Assembly (NCBI GenBank): GCA_001600095.1
Contig: BCIX01000006.1
Span: 1,412,412-1,476,411, forward strand
Direction: 5' to 3'
DNA length: 64,000 bases
Origin: Bullera alba
Taxonomy: Eukaryota; Basidiomycota; Tremellomycetes; Tremellales; Bulleraceae
The first letter of the stretch is position 1, and each line of letters begins with the position of its first letter. Under the pieces are notes generated by a model. The model worked only from the letters and a program-made list of their open reading frames with translations. It was not told where the DNA came from and ran no database searches. Below are positions 1-64,000 of the stretch, piece by piece. A program made the position numbers and the translations under genes.

Positions 1-636
1 TGATCAGCAGTAGCTCGGGTACTGTCATTGGACACTCACTGTAATGTTCATGGCGTGGTCGTGTCAGTGTCTCTGATTATGTCAGTGACGGAGCGACATC
101 GGACATATGCAGCTGTGAATGTGGATCACATCCCCGTCAGGTTCCACCTACGCCGTGGAGTAGGGCTGAACAACAAAGGATGAGCTGGGAGCAATGATCT
201 CCCCAGCCCGCCGATCTCTGACACGCCGACAAGGGGAGTCAGGGGGGGTCCTTCCTGGTCTTAGGCCTCCGCCTCGCGGTGCTGGTAGTGATAAAGTTGA
301 ACCGAGCCCGGATGATATGTTATGCATGGCAAAATCTAGAGCCGAAAGGTCACCAACAGCAAGTCACTCGCCCTCGAGTCGATCGAGTCGTTGATCTTGA
401 TATGATACCGTCGTAGGCTCGCAAGTCGCAACTAGCTCGTAATCGCGTTTTCGTCCGTGGTCGTGTGTACAGTCTATGCACAGTCGAGGTCGTCCCCATC
501 ATGGTATTCGTGGTTGTAGTCGTGTGAGTCGTGTATGGTGCTCGTATCTATGTTCATCTTGTAGCTGAGACCGTGACCGTAGGGAATCCACAGATCGGTG
601 TCGTGGCCGGGTTCAGCTCGAAAATGGTCGTCCATC
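1..636. other. Intergenic, no supported gene
   Basis: This stretch lies downstream of the protease-like gene that ends at 637. Only short open frames with no family resemblance occur on either strand. I see no RNA gene, repeat or clear regulatory site. Confidence 0.5.
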
Positions 637-2229
637 TCATCCCCAGACCTTCCCGAACCAGTTCCACGCGGTGGTGAGGAGAGAGGGCGATATTGAGACC
701 AAAGAGGGTTCGAGATCGTAGAGCTGGCGCATTCGGTCAAAGATGAATTCCATTGGCGTGGCGTACAAGAGTAACGAGACCTCGTTATCGTTGACCGGTC
801 CCCCCCAGACCATTGCGAGGACCCGCCCACGCTCGTCTATCACAGCTGAACCAGAATCCCCGCGCTTAGAGAAGGGTCCGGAAGTGCCGAAGACTAGGAG
901 AGCGAGCGTATCGACGTGCCCATTATGTTCTGTTGTCTGCCCGTTGTCATTGAACATGAACACCTTTGTGAAGTATTCCCGGCGAACTGATTTGATGGAA
1001 TTGATCGTACCGACCGTCTCTCCGGTTGCAGCTCCGCGCTTGAAGACTCTTGTCGGCTTGTCGTAAAAGTCCGAGAAGGGGGCAATCCCACTCACGCGGA
1101 GAGAATCACCGTCGAAGACCTCAGGGACGGGCGCGAACGCCGGCGCAACCGGCAATGTGTTCACGATTGGTACGAAGTTTGCCTTGAATCCCGGTGTCAG
1201 ACACTTTCGGTTCACCTCAATAAGCCCCCAGTCGTCCTCAAACCCCAGCCGCAAACCCGGTTTTAGTACCGTGCCAGCCAGAGGCGATCCACTCGGGTGC
1301 CATACAATTCCGCGGCCGCCTCGTGAGAAGCACAACACCTTGCCGATGACTCGGTTCTCTTCGTCCTTCCAAGCATTACCGTTGAGTCGTTGCAGCAATC
1401 GTTCCAGCTGGTCTGCCAATTGTTTCTCTGGGTCCACTTCGGCCGAGCTAGGAGCAGATTGTCCCAACTCCATGAACCCAGCGCGCGCAAGAGCGATATC
1501 ACGATGCCTATCTTGCTCCCTGGCGAGTGTGTCAAGACGTTCTCCATAGGAGTTGCGGCCGAGGAGCATGACTGTGGCTCCTGGACGAGGTGCTGAATGA
1601 GGAGACCGTTCTGTTGTGGTTTCGTCCGCCAGCACATGACCACACGTGAGAAGGAAGAGCTCCGGTCGACCTTCCAGTCGCAGAAAGACGCCCCCGGTGC
1701 CTCGACCATCCGGTTTGGTGATTGGCGCGATATCCATTCCCATGCAGAGTTGGAAGCCTAGCTCGTACCGGCGAGTGCTGCTGACGAGACCGTTGGCGAG
1801 GAAAGGAGGTGAGAACAACGAGACAGTGCTCAGGTGAATCTCCACGAAGACTCCATTGATTCCATGCGACTGAAGAACATCATTGCAGCGAGCAGAGAAT
1901 GCCCCGGCCGATTTTCTCGAAGCCGCTTCATCCCTAGCACCGACGTATACAACGACTGGTGCTCGCTCCGCTTCGTCATCTTGTTCGGTGGGAGAAAGAA
2001 CGCCACTAGGTCGGTAGAGCCGAATCACGTCGATGTGGGTCATAGGGATTCCCATGTCGTTGATGACATCCAATAGCGCGGGAAGGATGGTGCTCTCCCA
2101 GACCTGGACGATGGGATGATCGTCCCGGAGACAGAGCGCCACTTCATTTTCCGTGAAGGGTTGTGGTGGGCCATCTCGACAGGGATTGGTCGTTGCGAGG
2201 AGCGTCAAGTGATGATCTGGACAACTCAT
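637..2229 (-). CDS. Trypsin-like (PA clan) serine protease domain protein, intronless
   Basis: One uninterrupted frame of 530 residues. The C-terminal half looks like a chymotrypsin-fold peptidase: a histidine motif LLTCGHVLAD (His about 198), a serine motif KRGDSGSAV (Ser about 459) followed by a typical GRVLAMVWGG strand, and candidate aspartates in RDIALA (about 244) or EDDWGLIEV (about 333). The N-terminal 150 residues are unlike known peptidase domains. There is no signal peptide or membrane segment, so it is probably intracellular. Related intronless GDSG-type proteins occur in many fungi, with substrates unknown. The lack of introns contrasts with most neighbours. The protease fold is well supported; activity and role are inferred. 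Confidence 0.85.
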   Translation of the reverse strand: MSCPDHHLTLLATTNPCRDGPPQPFTENEVALCLRDDHPIVQVWESTILPALLDVINDMGIPMTHIDVIRLYRPSGVLSPTEQDDEAERAPVVVYVGARDEAASRKSAGAFSARCNDVLQSHGINGVFVEIHLSTVSLFSPPFLANGLVSSTRRYELGFQLCMGMDIAPITKPDGRGTGGVFLRLEGRPELFLLTCGHVLADETTTERSPHSAPRPGATVMLLGRNSYGERLDTLAREQDRHRDIALARAGFMELGQSAPSSAEVDPEKQLADQLERLLQRLNGNAWKDEENRVIGKVLCFSRGGRGIVWHPSGSPLAGTVLKPGLRLGFEDDWGLIEVNRKCLTPGFKANFVPIVNTLPVAPAFAPVPEVFDGDSLRVSGIAPFSDFYDKPTRVFKRGAATGETVGTINSIKSVRREYFTKVFMFNDNGQTTEHNGHVDTLALLVFGTSGPFSKRGDSGSAVIDERGRVLAMVWGGPVNDNEVSLLLYATPMEFIFDRMRQLYDLEPSLVSISPSLLTTAWNWFGKVWG

Positions 2230-2919
2230 CGGGGTGTTGCGTCGATGGTTCTACATTGAAGGAGGGAGAAGTGCATCGCGTCGTCGAGCGTTGCCAGTCT
2301 GAGACCAGCATGGATTACTCTAGCTAGCAAATGCTCATCAACGTGACCATAAGTACTAGCTACGTCAACAGCTACATCGACCTCGTTGTCGACGGACTCG
2401 ACGCGAGGGCTACGCGAGGCAAAGTGCAAACAAAGGGAGTCTGGGAGAACCTCGAGAATATTAGGAGTCGTCGCTCCACTGACTACAAACTTACCGTCAT
2501 TGTTGAGGCATATTAGAACGAACTCCCCGCAACTGTAATGCCCTACCCATAATTTGTAAGCGGAGTCTGGGTTCTTCTCCGTGCGTCAGTTGCAGTTTAC
2601 ACTTTCTAATGGTACAACACGAAGTAGATCGTAGTGCTTGTCACAAGGCTCGTAATGACAAAGACTAGACGCTAATGAACCGACATCTACTGTAATTACA
2701 ACTTGATCCTAATGTACTGACTACTGATCCAAGTGGAGTTTGAATTCATTTGGATTGCTCTGAGCTACGATTCAATGGTCAATGACGATGCTGGAGGAGC
2801 CTCAGCGGGAGAGGAGACCCTGGTCACAACACGCTGCCGCATGTACGGTACACCGAAAGTAGGCAACCATGAGACGGCGCCACAAGGGATACATCTACAT
2901 TCTACTTGTATACAATTTT
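2230..2919. other. Intergenic, no supported gene
   Basis: This gap lies between the start of the protease-like gene and the 3' end of the phosphodiesterase gene. It has only short unconvincing open frames and no recognisable element. Confidence 0.5.
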
Positions 2920-5149
2920 CTACTGCGCAAGTTCAGACTTCAACCTCTGTTCGTCCGACGTCAACCCCAGATATCGGTCCCAAAACCCTTTGGTCCCATT
3001 ATGCGCTGGCTCTATGTCTTCTAAGCCCATCAATCGCATGACCAATGAGAACACCTCCAAGTTGGCAAAACCTGAGTCCAGGTCAGCTCAAGATCTCAGT
3101 GATCTGACAGAAATCGCGATCACGCAAGCTACTCACTTTCCATGACAGGCGGGTCTAGCGATATCCAACCTCGCTTGGTTTCCCGCTTGACCTCCTGCTT
3201 CCGTGCGACCAGCTTAAGCTGCCGAGCGAAAGGTCCATGTGCAAGGAAGATCGCTTGCATGTCCGGATGCACGTTATCTAGGCAGGAATCATCAGTAGAT
3301 GCTCTTATGGCAGTAAGGGTAAGATACGATGACTTACCGTAGCCATGGTTGCCCTTGGGCGAGTATTCGCCTTTATGAATCGTATCAAATTCATGCTGAG
3401 AAGGGTCAGCGACATTCGCCATAGTGCATCCCTAAACCACACTCACATGATCAGTCAAAGCCCAGCCTAAATGCGGTACCACGTATATCGGCGCGATCCT
3501 CTCCGTTGAGTTAAAGTGCCATCGCTCGGGCATGGTCTCGTGGGTATACCTGATTCGCATCAGCACACGCCGAGGACAAGATATCCGAAGAGTGAACGCA
3601 CACTGCAAAAGTCCCCCCAGACTGGCCCGCCGCTACGAGCAGTCTGTCGAGATATACATCGACAGGAGAGCCTTTCTTGAATCTCAGACCAACAGAGGGC
3701 CAGCCTTCACACCGTCAGCTTGTCAAATGCACAATCCTTCTGCAGTCTCACCATCTCGATGCTCGATATTAGCGTATCCCTCTTCGCCCAATATGTCGTC
3801 GAGCCAAATCAGCCTTTCGTTGGCCGTACTTGTCATTCCTAGATAGGACCCTCGTCAGCTTCCCGAAACTCTTCGACAGCTGACGAAAGCACTCTACTCA
3901 CCGTGATCAGAAACAATCACCACATTGACAATGTCCGTTAAATTGCGGTCTTGCAGTTCCGAAACTAAGTCACCGACGAAGGCGTCGACTAGAACAAGTG
4001 CTTCCTCCACCTCAACCGATTCTGGTCCACCTTGATGACCTTGCTGATCGACATTGGGTATGTACGTGGTGATGAGGTGAGGTCTATCCGACAGATCCTG
4101 GTCCAGCCAGTTGAGCACCTGGGTGAGCTTGTCCGCCGGGCTCATTTTCTGCTTGCGGTCAGGCAAAATCGCCAAACCGGTCAATGGACTCACCTTGAAT
4201 GGGACAAAATATGACGGAGCATACCCAGCCGAAGTTACCGGCGGTCCTGGCCTGTTTGAATTCGTCAGCAACAGCTGGCAGAGGCGGATCACAGAGATGA
4301 TACTACTCACCACATGATGTTCGCGGCCTTGCGGCCCCCTCTTTCCGCTACACTCCACATCGGCTCTCCCCACCACCAATCCGGGTCCCAACTCTGCTCG
4401 TGCTTGGTGTACACGAAATGCCGCCCATGCTCTGGGTCGAAGAAGTCATTCGCGACTATCCCATGAGATTCGGGATATAGACCCGTCATAAGTGACCAAT
4501 GGTTCGGAAAGGTGAGGGTTGGAAATCGGGGTTGCATCGATTCCGCTCTCAGGCCGTGGGTTGAGTTGGCGAGTTTGAGCAAGTTGGGCACGAGATGTGG
4601 GTGTGATTCGAAATATGCGGGTCTGAAGCCGTCCAAAGAGACGAGTATCGTTGTAGAGTGGAACGAGTGGGTACCATTGTAGAAGAGGGGGAGAGCCGGA
4701 GAGGAGCCTGGATTGAGGTGAAATATCCGTCCTATCAACCATAGAACCACTAGTAGAGGCGGGATAGCAAACAGATAGAGCAGATTTCGGGGTAGCTATA
4801 AGGTATAGTGTCAGCCTTACTTTCACCTTAATGGACTTATTGAGCTTACGGAGACGCCCAGTACGTTGACCCGGTCATCCTTTGATGCCCGAAGGTGTTG
4901 AGAGGCTGAGGACCTGTGTTCTAGCAGCGTCTGAGCCTCACTACTCTGCTGACCGGGTACATATCCCTCTTCCTCGTGAGAGTCTCCATACCGATCCCTG
5001 TCGACGATATGTGATGTGCCTTTTGCCTGTTGACTACCATCCCGGAGATCTCCCTCTTCCAACGAGTTGACCAAGCCGAAGCTGTGAGGATGAGATTGCC
5101 GAGATTGATCCGCTTGAGCCACCTCTTCTAGCGGTATGGATCCCGACAT
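2920..5149 (-). CDS. Type II membrane nucleotide pyrophosphatase/phosphodiesterase (NPP family)
   Basis: Multi-exon gene of the alkaline-phosphatase superfamily, type I phosphodiesterase/NPP, which cleaves nucleotide phosphodiester or pyrophosphate bonds on the outer or lumenal face of membranes. The first exon (MSGSIPLEE, from 5149) is a hydrophilic cytosolic N-terminus. Its donor at about 4853 joins at about 4799 to a hydrophobic anchor, LLYLFAIPPLLVVLWLIG. The catalytic domain then shows ILVSLDGFRPAYFE (metal ligand Asp), FPTLTFPNHWSLMTG (nucleophile Thr), YIPNVDQQGH, VIVSDHGE and HGYGN/DNVHPDMQAIFLAHGP. The last exon carries LEVFSLVMRLMGLEDIEPAHNGT and stops at 2920-2922. All core metal-binding motifs are visible. 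It is divergent from the aminotransferase gene across about 380 bp. The substrate is not deducible. Confidence 0.9.
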
Positions 5150-5532
5150 GGTACTACAGTAGTACCATTGCTGCCTGACCGTTTGCGTATGTCCCTTCGG
5201 TATGCTTTGATGAAAGTTTGGGGAAAGATACATGAGCCCGCCTCCATGAGATCCTTTGTGTGGTGCTGCTGTTGCTAGTGCACGTTTCAGGTTGAAAGTC
5301 ACCGTGGGAACGTATTCAAGACCCTGAAAGTGGAGGCTGGAACCGAGAGCCAAGATCCGGGATTCGACTCGAGATCTCGAGAGATAAGGTAGTTGTCGGG
5401 TAGTTGGATGACCGAGTCGTTCGACGCATCCATCTCATCGTCCAGCTGTGCATATATAGGATCACATCGTTCATTAGATCGCAACACTTCTGATACGCCG
5501 TACATCTTGTCCTCGAAGACACGGTACTCAAA
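5150..5532. promoter_or_regulatory. Shared divergent promoter region (phosphodiesterase / aminotransferase)
   Basis: This 383 bp region separates two divergent start codons. A TATATA box-like stretch at 5452-5457 lies about 80 bp before the aminotransferase start. The promoter role is inferred from position. Confidence 0.4.
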
Positions 5533-7526
5533 ATGGACACAAACGGCGTTAGAACCATCAGCGCGACCGACGGCACAAGCACGCCTCAGCACAATGAGGC
5601 GTATCACAAGGGCTACTTCCTGAGCGAGAAGGGTCAGCAGACTGAGATCGACGGTAGTGAGTGATCAGCTGTCTTGCTTAGATGTGACATGTGATAGCTA
5701 AGCGATCGCTAAATGATATCTGCAGTCCGAGGACTACTCATCCACGAGAAACCCGGCGTCGTTTCCTTCGTGAGTGACAGTAAGATGTCGGATAACGCGT
5801 AGTGAGCTGACTCATGACACGATCAGCTGTAAGCTTCCGTAAATCCCTAGATCACGCTTGAGAGGAATCCCTAATGTGATCGACAGTGCTGGAAAGCCCA
5901 ACCCTCACACATTCCCCTTCGAATCGATAGTGCTCAACCTCAAACCTCCCCTCGGTCACCCAGAAGGCTCTCTCGGCGTCACTTCCTTGACTATCGATGG
6001 CTTCGATCTGGATTCTGCTCTTCAATATGGCCCAACCTCTGGTCTGCCCAAGTTTCGGGCTCTGCTCGAGGAGTTCCAGAGCAAGATCCACAACCGGCCT
6101 CAAGACCCGTCCAACTGGACTGTGACGACAGGAGGTGGAAGTCAGGATATGATGGTCAAGGTGAGTAGTCATCTCACTATTACTTGGGTATCCTCCTGAC
6201 TGCTACTTGGTAGACCTTCACGGCAGTGCTGAACCCCGGAGACCCGCTTCTGGTAGAGACGCCTGTATACGCCGGAGTAATTCCAGCATTGAGGGATCTC
6301 AAAGCAAAGATGATAGGTCAGCTGCCGGATCCCCCGTCACGATAACCCAGCTGATTGCTAGCAGAGGTCTCTGTGGACGAATACGGGCTTTCTGCTACCC
6401 ACCTAGAAGAGCTCCTATCCACCTGGCCGGCTGATCAGAAGAGGCCAAAGGTCGTATAGTGAGCTGACTGTCATTCTGTCATGAGGGAAGCTGACGCTCG
6501 CTTTCAAGCACTGTGCCCGTAGGATGTAACCCCTCTGGATGCTCCCACTCCCTTGAGAGGAAGAGAGCGGTGTTGGAGGTCTGCAAAAAGTACAACCTGC
6601 TCATCATGGAGGGTGAGCACAACTCATGTTGGGCTGTTCATCCAGAGCTGAAAACGACTTCATAATAGATGATCCATATTGTGAGCCTTCGTCCCGATGT
6701 CTTACGGACTCAAACTGACTGCTTTCAGATTTCCTTGCGCAAAACCGGACACCCAGTTACTTCGAAATTGAACTCGAGTATTTCCCACAAGGGGGACACG
6801 TCGTTCGGTTCGACTCGTTCTCGAAGCTCCTTTCTGCTGGATTGAGATTGGGATTCGCTACTGGGCCTAAGGAGATCCTGCACTCTATAGACGTATCTTC
6901 GGCAGGTGAGTCTATCCTGCGTTTGTCCTGTGTATACTGACGCTACTCTAGGCGCCAATCTGCACACGAGTGGAGCGTCCCAGGCCATCGCCTATCGACT
7001 GATGCAACACTGTGAGCAGCAGAGGAGCCATAACCTCCTTTGAATGTAGTTGACGTTCGATCATCTTAGGGGGACTCGACGGGTTCTTGAACCATGCTCA
7101 ACAAGTAGCCAACTTCTACGCCGATCGGAGAGAGAAGTTCGAGGCGATCGCGCGGAAACACCTGGACGGGCTGGCGACCTGGAACAGTCCTGTGGCGGGA
7201 ATGTTCCTCTGGATCGACTTGAGCCCTGCTGGCGTCACCGACAGCTTCAAGCTTATCCGGACGGAAGCGCTGGCCAAGGGTGTACTCGCCATTCCGGGCT
7301 ATACGTGAGCGATCCCCCATTCCCTCTCGTTTCTCTCTCAAAACTCGATTCAATTCTTCCGATCGTCACGCTGACTCGGTACAATAGATTCTACCCGAAT
7401 GGTCGGAAGAGCTCCCACGTCCGGACGAGTTTCTCCCTCGTCGACCTGGAGACCGAAGCGGACGAGGGATTCAGGCGACTTGCCGAGGCCATCAAGGAGT
7501 GGCAGAGGGACAACCGGAAGCAGTGA
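5533..7526 (+). CDS. PLP-dependent aminotransferase, aromatic / 2-aminoadipate type (Aro8-like)
   Basis: Fold-type I, class I/II aminotransferase like yeast Aro8, which transaminates aromatic amino acids, 2-aminoadipate or kynurenine with 2-oxo acids. Across about nine exons the frame reads [83 protein letters not shown], then [16 protein letters not shown], which holds the PLP lysine. The C-terminal domain reads [29 protein letters not shown] and [11 protein letters not shown]. The end at 7526 fits the family. The start [10 protein letters not shown] at 5533 is the likely ATG; a small exon near 5826-5840 is uncertain. No targeting signal is obvious, so it is probably cytosolic. Aro8-like specificity is inferred. 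Confidence 0.92.
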
Positions 7527-7658
7527 AGGAGAAGCTAGATTTGTACAGGAGTTTCACGCAGTAAGATCACAGTATACCTTGACGGAAGGACATATGATGC
7601 ACAGGATAATCGATGGCATCAGCAAATGGCAACCGCACTACATGATACTGATATGATA

Positions 7659-9282
7659 CTACAGAAGGGAACCCAGGCCGAACATGGATAAGAGGGACAG
7701 CAGGAGTAATCCCTCCACGACGTGTATGGGAACTCCTATCCTCGTCCCCGCGCCCAGCACAGTTGTCGCATTGGTATCGAGGATTTTCTGCTCATTGTCA
7801 GCTCACGACGGTTGATCTGCCCCTGGACTGGACGAAACTCACCGGGATACCACTTCCATTGACGGCGGAATAGGCCCAACCAGTTGTTGAGTCGGTCTTG
7901 TCGGGATCATCGGCGCATCGGATACTAACGCTCTTGACCGTGTTCCAGAAGTATCCGGCGTTCTTGTAATCCGGGTCGGACCAGTCGATCATTCCGCCAG
8001 CCCAATCTATAGTTCCTTGAGCAGAGCCTTCGATCCCTGCTGGCCAGATGGAAAGCTGGACTCGAGACGGGGTCATGGGGTAGTGGCTAATCGAGAGGCT
8101 TGGATTCAGCAATAGGTAGACGTGGCACCTCGAATCGGCTTACGCGTTGCCCTCGCCGTCGATCGTCTCGTCCTTCTTGACTGCGCGAACGACTTTGCCA
8201 TCGATAGCCCAGTTCAAATAATCTTCCTGCCAGTCAAGCTGCAAAGAGCGTCAGCTACGGACGGGAAAGCACACACGCAAGCCCACGGTGAAAGTATGGA
8301 AGTCTGCCGATGTGTCACTGCCGACATCTATAACCTGGCCTTGAGTCTCGGAGTCTATGGGTTCGTCAGCTCCGATATCACAAGTCTACATTGAGACCCC
8401 TCGGATTCAGATGTTGTACCCACAGTTGGCGATACCGAGATACCAGAAATTGGTCTGACCGTGGGTGACGTTCGACCCGGGGAACTCCTGGACAATCGGT
8501 CAGCTAGGTTCGGACTTTCACTCGATCGATATAGCTTACCCAGTCGATCTCGTCTTTGACATCTGACATCGTGATCGCGGCTGTGACGACGCCTTTCCAT
8601 TTCGACGTCTCTGAAGATGTGATCAGCCTGGTCACAGGTTCTGTTTGTAGGACATACCGATAACAAAGTCAATAGCGCCGTAATGGACATATCGCGTGGA
8701 TGAGATCCTCGTGCCGCCTGAGACGTTAGTTATACCAACTATGGAATCTACCGCATCTATCGCTCACCATTGGTCTGATTCAGTGTGAGTCGCATTCCAT
8801 CCGGGACGATCTCCACATGGCCACTGTTTACTGTTAAGCAGTATCAGCATCTCCGAAACTCACACCACCTCGACAGTGACTTGGCCGAGGTACAGTGACT
8901 CACCGACCCAGTCGTATGCCGTGGCATTACCGTCGTACAGGGTGGAGTTGACCTGTACTCTGGACAGATCGCTGAATGACGTTGTACCGCTTTGACAAAG
9001 TGGATTGGGCATACATGAGGTAGGGGTGTGCGAGGCTATAGTTTATGTCAGTCTTTCATCCATCCAAAATTCTTCCACTTCATATCGGATTGATACTGCA
9101 AACGACTCACCTAGAGGCTCACATCCACCGAGGCAGAAGGTGTCGATACCACAGAACCCAAATTCGGAGCAGCATGGCGCTGAGGCAGGACACAGGCTGG
9201 TCGCATTACAAGTTTGCGCTGAAGTTTGCGTGATGGCGAGGGTGAGGCCCAGGATTAGACCGTATAGAGTGAAAGAAGGCAT
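7659..9282 (-). CDS. GPI-anchored GH16 chitin-glucan transglycosylase (Crh/Utr2-like)
   Basis: Cell-wall enzyme of the Crh family, which links chitin to beta-1,6/1,3-glucan at the cell surface. The order is: signal peptide (MPSFTLYGLILGLTLAITQT), a small cysteine-rich chitin-binding-like module (LCPASAPCCSEFGFCG), a linker with SFSDLSRVQVNSTLYDG, then the GH16 domain with catalytic motif DEIDWEF followed by HGQTNFWYLGIANCG, and IDWAGGMIDWSD. The last exon, after an intron at about 7787-7837, gives a hydrophobic tail ending in GLLLLSLLSMFGLGSLL, typical of a GPI-anchor signal; stop at 7659-7661. Both glutamates of ExDxxE are present, so it should be active. Six or more introns. It is convergent with the aminotransferase gene, with 132 bp between stops. 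Confidence 0.92.
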
Positions 9283-9992
9283 GTTGAGTTGTCAATCCTC
9301 TATATCTGTAGTGGAGCTCGTGATATGTAGAACGGGAAGCGAGGAGCGTTGTTGCTGATCACGAATACGGCCAGCTTGTCGGGTTGGTCGATCAAAGGAG
9401 GTCGTCCGTCGTCATCCACTGACTTCGCTACTCTCAAAACCACTTTGGGTGTTATCTGGTCTGGCAGATTCATGTGAAGCGATGGTGTCCCATCACGTCC
9501 ATCACAAGATCAGATGCGTGGACTGATGTTGCCCGCGTGGTGTCTGAGCGACGGGGCTGGCGGGTGGTCGAGGCGTTAGAAAAGGGTTCTAAGGGCTCCG
9601 GGATTCCGGAGGTCCTTCCAGCACTCCTGGGTATCCAAAACGTTGCGGCGTACGGCTTGGTTCGGGAACGCGATGATACGGTGCACTTGTATGACTCGCA
9701 TGACCTTGCGCCGACGCCGAGCGAAGTGTACCATCGCCGCTGTAGGATCTGGACAGACAGGGAATGACTGATCGAGAGAGAACCAAACAACTCGATGTCA
9801 AAATCTGAAACGAGCTCGCCGATGACCGCGTTTCAGCCATCGGTCTCTGCTCTTGTTACTCTATCACCGTCAGCACGCATACAGCAGTCGTGCCAACGAA
9901 GGACCGCGCTATGAGAACACATGCACGCGCATCTCATACATCACTCGGATTCATGTTCATATTCTATGTATACCGCCCCCACCCTCCTTCTC
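9283..9992. other. Intergenic with one doubtful open stretch
   Basis: The region between the Crh gene start and the next gene's 3' end holds one open stretch (9423-9767, listed separately) and nothing else that I can support. Confidence 0.4.
9423..9767 (+). CDS. Possible small hypothetical gene or 3' exon (doubtful)
   Basis: An open frame of about 115 codons with a protein-like stretch (RGWRVVEALEKGSKG, IPEVLPALLGIQNVAAYGLV) and a stop at 9765-9767. It has no in-frame ATG, so if real it must be a last exon joined to an upstream exon that I cannot identify. The opposite strand is also open over part of it. No family is recognised. It may be chance. Confidence 0.2.
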   Translation, partial: LRYSQNHFGCYLVWQIHVKRWCPITSITRSDAWTDVARVVSERRGWRVVEALEKGSKGSGIPEVLPALLGIQNVAAYGLVRERDDTVHLYDSHDLAPTPSEVYHRRCRIWTDRE

Positions 9993-10898
9993 TCACACCT
10001 TGGTATTAGGAATCGTCACGTCAGTTGGGGCAACGGACGCTCTTCCTGATTCGGTAGCAGCCTCAGCGGGAGGAGCGGCGCTGACGGCGGATTCTGCTCC
10101 AATGTCGGTCTTACCAACAGCGATGTCCGTCTCGTTCTTGCGGTCTCCTCTGGCATGAATGTGGTCGAGATCGGCCCCAGTGCACCCCGCCATAAGTGAT
10201 ACAGCGGAGAGGAACCCTGCGGTGAACTCATCCATACTTGGAGGGCTGGCTTGAGCCCCATGACCGAGTATCCAATGAACATGTGCCAACACATTTGTTG
10301 AGTGGGCAGCCAGGGTATCGGAATATCCTCCTAGTTGCCCGGGCTCAGCTCGTGTCTTGTACATAGATCTCAAGCGGCTGAAAGTGCGTTGAGGGAAGGA
10401 CGACTGCGGAGGTTCAGTCACCGCAGCACTTGACGCGACCTCCGAAGCACTCTGTGATGCAGGTGTAGCTTCCCCAGGAGGCTTGGCCTTGAAGTAGCTT
10501 GGGGTCAGGTAATTGACATATGTCATCGGGTTGATCGCACTCTTGATAGTCTGTCCCCAGGTCGACTTGGTGGCCGCCGTGTCCGCCTCAGACTGCTTCT
10601 CGGCTCCAGTCACTGAAGTGGTGGCTGGAGCGACTGGTGTGGCGGGAGCCTCAGAAGCGGAAGCTGGGGCTCGACTTCGAAAGAGGTTGACCGGGTTGTA
10701 GCTGTAGGACAGGGGGTTGAAGTAGCTGCTCCAAGTCGATTTTGGCGCAGGATCCGCTTTTTCCGTCAGATCTGGTAGGCCGACCGTACTCCCAAGTCTG
10801 ACTCCTGGTGAGGCGAACAAGCTCTTCTCCGCGGTAACGGAGCTGTTGGCGAGGGACAGCGGCGCCTGTGTCTGTGTGGCGGTTGTTGTTGTTGACAT
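9993..10898 (-). CDS. Hypothetical intronless protein, low complexity with a short conserved-looking C-terminal helix
   Basis: A single frame of 301 residues, rich in Ser, Thr, Ala and Pro. Two related segments stand out: SLSYSYNPVNLFRSR preceded by STWSSYFNP, and STWGQTIKSAINPMTYVNYL, suggesting an internal repeat of an STW-x-NP-Y motif. A later part (SPPSMDEFTAGFLSAVSLMAG) could be an amphipathic helix. There is no signal peptide and no strong membrane segment. I do not recognise the family. The long frame in an intron-rich genome and the clean ATG support a real gene. Confidence 0.65.
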   Translation of the reverse strand: MSTTTTATQTQAPLSLANSSVTAEKSLFASPGVRLGSTVGLPDLTEKADPAPKSTWSSYFNPLSYSYNPVNLFRSRAPASASEAPATPVAPATTSVTGAEKQSEADTAATKSTWGQTIKSAINPMTYVNYLTPSYFKAKPPGEATPASQSASEVASSAAVTEPPQSSFPQRTFSRLRSMYKTRAEPGQLGGYSDTLAAHSTNVLAHVHWILGHGAQASPPSMDEFTAGFLSAVSLMAGCTGADLDHIHARGDRKNETDIAVGKTDIGAESAVSAAPPAEAATESGRASVAPTDVTIPNTKV

Positions 10899-11656
10899 GG
10901 TCGTGGATGTGGTGAATGTACTGTAGTAAGGTGAGGGCTATTTCTGATTGCGTGTCGGGTGAAGTGGGGATAGTTACGGGGGTGGCGACGAGTCTGCTAG
11001 AAGTACACGAAAGACGACTCAGAGTCCATCTTCAATCCTTTGACATCAGCTGAAAGGACGGGATTTCGCTAGACGTTTCCACCGAGTCAGGTTTGCGGTC
11101 AAGTGTGGCAGTGGTGGAAAGAAGACGGTCCAGTTCCATGAGAGTCACCGTCGAGTCTTTCAGTCTGCGCTGCGTTAGGTGTCGAGACCGTGCAGCTCAT
11201 GCAAGTGGATGTGAGAGCAATGCTAGACCAGCGAAGGAAAGATAGCGTCGAGATTGCGTCGAGGTCTTTGCGGCACAATTGCGGCAGGAGCTGGATGAGC
11301 AAGCAGCGATTAGGCACGCGCTTCGTTTGGCGCCTACCTCGTTTCAGGCGGGCGGTCTTGCTCGAGGCTCTCGATCCGCAACTGATATTTGCAGGCCTAT
11401 CAAAAGGCGAGACTGAGAGCACGCTCTTAGTCTTCGTCCCCGACCGTCGACGCTATCTCTTTGCTCTGCCTTACTCGCATCTTGTGTACCTGTTCTGCCT
11501 CGACTAGCCGATCATCAATGTCCTCATAGACAGCATGGAACGTTCTGGTCTCGATACATGGACAGCAATGCACATGTCTCGCCAGCCATGGGGTCTTCGT
11601 CCACCCTTGTCGTATCTGGAGTCTGGACAAAGGATCTAATTCCGCCGTCATAACCG
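10899..11656. other. Intergenic upstream of the TOR-like gene
   Basis: About 760 bp with overlapping short open frames on both strands (11190-11507 plus, 11427-11650 minus). None shows family motifs, and none supplies the HEAT repeats that a full TOR protein would have here. It probably holds both promoters. Confidence 0.45.
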
Positions 11657-14600
11657 ATGGGAAGATCACTCACAAAGGATGGATTGGCTGACGCGAGCAG
11701 CTCTCAGAGCAACGCTGTAAGTCACTCTTCCAGCGTCGTCGCGTCTTCACCACACGAGCCTCAGTCACGACACGGTTCCAAATCAGGCCTATTGAGCCTG
11801 ACGGTCGAGAAACTGGCTTTGCTTACCCTAGGATATTGGCCTTTACTCGCTGAGCAGCTCACCAAGATGGCCACCAACCAATCCCACCATATTCTCCACC
11901 GCATGGTCCCTCTCATTTGCCAGGCGCTCACCACATCTCCCAACGACGATGTGGTATGGCTCGAGGGTATTCGGCTACTATGCGACCCCAAACTCCACAC
12001 GATAATGAACCTCACCCCATCGATATGGCTTCCTCTGCTGCTCAAGGGGATCGATCCAGCCAGATCGCCTCAAATCATTGCGGCCTCGCTACGCGCATTG
12101 ACCGAGATGTCGGGCACGCTCGAGCCAATGAAGAGTTGTCTGATCAAACCGCTCAAAGCCCTAGCGAGGCATAGTGACCCAGCGGTAGCAACTAGTGAAG
12201 AGCTGATCATGACAGTGGAGAAGTTGAACCTCAAAATCACGGATAACGTCAAGAGAATCATCGGTCGCGAGGTGAGTAAAACCTTCGTGCAATTCAGTAT
12301 CGATTGTCCAACCTGACTCTAGCATCAGATTGTCGGTTCTCAGCCCAGCACTCCACTTCCTCCCACCACGCCTGCACCACCATCGGTCCCGAACCCGAGA
12401 GATCACCCCCTCCTCGCCGAGATTCTATCCCGAAACCTCCCTGCGAAAAGCAGGACCATTCGGCATGCTTGGACGACAACGCTTTTGTCCACGACTCACG
12501 ACAATCCTGCAGTGTGGCTCAACAACCTGTTTCACTCCACGCTCGAAGCGAGTGCAGTGCCAGAGATGGTAATTACCGCTAGGGTAAGTCCTCAGAGGAG
12601 ACTATCGGACTTCACTTATCGACAACTGTTGTAGTTAGGAAATCTCGTTCAAGCAGAGTTGTTCCAAACCGCTTTCCTCAAGTGCTACCTCCAGATCGCA
12701 AATGACAAGCAGTTCAAGGTGAGCAGACGCACTCATCACATTGTCTTCATGTCTGTACTGAACAAACCCCAAGGAATCGGTAGACTCGGCATTGGTCCGC
12801 CTACTCTGCGATACTTCAATGGCTAAAGACATCTCATCGGTGTTACTCGATCTAGTCGCGTTCTTCAGTAAAGAAGGTGCTGCCCTGCCTCCAGCAGTAC
12901 TTGATGCCGCGAAGAGGTGTGCCTTGGGCAACTTCCGAGGTGATCTACATCAGCCGGTTCCCGCCATTGTACTGTGAGTCCGAGTTCCCGTGAGACTTGT
13001 CATTTTACCCGCCGATACGTCTTGTCGTTAGTTGGTACGCCGAGCAGCAGACGGCTGAGGATATGTCGGCGGAGAACATTGCTAATCTTGTCGAGGTGAA
13101 CATCCGGTATGTTAGCTGCCTCGTTCTTATTGCCTGGAAAGGATAGGAAGCTGACTTCTAGACCAGGATTGGCGCATCAGGTATCTGCTTGCAGAGAATC
13201 CCGACTCATGTCGTCTGCTAACTCTTTATAGGCTACGACTCCGCTTGGTCCTCCCTCCTCTGGCTGCAGGATGACTTCGAAGTCTACCCAAACCCCATGT
13301 GGCTGACTCAGCTCAGCCACTGGGACACCGCGCTCACCAGGCAGGACTATCTCGACGAGGGACAACCTGGTTCTACATTCGCCTCGTTCAACACTCGAAT
13401 GATCTGTCGTGAGTAAATCACAAAGTCAAGATGCGCCTCTCTCACGGCTGTAGATCATGCGATGGGTCAATTCGAGAAAGGGTACAACCTCTGCCAAAGC
13501 CTGTACGAGGGATTGAACGATCACGAAAGGCGCAAAACGGCACATTGGGCTACAGCAGCGGCATGGCACATGGTGAGTACTCCACCCGCGGATCAGGGCT
13601 GTTCTGATTGTTGTTTTAGGCCGACTTTGAGACGATGGCCGATTACCTCGCCTTTCATCCCAAGGGAACTTCCAAATCGCTGTACAAAGCCATTATCGAT
13701 GTCCACCATGGTCAATACGCCTCGGCCTTCCACCATATTGCCAAAGGCCAGTCGTTATCCTATGACGAGCTCCAAGCTCAGCTCCGAGTCGGACCCCAAG
13801 TCGCACTCAAGACATTGGCCAAGACGGAGGTGTTGGTAGAATTGCAAGAGGTGATCCAGTACAAATCCCAGCCGGAATCCAGGGAACATATCCTTGGATT
13901 ATGGAAAGCCCGGTTCAAGCGTAGTCATGCGGACGCCAACTCTTGGTTGAAACGACTTCAAGTTTGGCATTTGGCCTGTCCAACGACGGAGATTAGGCTG
14001 CAGAGCTGTTATCTCGATTGCGCCAAGTTGTGCGAAAGCTCTGGGATGCACGAGGCCGCTGCGAGGATACTGGATTGGGTCACACCGGACGATCATCCTC
14101 CGGTGAGTGCTGTCGACTGGAGGGTAATTGTCATTTTTACCACCGTGCTGATAGGATATTACAGGGATGTAAGGTGGAGTATACAAGAATGCGCTTCGAG
14201 TGAGTCCTGCAACCGAGTGCTTGAGGTGTATATCACTGCTGACCTCGACGTGCTAGATGGAAAACAGCCGCCGCGAAACAGGATACCTCCAAGATGCGAG
14301 AAGTGCTCGACCGGCTGCACATCCACCTGACCACATTCCTCGATTCTCTTGGTGTCGACCGACTGTCATTGGAAATGGAAGGACTTGGTTTAAGACCACT
14401 GATGTCGACCGCTGCTTTGCCTGCGGAGAAGCGCACCATCCTCGCTCGAAGATTCTACAGACTTGCTCAGTGGTCGGAGATCCTACAAGGGTCATACTGG
14501 CTGACAGTGAGCCTCCACGATCAATACTACATACATGTCCTGGCTCATTTTGATTCACAGGACATGGATTCCGAGGTATTCAGGTACTATTCCTTGACCT

Positions 14601-17600
14601 ACAAGCTGGACGATTTATGGTGAGCTAAGCAAGGTTCCTCAGATTTCCTTCTAGCTGACAAGGATTTCCTCAGGTACAATGGGGCCTACTCTGTCGCTCA
14701 AGCTGCCATGAATGTATTCGAGGCGAATGGCTGCCAACGCTCCGACCCGATCGCCATCAACAGCTACGGTGAGTGGTGTATGTAGCATGTGTCGTGGCCT
14801 TTGCTGATAGGGCCCCCTCCGCTCCATAGTGGTTCCCGCCGTTAGAGGCCTTTTCCAAGCTGTTCGCTCACGCGAGACCCCCGAGAAGATGATCAAAGCG
14901 CTTCTCCGGCTCGTCACCCTGTGGTTCCGATACGGCGAATCGGAATCTGTCCTCGTCGAAGTCCGACAACAGCTCAACGAGACCGCCGTGTCGTCCTGGC
15001 TCGAGGCGATACCCCAGCTCATTGCCAGACTCGGTACTCGGCACAAAGACCTACAAGGCCTGTTGATCAGTCTGCTCAAGAACATCGCTAGTCAATACCC
15101 TCATGCGGTCATTTGGCCGTTATTGACAGCGAGTCAGACCAAAAAGGCGGAACATGAGGAGGCGGCCAGAGTCATCATGGACTACATCTGCACCATGCCC
15201 GACGGCACAAAGCTGGTCAGCCAGGCAGAGTTGGTGGGCAGAGAGCTCATCAGGACGTCCATCTCGTGGCTCGAGAAGTGAGTCGTCTAGTCTTCTCTGG
15301 AGGCGGTGGGCTAATGAGTCAGGTGGAAATCAATCGTCGACAAGTGTCTACCCAGGCAGGACCTCATGGAGATCGCTTGGCAGGATATACCGATGATGTG
15401 GGAGGAAGAGATTGACAAGCTCTCGGTATGTTCATCACCCATGTTCGTCCACACGTGGATTAGCTGATACGTGCACTAGAACCCAGAAACGCCGGACGAG
15501 GAACAATTCGTTCAGCAATTCGGCGGCCAGTTGATCCAGATCTTCAAGACGTTGGTCAAGTACAGAGCGACAAGACAGCTCAACCTCGTCAACTCGGCTT
15601 ATACTGATCTGTACAAGGTCAGCTATGAAAAGCGGCCACACGCTTGATCCAGCTGATTTCCTGCTAGCTATATGGCGACATGGACTCGATGCTGAATCAT
15701 TGGAAGGTGCCAGGATCCAAGCTCCAGCTCGCTAGTGCAGCACCGCGATTGCTATCCCTCAGAGATTGCTTGTTGACAGTACCGGGTATGTCAACAGCTC
15801 GATCGAGGTTCCTCTTCGCTGAGCTGATCGGTCTCTTAGGGCAATACGACCACCACATTAAGCTCGACAACCAAGCCTTCATCGACTCTTTCCACCCTAC
15901 GGTCGATATAGTATCGTCGAAACAGCTGCCGAGGAAGTTGGTCATTCGGTCTTACAATAGCGACTTCACCTTCTTACTCAAAGGTGAGTCACGATATCCA
16001 ACCCCGCGCAACTTACTGACGGGGAGGCATACAGGTAACGAGGATCTGCGAGGGGATGAGCGTATCATGCAGTTGTTCACCTTGATCAACACCTTGTTGA
16101 ACCACGAGTCCGAGGCGTTTGGGCGGAACCTCCATTTATTACCTTACCAAGTCATCCCACTCTCACCATCTGCGGGTTTGCTGTCTTGGGTGAAGAATAC
16201 CCAGCCGTGAGTTGTTTCTAGTCGAGCTCGATACGATGAACACAACTGACCAAGGGGCCAGTCTACAAGCGATGATCCAGGCAAATCGGGAGAGGGACAA
16301 GTCTCACCCCCGCCTCTCCAACATGGAAAGGGCATCGATCCTGGGAGTGAGTCTCATCGAGCTGGAGAGTTTGTGGCTATGCTGATGGTCGCAGTACGAC
16401 CCTGCTACTTTCGATCCGGATCACGGTAAACCGAGACTGGACCCACAGGCCGAGATGGACAAATACGACAAACTGCCATTGGAGGCGAAAGTCGAGAGGC
16501 TCAAGGGAGCCCTCTCGCACTCAAAGCAGAGTGAGTGGTGATGTCGTCTAGATCTCGCTCGAACTTCCACTGACTATCAACCTCCCTAGGCGACTTGAAA
16601 GACGTATTGTGGCAACGAAGTCCATCTGCCGAAATCTGGATCAGGCGCAGGACCAACTTTGCCCGAACAATCGGTGTTGGAAGTGAGCACTCTATCCGGA
16701 GTACTACCTGCTTTCTGTATTGACTTCGTGGCAGGCTTCGTTGGTCACGTCATTGGACTCGGAGATCGACATCTGTCGAACATCCTGGTGGATCAGCTTA
16801 CCTGGGGCGCCCTACATATCGACTTTGGCGATGTGAGCATCAGCTTCGACACCCAGTCAAGACTTGAGCTGATGAACCCACCAGCTCTTTGGAGCTGCTC
16901 AAGATAGGAGCTACCTCCCAGAAAAGGTTCCCTTCCGCCTGACTCGCATGATCACCAATGCGTTCGAACTTGCCGGATCCCAGGGACATGCTGTCCCCGG
17001 AACGAGGGGTTCCTTCAAGCAAGCCTCGATCGTGACCATGGGTGTGCTGCGTGAAAGCAGGAGTAGTCTTCTGGCGATGCTTGAGGCTTTCCTATATGAT
17101 CCACTATTGTCCTGGACTGTGAGTACCATATGGCGTTCCCTCATCAATCAAATCTCTCAACTGTAGCCCATCAGCCGTCTTAGACGATGGGACCGGAGCT
17201 GATCAAGCTACTCTAGGCGTCTACTGCACCTTCAAGCGCGGCGAACGTAGAAGGAGTGACCGCCTCGGATATGAGTCAATCCCAGACTCTGGTCAACCTC
17301 CCCAAGAAGCATCAGATCGCTACCGCCGGTGTCATGATATCACACAGCGTGGCGCCCATCAAATCTGACATCGGGGACGACTCGAGTAAAGACTTCTACG
17401 ACAAGATCGACAATTCGCTCATCGGCACATACCTCGATGCAGACAGTTACATGGCGAAAGCCACTGGTGGTCGTATGACCAATACAAAGGCGCTTCAGGT
17501 ATGTATCAAGTCCGACTCCCGTTCTTCTCCGGCGTCTCATCCAAGACTGGTATACAGCTGACCATGTGTCTAGGTGCTGTCGCAGATAGAGAAGAAGCTT

Positions 17601-17780
17601 GCTGGGTTCAAGGACGATTCGGAGCAGCCGTTGTCGGTCAAGAAACAAGTACAGGAGTTGATCGAGGAAGCGATCGATCTGAGAAATCTCGCTCAGGGTG
17701 AGTAATTCGATTCAATGTAGACTACATGCTGATGATGAGCTACGACAGGCTACGTCCTAGGCTGGATCCCGTTCTGGTAG
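11657..17780 (+). CDS. Divergent, N-terminally short TOR-family protein kinase (TOR-like PIKK)
   Basis: Phosphatidylinositol-kinase-related Ser/Thr kinase with about 20 introns. Order: a short helical HEAT-like part (11657-12270); a FAT domain (about 13070-15290) with YPHAVIWPLLTASQ and LVGRELIRTSISWLEKW, diagnostic of TOR; a degenerate FRB-equivalent (about 15300-15700); a kinase domain (about 15900-17130) with SSKQLPRKLVIRSY, FLLKGNEDLRGDERIMQLF, VIPLSPSAGLLSWV, VLWQRSPSAEIWIRRRTNF, GLGDRHLSNILVD, HIDFGD and LPEKVPFRLTRMITNAFE; an unusual linker; and a FATC end, AQGYVLGWIPFW. The lysine, catalytic Asp/His/Asn and DFG are all kept, so it should be active. A usual TOR has over 1,000 more N-terminal residues; here the upstream DNA holds other genes. 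Cryptococcus species are known to have a TOR-like kinase (Tlk1) besides Tor1; this may be its counterpart, which I cannot prove. No frameshift seen. Confidence 0.9.
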
Positions 17781-18121
17781 GGCCGAACCACTGTATATCT
17801 CCTCCCCAGGTCCTACTAGCCTGCATCGGTTGTAAATTGTACGTATCCGTAATGCATTGCTTGTATACCAGTGACCGTGCTTTGGTACACTAATGATCGC
17901 CGACGACCAGATTATCATTGACACCCTCCTTTGTGATCGGCAATGATCAGCCTCCGAGTCTCCGTGGAGCGGACGAACAACGGAAAGCCTAATACTGCCC
18001 CGCTGTGGCTGGAGAATGGAGACGGACTTACGGGTAGTCACTGACCCTGCTGTTGCATGAAAGAGAGGTGATGCTGGTACAGACACCGTGACGTCGTGAC
18101 TCGTCTAATCAAGTCCACAAC

Positions 18122-19473
18122 ATGTTCACCAACAGTCTCATAGCGATCTCGAGACCATGGGTCTCGAAAGTTATTCATGGCATCGCCATAATGCTTCTGA
18201 CGGGATGTTTGGTGCTCAATCTCATTCTCCTCCTCCTACCCACTTCCTCACTTCATCTATCTGTATTTTCGATTGAACCCACAGGTAAACAGCTTGTCGC
18301 AAAGACACCCACCCCGACGAACAACGAGACAATCACGCTGTCCCCGAATGTTAGTATTGGGGCTTACGAGGGTTTGAACAAGGAACCGGTGAATCGCACG
18401 GCTATAGTCGAAGCTCCCAAGTTCTGGATGGGGATCGACGGGCCTAGTATCTGGGTCGGAGCGATGAGTGAGTGCCTACCTTCAAGAGGCAAAGCCACAT
18501 GGGCACTTGAAGCACGGGCTGATATTGGGATAACTCTAGGTATCTGCTCCAAGCGCTCTGATAAGGGTGATGTCAGCTGTACATCGGCCTCTAGAGCGAG
18601 CGAGCGTAAGTGGCGTGACATAGAGGCATCTGCCGCGACGGCTGATACTCTTGGTAGACTCTACCAGTTTACCCTTTACTCTCTCCGACAGCTTGGTGGT
18701 CATGCCAACGAGTCCACCAGTGCCCATCCTTCTCGTCGTGGGCGCCTTATGCCTCACAGTCGCCCTCGTGGTGTACCTTGGCAATCTCATTTGCCGATGT
18801 CGAGCATACGCCACGTTCCGAGAACGATCGCCGTTCAACCTACTCCGCCATCAGCCAAAATTCTCCACGCGAAACCACCGTCATACCATGATGAGCACGG
18901 ATTCCACTATCACCTTGGTCAATCGGTCTTCCGATGTCAGCACCCCTAGACCCAGATATTCCGTCTCGCTGATCGCGGTATTCGCCTTGACCTGCGGCGC
19001 ATTTGGGTTGTCACTCGCTGCGACGGTGATTGAGATGATCAATGTTCAGAGGGCGAAGGACCATTGGAGCGGGGAGCAAGCTGTGGAGATTGGGATGGAA
19101 TGGCAACATGGTGCTTTGACATTCCGTGAGTGTACCAACCCTTTCCAACTCTGTGCGTCAGTGGAACGCCTTGCTCATGGTGGGACTAGTCATGCCGGCC
19201 TTGCCTGCGGCTTTGCTCCTGTTGATCTTGATCTCCCTGGTGCCTCTCGTCGGGCATCTGAATGGACGGGAAAGTATGCTGGGCCAGAAGATCGTATCAG
19301 CTCCAGCTCCAACCGCTGATGCAGAGGATGTCAAGTCCGTCTCGCCGTTGACGCAGGTCCCACCAGGATGGACGAGGATCAATGTGGAGAGGCCAAGAAG
19401 CGGGTTCAGGGCCGTAGGTGATGCGGAGCAGAGCACGACGGTGAGAGCTAGTGTGATTGGCACTGCAGTGTGA
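18122..19473 (+). CDS. Four-span membrane protein of unknown function (SUR7/PalI-like layout)
   Basis: Three introns. The first hydrophobic segment (IAIMLLTGCLVLNLILLLLP) is followed by an extracellular loop with possible N-glycosylation sites (NNETIT, NRTAI) and a cysteine pair. Three more membrane segments follow: VPILLVVGALCLTVALVVYLG, a span around LIAVFALTCGAFGLSLAATV, and a span around PALPAALLLLILISLVPLV. The C-terminal tail is hydrophilic. One long loop then three close spans is the arrangement of SUR7/PalI-type fungal plasma-membrane proteins; the sequence itself is not close enough for me to assign the family. It starts about 340 bp after the TOR-like stop in the same direction. Confidence 0.75.
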
Positions 19474-19615
19474 GATAGATAGTGGATTGAGACTCCGAGC
19501 TCGTCGCCTGGGAATCGAAGAGACAGTCCAGACAGAAGAGAGTAGCTACCTGTACCCGTATGTAGCTGCCCCGGTGGTTACGAGTCACTTACAACGGTTC
19601 TCTTGGGCGATAACC

Positions 19616-19642
19616 CAATTCGTAATGCCCAATTACGAATTG
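19616..19642. repeat. Perfect 11-bp inverted repeat (hairpin)
   Basis: The arms CAATTCGTAAT and ATTACGAATTG flank a 5-base loop. It lies 143 bp after the stop of the four-span membrane gene and about 220 bp before the DUF3292 gene start. It could act in 3'-end formation or bind a dimeric regulator; neither is shown. Confidence 0.6.
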
Positions 19643-19695
19643 CAACTGTTGCACGGACAAGAGTCGAGACTCCGCTTACAACAGTTTCTAATGAG

Positions 19696-19703
19696 TGACG
19701 TCA
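19696..19703. promoter_or_regulatory. CRE/ATF-type palindrome TGACGTCA
   Basis: A perfect 8-bp consensus for ATF/CREB bZIP factors, followed at once by a second TGACGT half site (19705-19710), about 160 bp before the DUF3292 start. Position and tandem arrangement suggest an activator or stress-regulator site; binding is inferred. Confidence 0.5.
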
Positions 19704-19859
19704 GTGACGTACGTTCCCACCTTTATGCTTACCTGCCCAAGCATCCTCGTTCTCTGGAATCCGGATTTTTCACAAGGCATCCTTGCAAGTGAACATCCTT
19801 CGAACAGGCTGTTGCCATTCAATACACCTGACCAATAGATACCCCTGCTCACCGTCACC

Positions 19860-22677
19860 ATGGATCTCGGTCAGCCGATACAGGTTGTACCAGCGACAGG
19901 GTCACAGCTGGATCAACCAGCTCATCCAAGCTCCAGTATCGCACCGCCAAGTCAAGCAGCTCCTCCGCAGTCGTCTTTGGTACAACCGACAGTCCCAGGT
20001 GCCCCTTCCACCGCTGCACCTAGCAGCGAGCAAGCTGTCAAGGAGGGGGTGACCACCACTACCCACGCTCCCACTGCGGTCATCGATCCGCTTGTCCCTT
20101 CGAGCGAGTCTGCACCGACTGCCCTACCCACGAACCCAGCAACCAGCCCACAAGAGCAGCATCGGGCTGTTGCCAACGAGCACCCTGCTGTAGTTGCCAG
20201 AGAGGTGGAAAAGACGAAGGCCGCCGAGCGAGATGTCAAGGGAGAAGCCGCCATGGGTACCATAGTTTCGGGTTTAGAGGACGACAGGCTGTACCAAATG
20301 CTGAGGCGATTTGACGTGGTGAGTTCCGCAGTTGCTAATCATTATGAGGCTATCAGCTTACCATTCCATCTCTGTTTAGCAAATCACCCATGTCCTCCAC
20401 CCCGCACACAAGCTGCCTCCCCAAGAGCCAGACCTGCGACCCTCGCCGCTGCCCAATCTCCCCTCGCATTCCGAAATCTTGAAGTCCAACCTCGAAAGAG
20501 TCTTTGCTGCTGTTGGACCTTCGTCAATCCGAGGTTCGAGAGAGCTGAAACGCCTGATGTCATGGTCCCCGGAGGAGAGATACAGGACCGGAGCATACTG
20601 TATTTCGTACTTCATCTGCTGGATCTTCGGCTACGCTCTCGCTGGAGTCTTCGCCTTCTTCGTTGCCTTGGTTTGTTTCCCTGACTGCAGACGATACCTC
20701 TTCCCCGCCGTGAGTACTTTCTACTTTATACTGACGAGAACTCTATATACTTAAGGAGATATTAGGTCGCACCTCCACCATTCACTCCTCCTTCCGCCAC
20801 GGACCCGACAAATCAAAAAGGCGATGAATCACTTCTTGGCAACGTCGACAGCAAAGCCGCACACAGGAGTAAAGCGGAGCAGGCGGAGGAACAGGCTTTC
20901 GAGGCTACATCCATCCTTCAAGCGTTCACAACACGCCTCATCTTTGTGAGTTGAATTCTTGACTATCTGGAAATCAAGCTGATCTTGCATGTAGGACGGC
21001 CGGAAGAAGGGCAAAGAGGCTGGGAATTCGGAAGTTGGAGAGAAGCAATCAGAGTCCTCATCATCTTCGTCTTCCGACTCTGACGATGACTTCCACAACC
21101 GACCCACCCAAGCTGGCGCACAAGGTGTCGAAGGAGCCGATGTTGTCGTTGGAGGCGAGAAGATTCACACGGATAAACCAATATCGGCCAAGGAGAAGAA
21201 GAAGCTGCAGCAGAAGGAGGCGAAGAGGAAGCGAGACGAGATCGTGTCGAAAATGACCAAAGCCACTGAGAGCGGATTGGGATCATTCGCCGATATGGTT
21301 GAGATGATGACAAAGTGAGCACTCTGCCTTCGAGCTGTATCTTCTGGTTTAGCTGACCCGACTTTGCAGCGCACTTTCACCTCCGGCTCCATATCCCGAC
21401 CGGAAGGCAAGATTCAAGATTGCTGGAGCGTTCTTGATCCCCCCCATGTTCATCTTGCACTTTGTTCCCGCCTGGATGTTTGGCAGAGCGGCCACGCTCT
21501 TGTTCGGAATTGGAATGTGGGGGCAGCCACTGTTGATCAGAGTTGCGATCAAGTTTGTCGAACTGGTACCTGACTGGCAGGACAAGCTGGATATGCGAAA
21601 GTGAGTGAAGTCACTATTCAGATCATAGGCTTGGAGTGCTGATCTGTATTACCAGTTCTATCCTCAGCGGTGTCCCAACCGATCAACAATTGACTCTTCA
21701 CCTACTCCGAGTGGCGGAGGCCCTACACGCCCCTCTTCCTAGACCACCGTAAGTCTGTTGGCTTACACTGGGTACTGGCAACTGATATGCCGCTAGTCCA
21801 CCACCTCTTGCTGGAACGCCAAAGGTTTGTCAATCGGTTGACACAAGTTTTGTCCATGCTGACAATCGATGCAGGAAGCCATCAAAGATACTACTCCTGC
21901 CACCCTCACCGCCGAGGATGACGAGGAGGTTGTTGAAGCGGAGCAAGAGGGTGGAATCGCAGCAACTGCCGTCAAAGCGAAACACAAGACGAAAGCGCAT
22001 ATCCTCGGAGCGTTCCAGAAGGCAGGCAAGAAGATGGCCGCGTTCCATGGCGATGTTGCTGTAGACGGCACGAAGAAGCAGGTGAGTGTAGTCAAGGTGG
22101 CACTCGCGATGATACTAATTTGAGACGCTGTAGATTGGAACCAAGATTGACAAGCTGGTATATGGCAGTGGGACGAAAGACCAGGGTCGGATCGACAGTG
22201 AGCGCATTCAGCTACTGGAGCTCTTATGAATGTGCTAAAAGTCCTTCAGCTTTCCCTGCGAAATTGGACGGCGTTTCCGGGCATATCATCCTGGATGCTG
22301 CCAATGACGAATTGATCCATCCCCAAGTCTCGTTCGTTCCCTTGACCGGCACTAAAGCCAAGTTCATCATGCCAATCGATGACATTGTCGAGATCAAAAA
22401 GGTGAGTTTCTCATATATCCCCTTCGCTGTACTCAAGCTGATATTGTCGTAGTCACACGTGTCAATGCCGAGAATCGCTCTTGGATGGGTGTCTGGCGCC
22501 GAGGTCGAGGGACTCGGTCTCACACTTCGATTCAAGGATGTCAATCAGCAGATCATCGAGGTCAATGGCGGAGAAAAGACGGAAGGAGTGACGATGCACT
22601 TCACCAGGGTGACTCGACGGGAGCACCTCTTTGTCAGACTGGTCAGCATGGGCAGACAGAGATGGGAGATTCTGTAG
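19860..22677 (+). CDS. DUF3292 family membrane protein
   Basis: Multi-exon gene. The N-terminal 130 residues are Pro/Ala/Ser-rich and probably disordered. The conserved part starts at LYQMLRRFDVQITHVLHPAH, followed by the family landmarks GPSSIRGSRELKRLMSW and YCISYFICWIFGYALAGVF (membrane segment) ending in CRRYLFP. An acidic/serine and lysine-rich loop follows, then PYPDRKARFKIAGAFLIPP with a second hydrophobic region, WQDKLDMRNSILSGVPTDQQ, LLRVAEALHAPLPRPP, and a C-terminal beta-rich domain (KAKFIMPIDDIVEIKK, VTMHFTRVTRREHLFVRLV) resembling a PH-like/GRAM fold. DUF3292 is a fungal family of unknown function; membrane location is inferred from the hydrophobic segments. Stop at 22675-22677. 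Confidence 0.88.
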
Positions 22678-23293
22678 ACGATTAGGTGAGTAAAAATGCC
22701 ATCTGGGCGGAAAGTCGTTAGAGATGCTCATGTATTCTGGTCTAGATGGGATGTTTCTCAATGTATTCTTTTACATCTGCATGCTTTGCTATGACCTACG
22801 AAAGGACGGCTGGGGTCTGGAACTCTAGATTGACAGAGGATTGACTAAGTGAGCTGTCGTCACCACCTCCGCCTTCTCGCCAAAGGCCTTTGCGTAGCCA
22901 TTAGTCCTTTGGCCATGGGTCGCAAGCCGCCAATCGACTCCGTGGCGTCGGTAAAGGAAGTGTGAGGGCGGTGTGGGATTAACCCCCTGACATTTAAAGG
23001 TAGTCACTTGTCCTCTCACCTCATTGTGTTTCATGCCGAACGGGCGATGGGAGCATGGGCGGAGTGGAGAACGAATCTTGTATCCGACTCCCAGTCACTG
23101 ACCACCATCACACCCACCTCCCGCGATACTCACTCATACGCTTATTAACAACTCTCAACACGCCTATAGTGCGCTAACCCTCACACCTCCTCGACATCAG
23201 CCGCTGGACGGTCGGGTGGGCTACTTCCTTTGTGCGACCGACACCGACACCGAGCCGCCTCTAAGGCGGACCGAGGCACCCTGATCTGGGGAG
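22678..23293. other. Intergenic, no supported gene
   Basis: About 600 bp between two genes in the same direction. No convincing open frame or repeat. Confidence 0.45.
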
Positions 23294-24725
23294 ATGGCGA
23301 CGACTTTGGATGATGCAGTGGCCGCAGTAGAGTGGAGTGGGACTACATGGTGAGTGGGACTTGACACAGAGGGTACAGCGAAGGTTCGTGCTGACGAGGA
23401 ATAGGCTGGTGGATCACAAAGGCGAGTACGACGCGATGAGGTGTGATGAGGGAGTTGACCGTGTTTTGGTTGGCAGCGGATGACAAGACTCCGCAGTACT
23501 CTAATAGCGTGAGTAAACGAGGAGATTTCGGAGATATCGAGCTGACCATTCCTGACCTTAGACATTGTGAGTAGTACCTACTCGTACGACATCCTAGCGA
23601 AAGGCACCTCCACTGACCAATTGCGCAGTCACTCGTCGACAAAGAACGTGAGTGGGCCCGACAAGACCATACGGAGGATACTGAGAGCGTTATGTAGGGC
23701 GAGTACTGCTTGATCAAGTGGACGGGTACCGACATTGCAGTGTATGGCGCTCGAAGGAACAAGTGAGTACAGCTGCAATCCGCGCATGTGTTTGTAAAAG
23801 CTGACGCAATGCAGCCATGTCAGTCGCCCATCACCCACCCGAGTGGAAACCTAGCACCAAGGGTAAATTTGCTGACGAGTCCGTAGGGCATCTATGGCAT
23901 CTCGGTGGATGGAGGAGAGACTTCCTATTTCTCTGGATACTCGGCGGATAATCAGTTCCAGCAGGTCCTCTACGCTACGTCTGGGATGGGTGACGGAGAA
24001 CATACTTTGAAGATCAGTAATGAGAACGCGAGGAACATTGCCCAATACCCAAACTATATCTGGTTCGACATCGACCACTTCGTCTTCACCGGCACCATGT
24101 GAGTAGATGCCGAACTGCCTCCACCTCTCACATGATTTGGAACCGCTGACGGTGATTAGCATCCCTGCGGGCGGTCAGCCGACCGCAGCAGCGCCTCCTC
24201 CTGCGTCATCCACCACCACTGCACAAAGCTCCAGCACCACAACTACAACAACACAGCCTCCACCTACCTCTACCCTCTTGTCCTCGATACTCGCGTCTCC
24301 CAGCGCATCCCCCTCGTCTATCCTCTCGTCTGCAGTGGCTTCGACGTCGTCGAGCTCGGCAGGACCGGCGCTCACCATGAGTTCCGTCAGTGAATTCAAG
24401 GTCTCAACCTCATCAATCAGCACCAGATCCTCTTCGTCGGCACCGGCCAGGACAACAGGTACCCCAGCAGTACCCAGCTCGTCTTCGGGGCAGAATGCCG
24501 TTCAGAGTGACAAAGCGGAAGAAGGGAAGGGTTCCAACAAGTGAGCACTCGCCATCATACAAGAAGGCCAAGGCAGGTGCTGACGTGTCCAGGACCACCG
24601 TCATAGCAGTCTCTGTGACGGTCATTGTCATTGCGGCCGTGGTTATCGCGACTATAGCCGGTCTGTGGTGGTGGAGGCGCCGCAAGAGGATGAGAGAGGA
24701 GTCCGAGGGCGAAAGGGGTGGGTAG
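23294..24725 (+). CDS. Single-pass membrane protein with carbohydrate-binding-like ectodomain and mucin-like stalk
   Basis: Starts at MATTLDDAVAAVEWSG; an in-frame TGA lies three codons upstream. Six or more tiny exons then read KNGEYCLIKWTGTDIAVYG, HGIYGISVDGGETSYFSGY, QVLYATSGMGDGEHTLKISN and PNYIWFDIDHFVFTG, the jelly-roll (galactose-binding-like) pattern common in basidiomycete surface proteins. A Ser/Thr/Pro stalk of about 110 residues follows, then TTVIAVSVTVIVIAAVVIA as the membrane segment, then WWWRRRKRMREE as a stop-transfer and a short cytosolic tail. There is no classical signal peptide; the membrane segment may serve. This layout resembles wall sensors, but its role is unknown. 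The exon joins between 23350 and 23640 are not fully resolved. Confidence 0.75.
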
Positions 24726-24821
24726 TAGAGCTATCTCGATTACAACGGCCTTGCTGATCCGTCATCTGATCTAGACTACCTCGCCCCCGAAGCGTCCTGG
24801 AGGTGAGGAGAGGTGACAGTG

Positions 24822-24843
24822 AGGGCCAGCCTAGGGCCAGCCT
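24822..24843. repeat. Two-copy tandem repeat, 11-bp unit
   Basis: AGGGCCAGCCT occurs twice in direct tandem, then AGGG again. A small local duplication with no evident function. Confidence 0.6.
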
Positions 24844-25093
24844 AGGGACGGTGTGAGGTCGAGAAGGAGCAGCTTTTCATTGGCAGCTCAGTGAACACGG
24901 TCACGTGGAGTCTGCCTGAATTTCCGGTGGCATCGGGTAAACTTCGGATCGGAGATAACCCGCCGGTGCCTGTGTAAAGTCGCCGAGAGTTATCCCGGTG
25001 TCCGGTGACCCACGGAGAAAGGCGGCGGAGTATCGAGCTGTTGCTGCTTGAGCAGCTCAGCTGTGGTCGAGTGGACGCAGGTGGACGTAAGCT

Positions 25094-25100
25094 TATATAG
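25094..25100 (+). promoter_or_regulatory. TATA-like box of the beta-glucosidase gene
   Basis: TATATAG lies 98-104 bp before the ATG at 25198, a usual distance for a fungal TATA element. Inferred from position only. Confidence 0.4.
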
Positions 25101-25197
25101 GTCGAGGGAGAAGATGTATCGCACGGAATGCGACGTGTCTTATTCACTCAAGCAACTCACTCAACCAAAGAAGTCCCTAGTGTCCAACTTGCCTGCA

Positions 25198-27198
25198 ATG
25201 ACCACTGATATCACCAAGGATGCCGGGTACAAAGGCGTGTTCCCCTCAAGCTTCCTGTACGGCTGTGCCTCGGCCTCGTACCAGATCGAGGGGGGTTGGA
25301 ATGCCGAGGGCAAAGGGGAAGGTGTTTGGGACAGAGCACTGAAGGACGCCGCGGACAACGGAGAGGATGCCTGCGATTCGTATCATCTGTGGAAGGACGA
25401 TATCAAGCTGTTGAAGCGGTATGGGTGTAATACCTATCGATTCTCCATCTCCTGGCCACGAGTCAGGCCGCAAGGTGAGTGCTTGGCTAGCATATCGGGA
25501 ATTGTCTTAGATTGCAAAACTCACTCTGTCTGTCTGATTGACTATGCTGACACCCAACTCAGGCGGTGCGTCGGACCCGGTGAATGAAGCTGGAATCAAG
25601 TACTACTCCGACTTGGTGAGTCGTTACCTATTGAAGAAGCAGTAAGTTGACGGTGATATACCTAGATCGACGCCTTGATCGCCGAAGGAATCACCCCATG
25701 CGTCACCATCTTCCACTGGGACCACCCGCAGGCTCTAGAGGACGAGTATGGCTCGTTCTCCAATACAGAGCGCATAGTCAAGGACTTTGGGGCGTTTGCC
25801 GAGCTGCTCTTCCAGCGGTTCGGCGACCGGGTCAAGAACTGGATCACAATCAATGAGGTGGGTCTACTCCACAATCTTGGGTCCAGTGCTGACTGGTTTC
25901 AGCCACACATCTTCACGATGTTGAGCAGCTTCGTCTTCCGAGCGGGCAAGTGGAAAGGCACCGAGGACACAGCCAAGTGAGTTCAAGTCGATCTGTCGAT
26001 GTACGCGGACGCTGAAACGAATCTCCCCCCCTCACAGACTCGCCAAGACTTTACTGCTGTGTCACGGCAGGACGGTGGAGCTATACAGGAGCAAGTACCA
26101 GCCCGAGCAGAAGGGCAAGATTGCAATCACCCTGGTGAGCCCGTCGTATGTGTGGGCTCTGGTCAACGCTGACTAGATTCAAGAACGTGGACTGGGTCGA
26201 GCCCATCGACGATAGCAAGGAGGCTAAAGACGCTGCTCAGCTGAACCTCGACTGGGTGGTCGGTTTGGTGAGCTCTCCCTCGAATTCCGAGATCGTACTC
26301 TAGCTGACGATCTGTAAACTAGTACGCTGATCCAGTCTGTGAGTGCCGATATGTGGATCGGAATTTCAATAGCTGACCGTTCTTAGACCTCGGGCGATTC
26401 CCTCAAGTCTGTCTGGACAGTCCAGAGGCAGCACCCCACTTGACCTTCACGGACGACGAGTGGGCCGCCGTAAAAGGCTCCTCCGACTTGTGCGTACGGA
26501 GGGTTGATACCAGATCAGTAACTGATTGACATCCCTGTTAGCTTCGGTCTGAACCATTATGGCTCGGCATATACCACTGGCGCGATGGTCGACCCGAAGA
26601 CAGCCGAGGGACCGAGGGCGCTGGCCTTTGGCCCCGCCGTCAAAGTCACCGAGAAGGACGGCAAGCCCATCGGCAACAAAGGTCACAATGGCCATCCCTT
26701 CGACGGTCAGTACTGCCAAACCTCAAACCACATACGTGACATAGGCTGACACACTCAGTGCCCTGGGGATTCCGAAAACTGCTGCAATACCTGCACAAGA
26801 GGTACACCTCGCCCTCGGTCAATGGGATCCCTATCACAATCACCGAAAACGGCTTTGCGACTCAGGACGAGGCCAATTTATCCTTGGAGGAGCGGATCAA
26901 TGATGTCCAACGACAGACTTATTACCGGGGATACCTGAAGGAATTGATCGAAGCCCAGCGAGACGACGGTATCGAGATTGGGGGATACATGGCTTGGTCG
27001 CTACTGGAGTGAGTCCTGAATCGCCGTTTGGGCAACTGAGAGTGCTGTGCTGAGCGTTGTAGCAATCTCGAATGGAGCTTCGGCTATGCTCCAAGGTTTG
27101 GAGTCACCATTGTCGACCGAGAGAACGGGTTCAAGCGAACGCCAAAGGACTCGGCGTATGTCTTGAGGGATATCTTCGCACATGCCATCAAGGCGTGA
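25198..27198 (+). CDS. GH1 beta-glucosidase
   Basis: Glycoside hydrolase family 1, retaining beta-glucosidase (or beta-glycosidase). The first exon has the family start [27 protein letters not shown], shown here in part, and [17 protein letters not shown]. Later exons give [26 protein letters not shown] (acid/base Glu in NEP), [22 protein letters not shown] (nucleophile Glu in TENG), [18 protein letters not shown] and [20 protein letters not shown]. All catalytic and glucose-site motifs are intact, at a normal family length near 480 residues, with about eight introns. No signal peptide on [11 protein letters not shown], so it is probably cytosolic and acts on imported disaccharides or glycosides. 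Confidence 0.95.
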
Positions 27199-28212
27199 TC
27201 GATAACGCCCTATAACGCCGCACGGACGCTTGTATGTGCCTGCGGGGGATCTGCGAGAGGTGCTTGATGTCGTTGTACAGTAAAACATGAAGATGAAGGC
27301 CTTCGAGACAAGCGTAGTATACGTTGGCTGTCGCGCCTCGCGCCTATGCGCAGAAACTATTTGAGTGGCGCGCAATTGGCCATCGGTGCCTATCAGATTT
27401 TGATGAAGGCCCGCCAAAGATCAGTCTTGTGGGATTGTTTGGGACGAGGGAGTGCCCCAGGGCCCAGATCCTCAGATCAACACCGGGTGGGTGACCAGAT
27501 CAGCAATCTATCATCAAACTTCATTCACCTATCCACCTATCCATCCGCCTTTACATGGCGAAAACAGCCTGTTCATGCCGGGCCCTCAGCTCTTGTCGGG
27601 CCGGAGCGTCTTCCGTACGGATCATCAATCACCTGGGCACCTACCCTCATGCCCAGCGGGCCAGCAATCACGTTCAGTCCAACTTCCTGACGTTGGGCAA
27701 GAGTGCTGATGCTACAAGCTCTGACTGGCCGACTGGGGTTGTAGCGACAACACGGGACGCTCGGCGAGCAGTGAGCATCTAGTACAATGATTTGACCTCT
27801 CTCAGCTCCGTGCCGTCGTCGAGCGGGACCGCACCCTCGGTCCTCACGAACCTTTACACGTGCATGGAGCCCGCTTGTCGATCCAGTACCCCATCACCTC
27901 CCGTCGCTGGGTCTGGGACGTTTCACCTCCTTCCCATTCGGCCGGACTGTGACTAGCCATCGTCAGACTACCACTCACGGAAGACATTACCTGCCTTTCA
28001 TCACTCCTTTGTCGCCTTATCGGCCGATACGCCAAAGGGCGCTCACAGGATGTCGGAGTTGTCGAGCCTGGGACTGCCTTTGGCCTTCTCGCCTTGGCCA
28101 CAGGTCAGAGGAGATATCTAATCGTCCCTCTTGACCTTCTTTTCCTAACTTCATCAAATCAGCCTTCTTTAGGTGAACGCAAATAGCCAAATCACTGCGA
28201 TAGCGACTCGCC
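27199..28212. other. Intergenic upstream of the ABC transporter
   Basis: About 1 kb. One possible small gene (27555-27952) is listed separately; otherwise nothing convincing is seen. Confidence 0.4.
27555..27952 (+). CDS. Possible small two-exon hypothetical gene
   Basis: An ATG at 27555 (MAKTACSCRALSSC) opens a frame that reaches a GTGAGC donor at 27771. A CTCAG acceptor at 27805 would continue in phase 0 into LRAVVERDRTLGPHEPLHV, ITSRRWVWDVSPPSHSAGL and a TGA at 27950-27952, giving about 120 residues. The second part reads like real protein. Against it, the intron would be only 35 bp, shorter than its neighbours, and no family is recognised. Confidence 0.3.
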
Positions 28213-31200
28213 ATGCCGATCCCATTCTACAGACCGAGTCTGGCTCCTCCGGCGGTATTCGCGGGCGTGGAGATACCAGAGTCCAGAGCGAATTGGCTTT
28301 CTAGGCTCACCTTCCAATGGGTCACTCCGATCATGAAGGTGGGCTACTCCAGGCCTCTCGAGGCGGACGGTGAGCTTCGATGTGTCTCATTGTGTCGGAC
28401 TCCAAGCTGACTATCTCCATAGACCTATGGACGTTGACTCCGGAACTTCAGTGTCAAGAGGTGAGCTATCCATACCCCAACGTAATAATGTTTGATGCAA
28501 GCTGACAAGGTGATAGATATCCAAACGCCTAGAAGAACACTTTGTGTCTCGACTTCCTCCTTCAAAGCGCCCGTCAAGTAACCATCCCGATGAAGGTGAT
28601 CCACCAGTGCCAGCTGAACGAGATACACCTCTCCCGATTCCCATCGCGGCTGACCCCCAGGAATTCTCGGAGCGGAGGTTTAGTAGACCCTCCAGTCGAG
28701 CGGCCTCGCCAACGCCAGTGCCAGAGGCTAATGCTCGGCGGATGGAGGTGGTGTCCCGCCTGCAGGTGGTTCCAGAGGTTGAACCTGTGCCGCAACCCTC
28801 CGCCATCGTAGCAGGAGCTCAGGAGGATACCGAGGAAAAGGCCGGACCCACATCAACTGATAAGCACCCTGCAGGAGGTTCCGCTGCTACTCCAATCCAT
28901 TCGTCCGGTTGGCTTGGAAGAAGGAAAGCGAAGAGGATTCGAAACGGTGATCTTGTCGAAGAAGACGGGGTGGTGTACGACCAGAGCCTTCTCAAGGCAA
29001 TGTACAATACCGTCTGGAAGAGATGGTGGCTAGGTGTCATCTTGAAAGGTCTTGGAGGTGGGTCTCCGCTGTCTGGTACGCGAATACACTCTCTGATTTG
29101 CTCTGCTAGCCGTGTTACAAGTGACCGCACCCCTGGTGACGCGATTGATTATCGAGCAAATCACCCTCGCGCATCTATACCACGCTGCGCAAAAAGCAGG
29201 AACCTCCCTCGAGGGATTGCAGCCCCCAAAGTCCGTTGGCTATGGAGCCGGACTTGCCGTGGCTCTATTTGCTATGCTCATGACGGCGAGTTTGCTCGTG
29301 TATCAGGCTTTGCAAATTGGTTCAGTAGTGGGATTCATGATGCGCTCGGCGGTTCGTCCTCAGTTCTCCCCCTACTTGTTGCTGATGGGAAGGTAGCTCA
29401 TCGATCTCATTGGGCAGAAATCCCTGTGAGTGCAGTCCGAGTTACACTCAAGGACAAGGCTGATGCATGGTAGTCGACTGTCTAGTCGCGCTAGGGGGAG
29501 CATGACGAATGGTCGCTTGACGACCATGGTCTCTGCCGATGCGTCCTTCCTGGTGAGCTGCCCTCTTTTTGTCGACTCTCTCCGCAGCTCACTCCATCCA
29601 CAGGACTTCTCGGCCCCGATGACGCTTGATCTTGTGGTGCAGCCGGTGCAGATCGTAGTGGGAATGGGACTGCTCATCTACACTCTGGGCTGCTCCGCCT
29701 TGGTCGGTCTGGCCGTGAGTCCACCTATGCTCATTCACCTGATCCATACCTCGACGTCAGTGCTCACTTAAGACTAGGTACTCGCCTCAGCAGGTCCCGT
29801 GCAAGGTATATCAGCTGTCCTCCCCGGTGCAGGGTATTCCCAGCTGACCAGACCCCCAGCATTCATGTTCACCCAGATGGTAAAGTATCGCCAAAAGCAG
29901 CTCGTACACGTTGACGCCAGAGTCCGCCTCCTCTCAGAGGTCATTGAGAACATCAGGGCAGTCAAGCTGTATGCCTATGGTAAACTGTTCGGCGAGCAAG
30001 TCCGCGATCTGCGGAAAAGCGAGTTGAAGGAGTTACGGAAGAATGGCTTCAATCGAGCGACCATGAACGCTACTATGGCTTTCATACCCACTCTCGCGGC
30101 GGTCCGTGAGTTAGACTCCACCCCCCCGCCTTTTTTTCCTGTTCTGCAACTGGACCTCGACAATTCGTAGAAGGATAGTCCAGAGAGAAGAGCGCTAATG
30201 ACCGTAGTCACATTCATCACGTACGGCCTGTCTGGCCACGACCTGGACCCAGCGACAATCTTCACCGGATTGCAGTTCTTCAATGTGCTCAAGACCCCAA
30301 TCGCATTCTTGCCCATGGCTCTCACGGCGGTGTCGTGAGCTGCTCATTTCCTCGTCGTGGTAGACTAGCTGACAATCGGCTAGCGACGCCGCAGTGGCTA
30401 TCAGTGAGTCAAGGCACAGTGCATTCGTTGACAAGCAGAGCGGATAGGAGTCTTGATGCAGAGCGAGGAGATGCCCCGGCAACTGCATATCGATTGCAGC
30501 TCTCCTTATGCCATATCCGTCGTCGGGCATTTCACCTTCGAGTCCACTGATACTGAAGTGACCGGTGTCTCTGACAACGACGCGGGGGAGAAGGCTGAGC
30601 CCAGTGACGAGCCATTCACCCTACGAGGCATCCAGATGGCGATTCCAAAAGGTCAGAAATGTCGCTTCGATGATGCTCGTCATCGCCCGATCATTGTGCT
30701 GATCGGTCTTAGGTGCACTGGTCTGCATTGTCGGCCGAGTTGGGACTGGCAAGTCGGCCCTCCTATCCGGTCTCCTAGGTGAAATGCGACAAACCACCGG
30801 GCAGACCATTTTCTCCGACGCCGTGTCGTATGGTCAGTTACGATTATGGCACACTTCATCGGCCTGTAGCTGACTCATCTGTATCAGTCCCCCAAGACGC
30901 CTGGATCCACAGTGGTACGATACGGGACAATATCACCTTTTCAGCGGCATCAGAGGACATCGACCCTGTTCGGCTGAAAGCCGTCATCGTGGCCTGTGGC
31001 CTGGAGAGCGATGTTCTGGGTATGCCCAATGGCTTATTGTGAGTCAACTCCGGCTTCATGTCTCATCTCGTTCATATGACAGTGGATAATCGAGGCGGAC
31101 AGAAGAGCTAATTCAGTGACCTAGCACCAGAGTCGGCGAGAAAGGCATCTCCCTCTCTGGCGGCCAGAAACAGCGTATCGCCCTAGCTCGCGCAGCGTAC

Positions 31201-34200
31201 GATACCTCCAGCCCGATCGTCCTCCTGGACGACCCGCTCTCGGCGGTGGATGCCAACGTCTCTCATCAGATCCTGAACCAGTGTATCCTCCAAGGCGCGC
31301 TCTCCGCGAGATCTAGGGTGATAGTCACGCACGACCTGGACGTGGTGTCGAGGGCGGATTGGGTAGTCGTAATGGACAGACAGGGCCAGATCGGCAGTAT
31401 CGCCCAACAAGGGCCTTATCACGTGAGTCCCCACTCTGAGCCTTGACTGTCGTGTAGAGGTGTTCTGATATAGTATTGCAGATTCTGAGTCGACAGCATG
31501 GCATCCTGCAGACATTACTGAGGGAACATGCCCCTCGTCTTAGAACCGCCCATTCCCGAAGCACAGTACTCCGTCCACAGACTCAGCTCGAGACTCGCCC
31601 TCAATCGGCGTACGCTGTGCAATCCTCCCAGCGCTTGTCAACTTGGTACCTCGACCAAGGCCCGTCCCCGCTGTTTGACCTGGAAGAGGAACGCGAGGTC
31701 GGGGTCCTCCCCTGGTCGGTATACACGACTTATGTGAAGGCAATGGGGTCGTGGGGGTGGGTTGCCGTAGCGGGGGTATTGTTGTGCTTGACGCAAATGG
31801 CCAATGTCTCAAATTCGCTCTTTCTGGGATTCTGGGCTGGCAACGAGCTTGGACTGCCGCAGACGAGCTATATGGTGGTGTATGCGTGTGAGTAGCTGCC
31901 TGAGCCAATTCGACCTCCATGAGCTACAATCTGACCATTTGCAGGTCTCGGAGTCGGCATTGCGATATTCACCGTAAGTGACGACAGAGCTTTCGTCCTA
32001 GATTGAAATTGAGCTGCGGCAGAGCGTAATCGCTGACCCCCATACGTAGTGGTCAGCCTCGTTCATCATGTTCCTAGCTGGGATTCGGGCCTCGTACCAC
32101 CTTTTCAACTCGGCCTGGGACGCCGTCCTCCGCGCTCCAGTCTCATGGCACGATCAGACCCCCGTGAGTCTCTGTCTGTGTCAATGCAAGCTGCTCCTGG
32201 ATGTCACTGATGCGGAGATTACAGAGCGGGCGTATCATCAATCGCTTGTCAAAGGGTGAGTTGGGTCAGCTTTTCGCTTCACGGCTGGCCAAGCTGATAG
32301 ACCGGTTGATACTCAGACATCGAGATGCTAGATGACCGTATGGCTTTCGCTTGGGAACAAATGCTGGCGTGAGCTGCCATCCTGTCCTCTTATCGTCACC
32401 GGACGGACAAACTCCTAATACCTGGACTGTAGGACCGCGCTCGCCGTCGTGGGCACACTCGGACTAGTGCTCTACGTGTATCCATACCTCGGTATCGCCT
32501 TCATACCGCTTTGCATCCTATACGTGAGTTCACCACCAGAGTGATCTGACTCCCCCAGCACCATCACCTGACTTCCTTCTCGGCTGATCGTGATATGCTG
32601 TCATGCTGACTATCTCCGTGTAGTACCTCTGCGCCGCGTTCTACCGCCAGACTTCGAGGGAGATCAAGCGGGTAGACTCGATTTCCAAGAGTTTCATCTA
32701 TAGCTCGTTCAGCGAGCAGGTGCGTTTCCCTGCCCGCAGAAAGAATTCGTGGGGATCACTGCTAAGACGAGGTTATAGCTCGGGGGGCTATCGGTCATCA
32801 GGGCATTTCGGAAGCAGGGGACATTCGAGCGCCGACTCCAGTCTGCGATCAACAACGAGTGTGTGAGTAGACTGCGAGGTAACGCCGCGATCTCCAAGAC
32901 TGACGAAATTTCTCGTACAGCAAGCCTACATTATAACGGTGAGCTGGAGCGATTCCAGTTAATCACCTCACCGGTGCGCAATCCAGCTGACTCAGTCTAT
33001 AGATCACAATTCAGCGGTCAGCTCTCTAGTTCCCATTGACGGTCGAAGACATCAGCTGAAAATCTTGACTGTGCAGATGGCTCGGGGTGCGACTCGACCT
33101 GTTCAGCAATCTCTTGGTGATGGTGAGTCGTGCCGGCAGCTAGATCGTCTGTGAGATCCCTTAGCTGAACTGTATCCAGCTCATTGCCATCATTGGCGCT
33201 GTGCTCCGCGACTCTGTCAACCCGTCCAAGTTTGGGGTAGTGCTCACGTACACGCTCGCCGCGGCGGCTCTGTTCGCCAACCTGGTATCCCTGTACGCTC
33301 AAGTCGAGCAGGAGATGGTGGGTCATCTTATTCGCATGATTATAACCAAGTTCAATACTGACAATCCCGCAGAACAACGCCGAGAGAGTGCTGCACTACA
33401 CCAATCTCCCCTCAGAGCCGACTGCGACTCAGGACTCCGATGATCTGGATCCCAACTGGCCATCTGAGGGGAAGATTGACTTTGACGGGGTATACCTCCG
33501 ATACAGGCCCGACTTGCCTCATGTCCTCCGCGGGCTCAGCTTCACCGTCGGCGCCGGAGAGAAGGTGGGCATTATCGGGCGGACGGGCGCCGGGAAGAGC
33601 AGTATAGCCCAAGCGCTATTCCGTATGGTTGAACTCGACCGCGGTGGGATATTCATCGACGGGGTGGATACCAAGTCTGTCGACATTGACGAGGTGGGCT
33701 CTTTCAGATATCTCCGATCCTTTAGTCTTCGCTTGGGGTGCTTGCTGACAAGTCTAGCTCCGATCTCGACTGGCCATCATCCCACAAGATGCCTTCCTCT
33801 TCGAGGGCAGTATAAGGTGTGTCCCCGTGTTCGAATCAGTGGAGTCAAAGTCTGACTGTCTGTAGATCCAATATTGACCCGGCGGGCGTACACCCCGACG
33901 CCGAGCTCAATGCGTGTCTCGACCTGATCCTCTCCGACCCCATGGCGACAGAAGCGCTTAGGTCAAAATTGGCTCTCGATTGTGTTGTCAGTCATGAAGG
34001 TGCAAACTTCAGTGCTGGGGAGAAACAGCTAGGTAAGTCCCAAATACGTCCTCCTCCTCATCCTCTGCCTCGCGGGTTGCAGCCCGACTGACACAAACTG
34101 TCAGTCGCTCTTGTGAGGGCATTGATGAAAGGCACCAAGATCGTCTTGTTGGACGAGGCGACATCGTCCGTGGATCCAGAGACGGATGCGCTGATCCAGC

Positions 34201-34715
34201 GAGTCATCCAATCCCACTTCAAGCACGTCACCGTGAGTCCATGCTCCCCAATCGCTCCTCCAAGCTACGGAAGGTCTGTGAGTTCGATCACTGCTGACTG
34301 CTTTGGCGGCAGTTGCTGTCGATTGCACATCGCCTGCAGACGGTAGCGTACTATGATAGAATCCTGGTCATGGACCAAGGCCAGGTCGTCGAGGTGAGTT
34401 CAACACCGACTCGCTCGATATTGAGTATGACGGACGAGGGCTGAAGCTTCGCAGTTTGACACGCCTATACGCTTGTTCGACAATGGGTCGATTTTCAGAA
34501 CACTATGTGATCGAGTGGTAAGTAGACCTAGTCTGAACATACTGCCTCGCGGCTGATGCCAAATAAAGGGACTCCGACGACAAGACCTCATTAGGCTCAA
34601 ACATGATGCCGAGTTTGCGACGCAAATGGCGAGAGATCGCTCATCGCTGCTGTACCACTTCACCGTAGCAGATGCCTGGGAAAAGACTGGACCGAGGGAT
34701 ACCTGGTTTGGATAG
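28213..34715 (+). CDS. ABC transporter, ABCC/MRP subfamily, Yor1-like multidrug exporter
   Basis: Full ABCC transporter with layout TMD1-NBD1-TMD2-NBD2 and more than 20 introns. The N-terminus has the Yor1-type sequence WLSRLTFQWVTPIMKVGYSR and DLWTLTPE, with no extra TMD0, followed by a long hydrophilic insert. NBD1: Walker A GRVGTGKSALLSG, Q-loop SYVPQDAWIHSGTIRDNI, signature LSGGQKQRIALARA, Walker B IVLLDDPLSAVD. TMD2 starts around GSWGWVAVAGVLLCLTQM. NBD2: GRTGAGKSSIAQALFRM, IPQDAFLFEGSIRSNIDP, signature FSAGEKQLVALVRAL, IVLLDEATSSVD and SIAHRLQTV. The NBD2 signature with GEKQ instead of GGQ matches the Yor1 group. Likely ATP-driven export of organic anions or drugs at the plasma membrane. 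A 54-bp intron at 29806-29859 is in frame and stop-free. Stop at 34713-34715. Confidence 0.95.
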
Positions 34716-34856
34716 ATGCTCTGATTTAGTACGAGTACGGGTTCCGAAGATCCCCACCTGTGAGCGGTCGGTGTCCTGGTAGACAGAATACAGCTCCATC
34801 TCTGCCGCATAACACAATTATAAATCGCGTACGTACTGAACATGTATCCTCCCAGA

Positions 34857-36123
34857 TCAAGCCGCCTTTCCCTTGCCCAGACCTCCGGGCAGTGGGACCA
34901 AGACAGAAGTTTCCTCGACGTACTTCCTCCACTTTGGGTCACTTCCCCATTTCTTCTCGGCCGACTTCTCGAGGGGTGGGACTCCAGAAGCGTATCTGAG
35001 AAGAACGTAGGTGAAGATTGGAGACAGCCAGACGAGCGATCTGGCCCTGCCTTGCGAGAGAGCGGACATGGCAAGGACAGGAGGTCCGAGTTGGAGCGCG
35101 AATTCACCCAGGTAGCTACTTTGCGTCAGCCAGGACTCTAAGATGCCACAAGGCTGAGGTAGGGTGATGGAAGACTCACTTGGGGTGTCTCGAGATTGAC
35201 CAAAGACCGGATGAAATAAACTTCTCCTCGTGCTTCTTCTCCTCTTTGGCCTTTCTCCATGCGCTCTTCTCTGCTCGATGTCAGCTGGCCCCGGCAGTAC
35301 TTGGTTTCCGTACTCACCGCTATCGGCGAGGATCTCAAGACCGAAGCCTGATGCCCAAATACCCAGTCCAATGAGGTCTTTAACACCCAGGGCAGCTTGA
35401 GATGCAGGAAGGACGTTGATCAGAACAGCGGGGAAGGAGATAAGAGTGACCCAGAGTGCTTGACCGAACCTGATTCGGTAAGATAAGTCACAGGGCTTAC
35501 AACACCTCGCCAACATGATTAGCTCACCAGAACCCAGAGAAAGCAGCGGGTTTGCCTTTGACATCGTCAAATCGACCATCTTTACCGGTTTTCAGCACAC
35601 GCTGAAAACAGAAACCATCAGTCTTGTGTTCATGCGCGGATCGTGAGAGTGAATTACTTGGAAGAGGAAGCTGCCCAATCTGCCAGCCCAGAGGAGGTAC
35701 ATCGCGGTGACCAAGAGCTGACGTGGGTGATGGACCGAGAGGTCAAATGGTCGGAATGGGATTCGGGGGCCGGAAGTGAAGAGCGATCGTGCAGCAGGGT
35801 AGTACTGGGATTACCGTGTCAGCTTCCCTCCCCCTCATACCAGGTGTAGTCGACTCCACTGGCACCTTCATCTGCCTGAACCCCTCACTCACCAAAGAGA
35901 GCAGAGTGGTCGAGATGAAACCAAGAGAGCCGGCGAGATCATAAAACTTGTCTGTCTGCTTGGGTACCGAGTATGCCGCAAAGGCAGTCTGGAAGGCGAA
36001 GCTGGGGATCAAGCATCAGCTTCCACCCTTCCTACCCATTATCAGGCCCCTTGATACTCACGTGAAGCCCACCACGCCCGCCAATTTGGACACGACTCCG
36101 GGATGTAGACCTAGGAATGCCAT
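34857..36123 (-). CDS. DUF1295 family membrane protein (steroid 5-alpha-reductase-like)
   Basis: Multi-pass membrane protein. It starts MAFLGLHPGVVSKLAGVVGF at 36123; the next exon continues FAFQTAFAAYSVPKQTDKFYDLAGSLGFISTTLLSLV, shown here in part. Later exons include QALWVTLISFPAVLINV, LIGLGIWASGFGLEILAD, a lysine/glutamate-rich stretch, GLWSISRHPNYLGEFALQLG, and a C-terminal PPLEKSAEKKWGSDPKW. The HPNYLGE motif is the hallmark of DUF1295/steroid-reductase-type proteins, where it binds NADPH or substrate. Four or five introns. It is convergent with the ABC transporter, 141 bp between stops. The substrate is unknown; ER location is inferred from the family. Confidence 0.9.
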
Positions 36124-37353
36124 ATTGAATGACGCCGGATAGCTCAAGTAGGGTTGATGTTGAAAGGCAACCTCCTGCTGTCCCCTGTTAAGTACTTATA
36201 CCGATGCTCTCCATCTTGCTCACCTGCAAGACCACGAATCCCACGATGTCCAGCCTCCAACCTCGGCCATCATCCCCGCCCGAAAGAGTCGCGTTCGATC
36301 GGCACACAGGTCGTGACGTCACGCCCCAGTGATGCCACGTGCAAGTCATGCAGCAAGCTATTTGGCTTCCCACAGTCGCAGTCGCAACCACCGAAAGGTT
36401 TGATTCCGTCAGCTCAGGGAGGCTCAGGGCACTCCAGGGCCAAGCTAGTCGATCAGGCACGCGTCGCGTGTTCTGGACCTTTTTTGTTTGTTCCCACCAA
36501 TGAGAACAACAAAGATCCGTGCTCTCTCTGATGCACTGATCGATATCGAGTCTTCGCCGGATGAGGAAACATGAAGAGCTTTGAAGCTACTCGTCACCTT
36601 GCATCTTCTCTATCATTGTCTCGATGCGCAATAACTGACTGAGCCGAGCCGAGCACGAGCTCCCGCTAGAGCACATTTGCCGTCACAATTCAGCTTGCGA
36701 CGCGTCTCGGGGAGTCGGGATCTGTCAAGATTGACTCAAGTCTTCCCGTCAGATCCTCTAGGGGAGATCATGGGCCAGAAAGAATCGCTCTGGCCAGATC
36801 TACCTACGTGGATAGTAGGAGACTTGCTATAGACTACCCGTTCAGTCACCGAATCGAGCAATGTTGACGAGCAGTTGAGGACCCCTCGCCTTAGTGGCAC
36901 CCGGTTGGCGAACGTTGAAACAACAAACTTTGGTCTTGGCGTTTATTGGCTTCATCCTTTGTCTCGTTCTCCATCCTGCTCTCTCTCTCCGTGTTTCCTC
37001 TTCAATTGAAGGCGGCCTTTGTTCAAACGATCTCTCTCACGCTCTTTACTGTACGATCATTGCATACATACCCCACGCTAGAAGCAGTGGGAACGACCTC
37101 GTCTTCAACCCGGACACGACAAGCTCAGCTGGAATCTCAACATCAACACGCGATAAACATCTCAGTGTCAACAAATCTGAGTCTTTGTATCGACATAGCG
37201 CATCTCTAAACACCATATCGTGGATCTAGCGGCGGAGCTTTGTAGCACAGATATCGAAAACCGTCACCCAACAAGCAGCACTTCGAGGCTCAATACCACC
37301 TTCATCAGTGTCAACACACCTCGAGGCATCTACCAGGACTCGATCTCTCGGCC
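36124..37353. other. Intergenic between divergent genes
   Basis: About 1.2 kb between the DUF1295 gene and the glycosidase-like gene. A perfect CREB-type palindrome is listed separately. Open frames at 36154-36531 and 36894-37229 look non-coding. Confidence 0.45.
36313..36322. promoter_or_regulatory. CRE palindrome GTGACGTCAC
   Basis: A perfect 10-bp palindrome containing TGACGTCA, 190 bp before the DUF1295 start. A likely ATF/CREB bZIP site; binding is inferred. Confidence 0.5.
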
Positions 37354-38974
37354 ATGCGGCCATCACTCCTCCCACTCACTCTCGTCATCCCTCAACTCTT
37401 CACCCCCGTCCTTTCGCTACCTTCGCCTACGAATCATGGACGACGAGCCCACCCCGCTCGACATCTACCGGAGATTGAGGTCAGAGGAGTGGACGACGAC
37501 ATCAATGCTGCTGTTGTGCACGCATTGGAGCTCGTGCCTCGGCCGGGACCATCAGCAGCGGCTTTATTAGCCACCGGACAGTCTGTCGACCTTTTGCCCA
37601 TTGCGGGCAACTCGGCAATCAACGCTGCGTCCTATGGTCGACTCACACGATTTCTGCCTCAAGTCATGACGAAAGCCATCGAGTCGACAGTCCATTCGTG
37701 GGAGTACGGAGCGTTGGTCGAGTCGTTGCTGGAGGTTTACCTACCCCGCTTGACACCCTTCGCATACGACTCTTCGGCCTTCAAGTCGGATATCCCGTGG
37801 GCGGCACTTTGGGTCGTAGAGGGAGCTATTGCAGGGTACGACTGGACTGGAGCACCATCACCCAATGAGAACCCGTCATCACTTGCCGAACTGTCCAAGT
37901 ACCTCGACAGCAGTACGACGCCAACCGCATTATCCCCGAAACCACTCCTGAATGGAGATGGCTCGCTTGGAGACCCTGCAAGTTTGGGCTTTGGAGTTTG
38001 GATCTTGGCCCGGTTTGCCAGTAGAGCGGATGTCAGAGCGGGAATGAAGACGACGCACAGCTCTGCTCAGTTGGCCTGGGCGGTCGGCAATCAACTGGCA
38101 TACTTGAACCAGGGCTACAGAGCGGATAATGGCAACGGGACCATCTCGATGAGAGAAGGCGCTTTCCAAGTTTGGTCGGATATGGGTTCGATGATCCCTC
38201 CTTTCCCAGCTTGTGAGTAGTGCTTAGCCTCCGAAGATCTGCCAAAGTGCTGACATCCGATAGACCTCGGCCTCGACACCTCCTCGGTGGACCTCTTATC
38301 TTATGGTATCGACCAATGGGGACTGGAATCGTCTTCCCTGATCGACTATAGTACCAACCTCTACCGACACATCAACGACTTTGACGCACATCTCTGGTCC
38401 ACCGGTAACGGATGGATGTTGCACGGAGCTGTCCGAGTTGTAAGTCTCTCCTTGCGATAAGCTAGATATCGACTAATGCCTCTTCAGCTCGCATCGATCA
38501 GCGCGGCTAGGCAAACCTCGTCATTCAGCACTGAGTTGGACGGTACCATGAACCAAATGTCGGAGGTCTTTGAGGCGCTCTTCAGTCAGCTCACCGTGAG
38601 TGACCCCTTCTGCCCGTATAACTTCGCCTGTGGCCAACGACTGACCCTCTGCCATCTTCCAGAGCGAGAACCTCGTGCCCAACTACTTGCACCACCCCGA
38701 CAGCTCTCTCGGTGGCGGTGAGACAGCTGGAACTGCCATCATCGTCGCCGCGTACTACCGATGGCTCACGCTCGGCCCTATGAACGCTCCGGACTGGCTG
38801 CGTTCGGCCGCTGCAAAGGCCTTTGACGGGGTGGTTGCAAAGATCGACAATGATGGATGGCTCACTCAGGCCGTCAACCCTATGGGTCCATGGGTCGTGG
38901 ATGGCGCCAAGAGCCCCGAAGGGCAGAGTTTCGTCGGGATGATGTGGGCAGCGAGGACTCGTGCGGGAATCTAA
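37354..38974 (+). CDS. Secreted six-hairpin glycosidase-like protein (GH88/GH105 type)
   Basis: Begins with a signal peptide, MRPSLLPLTLVIPQLFTPVLS. The first exon runs to about 38210, then three short introns (about 38212, 38441 and 38595). The sequence is alpha-helical with recurrent aromatic and acidic residues: SDIPWAALWVVEGAIAGYDW, YGIDQWGLESSSLIDYSTN, and DAHLWSTGNGWMLHGAVRVL, which resembles the TGNGWAA landmark of unsaturated rhamnogalacturonyl/glucuronyl hydrolases. A late part reads GGGETAGTAIIVAAYYRWLTLG. About 480 residues, normal for these alpha/alpha barrels. The general acid Asp cannot be fixed by eye. Likely acts on plant or fungal polysaccharide outside the cell. Confidence 0.75.
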
Positions 38975-39208
38975 GTCCAGAGCTGTGAAAGCGCTGGCAA
39001 ATAGAGGCAGAGGTGTGATGAGATGTTGGAAGGAGGATGATGGCGTGCATTGACGCCGCATACATCGACGAGTGTTTAAATTGTGAGAGGACTTTGATAG
39101 ACGCTACAAGTATAGTTTCCCTTCGTTCGCTCTACTACTTTGTAGCATACTGGGATGTACAGGTGACATCTCCGACTGTAAACCACAACGGCTATGACGA
39201 CTGCGGTA

Positions 39209-40369
39209 TTACTGCTTTATCTGTGCCATCTCGGGCTTCTTTGGAGGTTCCGGCGCAGGACCTAGGTCATCATCGCTCTCGTCATCAGACTGTAAGTATC
39301 GTTCATCAGTATCGTGCTCACTATACTCGTCTCGGAACTGGCTACACTCACCTCCTCTGCCCGAGGCGAACGGCTCGCGCTCCGACCTTTACTATCACTC
39401 CTCCTAGGTCTGACGTCTTGCTCCTTGCCATCCTCCGGATCGTATTCGTCGTCATCATCCTCATCATCGCTCCCACGGCCTCGACTCCGCTGACTTCGCT
39501 TTTTGCGATCCCGCTTTGCATGTCGACCCATGCCGTGCTCTTTGTCCTTTGCATCCAGACATGCCGTGCAGCAACACCCACAGAGCTTGAAGCAGGGTCG
39601 GACCATACCCCAGCACTGCATAAAACAGCACCAGAGGAGCAAGGCCACGAACAATCCAAGACCAACACAAACGCCGATGATCAATCCTCGATGGTTCGCC
39701 GGCCAGTTCTTCAACTACAAGTCACGGATGAGCCGCCCGGATCCCTCTGCTCCAATCTCATGCAGCCAGACGGCACTTCACTCACATCATTGTACCAGTC
39801 CATCATCTCGGATGCGCTCTTGCCCGCCCCAGCGGCCCCCGTAGCGAGATCTTTGGCTGTAGTCGCTGCATCGGTAGCGTGATCCTTGACCGTTGTTGCA
39901 GCTTGGGTGACTACTGGCGCAACTGTTTCAGTGGCCACTGGAGCGACAGTCTCCACGGCGACGGTTGTGATGGCCGCACCGGCATCTTTCCCAGCATCTG
40001 TTATTTGAGCAACGGGAAAGCCTCTCCTTAGGAAGAAGTCGATGACGGGCATCGAGGGTGAGTATCTGTCGGAGTACTTGCGTCAAGCAGAGCTCCGTTC
40101 CTCCGGTAAACAGACTCGAGAGCTGGATGAAAGTGTATCGCATTGATACATGCCACTACATGGTCCGTAGTCCATAACCCTGTCATCTTGGCGAAACACG
40201 ATAACTCGCCCCGGTATCCCAGGTTGATGTCAAAGGACGCGCCCGGTGAACCTTTTTGCTTGCAGGAGGTCAAGGTGTTGAAACCGATCCGGTGACACCA
40301 TGAGCTTAGTCGATCATGAGAGGAGTGCGGTGCAATAGTGGGCGTCAACATGGCAACAAAGACGAACAT
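39209..40369 (-). CDS. Single-pass membrane protein with acidic/RS cytosolic tail, unknown function
   Basis: The last three exons are clear. Exon A has an Ala/Thr/Val-rich part (TTVAVETVAPVATETVAPVV) ending in MMDWYND. Exon B has a membrane segment, LIIGVCVGLGLFVALLLWCC, a cysteine cluster LCGCCCTACLD, then RDRKKRSQRSRGRGSDDEDD. The last exon is SDDESDDDLGPAPEPPKK; stop at 39209-39211. Upstream, a frame starting MFVFVAMLTPTIAPHS (40369) offers a signal peptide and a cysteine-containing ectodomain. It would join through an unusual donor, GTACTC, near 40076; otherwise the gene starts at 40052 (MPVIDFFLRRG). The cysteine cluster suggests palmitoylation next to the membrane. No family is recognised. 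Confidence 0.65.
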
Positions 40370-41217
40370 CAGTCTGGGTCAAGTCAAGGTCAAGTCTGGG
40401 TCCACAGGTCTGGCCCTCTGGGTGGGCCAGCGGAGGAGAGAGCGGGATCAAATTCGTCGGTCCGATCGCTTGCCGCTTGAGACGCTGAACACTTGCTGAA
40501 CACTCTTCCTTGCACTTTCCTCATGCTCCTCGGCCGTTTGATCTCGCCAGTTTCAACGACCGAACCGAGGTCTCTTGCTCGCACGAACCGTCAGCCTTGC
40601 CGCCATCACCTCGACTCGCTTCAAGTGACGTAGCGAACTTGTACTGGATGAAGTACTACTGCCATTCTCTCTCCCCTCTCCCTTGCTCGATCTTCCATCC
40701 CTTCAGTCTCCCGGACTTCCAACCGGCATAAAGGATCACCCTCATCTGGCCATCTCGAAACCTCATGGTGAAACGTCTGGCATGCATGACCGATGGAGAG
40801 CCTCGCCACCAGCTCTGAGGCCAAGCGGGAAGCCCGGGGGGAGGGAGCGAGCGGCGGACGACTCAGGTTTTCGACGATGGGCCTTCCATAAATCCTTGAA
40901 CGTATCGCTCTAAGACGGCTCAAGGCTTGTTTCCCTCGCCACTATACCATTACCACTACCTTTAGGCTAATACTTGTTGACATCACGTAGACTCCAGCTG
41001 TCAAACATAACCCCCTCGACAAGCAGCAAGCCCAGCAGACACATTACACAGACCCTGGACAACAGCCCTCCACTTTGATTTGCCGCCTTCGTCGATCCGT
41101 ATGAATCACTACACCCGATCATACCTCAACGAAGAAGGCTACAGAGATACAAAACACCTGACACATCACTATCCCAATAGACTTTGCGATCACACTCGAC
41201 ACCGGAAGGTCTGAGGC
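40370..41217. other. Intergenic, no supported gene
   Basis: About 850 bp between divergent genes. Only short frames without protein character; it probably contains the leader of the CxxC-rich gene. Confidence 0.45.
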
Positions 41218-43455
41218 ATGGATAGACTTCAAATTGCAGATGAGGAGGAGCCGGACGCCGCTCGGCTACAAACCGTTGCACTCGGTCTGGGAGGTTTCGG
41301 ACAGCAGTTTCAACAACCTCCCAGCACCCCGAATCACGATCCCCTCTTGGATGATCTGGATCGTCTGAGTCCGCGACAACATTCCCCTGATGTTGACAAC
41401 GATGATGTTACGAGCGTGGACAGTGACGAGACTGAACGGCCACTGACAAGCTATCTAAGAAACATAGGCAACTTTGGTGGTTTGCTCGGTGACAATGCAC
41501 CCGGCACAAAGTCAATTCCCGGACCCGCCAAGACTGAGACTTGGATCGATGAGAGCTTTCTCGGCGACTCGGAATCTGAAGCGGCGTCGATCAGGGACGC
41601 CAAACAGAGTATCATTACGGACACGACTCTTGGAGACGGACAGAGGTTGGTGCTAAAACGCTCTTCGCCGCCCCTTCCGCCGGGGTATGGTCCGGGCATA
41701 TTCGACGTCGACAACAGCTCTCATGGTCACGGGCTGCTGGGAGATCCTTCCGGCTACGACGGCGGCGAGGAACTTGTCATGAACCCACCTTCTGGGGATA
41801 TTCATTCCTGTGACAATTGCGGCGTGATCACAACAACAAGCCAGGTATTCCCGCGCTCCATCATCGGTTCCGACAACGATCCCATAAATGACAGTTACCA
41901 TCAAGCTCGACCCGATTCGACAATACGATCAAAAGGAAAAGTAGGAGTGTATGGAGGATACGATACTGCAATACAATCCAGTCTACCCCGTCGAATCCGC
42001 AGCTTCGAGGAGCTGCCCAAGATGGTTTGCGAGCCTTGCAGTGTTCTGCGACAAAACGGAAACGAGCTACCTTACACTGAGGCCAAAACTCGTTGGGAGA
42101 ACGAAACCAGTCAAAAGATTGATGGTCCCTTGGGTCGCCCATTCGAGGAGCTTGTCAAATCTGGAGGAAGCTACTGCTCGGTATACGACTGCGACGAGCT
42201 CGGCGTCGAAACTGCCGAAACGGTCGGTAAGCGCGGGATTCTGGATCTGACGAGATCTCGACGGTTTTGCAAGTCACACCACGAGCTGGTGACCAGACCG
42301 GCCAGAGGTGCATCGCTGCAGTTGAAGCTGAGTAATGAGTATCACGCCGACTGCATCATCCACGACACTGCGACCAAGATCGCTGATTGGCTCCGAAGTG
42401 GAGCCTACAAGTCGGAGGATATCCCTCGACTAGAAGATCATCCGGGATGGCCATATTTGGTCAAGTCTACTTGCGATACTGGTGGTAACGGCCATATCTG
42501 CTGGAACGACAAGACTCCCGATATGGACTCTTGCCTAGTGTGCACGGGATTCGAACAGACTTTGGACAGACAAAGTCAAGAACGGAGCCTGATGGATAAA
42601 AACGATAGATCCCTATCCGACGATTGGTGGTTGTGCAATATGCGAATGGTGAGCCGAGGCAGGAAGAGCAATTGCAGCAAAGACTCAACCACCTGGATGA
42701 GCAAGAAACACCTATACCCCAACCTCGTGAGCAAGACCGAGAAGAGCAAGGTCTCTTCTGGGGTATGCGAGCGACATCAGCAGAAACGGTCCCTCGAGCA
42801 ATCTTGCCGGACGTGCGGACGAGCGCCGGGTCACGACGCCGCGACGGGGTATGTCTTTCACCCGGCGGAGGATCTCACTGGTGGTCACTGCGAATCCTGC
42901 TTTACCGCCAAGGGCTTCACCTCGACAGAATCTGCAGGCGAACAAACCCACCCCAGCCAAAGAGAGCAGCTCGTTGAGGCCATTCGCCGGGCCCGGGCCA
43001 AGGAAGGAGGCAGTGGCTCGAAATCTCATCAGGAGGGTAGTATCAAGCTCGATGACTACCGCTCAAGAGGTCCCGCACACGAGGCCGAGTCTAGGCGTAT
43101 CAAATTGCGTTCATACCGGCGCGTTCTGGGCAGCACTCTGAGGACCCTTCGAGGCGACTCCACGGAAGCCATCCCGAGTAAAGCGTCTGACCTTCTGGAG
43201 GATGCGATGGATCGGACTCTCAGGACTTTCGCCGAGACCGACAAACAGGTCAAACGCTTGGACAGCTTGGTTCCATTTGGCCAACTCGGCGAGACCGACT
43301 TGGAAATTGAGACGGCAAGACATGAGGCGAGTCAGAGGCTCGAAGCCATCATTGAGCGATACACCACGTACTGGATGCTGGCAAACCCTCCCTGGGCTGT
43401 AAAACACCGTTCCTCCGAAGCCACTGGGGACACAGAAGACAGCGAGCGAGACTAG
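41218..43455 (+). CDS. Hypothetical intronless protein with many CxxC motifs, possibly GATA-like zinc fingers
   Basis: One uninterrupted frame of 745 residues. The first 190 are acidic and probably disordered. CxxC pairs follow: SCDNCGVITTTSQVFPR, about 60 residues further MVCEPCSVLRQNGNEL, then YCSVYDC, SCLVCTGF, SCRTCGRAPGHDAATGY and HCESCF. The first two pairs resemble the two halves of a GATA finger (CxNCG..TP.WRR and .CN.C), but with a much longer loop. The C-terminus is basic, then helical (LRSYRRVLGSTLRTLRG, LEAIIERYTTYWMLANPPW). No signal peptide or membrane part. Nuclear and DNA/RNA-binding roles are only inferred. The single long exon is unusual here. Confidence 0.8.
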   Translation: MDRLQIADEEEPDAARLQTVALGLGGFGQQFQQPPSTPNHDPLLDDLDRLSPRQHSPDVDNDDVTSVDSDETERPLTSYLRNIGNFGGLLGDNAPGTKSIPGPAKTETWIDESFLGDSESEAASIRDAKQSIITDTTLGDGQRLVLKRSSPPLPPGYGPGIFDVDNSSHGHGLLGDPSGYDGGEELVMNPPSGDIHSCDNCGVITTTSQVFPRSIIGSDNDPINDSYHQARPDSTIRSKGKVGVYGGYDTAIQSSLPRRIRSFEELPKMVCEPCSVLRQNGNELPYTEAKTRWENETSQKIDGPLGRPFEELVKSGGSYCSVYDCDELGVETAETVGKRGILDLTRSRRFCKSHHELVTRPARGASLQLKLSNEYHADCIIHDTATKIADWLRSGAYKSEDIPRLEDHPGWPYLVKSTCDTGGNGHICWNDKTPDMDSCLVCTGFEQTLDRQSQERSLMDKNDRSLSDDWWLCNMRMVSRGRKSNCSKDSTTWMSKKHLYPNLVSKTEKSKVSSGVCERHQQKRSLEQSCRTCGRAPGHDAATGYVFHPAEDLTGGHCESCFTAKGFTSTESAGEQTHPSQREQLVEAIRRARAKEGGSGSKSHQEGSIKLDDYRSRGPAHEAESRRIKLRSYRRVLGSTLRTLRGDSTEAIPSKASDLLEDAMDRTLRTFAETDKQVKRLDSLVPFGQLGETDLEIETARHEASQRLEAIIERYTTYWMLANPPWAVKHRSSEATGDTEDSERD

Positions 43456-43653
43456 TCTGAGGCTGCAGCGCGGGCCGTCTCACAAGTCACAATCTTCCAG
43501 ACGACTCGACAGGGTATTGTTCGCCCGATCATATCCTTTCACTATCTCATGATCCTTTGATTCCACACCACTACTCGAGCCAATGCAAACAGCCCTATAG
43601 CACATCAACTCGTCCCACCATCAACACCCATTGATCCAATCAAAACGCCCAGT

Positions 43654-44265
43654 ATGTCCGCAAGACCAGCTACTAACATCGCCTCCGAGGTCCATGTGCT
43701 GAAAACCAAAGCGGCCATCAAGCGCGGTCTCAAAACAACACCAGAGCAGACCGAGACAATATGGCCCAAGCCCGAGTTTGTACGTTCTTCGTCACCCTCT
43801 CCATTAGCTCGGGTGCTGATACAGTAGTGCAGGGACCCAGTATGCAGATTGACAATATCACAAAAGAGGGCAAAGCCGCCGATGGATTCATCATCCCCGC
43901 TGGATCGATGTTCCCCCTGGGATGCGCTATACCCAATAGCACGGTGGGTCGTACGATACCTCAATGTTCTGTCGAGGGCTAGGCTGATACGACTGTCAGG
44001 TATTGCAGTACGGGGCTTACTTCCCGCCTGGGACGATGGTGAGCCAGTCAGCTGAGGCATTTGGGGAATCAGACAGCTGATGCCTTGTTGATGTAGTTCC
44101 CCGACGGCGTCTTGGTACCGATCCACGCCAGAATGGTGAGTCTTCTACGATACAGCAGATTCCATGTTGTCGAGCAAGCTGACCCAGTGGTAGGTCTCGG
44201 TACAACCTATCAGAACCCTGAAACCCGGCGACGTCCCCGCAGAAGCGGTCTGCACCATCATGTAA
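43654..44265 (+). CDS. Small hypothetical protein built of phase-0 mini-exons
   Basis: Five exons encode about 125 residues: MSARPATNIASEVHVLKTKA through WPKPEF; GPSMQIDNITKEGKAADGFI to PNST; VLQYGAYFPPGTM; FPDGVLVPIHARM; VSVQPIRTLKPGDVPAEAVC and stop TAA at 44263-44265. All four introns sit between codons (phase 0), and exons 3 and 4 are each only 39 bp. Splice signals are standard for this genome (GTACGT, GTGGGT, GTGAGC, GTGAGT donors; CTGAT/CTGAC branches). No family, signal peptide or membrane segment is seen. The consistent splicing makes a real gene likely. Confidence 0.7.
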
Positions 44266-44359
44266 ATCGGCAAGACGAACAACTAAGCCTGAACGGGAGG
44301 ATCTTATACACTCATACATGCAGAACAGACTAATGCAATCTGATGACAAGACATACTGA

Positions 44360-44943
44360 TCACTTCTTGATCGGCCCACTGACAGACTTGTCCTCGGGGG
44401 GCAGGAAGGGAAGTAGCAGTTCTTCCATCATGGCAAAGACGTCGCGCTGCATCTGGTCCATACTCCACGCCGCTGCGAGGGTCAGCGGGGTTTAAGAGGG
44501 TAGTGGGTACTCGGTACTCACTGAACGGGGGCTCGACCTTGTCTGCCATCTTGGCGATCACCGGAATCCGAGTACGAGTGACCCACTGCTCATCCTGTCA
44601 GCACTACCAGTCTAACAGCATTCTCGGCTCTAGCCGGAGCAGGCTTGCTCACCTTTCGCAGGTCCTCTTTGGTCTTTGGCACCTCTTTCTCCGGGAGTTT
44701 ATCGTACAGAATCGACATGATCCAGAGACTCGCCGCTATCACGTTCACCTCCTCCTCGGTATCGAGAAACACATCAGGCGGGATGTCGATCAGCCTGATG
44801 GCCCCGGCGGGAATAGGACTTTTGAGGAAGTGTTTCTTCAAGACGGGATTGGTGAACTCGTGAGGCATGGTGCGGGGCTGAGTGGGTGCTAGGGAAAGGT
44901 GAGTACGTTGTTAGTAGGGTGGCAGGAGCTGGGACTTACCCAT
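44360..44943 (-). CDS. Small hypothetical protein, three introns
   Basis: The start codon lies in a 4-base coding exon at 44940-44943 (ATG G), spliced at GTAAGT to an exon that reads MAPTQPRTMPHEFTNPVLKK in phase. It continues IPAGAIRLIDIPPDVFLDTE, NVIAASLWIMSILYDKLP, then DEQWVTRTRIPVIAKMADKV and a last exon AWSMDQMQRDVFAMMEELLL ending GPIKK. About 150 residues, helical, no signal peptide. I do not recognise the family. An internal Met (44868) is an alternative start. Convergent with the preceding gene, 94 bp between stops. Confidence 0.7.
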
Positions 44944-45557
44944 GATGTAGGTGGTCTCTGCTGATCAGACACTATCCGACGTGACACTTTGACCGGCTCT
45001 TATAACACATGCACTCCAGGAGATCATTCCAGCAGCTCGACAGTTCACCACTAGTGTCCTTTGTGAGTAGGCGAACAAAGGATCAGCGGTCACATCGTCA
45101 TGGACTTGACGCCTGTCCAGACTGTCTAACGAGATCGTAGGCCACCAAATCCTGCTACCGACCGAGTGTAAGTGAGAATCGACCTGTGACTTGGACCTCA
45201 CGACACCGTCGAGGCTTGTGTACTGCCATCGAGTCCCCTCTCTTCATCCGATTCACCAATACTTGACCGCATAGCAACTGTATGTGGTGCTAGATGCTCA
45301 GACGACCGAGTCATCGTCTGTCGAGCCAACCTTTGGTCATGGCAACCTTTGAACCATCAACCATCCTTTCACCCTGTTGGCGTCACAGCCTAGAGCGACA
45401 TGCGTGCTGCAGAGACTCTCGCCACCATGAACGACGCTGACCAAAAGCGAAACTAGCTGACTGTTCAAATCATATCTCGTTCATCTCATCCCCCATCAGC
45501 TCCCACAACCCATCACCCACTGCTTCCCTCAAGACTCGATCGACCTCCATCCCCGCG
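44944..45557. other. Intergenic, no supported gene
   Basis: About 610 bp between divergent genes. No convincing coding or repeat signal. Confidence 0.45.
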
Positions 45558-47663
45558 ATGGGTAACAGCGAGAGAAAGAGCAGTCGAGGACGGCCCCCGA
45601 TCTCTCCAGAGCAACTATCACAGCTCGCATCCCGACTCTTCAATCCGAACTTCAAACCCCCAAGACTTCACTATGCCCCAACTCCACCTTCCCTGTCCAT
45701 GTCACGATTGCAGCCCCATGCGGAGATTGACGAGAGACCTTACTATCGGATTAGGCGGTTTCGCACTTGGAACAACGCCGCCCCTCCTGTCAGACTAGCC
45801 CTCCTCGATCCTCGACGCCGGGGTGAGCTTTTCTTTCCCCCTATGATGGTTCCTTACTATGCAGCTGTCGAGCTGATCCTGGTGCGTAGGGCATTTGCGT
45901 CGATATCAAACTTTCGCCACACCAAACATCGGGATCATCACCCGAGGACAATTTGTGACTCTGTACGACCCCTCAGCGCGTCCGAGGCCAAAAGTCTTGA
46001 CTGTGAAACCTCTCGTCTTGCCAGTCTCGCCCATCCCAGCACCGGGGATGCCCAAGATCAAGCTAACGCGGACTGAGAGAAAGGCGAGGTATGCCAGACT
46101 ACTCCAGTTCAAGTTCACCCTCGATCAAGAGCATGAGAGGAGGTTTCGTAAAGGCATGCGAATGCTAATGGCCTATGCCATTGACTTCGAGAGGAACAAT
46201 ACGTGAGTGAAAACATAGAGTACTCTGCAATGGCAATGCTGACGAAGCTGTAGTATCCCCTGCGAGGACTGGGAAACGGGCAAGGACCTCTGGCGGCCTG
46301 ATGCAAACATACTCGAGATGAAACAATGGTGAGTACCGATTCGCCAGCAATACAAGAAGAGCAGAATGCTGACTCACTCTGCGTCGACAGGACTCAGTTC
46401 TACCGCGACATCCGGAAGAAGTCGCAGAACATCTATCACTATCTCCAAGAAACCGACATCAACCCCGTGCCCCGCCGGGACGAACTCAAGAAAGCCGTCA
46501 AGGCAGAGGAAGACCGTCGGGCGGTGAACCGAGAGCGGAAACAGGCCAAGAAGCGGGCCAAGGAGGAAGAAGCCGAACGACTTCGACAAGAGCGCTTGAC
46601 CAAGGAGCAAGAATCCACCAATGCTAATTCTGCATTGAACGACTTGTTGGAGCAAAAGGCCCTATTGCAGGGATTCATCGATCGAGAACAAGCACCGAAC
46701 AGTGTCGAAGAGCCGACGACTGATCAGCTCGAGGAGGAACAGTTTGTCGAGGAGCTCATTGACATGATGAGCGACACGGCCAGTGAACCGGATGATCAGC
46801 TTCGTACGCCTGTTGATGCCAAGCCGAACCGTCTTCTCACCCACAACAGCGATATTGACGCTTCAAGCTCTATCCGCGGGTCTATGGTGTACAAGACGGG
46901 CGACTCCAAACCTAGCTATGAGGTGCACAACGAAATGGCTCAATCCCTCGCTGCCATGATCATGGACATGCAGAAGCAAAGCTCCAGAAACCAGTCATCC
47001 GATCAGGACGATACCGAGTCCGAAGTCATCCCCATCTCCAGACACTCGGCGGAGAGGACGGAGAAGAGGAAACGGACTCTGATTGTGATTCGCTCGCCAA
47101 AAGGTGTCGACAATGCCACTCTTGCTCCACTTTTACCCGAGCTTCTGGGTCCAGCCAGCAGAGAGAAGCACAGTGATCGCCCCCGCCTCCGTCATAGCCG
47201 GAGTAGCGAGTCTCGGAGGAAAGGTGAAGCTCCAACTTCCTCGATTTCCGGTGATCGTCTGGCAACTCTTGGTGATCTGGAAGAAGTCGTGGAACCGTCG
47301 GCTCTGGACCCACCAGAACACCTCGACAGCGAATCACCGGCTCAAGTTAGTGTGAGCGAAATCGACACTGCAGATCATGGTGTTGCGACCGATCTTGGGC
47401 GAATCGGTTCTCTGAATATGGACGACGATACGGCCATCCCAAGACGCAGCCAACTCACATCGGCTGGCTCAACACGCGGAACTTCGTCAATGGGATGGAG
47501 CGGCTCCTCGACTATTGGCTCTAGTCATCCTCAAGAGGAGTTCCACGAGGTCTCAACTGACGACTCGGGCGGATTTGATCAAGATACAATGACGGGTGTA
47601 TCAGAAGATGGAGACACTCTCGTGGCCGTGCGGCCATCACGGGCAGTGGCACGAGCTTGGTGA
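45558..47663 (+). CDS. Hypothetical coiled-coil / low-complexity protein
   Basis: Exon 1 starts MGNSERKSSRGRPPIS and ends at RLALLDPRRRG. A 67-bp intron at 45823-45889 (GTGAGC donor, GCTGAT branch, CGTAG acceptor) restores the frame into HLRRYQTFATPNIGIITRG and QFVTLYDPSARPRPKVL. Without that intron the gene looks frameshifted. Two more introns follow, near 46204 and 46331. The middle part is conserved-looking (RYARLLQFKFTLDQEHERRF), then a charged coiled coil rich in Lys, Glu and Arg (about 46480-46700), then a Ser-rich tail of about 300 residues. No signal peptide or catalytic motif. Family not recognised. Confidence 0.75.
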
Positions 47664-47949
47664 TGGGCCCGACGCATCGATATCATTTGTAGTATGCACC
47701 TTTCATCTGCCACTTACAAGGCTCATACTGATATACAGAGCCGGTGACTCGAGTGGCAGTCGACACTCCTTTGACCTCATGGAATGCGAGGGTCTTCCCT
47801 TCAGATTCGCTGTAGACTGACCGTAGATATCAACATCCCTCGTGAATCCGATGAGAATTCGCCACCACGCTCGACTACACCTGGGTACACCACAACAACA
47901 ACAACATCAATACCTCATCTACATTGTTACACTGACCTCCTCGTACGCA

Positions 47950-48879
47950 ATGACCGCGCTTGCCTTCCCCTTTGCACCCCTTCAAAGCTCAGATTTTGCG
48001 CCTGTCTCGGATGAAGATCCCTTCTCTCCTCGACCCTCTTTCGGGTTCACCAACCCCACTCCCAACACCATTACCGTGGCCCCCACCGCACCCAGCTATA
48101 GCCCTTGGGCCTCGATACTTGAGGGCTGGAATGGAACCTCAAACCCGACAGTACCAGTGGACCCATTCGTCAGTCGGTACGGTATAAGTCGCGATGACCT
48201 GAAGAAGCAATACATCACGAGTCAAATCTCTGGGTACCATCTATTCGATCCAAACTACCAAGTCTATCTGCCGAATCTGATCACTGACCTGTCAAAGAAG
48301 GAGCACTACTCGGATACCGAGCTGGATGACTATTGCAAGAATGTGCTCAAGATGCAACCCCGAGATTTCCTTGGTGTCGGACAGTCTCAAGTGCCAGCCC
48401 CGCCGCCATCTTTCTTCTCAGCAACGACACCGACTGCGCCCCGAGGGGCAGGCAGTGGTACTAATATGTTTCCGACGAATTCGACGGCAATGACGAGTCA
48501 GTTGGAGGATTTCTGGATGAACGTGGTTGGATTCGACGCCAGTGTCCCCGCCAGCGAGAAGCACGCCACGGCTTTGCACAGGATGAACACCGAGCCCGTC
48601 TCACAATCAGCCTTGGACACCTTCCGAGCACAGTACGCCAGTCTTCTGGACCCGCCATCAACGCCTCCTTCTCAGAACCCCTCTCAGAGCTTGCCGTATT
48701 ATCTCGACCCAGCCAACTCGATGGAAACGATCGTCAACACTAACGACAATACTGGAAGAAGTGTGTCGCAGGTATTGGGACAACTACGCGGGTCCGTATC
48801 CAACGCGAGACACAGATTGAGGGAGTTTGGACCAGACTCAGCATCTGAGTCAGATTGGCGTACTGTCAGATTCGCATGA
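47950..48879 (+). CDS. Hypothetical intronless protein
   Basis: A single frame from MTALAFPFAPLQSSDFAPVS to stop, 309 residues. A longer start at 47851 would add 33 residues with a Gln run. The middle has FVSRYGISRDDLKKQYITSQ and LDDYCKNVLKMQPRDFLGVG, looking like two helical pieces. The rest is Pro/Ser/Thr-rich. There is no signal peptide from the 47950 start. Unknown family; it follows the previous gene by about 290 bp in the same direction. Confidence 0.65.
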   Translation: MTALAFPFAPLQSSDFAPVSDEDPFSPRPSFGFTNPTPNTITVAPTAPSYSPWASILEGWNGTSNPTVPVDPFVSRYGISRDDLKKQYITSQISGYHLFDPNYQVYLPNLITDLSKKEHYSDTELDDYCKNVLKMQPRDFLGVGQSQVPAPPPSFFSATTPTAPRGAGSGTNMFPTNSTAMTSQLEDFWMNVVGFDASVPASEKHATALHRMNTEPVSQSALDTFRAQYASLLDPPSTPPSQNPSQSLPYYLDPANSMETIVNTNDNTGRSVSQVLGQLRGSVSNARHRLREFGPDSASESDWRTVRFA

Positions 48880-49041
48880 GCAACAAGTGGCCAGACGAGG
48901 CATGAGATGAGCACGGGCGCCGTAAGAGGTCGGAAGGATTGGGCATATAGAAGTTATGGCTATAGAAAGGTGATCAGGAATACATGTAAGAAATGACACA
49001 GTTGTGAGGGGTTGAAGGCACTACTAGTCGTATGACAGTGA

Positions 49042-51379
49042 TCACTCGTGCGAGATACTGACGCTCGGCATATCATCATTGTTCTCCGGTTCCGGCACTG
49101 AAACGCCGATAGATCGGACCTTCTTCTTCGCAGCACCTTTCGCCTTCCTCACTGGAGTTCCGAGAGGAGCCAATCGGGACTTGTTACGTTGGGCAGAGAT
49201 CGAGCTCAACGATTGTTTCCAGGCAGAGACGTTTTCGGCGGCCTGCTTCGGGTCTTCCTTGTATTGAAGGAGATATCCCTGTAGAGCGGCCATACTGATC
49301 TCCGGCGGAGCCATCTCGGAGGCTGTCTCGAGGGAGTCGCGAGTTGGGAAAATAGCCTCTGTGAAGTCGTCGGCGAGTTGCTCGAGATCTTGTTGAGAGG
49401 TGATGCCCAACGAGCCCTTCTCCCTTGATACCAGGTCCTCGTGATCGATCTGGAGAAAGTCGTCCAAAGGGTAGAAATGGAGGAAGAGGGCTTTGGCCTG
49501 TGATGCCACCGCGTTGTGGAACGGTACCCTGACGTCGAACCTCCCCGCACGGGCGAGAGCTGGATCCAAGCGTTCGGGATAGTTGCTATGGGCAGTATGT
49601 CATCAGCACCGCTCACATGATCAGAGGATCTACGCTCACGTCGAAGCAATCAGCACGCAGCCTTCTTGACTGGAAACTCCGTCGATGGCGTTCAGCAACC
49701 CGGACAAAGTGACGGTGGACGGAGCGAGATCGTGCGAGCCGCCCATGACGGGAGCTGAACTGGCCGGGTTCTCCTGCTCATTTGCCTCGGGCAGCTCCAA
49801 CATCTCCTCGGCGTAGTCGCCTTCTCCTTCTTCAGCTTCGTTGACTGGTTGTACGCTTCGGTTGCCTCGACCTCGTGGAAAGACGCAGTCGCTGCACAGT
49901 CCGTCAGCAGGAGCATGACATGGAAGCAGTGGACTTACATGTCCTCGATGAGTATGATAGACTTTGAAGGGCAGTCACGGAACAATTTGCTCAGCTTGGC
50001 GTCGTCCATCCTAAAAGAGACACAGGTCAGCTATGATCAGAAGCGCTCCGACATAGACTCACCCTCGTTGAGCGGGATTGATAATGTAGATGTCCAGACT
50101 GAGCTTACTGGCGATGGCTGTGGCTATTGAAAGGTCGGTCAGCATCATTGACAGCGCGGAAACCAGGTATGAGCTTACCCAATGTGGTCTTGCCGGAGCC
50201 TGGCTCGCCGTGAAATAGATACCTGTAGCCGTTAGTAAGTGACAGTTGCTTCAGACTCGGTCGCTAGAGACTAACCCGCGTCGATGTGGGATACCTGTCG
50301 CGGCGAATATCAGCACAGATTGTCACTCTTTGCTTTGAGAACTCACCTCGAGCGGCATACCAAGACGTCTCCTTGTCGGACAGGAATCGTTCTATATCCG
50401 ATAGAACTGTCTCCTTCACCGCATCCGGCAGGATAACAGATGACCAAGGTCGGCTGGGTCGCACGACGGCTTTCTGCCACGCGGGCTTGATTCGCCTGAT
50501 ATCATGTCAGCTCGAACGTCTCACGGTGCCATGGTAGCTCACATTGCATGGAAGATGAGGAGCTCTTTGTCTTCTTTGGAGAAGTAGGCTTGATGGGCAG
50601 CGACCAGGAAGTTCTTGATGGCGTCTGGATGAAACACTAGTGTCCTGCAGGTACGGTCAGACAGTACAAGCGCTGATGATTCCAGTGGGATCCTGCGACT
50701 CGCCTGATTTGAAGGTGATCGGTAGTCCTGTTCTTCGTTCTGGCAAAAGCAGCCATTCTGCGGCTAATCCAGAGATACCGACCCTGGTGCTTGATGCGGA
50801 TGGACTGATCTGCACAGGGGAAATTAGCACTTGGATGGAAAGGTGAGGAGACCAGAGAGTTGAGACGAAGGAGAGGAGCGATCGGTAGGTAGTACTTACA
50901 GTAAGTAGGAATTACCTGCCCGATAATCTCCTTCGAAGACCAAGTCGCATTCTTGTCGCCTATCCTGCTATTAGTCTCGGAGGCCAGTGCGTTTCCCGCT
51001 TGCTTTCGAATCGAGCGCCATTCTGCGGTTGAGAGCTGGAAGTCCTTGATCTGTCCTTGGGCATATGGGTCTTGAGCGAGCCAGGCCATGATCCACTGGA
51101 AGGAGTGATCGCTGACATGGATGTACGCAGAAGGGAAGAGCGCTATCATACAACGTGCTCAGCTGCAATCCTCAATGACCACGGAGGGGACTCACCTCTT
51201 TCCATCTTGGCACTGGCCCACGAGGCAAACTTCCTCAAGGCAGCGATCACAGCGCCGAGTATGACCACCCGAATGGCGCCGTGGAGGACGTTGTCGAGGT
51301 TTGAATGTTTGGCCATGTCTGCTAGTAAGCGAGTGTTGGTGAAGAGGGCCTGATTCACAGCCTCGACAAGATGAGCCAT
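49042..51379 (-). CDS. Mitochondrial Bcs1-type AAA ATPase (complex III assembly chaperone family)
   Basis: AAA protein of the Bcs1 group; yeast Bcs1 moves the folded Rieske protein across the inner mitochondrial membrane during complex III assembly. The N-terminal exon has a membrane-segment region (VLHGAIRVVILGAVIAALRK); the BCS1_N-like part reads WSSKEIIGQ, RMAAFARTKNR and NFLVAAHQAYFSKEDKELLI. The AAA core follows: RPSRPWSSVILPDAVKETVL, Walker A YLFHGEPGSGKTTL, Walker B SIILIEDI, then CVLIASTNYPERLDPALARA and GRFDVRVPF. A long C-terminal tail (about 130 residues) ends in MPSVSISHE. Seven or more introns. The insert after Walker B is acidic and unusually long. Fungi often carry several Bcs1 paralogues, so this may not be the essential one. 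Confidence 0.9.
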
Positions 51380-52143
51380 GGCGACTGCTTAGATCAGAGG
51401 GTTATAGCAGATGATGAGAGGGAGGGGAAGAGTTCAGTCGAGAGCTTTCTGTTATAACCTCTGCCCCGGGAGTTCATGAACATCCTCGTGTTTCCACAAC
51501 CGGTCAGCCTTCCACGACGTCCTTTCAGCGCTGATCCTTTGACTGTTGTCCATGATGCGTGGTCGAGGCGTGTAACATGCGTTCGCAGCGAGCAAGTGGG
51601 GGTAGGTAGCTGTAGGCAGCCGCAGGGGTAGAAGATGAAGAGATCGTGTAATGCGTGGTGTCAGGTGGTGTCCTCACCATTCAACAAACAGATCTACTCC
51701 ACACGCCTACCGTAAGAATCGGCAATTTGACCGAGCCTAAAATCCGGGGAGATGCGATCTTCGAGTACTCGTCTAGGCGTGCAGTCCACCCAGCCTACTC
51801 CTAGACAGACGAGGACAGACCTGCTCTGACGGTACGAAGATACTGATAGCAACTACTACCATACAACCATCAAGACACTTGACCGTCACGATGATGTCGT
51901 CTTCGAGCCCACGAGCATGGCGGGAATGCAACTGCGGTTATACACAAATCGAATCATCGAGGCGAATCACTCACGGAATACAGGCAGGGATCAACATCAG
52001 ATCATCGCCTCCAATGCCCTTTGTACCATCACAAAGGAGGTCAGCGATTTCAAGTAGGCTACCCGCCTTCCCTCACATGACACCTCCGGGTAGCATGTCT
52101 TGGAGGAGTCATCAGCATGGTCTGAGAATCCACCTCGACCGGA
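51380..52143. other. Intergenic between divergent genes
   Basis: About 760 bp upstream of both the Bcs1-like and Raptor-like genes. An open frame at 51879-52169 has no protein character, and an in-frame TGA lies seven codons before the Raptor-like ATG. Confidence 0.45.
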
Positions 52144-55100
52144 ATGCCAGCCAACTCAGTACCCAATAGCGTTCAAAGGCGTATTCAACCTTCAATGAAC
52201 CCAAGCAGTGATCCCTCCTCGGGCTTTGTGACCGTGACTAGCAGCTGGGCGAGTACCAATTCATACCTGTCCTCCGGGATGGGGCGTTCTCAACCCCCTC
52301 TCGCCTGGTCTGCCGTCAGACATCAGGTCATGGAAGTGGACAGGGACGCCTCAGAGGTCGTGGTGGCGGATAGAACTTCGAGTGAGTGACTCTGTGAACT
52401 CTGCCTAGACAGTCTTAGCCTTCTCGATTGTGAGTCATGACTGACATGAGGCTCAGATCAATGCAGTCAAGCTGTACTCCTGACCTGTCTTCACCTCTCA
52501 CACGAAATGGCTCTGAGGGACGTAGGCCTCTACGCCTGGACGCTGCCTCATGCCAAGGATCCATCTGGAAGCATGATCCGGATCATGAAGCGTGAGTCGG
52601 GTTTCGGAGCTGTATACCACTGAATACTGATTGCGTTTTGTAGGATACGCCGATCTCATGCAGAGTCTATCGACAAATGCCACCTTGACTTGCCGGACTG
52701 TGAGTAAATTCGGATATGAGCCAGCTAACCGCTCTCAGGCGCCAGACCCGTCCAAATCGTCTATTCAGCGCAACCTTCAGAAAGCACGCCTAGCTGCCGG
52801 ACCCAATAGCTACGTTGCAGTGCTGTACTCTGGTCATGGTATACAAGAACCGCCTACGGAAGCAGGAGAGCTATGGTGTTACGACAGATCGTTCGAGGAG
52901 TGTGCTCAGCAAGGAGGCGGACCCTCCGAGTGAGTCAAGCTGGCTGTTGTATGACCCTATCGAAAGCTTACCCCTACCGTAGATACATCCCCATCCTGCT
53001 CTTCGATCTGCTCACCTGGGCTGGCGCATCGACGTGCTACGTATGGGACTGTCAACACGCCGGTCGGTTCATCAAAGCCGCCTTGACCGAGGCCGAAGAG
53101 ATCGACAACCAGCTCCAAGTCGCTGCGGAGAAGAACCCCTCGGTGGCTTCGCTACACCCTGCTATCTATTCCCAACAGCAGATTCACTTTGCCGCCTGTG
53201 GAGCTCACCAGATCATCCCTCGAGTGCCTGGTATGCCCGACGACCTCTTCACTTGTTGCCTCGTCACGCCATTACGCATCGCATTGCTGTATCACAACCT
53301 CCAGACATTCCCCCTCAACGCGACCTATTCCGGCAAATACAACCAGCGATCGGCCGGGTACATGTCGGCTCTGTTTGAGAACATGTCACAGGGACTCAAG
53401 AATAGACTATGGTCCGAACTCCAAGCTATCCTACACACCATCGCCTGGCAGTCTCTCGGAGGCAAAGAGTACCACATGCTTTTCGGACAGAGCGGGGACG
53501 TCATCTCAAATCTGGCCGGAGGGTTCTTACTCTCTCAAAGGGTCATGGGGTCGTACAAGGCCAATCCGGAATCCATACCACCCATCCCTTCGTCAACGGC
53601 TCATCCGCTCTGGATCCACTGGGACTTGATCTTGGACAATCTGTTCGAACAGCTTCCAGCGTACTTTGACGAGGATACCGACGACTGGGAGAAGAATCTC
53701 AAACTGGTTTCCTTCATGGACGATCAACTCACCTCCATGCTCGACATTGACGAACCTTATCGCCCATCGAGACCGAGCTCGTTTGAATCGGCAAACATTG
53801 GTCACCTTGTGCCCAACCTAGCTCGCCTGCCTATCGTCTGCAAAGCGGCTCTCACGCCCGCCTCACGAGTCCAAGCATGTACCGTGCTGGAGAAGTGCTT
53901 GCGAAATCTCGATCTCGACGGGTTACACCATGCTATCCAAGGTGGTGCATTGGATGTCGCTTCTCAACTCCTCTCTTGTGGTGACGACTCGATCATCCCC
54001 CAACTGATCTCAATCTGGGCTTCTCTCGTGCGACACAACGCCTGCGTATCGACTCTCGCGGCCAATGGACGTACTGCCGAACGACTCACCGGTCTCCCCA
54101 GTGTCCAATTCTTCCTCGACGCCCTGGAGCGACATTTGGGCACACTCGATCCGGAATCGACTAGGACTGTGATCCAAACGGCGGCAGTGCTGTCCACCAT
54201 TGCCATCTATGTTGCGGGGAGACAAGCCCCTCGATTCGTCATCCGTACACTGAGCTTGGGCTCCCATATGCTCAATAGCGACGACAGCCTGGTCAAGCAG
54301 TGGGGCGCTATCATGGCAGCAGAGGTCATGGGGTCTATCGACCAAGCCACGGAGAACAACTTGGGTTTGGTAGACAAGATCAAGAATCAGCTTTTGGACA
54401 TGATCGATAGTTCCATCGTGGAGAACCGTGCTACTGCGGTATACGCCCTCCAGCGATGGATTCCATCGTCCCCTCAACTTCCTACTACCCCTGTCACCAG
54501 GATTGCCAATTTCAAGCAGCACCTCGAGCTCGAAGCGAACATCATGCCACTCTGTCAGACGGACGCCTCGGCTTTAGTGAGGGAAGAGGTTGCGAACTCG
54601 CTTTGCAAGGTGCTAGCCGCTGGAGCCAAATGGACCTCTGTGGCCATCTGGGTACATGCCCTCAATGTCGCCGTACCCTCCTTATCCCCGGAGGACAGCG
54701 TGAAGGCTCGAGAGCTGGTGGCCGAGACTTCGAGGCAGCTCGGCCTGAAAGAAGAGGAGAAGACAGTCGTCAAGCAATTAGGAGGATGCCTGGCCGCTTT
54801 AGTCGGAATGCGGGATGATCCGAATATCAAAGTCGGCACTGTGGTCGAACGATACCTCAAAGCGATATCGAGCTCGACCAATGGGGATAAAGCCTGGATC
54901 GCCGTGGTCGAACGTATTGCCAAGGAGGGCCGCTCAGGTGATACTACGCCATACGATCTTCATACATTCGTCGATGCCAGGAGCCATTTGCTCGCAGTTT
55001 GGAACGCGCCCGACCCGATCAGACAACCGGTATTCCAGTCCAACAACAATCTGTTCGAGAGAAGCAAACTCTCACTACAGAGCTATCTAGCCGTGAGTCC

Positions 55101-56660
55101 ACTTGCCCGCCCTCAAACTCCGTACTAACCATTGGTAGGAAAACACCGATTCAGTCCGTTCTGCCCCAGACTCCATCAATGTACATCCAGAGTCATCGCG
55201 CGAAAAGACCTTCATACTGCGATATCGATCTCTCGAAGACTCTCTCGTCGTTTCAGAGCAGCAGGGTGAGTGCCCCGAAAGCCTGCTACGCCGTCTGCTG
55301 ACACTTTATAGTTGGCCTGCCGTGGAAATGGCAGGTCAAGGATATCGAATCGCCAGAACCGTGGTCCGCGATCTGCTTTCACAGCTTTCTCAACTTGATC
55401 CTGGCGTACAACAACTCTGCGGAGCTCTCGTGAGTTATCGTGACATGGTATGAGTGAGATCTGCTGACTTATCAGACTTTGGGATTGGGGCACTTCGAAA
55501 AGGCTGGGTGGGGTTACTTTTGACATACCACCTCTGGCTACGGTCACCTCGGCGCGTTTCGTCAATGAGCTCTTCGATAGGATCATCGTGGTGGCAGAGA
55601 TCAGTGAGTGGTCCCAGCCAATTTGGCGGGAGAGATGCCATTACAGGTCATGACTGACAGTGACTGCAGGTAATGGCGATGTACACGTCTTATCCGCCTC
55701 TTCGGACGATCCTTCCCGTCTGAAAACGATTTCCTCCTTCAAAGCGCTCAACCGTGCCTCCAACTCACTATCGACTCCGACTCTTCAACCTCTGGTATCG
55801 ACCTGGTGGAGACAAAGTGGGAAGTTGTGCGTTGCAGGCGATTCGGATATCGTCAACGTGTGGGATTGCCCGGCCGAGCGGCGCGATAGAGTGAGTCTGT
55901 CGCCCAATCTTCCCTCAATCATTTACTGACCGGTATAGGCGTTGAGCACTGGTACCACAGCCTCACTCACTACGATCATCACCGAGCCAGTATCGGGGAA
56001 TGTGCTCCTAGGCGGGTTCGCCAATGGTCTCGTCAAGCTATGGGATCTGAGGCAGAGCCGACGGGACCCCTTGATGTCATGGCAGGGCGATGTCTTCAGC
56101 TCCAACACGCCAGCTATCGCCTCTGGGGGATCGATTGTCAAATTGGGCGTTGTCCTGGGTGAAAGCAAGCACATCACATCGGCATGGTAAGTCGATCGAC
56201 TCACCACCCTCGATATTAGCTGACCATATTGTCATTTAGCTCCAATGGTCTATTGAACATACACGACCTTCGGAAACCAAGCGAGACGTGCAGCTCGGTC
56301 CTGGTGCATGCGGGTGGTATTGCCTCGGCGTCGTTCCAAGCCCATTCCGGCATCATGTCAACCATTTCCCCATTGCAGCCATCGTCCTCGGGTGTCAACA
56401 TCGCATTGAGGCTCTACCGCTCGACTACAAGTGGAACGACCTGTGTCTCGACAGAAACCCTCTCCTTTGACTCTATAACCCCCGGAGAGGGCAAGAAGGG
56501 AATCTTCAAGCCCTACACGGTGATACACAACCTCCGACCTTATCTGGGCGTGGGGTACAGCAATAGAGTCTACCTAAGAGGTGCAGGAGTGGGGACTGGC
56601 GAGGATACCGATTCAGGCAGTTACTCCTTCCTCCGCTCTCAGGCGAGATACAGGTCATAG
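52144..56660 (+). CDS. Raptor/Kog1-like TORC1 scaffold protein, divergent
   Basis: Homologue of Raptor/Kog1, which presents substrates to TOR in TORC1. Start MPANSVPNSVQRRIQPS; an in-frame TGA lies just upstream. The Raptor N-terminal (caspase-like) domain reads LHLSHEMALRDVGLYAW, SYVAVLYSGHGIQEPPTEAG, ELWCYDRSFEECA, YIPILLFDLLTWAG and CYVWDCQHAGRFIKAAL. Then IHFAACGAHQIIPRVPGMPD, LFTCCLVTPLRIALLYHN, LHTIAWQSLGGKEYHMLF and AGGFLLSQRVMGSY match the conserved core. Armadillo/HEAT repeats follow to about 55100, then C-terminal WD repeats (VNVWDCPAE, GGFANGLVKLWDLRQS, GLLNIHDLRKPSE). The total is near 1,350 residues. The usual YNGHGVPxPT motif is changed to YSGHGIQEPPT. The His and Cys of the caspase-like dyad positions are kept. 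Stop at 56658-56660. Confidence 0.9.
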
Positions 56661-56841
56661 CGGCGTATCTTTCGATTGTACGTTCGTGGCTTGCAAAGTT
56701 GACATGCATCTTGTGTGCATTATATGGTGGTCGCACAGGGCGCGTATTGACATCTAAGGGTGGGCAGCGAGTGCTGGTGATGCTCTATAGATACACTTTG
56801 GACAGGTCTCCACGGACTCCCGTCCTTCCTCTTCATCCCAC

Positions 56842-59164
56842 TCAGATCAAGCTCCAGATCATACCGACGGCCAAAGCTCCGACTCCAATCACACCAGCAC
56901 CGTAGTTTGGCGTCGCCGCGCCGGTGTCACTTGTCTGAGCGGCGTTCGTCGGCGCATTCGGCTGAGCGGCATTGACTGGCGAATTGTCCCCAGAGGTCAA
57001 GTTTGAGGAAACCAAGAACGAAGGCTTGGTTCCCATGACGGGCTCGTACTCGCCCGAAGGCTGGGACTGGTCGTCCTCCCCGTTCCAGCACCACGTGTTG
57101 AAGCATTCTTGGCATTCGGCACTTCGGTTCGAGGAGGTGTAGTCGAATGCTCGATCGGTAAAGGCGCATGCGAGACAGGTGGGCCAGTTGGAAACAGAGT
57201 TGTTCAGTGTCAAAGATCGCATACCGCTGTTGATGACTCCGTAGGATTCTTCCTTGGTGTACGCGAGTTTGTACTAGAAGCCAATCAGTACTATACCACG
57301 CAGTATCATGATCTGTGACTCACAGTTGAGGTGTTACTGTAGTAAGACCAAGGGTAGTTGGGGACGTAAACGATGATGGGTCCTGTAGTCTCGTTACAGC
57401 CGAAGAAAGTAGGTCGGGTGTTCAGTCCACCATTGACAAAGCCGTTGACCGATGGCACGACGGGCATGTTGATCGACACATTCTGCTGTCGAGCCAACTG
57501 GAGAGATCGCTCGTAGGTGGTCCTCAGGGCCGATCCATTGGGCCAGGAGTAGGTCGTGTCGGCAGACGAGTCGAAAGCGAGGATGGCATCGACAGATCGG
57601 TACGGGCTGAGCAGGGGCTCGATGGGGACGTTCTGGTTGGTCAGACCGGCATCGACGAGAGTGAGGTATTCGAGGTCGGCGATGGGGTTGGGTTGAGCAT
57701 CCCACTTGGCGAACGGGTTGGGGTATTGGGCAATGTCGTTTTCCTGATCACTGATCGATTCGAGAATGAGTTGAATGCCCGAGGCGACGATACCGCTGGT
57801 GTTGGTGCCCTCCAATTGAAGTAAGGCGCCGTTGAACAGTGTGGCCGAGGTTCCCATCACAAAGCTGAACATTCGTCAGCTGATCGTCGACAACATCTTG
57901 GACGGCTGACTCACGAAGCCTGATCGAAACCATTGTAGCATGTTCCATTTGGCTGTCCGTTGTTCAGGTCCGAGCCGAGGTATTGCATGTTTGAGAAACC
58001 TCCTCGAACTTTCTCATTGGCTCCGAATGCCCAAGCGCCAAACTCGTAGGGTGTCATCTCCCAGACGGTTGCGTTCTCGGCGATAACGTATTCTCCCTCC
58101 TGTCGCTCGGCGGCGATGATAATTGGCATGGGCAGCGAGCCGTTGCTGAGACCGGGGATGGTGGAAGGGAACGAGGAGTAGGTGTAGTTTGGCGTGTTTT
58201 CGAGGTGGTACTGCGAGGGGAGCAGGTGGTCACCTAGAGCGAGACCCCAGTAGTCGGTCTACAGGGAGGATCAAAGAGTGTGTCAACGAGATGAATGGCT
58301 GTACTTACGATTTGGGTGGGGAAGTCGTTACCCTTGGCCCTGACGTTGGAAAGCATATCGTAGTAGAAGGATAGCTTTCCGTCATCCGGGAAGATCAAGT
58401 TCGACTCGAGGTTCCAGACCTATACGCCAATTGTCAGTTTCTGCTTTCTGCTCGAGTCAAAGCTTGAAGAACTCACATTGTCGACGAGATCGAGGGGACT
58501 TCTGCCGTTGTTCGCCAGGAAAGTAGCCGTTCCCCAACTGCCTCCACTGAGACCGGCCATGTATGTGAATCCATCGATCCATCCTCCGATACCAGAGTCT
58601 GCCGCTTCCTGGGACGCATTCATCGTGCCCATGACTCCACCAAGACCGACTCTGCGTTCGATCAGCACAGACTCCGCTTCGACCTGAAATCTCTCAACTC
58701 ACTGCATCGCTCTGTAGCCACCTCCGGAGAGGGCATATCCCAGTCGGGGAACTCTAGGTGGAGTTGGTAGACCAAGGCCACCGAGCTGCGTGTTGATGGA
58801 TTCGAGGTATGGCTGTCGTTGCTGCAGGTATTCCTGCTCTCCGGTCGATAGACTCTGAGAAGACATCAGTTTATGCATTATTGAACGATGTCATGATCCT
58901 ACTCACGTCGGCTGGTCTGACCCACGTCCATCCAGTCGGGCAGGGAACCTCATAAGGAGCATATTCGTCGCCACCGCCCAGCAATTGTCTGGCCAGGGCG
59001 ACAGGTGGTCGACCGCTCTTTTTGGCCATTTCGGCGATCAACGCAGCGCCCATCCTCGACTTGAGGTCGGCGGTGACTGCTTCAGAGTTGACGGCGGCTT
59101 CTGGGCTCGCGTCGACATTGGCCAGACTGGCAATAGCCAGGAGAAGGCCTAGAGTCAGTTGCAT
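56842..59164 (-). CDS. Secreted GPI-anchored phospholipase B / lysophospholipase (Plb1-like)
   Basis: Hydrolyses acyl chains of phospholipids at the cell surface or outside the cell; homologues in pathogenic Cryptococcus contribute to virulence. Signal peptide MQLTLGLLLAIASLANVDAS, then ALSGGGYRAMQVGLGG (oxyanion Arg), TYMAGLSGGSWGTATF (nucleophile Ser in GLSGGS), ADLEYLTLVDAGLTNQNVP (catalytic Asp in VDAG). Many N-glycosylation sites and cysteines. The C-terminus GVIGVGALAVGMIWSLI is a GPI-anchor signal. About five introns, near 57260, 57860, 58260, 58420 and 58650. All catalytic motifs are intact. A TATA-like element lies upstream at 59315-59321. Convergent with the Raptor-like gene, 181 bp between stops. 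Confidence 0.95.
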
Positions 59165-59883
59165 GATGCTGTGTTTTGTCGATGCCCGGAGTTGATGTTG
59201 TTGTTGTTTTGATGGGAGTGGGGTTGATCACCAGAACAGGTGTATCGAGCAAAGAAACGCTGTTGCTTGAGCGAGAGAGCTATACAGAAGGCCCACGTCT
59301 TCTCGACGTTGGACTATATATCTCGTTTCGCGAAGCAGTGGACACTCGAGTAGGAGACATAGAAAGGATACGACGTTCGAAATGCGTTTGAGCGGAAAAA
59401 TGAGCCTGGGGTGGGTGTTGCGTCACTCTTAGCACACAGCTTCTGCCAAGTTCTGCCACTGCCGCCGTAGGCTTCACAACGGGGTATGTCACCGTATGTC
59501 ACCGCTCTCCCCCCGCCCTCTCTCGCCATGGCAGACAAGGGCAGACAGGAAGAGATTACACTCGCATGCATAACGACATCGACGCCTCAAACGCCTCTAC
59601 ATCCTAGTCCGGCTTCTCGCCCGTCGGCCTGCGCCGGGACTTCCGTCGGACCATCCGGAGTGTACCCCGACTCGATCTTTGGGCAACGCATTCACTACAG
59701 ACTCAAGAGCCGCTCGTGTGCAAGTCAATCAACTGCGGGTATATGCAGGTGGTCATACAGGCATCTACAAGCATTGAACATTCATCCAGATTTAGCACAT
59801 ATACGAGGCCTCGTCAACCTTTACAAGCCGGCACCAAACAGACCCGAACTAGATACTGCATACCCGATCAATCGCATCTCACC
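59165..59883. other. Intergenic, phospholipase promoter side
   Basis: About 720 bp with a TATA-like box. An open frame on the plus strand (59486-60244) is antisense to the next gene and judged non-coding. Confidence 0.45.
59315..59321 (-). promoter_or_regulatory. TATA-like box of the phospholipase B gene
   Basis: An ATATATA stretch lies about 150 bp upstream of the phospholipase start at 59164. Inferred from position. Confidence 0.35.
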
Positions 59884-62217
59884 TCACCTCTTCGCTCGTA
59901 ACCGATCTGCCCATTTCCCTCCGGCTGACGCTCCACCTGCAATGCTCGCAGGTCCAGGAGGCAGCGTTGGTCCACGGGTATTTTGGCCCAGCTTCGACTT
60001 TGCCTTTGGCGGAGGTGCTGGTGCCAATCCGCCCGGCGCTATCATCGGCCTATCTTTTGGTTTGGGTACGGGGAGGTACACGCTGCCCGATCTCGCAGTC
60101 TGTGGGACGCTGAACGCTGGACCGGGGTGTGAAAGCCAGTCAGCCTGGAAGGCGTTGTTCGGCACTGGCGCGACTTTAGCAACTGCGGGTTTCGTGGGGA
60201 CGAGCTGTCTCGGCTGGGACTGGGTGGGCCGTCGAGTCTGTTGACGAGGCGGATGCCCACTATCGTTGCCGAGGAGATTGTGGATCTCGGATCGGAGACC
60301 GGTATCGCTACGACCTGAGTCTTTCCGGATAGCCTGCTTGACGGGAGGAATGGCAAACGTGTCGTGTCTGCGAGGCTGACGCTGGGTTCGAAGTGGCCTG
60401 ACTGAATCTGCTGATGATTGCCTGGCTCGGAAGCTGTCCTTCGAGTAGGCCCTAGTTGCTGCTCTCCCCGGCGGAGTGGGCAGATATGGCGTCATCGATC
60501 CTCTAGATGAGCCAGAGGAGTGGGATGTGACTGGCGGTATGAGGGGTCGATCTGAGACATACAATCAGCTCATTTCGTTCAATTCACTGCCTGATCGGAC
60601 TCACCGCTACAGGCCGATTGTTGCTCACGCTCCGCTCGCTCCCGTCTCCGCCTGTCCTGCTCGATCTCCGCATTGGCCTCTTTCACCTTTGCCTGTCTCG
60701 CCTTCTCCAGCTTGTCCTCGTCTTCAAGCTGCTTCTTCAATTTCACCTTCGCCTCGACATACTTCAGCCTCACCGCCGCTTTCTTCATCGACGCATATGT
60801 TGAGAAGACACTATCCCGAAAGTTGGCCTTGGCCGGTGGTGCCGTCGGCTGTCGCAGAGGTTGGGTCGGCCTTCTCGTTGATTTGGGTAATGGTGGTAAT
60901 GGCGGTGTTGGGGTGAACGGGGGACTGATCCTATCTCTGGAGTAGTACCCACTATCATCGCTATATCTCCTTTCTCTATGCGATCGACCCCTTCTTGGTC
61001 GATAGTAGGTGATTGAACTGGCGTCAGAATCACCCGTGTCGCTATCGCTATATCCGTCCCTCCTCCCATTCCGCCTCCCCCCACTCCTATGTCTCTTATG
61101 TCTCCGCTTGGCCCTTTTCCGCCGTTTTGGCCTGATCGTCCCTCCATCCGAAACACTGTCGTAGCTCTCGTCGGAATCAGAGTCGTCTGAATCGCTACTC
61201 TGCTCGTCTTTTCGTTTCTTCCTCCCATTCTTCTTGTCCCTACCTTTTCCCTTGCCTTTCTTTCCCAACTTGCCAGTTTGCTCTGCCTGCCGTTTCTCCA
61301 TGGCCTCCTTGAACCCCTTTTCCTCCTCTTCTTCCAGCTCTTTGGCGCATTTTTTATCCATCGCTGTGCGTCTCCTCACTTTCCACCAAGCCCAGAGTAT
61401 CACGCCGAGGAGGAGGGCCCCTCCGAGGGCTATACACAATAGCTGCCACCAGGTAAACTTTGTCGCTTGCTCCGCTGACGCGAGCAGGCCTCCTGATCCG
61501 CCGGATGCAGTGGCTGATGGGGCGATGGTCGTTGTTCTCGTCGTCGGGGTGGCATTGGGCACTACACCCTCTGCTTCTGGTGCTACTGCTACTCCTCCTT
61601 CCCCGGTTGCAGCACTCGTCTCTACGGCTGGAGCTGCTACGGGCGTGGAGTCCTCCTGTGGTACATTGAGCGGTGGAGTGGTAGGATTTGGCGAAGGAGG
61701 TAGTAGTGCTTGACGTGGGAATATGCTTCTTCGGTATGGTATCCGCATCGAGCGGCATGACGGTGGGTGTGGTTGTCGTTGGTCAGTGTGGCATGTCGAT
61801 TGATGTTATTGCTCAGTTCACCACATAAGCCGATCCGCCGACAATGTACGCTTGAGACTCTACGATATAGGTGGCGATGAGATGGCCATGTAGTGGAGTG
61901 GGACAACTTGCCGCAATACTGGTCTCGGGGAGAGGCAAGAAAGGATCGACCTCTAAAGTCAAAGGAAGTTGCAATCGTCGAGGTGTAGGGTCTACAGCAT
62001 GATCGATCTTAGCCAATGTGTGATCCGCTCATGAGAGAGTTATCAGCACTTCCCTTGTTTATATACCAACGCATGACCAGAGCCTGAGCCCAACAGCCAC
62101 CACCTCCAGCTTGACATAGTCAGATTTGCATGTGATACTGTCCATACCGTATGCAGCCACATGCTCAGCATGGTATGATACTTGGAATTGTCCTTGCTTC
62201 CAACGTTTGAGTGCCAC
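59884..62217 (-). CDS. Single-pass membrane protein with SR/KR-rich cytosolic tail, 5' end uncertain
   Basis: The two last exons are clear. The large one (to 61748) has an Ala/Thr/Pro stalk, a membrane segment WWQLLCIALGGALLLGVILW, an acidic then Lys-rich part (LEEEEEKGFKEAMEKRQAEQ), alternating SDSDDSDSDESYD and RPKRRKRAKRRHKRH runs, a proline patch PPFTPTPPLPPLPKSTRRP (possible SH3 or WW ligand) and a coiled coil. An intron at about 60559-60610 leads to a Pro/Arg-rich final exon ending GGKWADRLRAKR. Upstream, ectodomain-like exons read QVSYHAEHVAAYGMDSITCK/LEVVAVGLRLWSC (to 62217) and PLTLEVDPFLPLPETSIAAS/GHLIATYIVESQAYIVGGSA (62004-61813), but I could not fix the joins or the first exon. 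No family recognised. Confidence 0.6.
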
Positions 62218-62267
62218 CTAAGCACTGATCATCTGGCTCCTGCACCCTGCTTGTCCACTTCTCGGAT

Positions 62268-63474
62268 CTACTTTGGTCGACAGCTGAGGGTGATCTTGCT
62301 CGTGTCCAAAGTGAGACCGCTGTACACCAAGAGGTTTTGGCCTTTCTTGAGCGTTGGGCATTTCTAGATAGAGTTGGAGTATTCGATCTGGATCTGTGGT
62401 TTGCCAGCGGCGAGGAACGGGTCGTAGACATTACACTCCTTGTAGTGGTTCTGAGGAACGTCAATAAGGACCAGTGTGCAAGAGGATGAGAACTTACGCA
62501 TTCCTCGATGACGGAAAAGTCGAACGAGTTGACGATACTAGACTGCCACTTTGGTTCTTCCAGCAAAGCCCCGACGTTCTTCAGGTCGATGAGCATGCCG
62601 AGCCCGTGGGCGGATTTGGCCAGAGCGACGAGGTAGTCGACCTGGTCTTGAGCGGTGTTGCCATGTTTCTGCTCGTCTGTGTTCGTGTACTAGGTAGGGT
62701 CAGCAGATGTCATCGAACGTCGTATGATAGAAGAGAGGGGGTGTGGATGATGAAAAATCCCCGTTCGCTCACCGAGTCCACATTGTCCGGATCCACACCC
62801 ATACAGCCCTTGTCCTTTGCCCTCTGGATCCGCTTGGTCACACCGGCCAATACGTTTGCTTTGCACTTTGCCGAGTGGATGTCGAACCACCATTCGTTCC
62901 AATCCTCCATCTTGTTCACGGTAGTGGTACATCCGTTCTTGCCGACCTTGGCGCCTGGGCCACAGAAGCATGATGGGTCAAAATCCGCAGAGTCGTCCCT
63001 GCATCAACAGGTCAGCGCCCCATCCCCTCCAGATAGAACCTAGCCTACTCACCTTCCTGGCTCCCAGGTTCCGGCCGAGAGGTAACAGATGGGGATCTTG
63101 CCATCGGCTTTGTACTTGACACTAGATTGTACGTCAGCCACAGGACAAGGAACAGGGAGTGTAGCTCACATCTGCTGTGCGGTGGTGTATTGCATATCCA
63201 CGATGTAGACATTGTTGTTGATCTTCAACCCGGACTTGGTGGTGATGACCGGAGAAGCGACCTTGTCGTGGTCTAGTTCGTAGATAAAGCTCGAGTTGAA
63301 CGGGAGGGGTTTCGCCAAAGTGGTCTGTGCGGAGGGTGCGGACGATGCGGCGGCCTGGCATGTGTCAGTCGATCTGGCGGGGATACATCAGGCTTGGTCG
63401 TCACTCACCGGTGCGGCGAGTACGGTCGGGCTGAGAGCCAGGAGACCGACTAGGGGAGCCAAGTAGGAGATCAT
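62268..63474 (-). pseudogene. GH114-like secreted glycosidase (polygalactosaminidase type) with in-frame TAG near the C-terminus
   Basis: Family GH114 includes secreted alpha-1,4-galactosaminidases. Signal peptide MISYLAPLVGLLALSPTVLA, then NNNVYIVDMQYTTAQQ, KIPICYLSAGTWEPGRDDSA, VNKMEDWNEWWFDIHSAKC, CMGVDPDNVDSYTNTDEQK, HGLGMLIDLKNVGALL and VIEECNHYKECNVYDPFLAA followed by QIQIEYSNSI. The frame then meets TAG at 62364-62366, yet stays open after it for 31 codons (KCPTLKKGQNLLVYSGLTLD through LSCRPK) to a second TAG at 62268-62270. That extension resembles the normal family C-terminus with its last cysteines. Either the protein is shortened by about 32 residues, or the stop is read through, or it is a sequence error. 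Five or so introns. The gene may still be functional. Confidence 0.75.
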
Positions 63475-63947
63475 GGTAAACGAGTGTCGTGGGTAGGTCT
63501 GTCAAGTGGATGAGGGGTGCTCTTTAGGGATGTGTAGGATGAGAAGGGGTCTGATGGATGATTAGACCTGCTGCTTTCGAAGCCAGGCTATATACCCGAA
63601 GATCTTTAATGATTAGGTGGTCCTCCACTTCGGTCCGAAGGTCGACCCACGCGGTGTAGTGCTAGGAGATCGAGGGGTCGGAGTGGTGAATACCCTGTTT
63701 CGCCTTGAGTTCGTTTGAGGGTGCTGTATAGTGCTGTATGCCTTTCGATCAGGTCCAACGTGTGGGTGGTGATCGATGAATGGTTGGCCTGGCCTCGGTT
63801 CTTATGGGTTTTGAGTTTCACCTCATCCCCGAGGTCGAGTAAAAGGTCGAGCTGCTATAACGGGATACCATCCACACTGCCTCCAAGGCCGTGTCGAGTT
63901 GAGCGATTTTGCCAGTCGAACATGTGCTGCCTCCTTCGCCTTTGGGG
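63475..63947. other. Subtelomeric non-coding stretch with TATA box for the GH114-like gene
   Basis: No gene seen. TATATA at 63589-63594 lies about 115 bp upstream of the GH114-like start, read on the minus strand. The rest leads directly into the terminal repeats. Confidence 0.5.
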
Positions 63948-64000
63948 TTAGAGGGTTAGAGGGTTAGAGGTTAGAGGTTAGAGGGTTAGAGGGTTAGAGG
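63948..64000 (+). repeat. Telomere-like tandem repeat TTAGAGG(G)
   Basis: Seven units of TTAGAGGG or TTAGAGG in the length order 8, 8, 7, 7, 8, 8, 7 run to the window end, preceded by GGGG. The G-rich strand runs 5' to 3' toward the right end, as at a right telomere. The variable G count is typical of fungal telomerase products. The usual Cryptococcus unit is TTAGGGGG, so this differs by an A in the G run. Whether the chromosome really ends here cannot be seen. Confidence 0.7.

Follow-up and report, generated by a model that had tools for sequence, protein, structure and literature searches.

The right end of contig C6 of Bullera alba (the window of 64,000 nucleotides analysed here, contig positions 1412412-1476411; genome of 19.4 Mb in 7 contigs) carries a TOR-like kinase gene of the Tlk1 group (TLK; 11657..17780, plus strand) and a second Raptor/Kog1 gene (RAP2; 52144..56660, plus strand), both occurring beside canonical TOR and Raptor genes located elsewhere in the genome. 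The presence of extra TOR and Raptor copies in largely the same Cryptococcus-related yeasts suggests a second growth-control machine beside the usual one. That TLK and RAP2 would pair physically into a TORC1-like module of their own, insensitive to rapamycin and unusual in its architecture, is given a little better than an even chance. The window closes with TTAGAGG(G) repeats (63945..64000, read at the contig end), a telomeric repeat marking a chromosome end, which bears out the near-telomeric position claimed in an earlier note on this DNA. The same repeats were found at the starts of contigs C6 and C1, but were lacking from the three other ends inspected, namely the far end of C1 and both ends of C2.

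The status of both genes as second copies follows from the separate canonical TOR on contig C2 and the canonical Raptor on contig C1. Indeed, the Pfam FRB domain was retrieved at two genome loci, namely C2:1680249-1680575 (canonical) and the window, and Raptor_N was likewise retrieved at two loci, namely C1:1969838-1970315 (canonical) and the window. The C2 kinase (canonical TOR1) is 40-51% identical to Mycena TORs, and the C1 gene (canonical Raptor, RAP1) is up to 49% identical to Rhodotorula KOG1. Within the genome, TLK is 30% identical to TOR1 and RAP2 is 26% identical to RAP1. The possibility, raised in the earlier note, that the window gene is simply the sole Kog1 of this genome was rejected, as another Raptor_N locus is present on C1. 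Rictor was found at one locus (contig C3) and Lst8 at one clear locus (C1:2540845-2541805), with nine weaker WD40 matches besides in the Lst8 search. Among TOR, Raptor, Rictor, and Lst8, a second copy was seen for TOR and Raptor only, with no second clear Lst8.

Gene models were obtained with a small predictor (codon usage, splice sites, and branch sites) followed by hand correction, and are predictions only. The TLK model consists of 27 exons, with GT-AG borders in all 26 introns, and encodes 1555 amino acids from an ATG at 11657 down to a FATC tail; the RAP2 model consists of 11 exons, with GT-AG borders in all ten introns, and encodes 1330 amino acids. These spliced models confirm an intact TOR-family kinase and an intact Raptor/Kog1 gene about 34 kb apart (34.4 kb in the window), as described from the sequence before. 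The departures from family motifs mentioned on that occasion are real too, encompassing GDRHLSN for GDRHPSN, a change of W2101 into Y in the FRB domain, and a rewritten Raptor N-terminal domain. Regarding the start of TLK, 19 of 23 orthologues begin at the equivalent of Met71 (window position 11867), four begin further downstream, and none begins upstream, indicating that the true start is probably at 11867, with a product of about 1485 amino acids. That either gene is decaying, or is an artefact of gene modelling, could be argued from the subtelomeric site and from how little the two resemble their canonical counterparts (26% identity for RAP2, 30% for TLK). This explanation is scarcely credible, since open frames run across 11 and 27 exons with every splice site canonical, orthologues occur throughout the Tremellales, and conservation reaches 90% of the rows or more in 103 columns of the caspase-like Raptor N-terminal domain (RNC) in RAP2 and in 155 columns of the TLK kinase domain; decay was rejected on these grounds.

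Judged from its predicted protein, TLK is a member of the TOR kinase (PIKK) family without an N-HEAT spiral. The order of FAT, PI3K-like kinase, and FATC was found by Pfam in the orthologues P0052 and P0071; in the window gene, FRB and kinase were matched by Pfam and FATC was read in the model. The PIKK kinase domain (16034..17118, plus strand; Pfam PI3_PI4_kinase matches and residue table) possesses the catalytic residues K2187, D2338, N2343, and D2357 in the window gene as well as in 23 of 24 TLK rows (one gap), these positions, like S2035 and W2101, being given in human numbering. This domain includes a stretch at the position of the Lst8-binding element, the segment that binds Lst8 in mTOR; by eye, this stretch is closer to TOR than to SMG1 or ATR. 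The gene ends with a C-terminal tail and FATC (...NLAQGYVLGWIPFW; 17574..17780, plus strand; model and alignment). At its N-terminus, TLK is far shorter than TOR, a point absent from the earlier note. An hhalign profile of the window protein and 15 orthologues matched TLK 63-426 with TOR1 922-1298 (probability 94.7), corresponding to an M-HEAT solenoid remnant with approximate bounds 11867..13106 (plus strand), and hhalign found nothing significant in TLK for the part of TOR1 before residue 922. Hence, the N-HEAT spiral (about TOR1 residues 1-920) is missing from TLK. Similarly, the best match in the window for three N-HEAT queries (tblastn) had an E-value of just 0.036, at 58480-58695. The TLK relative of Naganishia aligns from TOR1 residue 192 onwards (probability 97.8) and contains the spiral, indicating that the latter was probably lost after the divergence from Naganishia, as far as can be read from these alignments.

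The FRB domain of TLK is degenerate (Pfam-matched part 15474..15620, plus strand; Pfam FRB match and residue table). W2101 is replaced by Y in 23 of 24 TLK rows (one gap), whereas W is present in all 13 TORs. The loop with S2035 is not alignable, this position being a gap in all 24 TLK rows. By residue reading, the FKBP12-rapamycin contacts S2035 and W2101 were thus not found in TLK. Rapamycin insensitivity is typical of TORC2 and would, together with the Rictor locus present in the genome, fit a TLK that joins the single Rictor in a TORC2-like complex, RAP2 then being unrelated to TLK. Such an arrangement is highly improbable, as the Avo3/Rictor contacts are described, in excerpts of the structural literature, to sit on the missing spiral too (PMC6023025).

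In RAP2, the RNC (approximately 52457..53400; Raptor_N, alignment, and the model of the Kockovaella orthologue) is followed by an armadillo/HEAT solenoid (approximately 53400..55092; alignment and orthologue model) and a WD40 propeller (approximately 55139..56660; alignment and introns), all on the plus strand, with the solenoid and the propeller in the Raptor arrangement. Raptor_N gave one match above (29.5 bits) and one match below (23.1 bits) the Pfam cut-off of 27, and reached 61.2 bits in the RAP2 orthologue P0014. All five RAP2 introns from 55266 on coincide with canonical Raptor introns. According to the model of a RAP2 orthologue, the Raptor fold is kept, the alignment behind this folding containing five canonical rows among 30; the solved-structure search used P0001 only, the RAP1 row having inflated the matches of the mixed alignment. 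The VIA-align matches include designed armadillo and WD40 chains, which represent single-domain matches. In the solenoid, RAP2 keeps 35 of 102 canonical positions, while 33 of 102 are switched and fixed. RAP2 also has an insertion ahead of the YIPI motif. The solenoid positions bear on the main rival explanation, namely that RAP2 would be an alternative Raptor for TOR1, providing a second TORC1 flavour with other substrates or another location, and that TLK would act separately, alone or with Lst8. This explanation is still viable because TOR1 alone retains the docking spiral, and it agrees with the Raptor fold of the RAP2 orthologue and with the solenoid positions kept. Also, HEAT-less mTOR with mLST8 has been reported to be active without Raptor, phosphorylating S6K1 in vitro (PMC9223334, excerpts). 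However, so many switched and fixed solenoid positions would be unexpected if a conserved TOR1 surface were still bound, and the RAP2 hosts are largely the TLK hosts. An alternative Raptor for TOR1 is therefore considered possible, albeit rather unlikely.

As their gene structure shows, TLK and RAP2 arose by gene duplication; the proteins first changed rapidly and were strongly conserved thereafter. Seven of the ten RAP2 introns match RAP1 introns in column and phase, two others have the same phase within 5-9 columns of a RAP1 intron, and one is unmatched; four of the 26 TLK introns match TOR1 introns in position and phase. None of 20,000 random intron placements reached at least three matches for either pair. 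These shared positions and phases show gene duplication at the DNA level for both genes, and favour descent from the TOR and Raptor genes of the lineage itself. Phylogenetically, an LG+G quick tree (43 rows; outgroups, SMG1 and ATR) had TLK branching outside all TORs, with a long-branch warning. A mixture tree of 17 chosen rows placed it within the basidiomycete TORs (98/99, stem 2.38), with just 62/21 for a grouping of TLK with TOR1 of its own genome. From 36 rows, 18 were chosen for the RAP2 mixture tree (KOG_lgn48 being dropped), in which RAP2 grouped with basidiomycete and two other Kog1s (91/92, under the star threshold; stem 4.46), and a constrained grouping with RAP1 of its own genome was not rejected (p-AU 0.46). 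The TLK group and the RAP2 group were each monophyletic (100/100) in the mixture trees. In addition, TLK occurred in one clade with P0071 of C. neoformans (support of 100 in the quick tree and 100/100 in the mixture tree), the TOR1 of its own genome falling outside in both.

A protein search with RAP2 returned 51 proteins, among which a RAP2 group of 22 named orthologues (39-54% identical to RAP2) ranked above the canonical Kog1s (24-31% identical). Two RAP2 records carry the database name 'dRaptor'. Among the best 120 of 178 proteins found with TLK, the TLK group comprised 24 named rows, of which 23 were 54-67% identical to TLK and one, from Naganishia friedmannii, 36%. The hosts of TLK and RAP2 are members of the Tremellales, including Kockovaella, Kwoniella, Naematelia, and Saitozyma (taxonomy looked up), an order to which Cryptococcus and Tremella belong too. 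Cryptotrichosporon argae (Trichosporonales) was also among the hosts, and Naganishia (Filobasidiales) had TLK alone. Both genes were found in 18 named organisms, TLK without a listed RAP2 in six, and RAP2 without a listed TLK in four, the present genome having both in addition. The clusters at 90% identity conceal members, and this clustering and gene-model quality may account for part of the mismatch. A RAP2 partner of the full-length Naganishia TLK relative was not detected by these protein searches, which could have missed one. Indeed, a search with the mixed RAP2 and RAP1 alignment returned no canonical Kog1 of Tremellomycetes, although the present genome has one, so that its silence on Naganishia and Trichosporonaceae is no evidence of absence.

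In all ten other readable organisms, i.e., those in which both rows were single-member clusters, TLK and RAP2 were located on different contigs of unequal sizes. These were Tremellales sp. Uapishka_1, Kwoniella CBS 6097, CBS 9459, K. dendrophila, DSM 27419, K. newhampshirensis, Cryptococcus DSM 104549, Naematelia, Kockovaella, and Cryptotrichosporon; some of their assemblies are fragmented, that of Uapishka_1 most, and assembly gaps could mask linkage there. A conserved gene pair was hence rejected, and the proximity of 34 kb is not evidence for pairing, contrary to its use in the earlier note. With respect to the mirrored branch lengths looked for, a distance correlation of r = 0.84 was found across 19 shared taxa of the TLK and RAP2 trees, without species-tree control; a mere nine of 16 splits were common to both trees, the shared species history again not being controlled. 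The paired specialised module proposed earlier is partly supported: it draws on second copies, supported clades, and largely shared hosts, and loses the argument from linkage; the Naganishia TLK without a detected RAP2 counts against it. The distribution of both families over largely the same organisms fits such a module, and the refuting condition of the earlier note, a genome without another Raptor, turned out in its favour. Alternatively, the two paralogues may be functionally unrelated, both retained once one and the same lineage had duplicated them, with RAP2 scaffolding something outside TOR signalling. The dispersed contigs, the limited sharing of splits with its uncontrolled species-tree effect, and the Naganishia case would suit this explanation, which is nevertheless quite unlikely, given that just TOR and Raptor were doubled out of four TOR-complex components and that both genes were kept in the 18 named organisms.

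The preferred explanation, a TLK-RAP2 module, may be pictured as follows. Ordinary TOR and Raptor (Kog1) were duplicated, probably in the Tremellomycete or basidiomycete lineage, each copy being rewritten and then strongly constrained. TLK would be an active kinase binding the common Lst8 of the cell, and RAP2 would recruit putative substrates and place the complex by means of its caspase-like domain, solenoid, and propeller. In TOR, the spiral is described to make the dimer and to carry the Kog1/Avo3 assembly (PMC6023025, excerpts); removal of 297 residues has been reported to weaken Raptor binding (PMC9223334, excerpts). Since the usual Raptor/Rictor dock is gone with the N-HEAT spiral, RAP2 would be forced to hold TLK by the M-HEAT/FAT surface left on the kinase. 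The complex would thus depart from the TORC1 architecture, possibly as a monomer, and would be unresponsive to FKBP12-rapamycin; binding of TLK to RAP2 and to Lst8, kinase activity, substrates, and stoichiometry are all predicted features. With the normal Raptor dock gone, TLK might just as well do without a Raptor, and the Naganishia relative keeps the spiral, yet RAP2 was not detected there. In a broader and more tentative form, with somewhat less than an even chance, Tremellales yeasts may run a third TOR complex, composed of a spiral-less Tlk1, its own Raptor paralogue, and the common Lst8, probably in a form other than the canonical dimer, blind to rapamycin and adjusted to signals of stress or niche. 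If true, a TOR complex would have retained its kinase and scaffold without the architecture thought to join them. A TOR devoid of its dimerisation and Raptor dock, usually alongside a second Raptor, would offer a natural experiment on the role of the N-HEAT spiral.

Compared with known systems, TLK belongs, by identity and clade, with the Tlk1 group of Cryptococcus. It is 63% identical to the TLK-group protein P0071 of the same clade, which is probably C. neoformans Tlk1 itself (CNAG_05220; PMC3296764, excerpts). As stated in excerpts of the respective papers, Tlk1 does not bind rapamycin (PMC7090016), with which the altered FRB domain of TLK is consistent, and is dispensable, without an evident in vitro phenotype, although the yeast needs it to survive in brain tissue (PMC7090016, PMC7596385). 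Papiliotrema terrestris has a Tlk1 orthologue as well, whose raised expression has tentatively been tied to stress resistance (PMC10960036, excerpts). The word Raptor is absent from three Tlk1 papers of the open-licence literature, and the excerpts on Tlk1 do not mention a missing spiral; among the matches listed in that literature, no account of a second Raptor in these fungi was found. The word Raptor occurred only in a Candida paper among the matches listed of one such search. TLK was already known. In the literature searched, nobody appears to have brought together the missing spiral, the accompanying Raptor, and the joint distribution of the two genes; RAP2 supplies a candidate partner for Tlk1, so far an orphan kinase (PMC7090016, excerpts). 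Like the Raptor/Kog1 of TORC1, RAP2 has a caspase-like domain, a solenoid, and a propeller, as seen in its orthologue, and shares seven of ten introns with RAP1; it differs in its 26% identity to RAP1, its many fixed switched positions, its insertion ahead of YIPI, and its coexistence with a canonical copy. The RAPTOR1A and RAPTOR1B genes of Arabidopsis are two Raptor genes serving a single TOR. Two Raptors per organism are thus common to both systems, whereas the kinase is doubled as well in B. alba. Budding and fission yeast possess two full-length TORs and one Raptor. Here, in contrast, the second TOR is spiral-less and Raptor is doubled too. What B. alba has in common with the TOR1/TOR2 pairs of these yeasts is the possession of two TOR kinases per fungus (PMC2997006, excerpts).

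The relative of the window's TOR-like kinase found in Naganishia friedmannii (P0075; 2317 aa) has retained the N-terminal HEAT spiral of TOR and carries a cysteine at the position of W2101 of the FRB domain (human numbering). This protein is an intermediate between TOR and the TOR-like kinases of the Tremellales. A tblastn search of the window with the Naganishia N-terminal HEAT region gave a weak match downstream of the second Raptor gene (58480 – 58695; E-value of 0.036; 25% identity over 85 aa), which is probably due to chance. The second Raptor itself displayed 97% identity, over 53% of its length, to a JGI metagenome protein (P0172; 720 aa) encoded on a contig of 7.7 kb, so B. alba or a close sister species was probably present in an environmental sample.

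An open frame of 530 aa on the reverse strand (637 – 2229) showed a weak Pfam match to trypsin-like peptidases, its score of 25.8 bits being slightly under the cut-off of 27.6 bits. No Pfam matches were retrieved for the forward-strand frame of 745 aa between the kinase and second Raptor genes (41218 – 43455), nor for eight further unspliced frames (274 – 445 aa).

Lastly, the window ended in irregular copies of a telomeric repeat with the unit TTAGAGG(G) (63945 – 64000). Such repeats occurred at both ends of this contig and at the start of the contig carrying the canonical Raptor gene, and their unit differs from the plain TTAGGG at the telomeres of many fungi.
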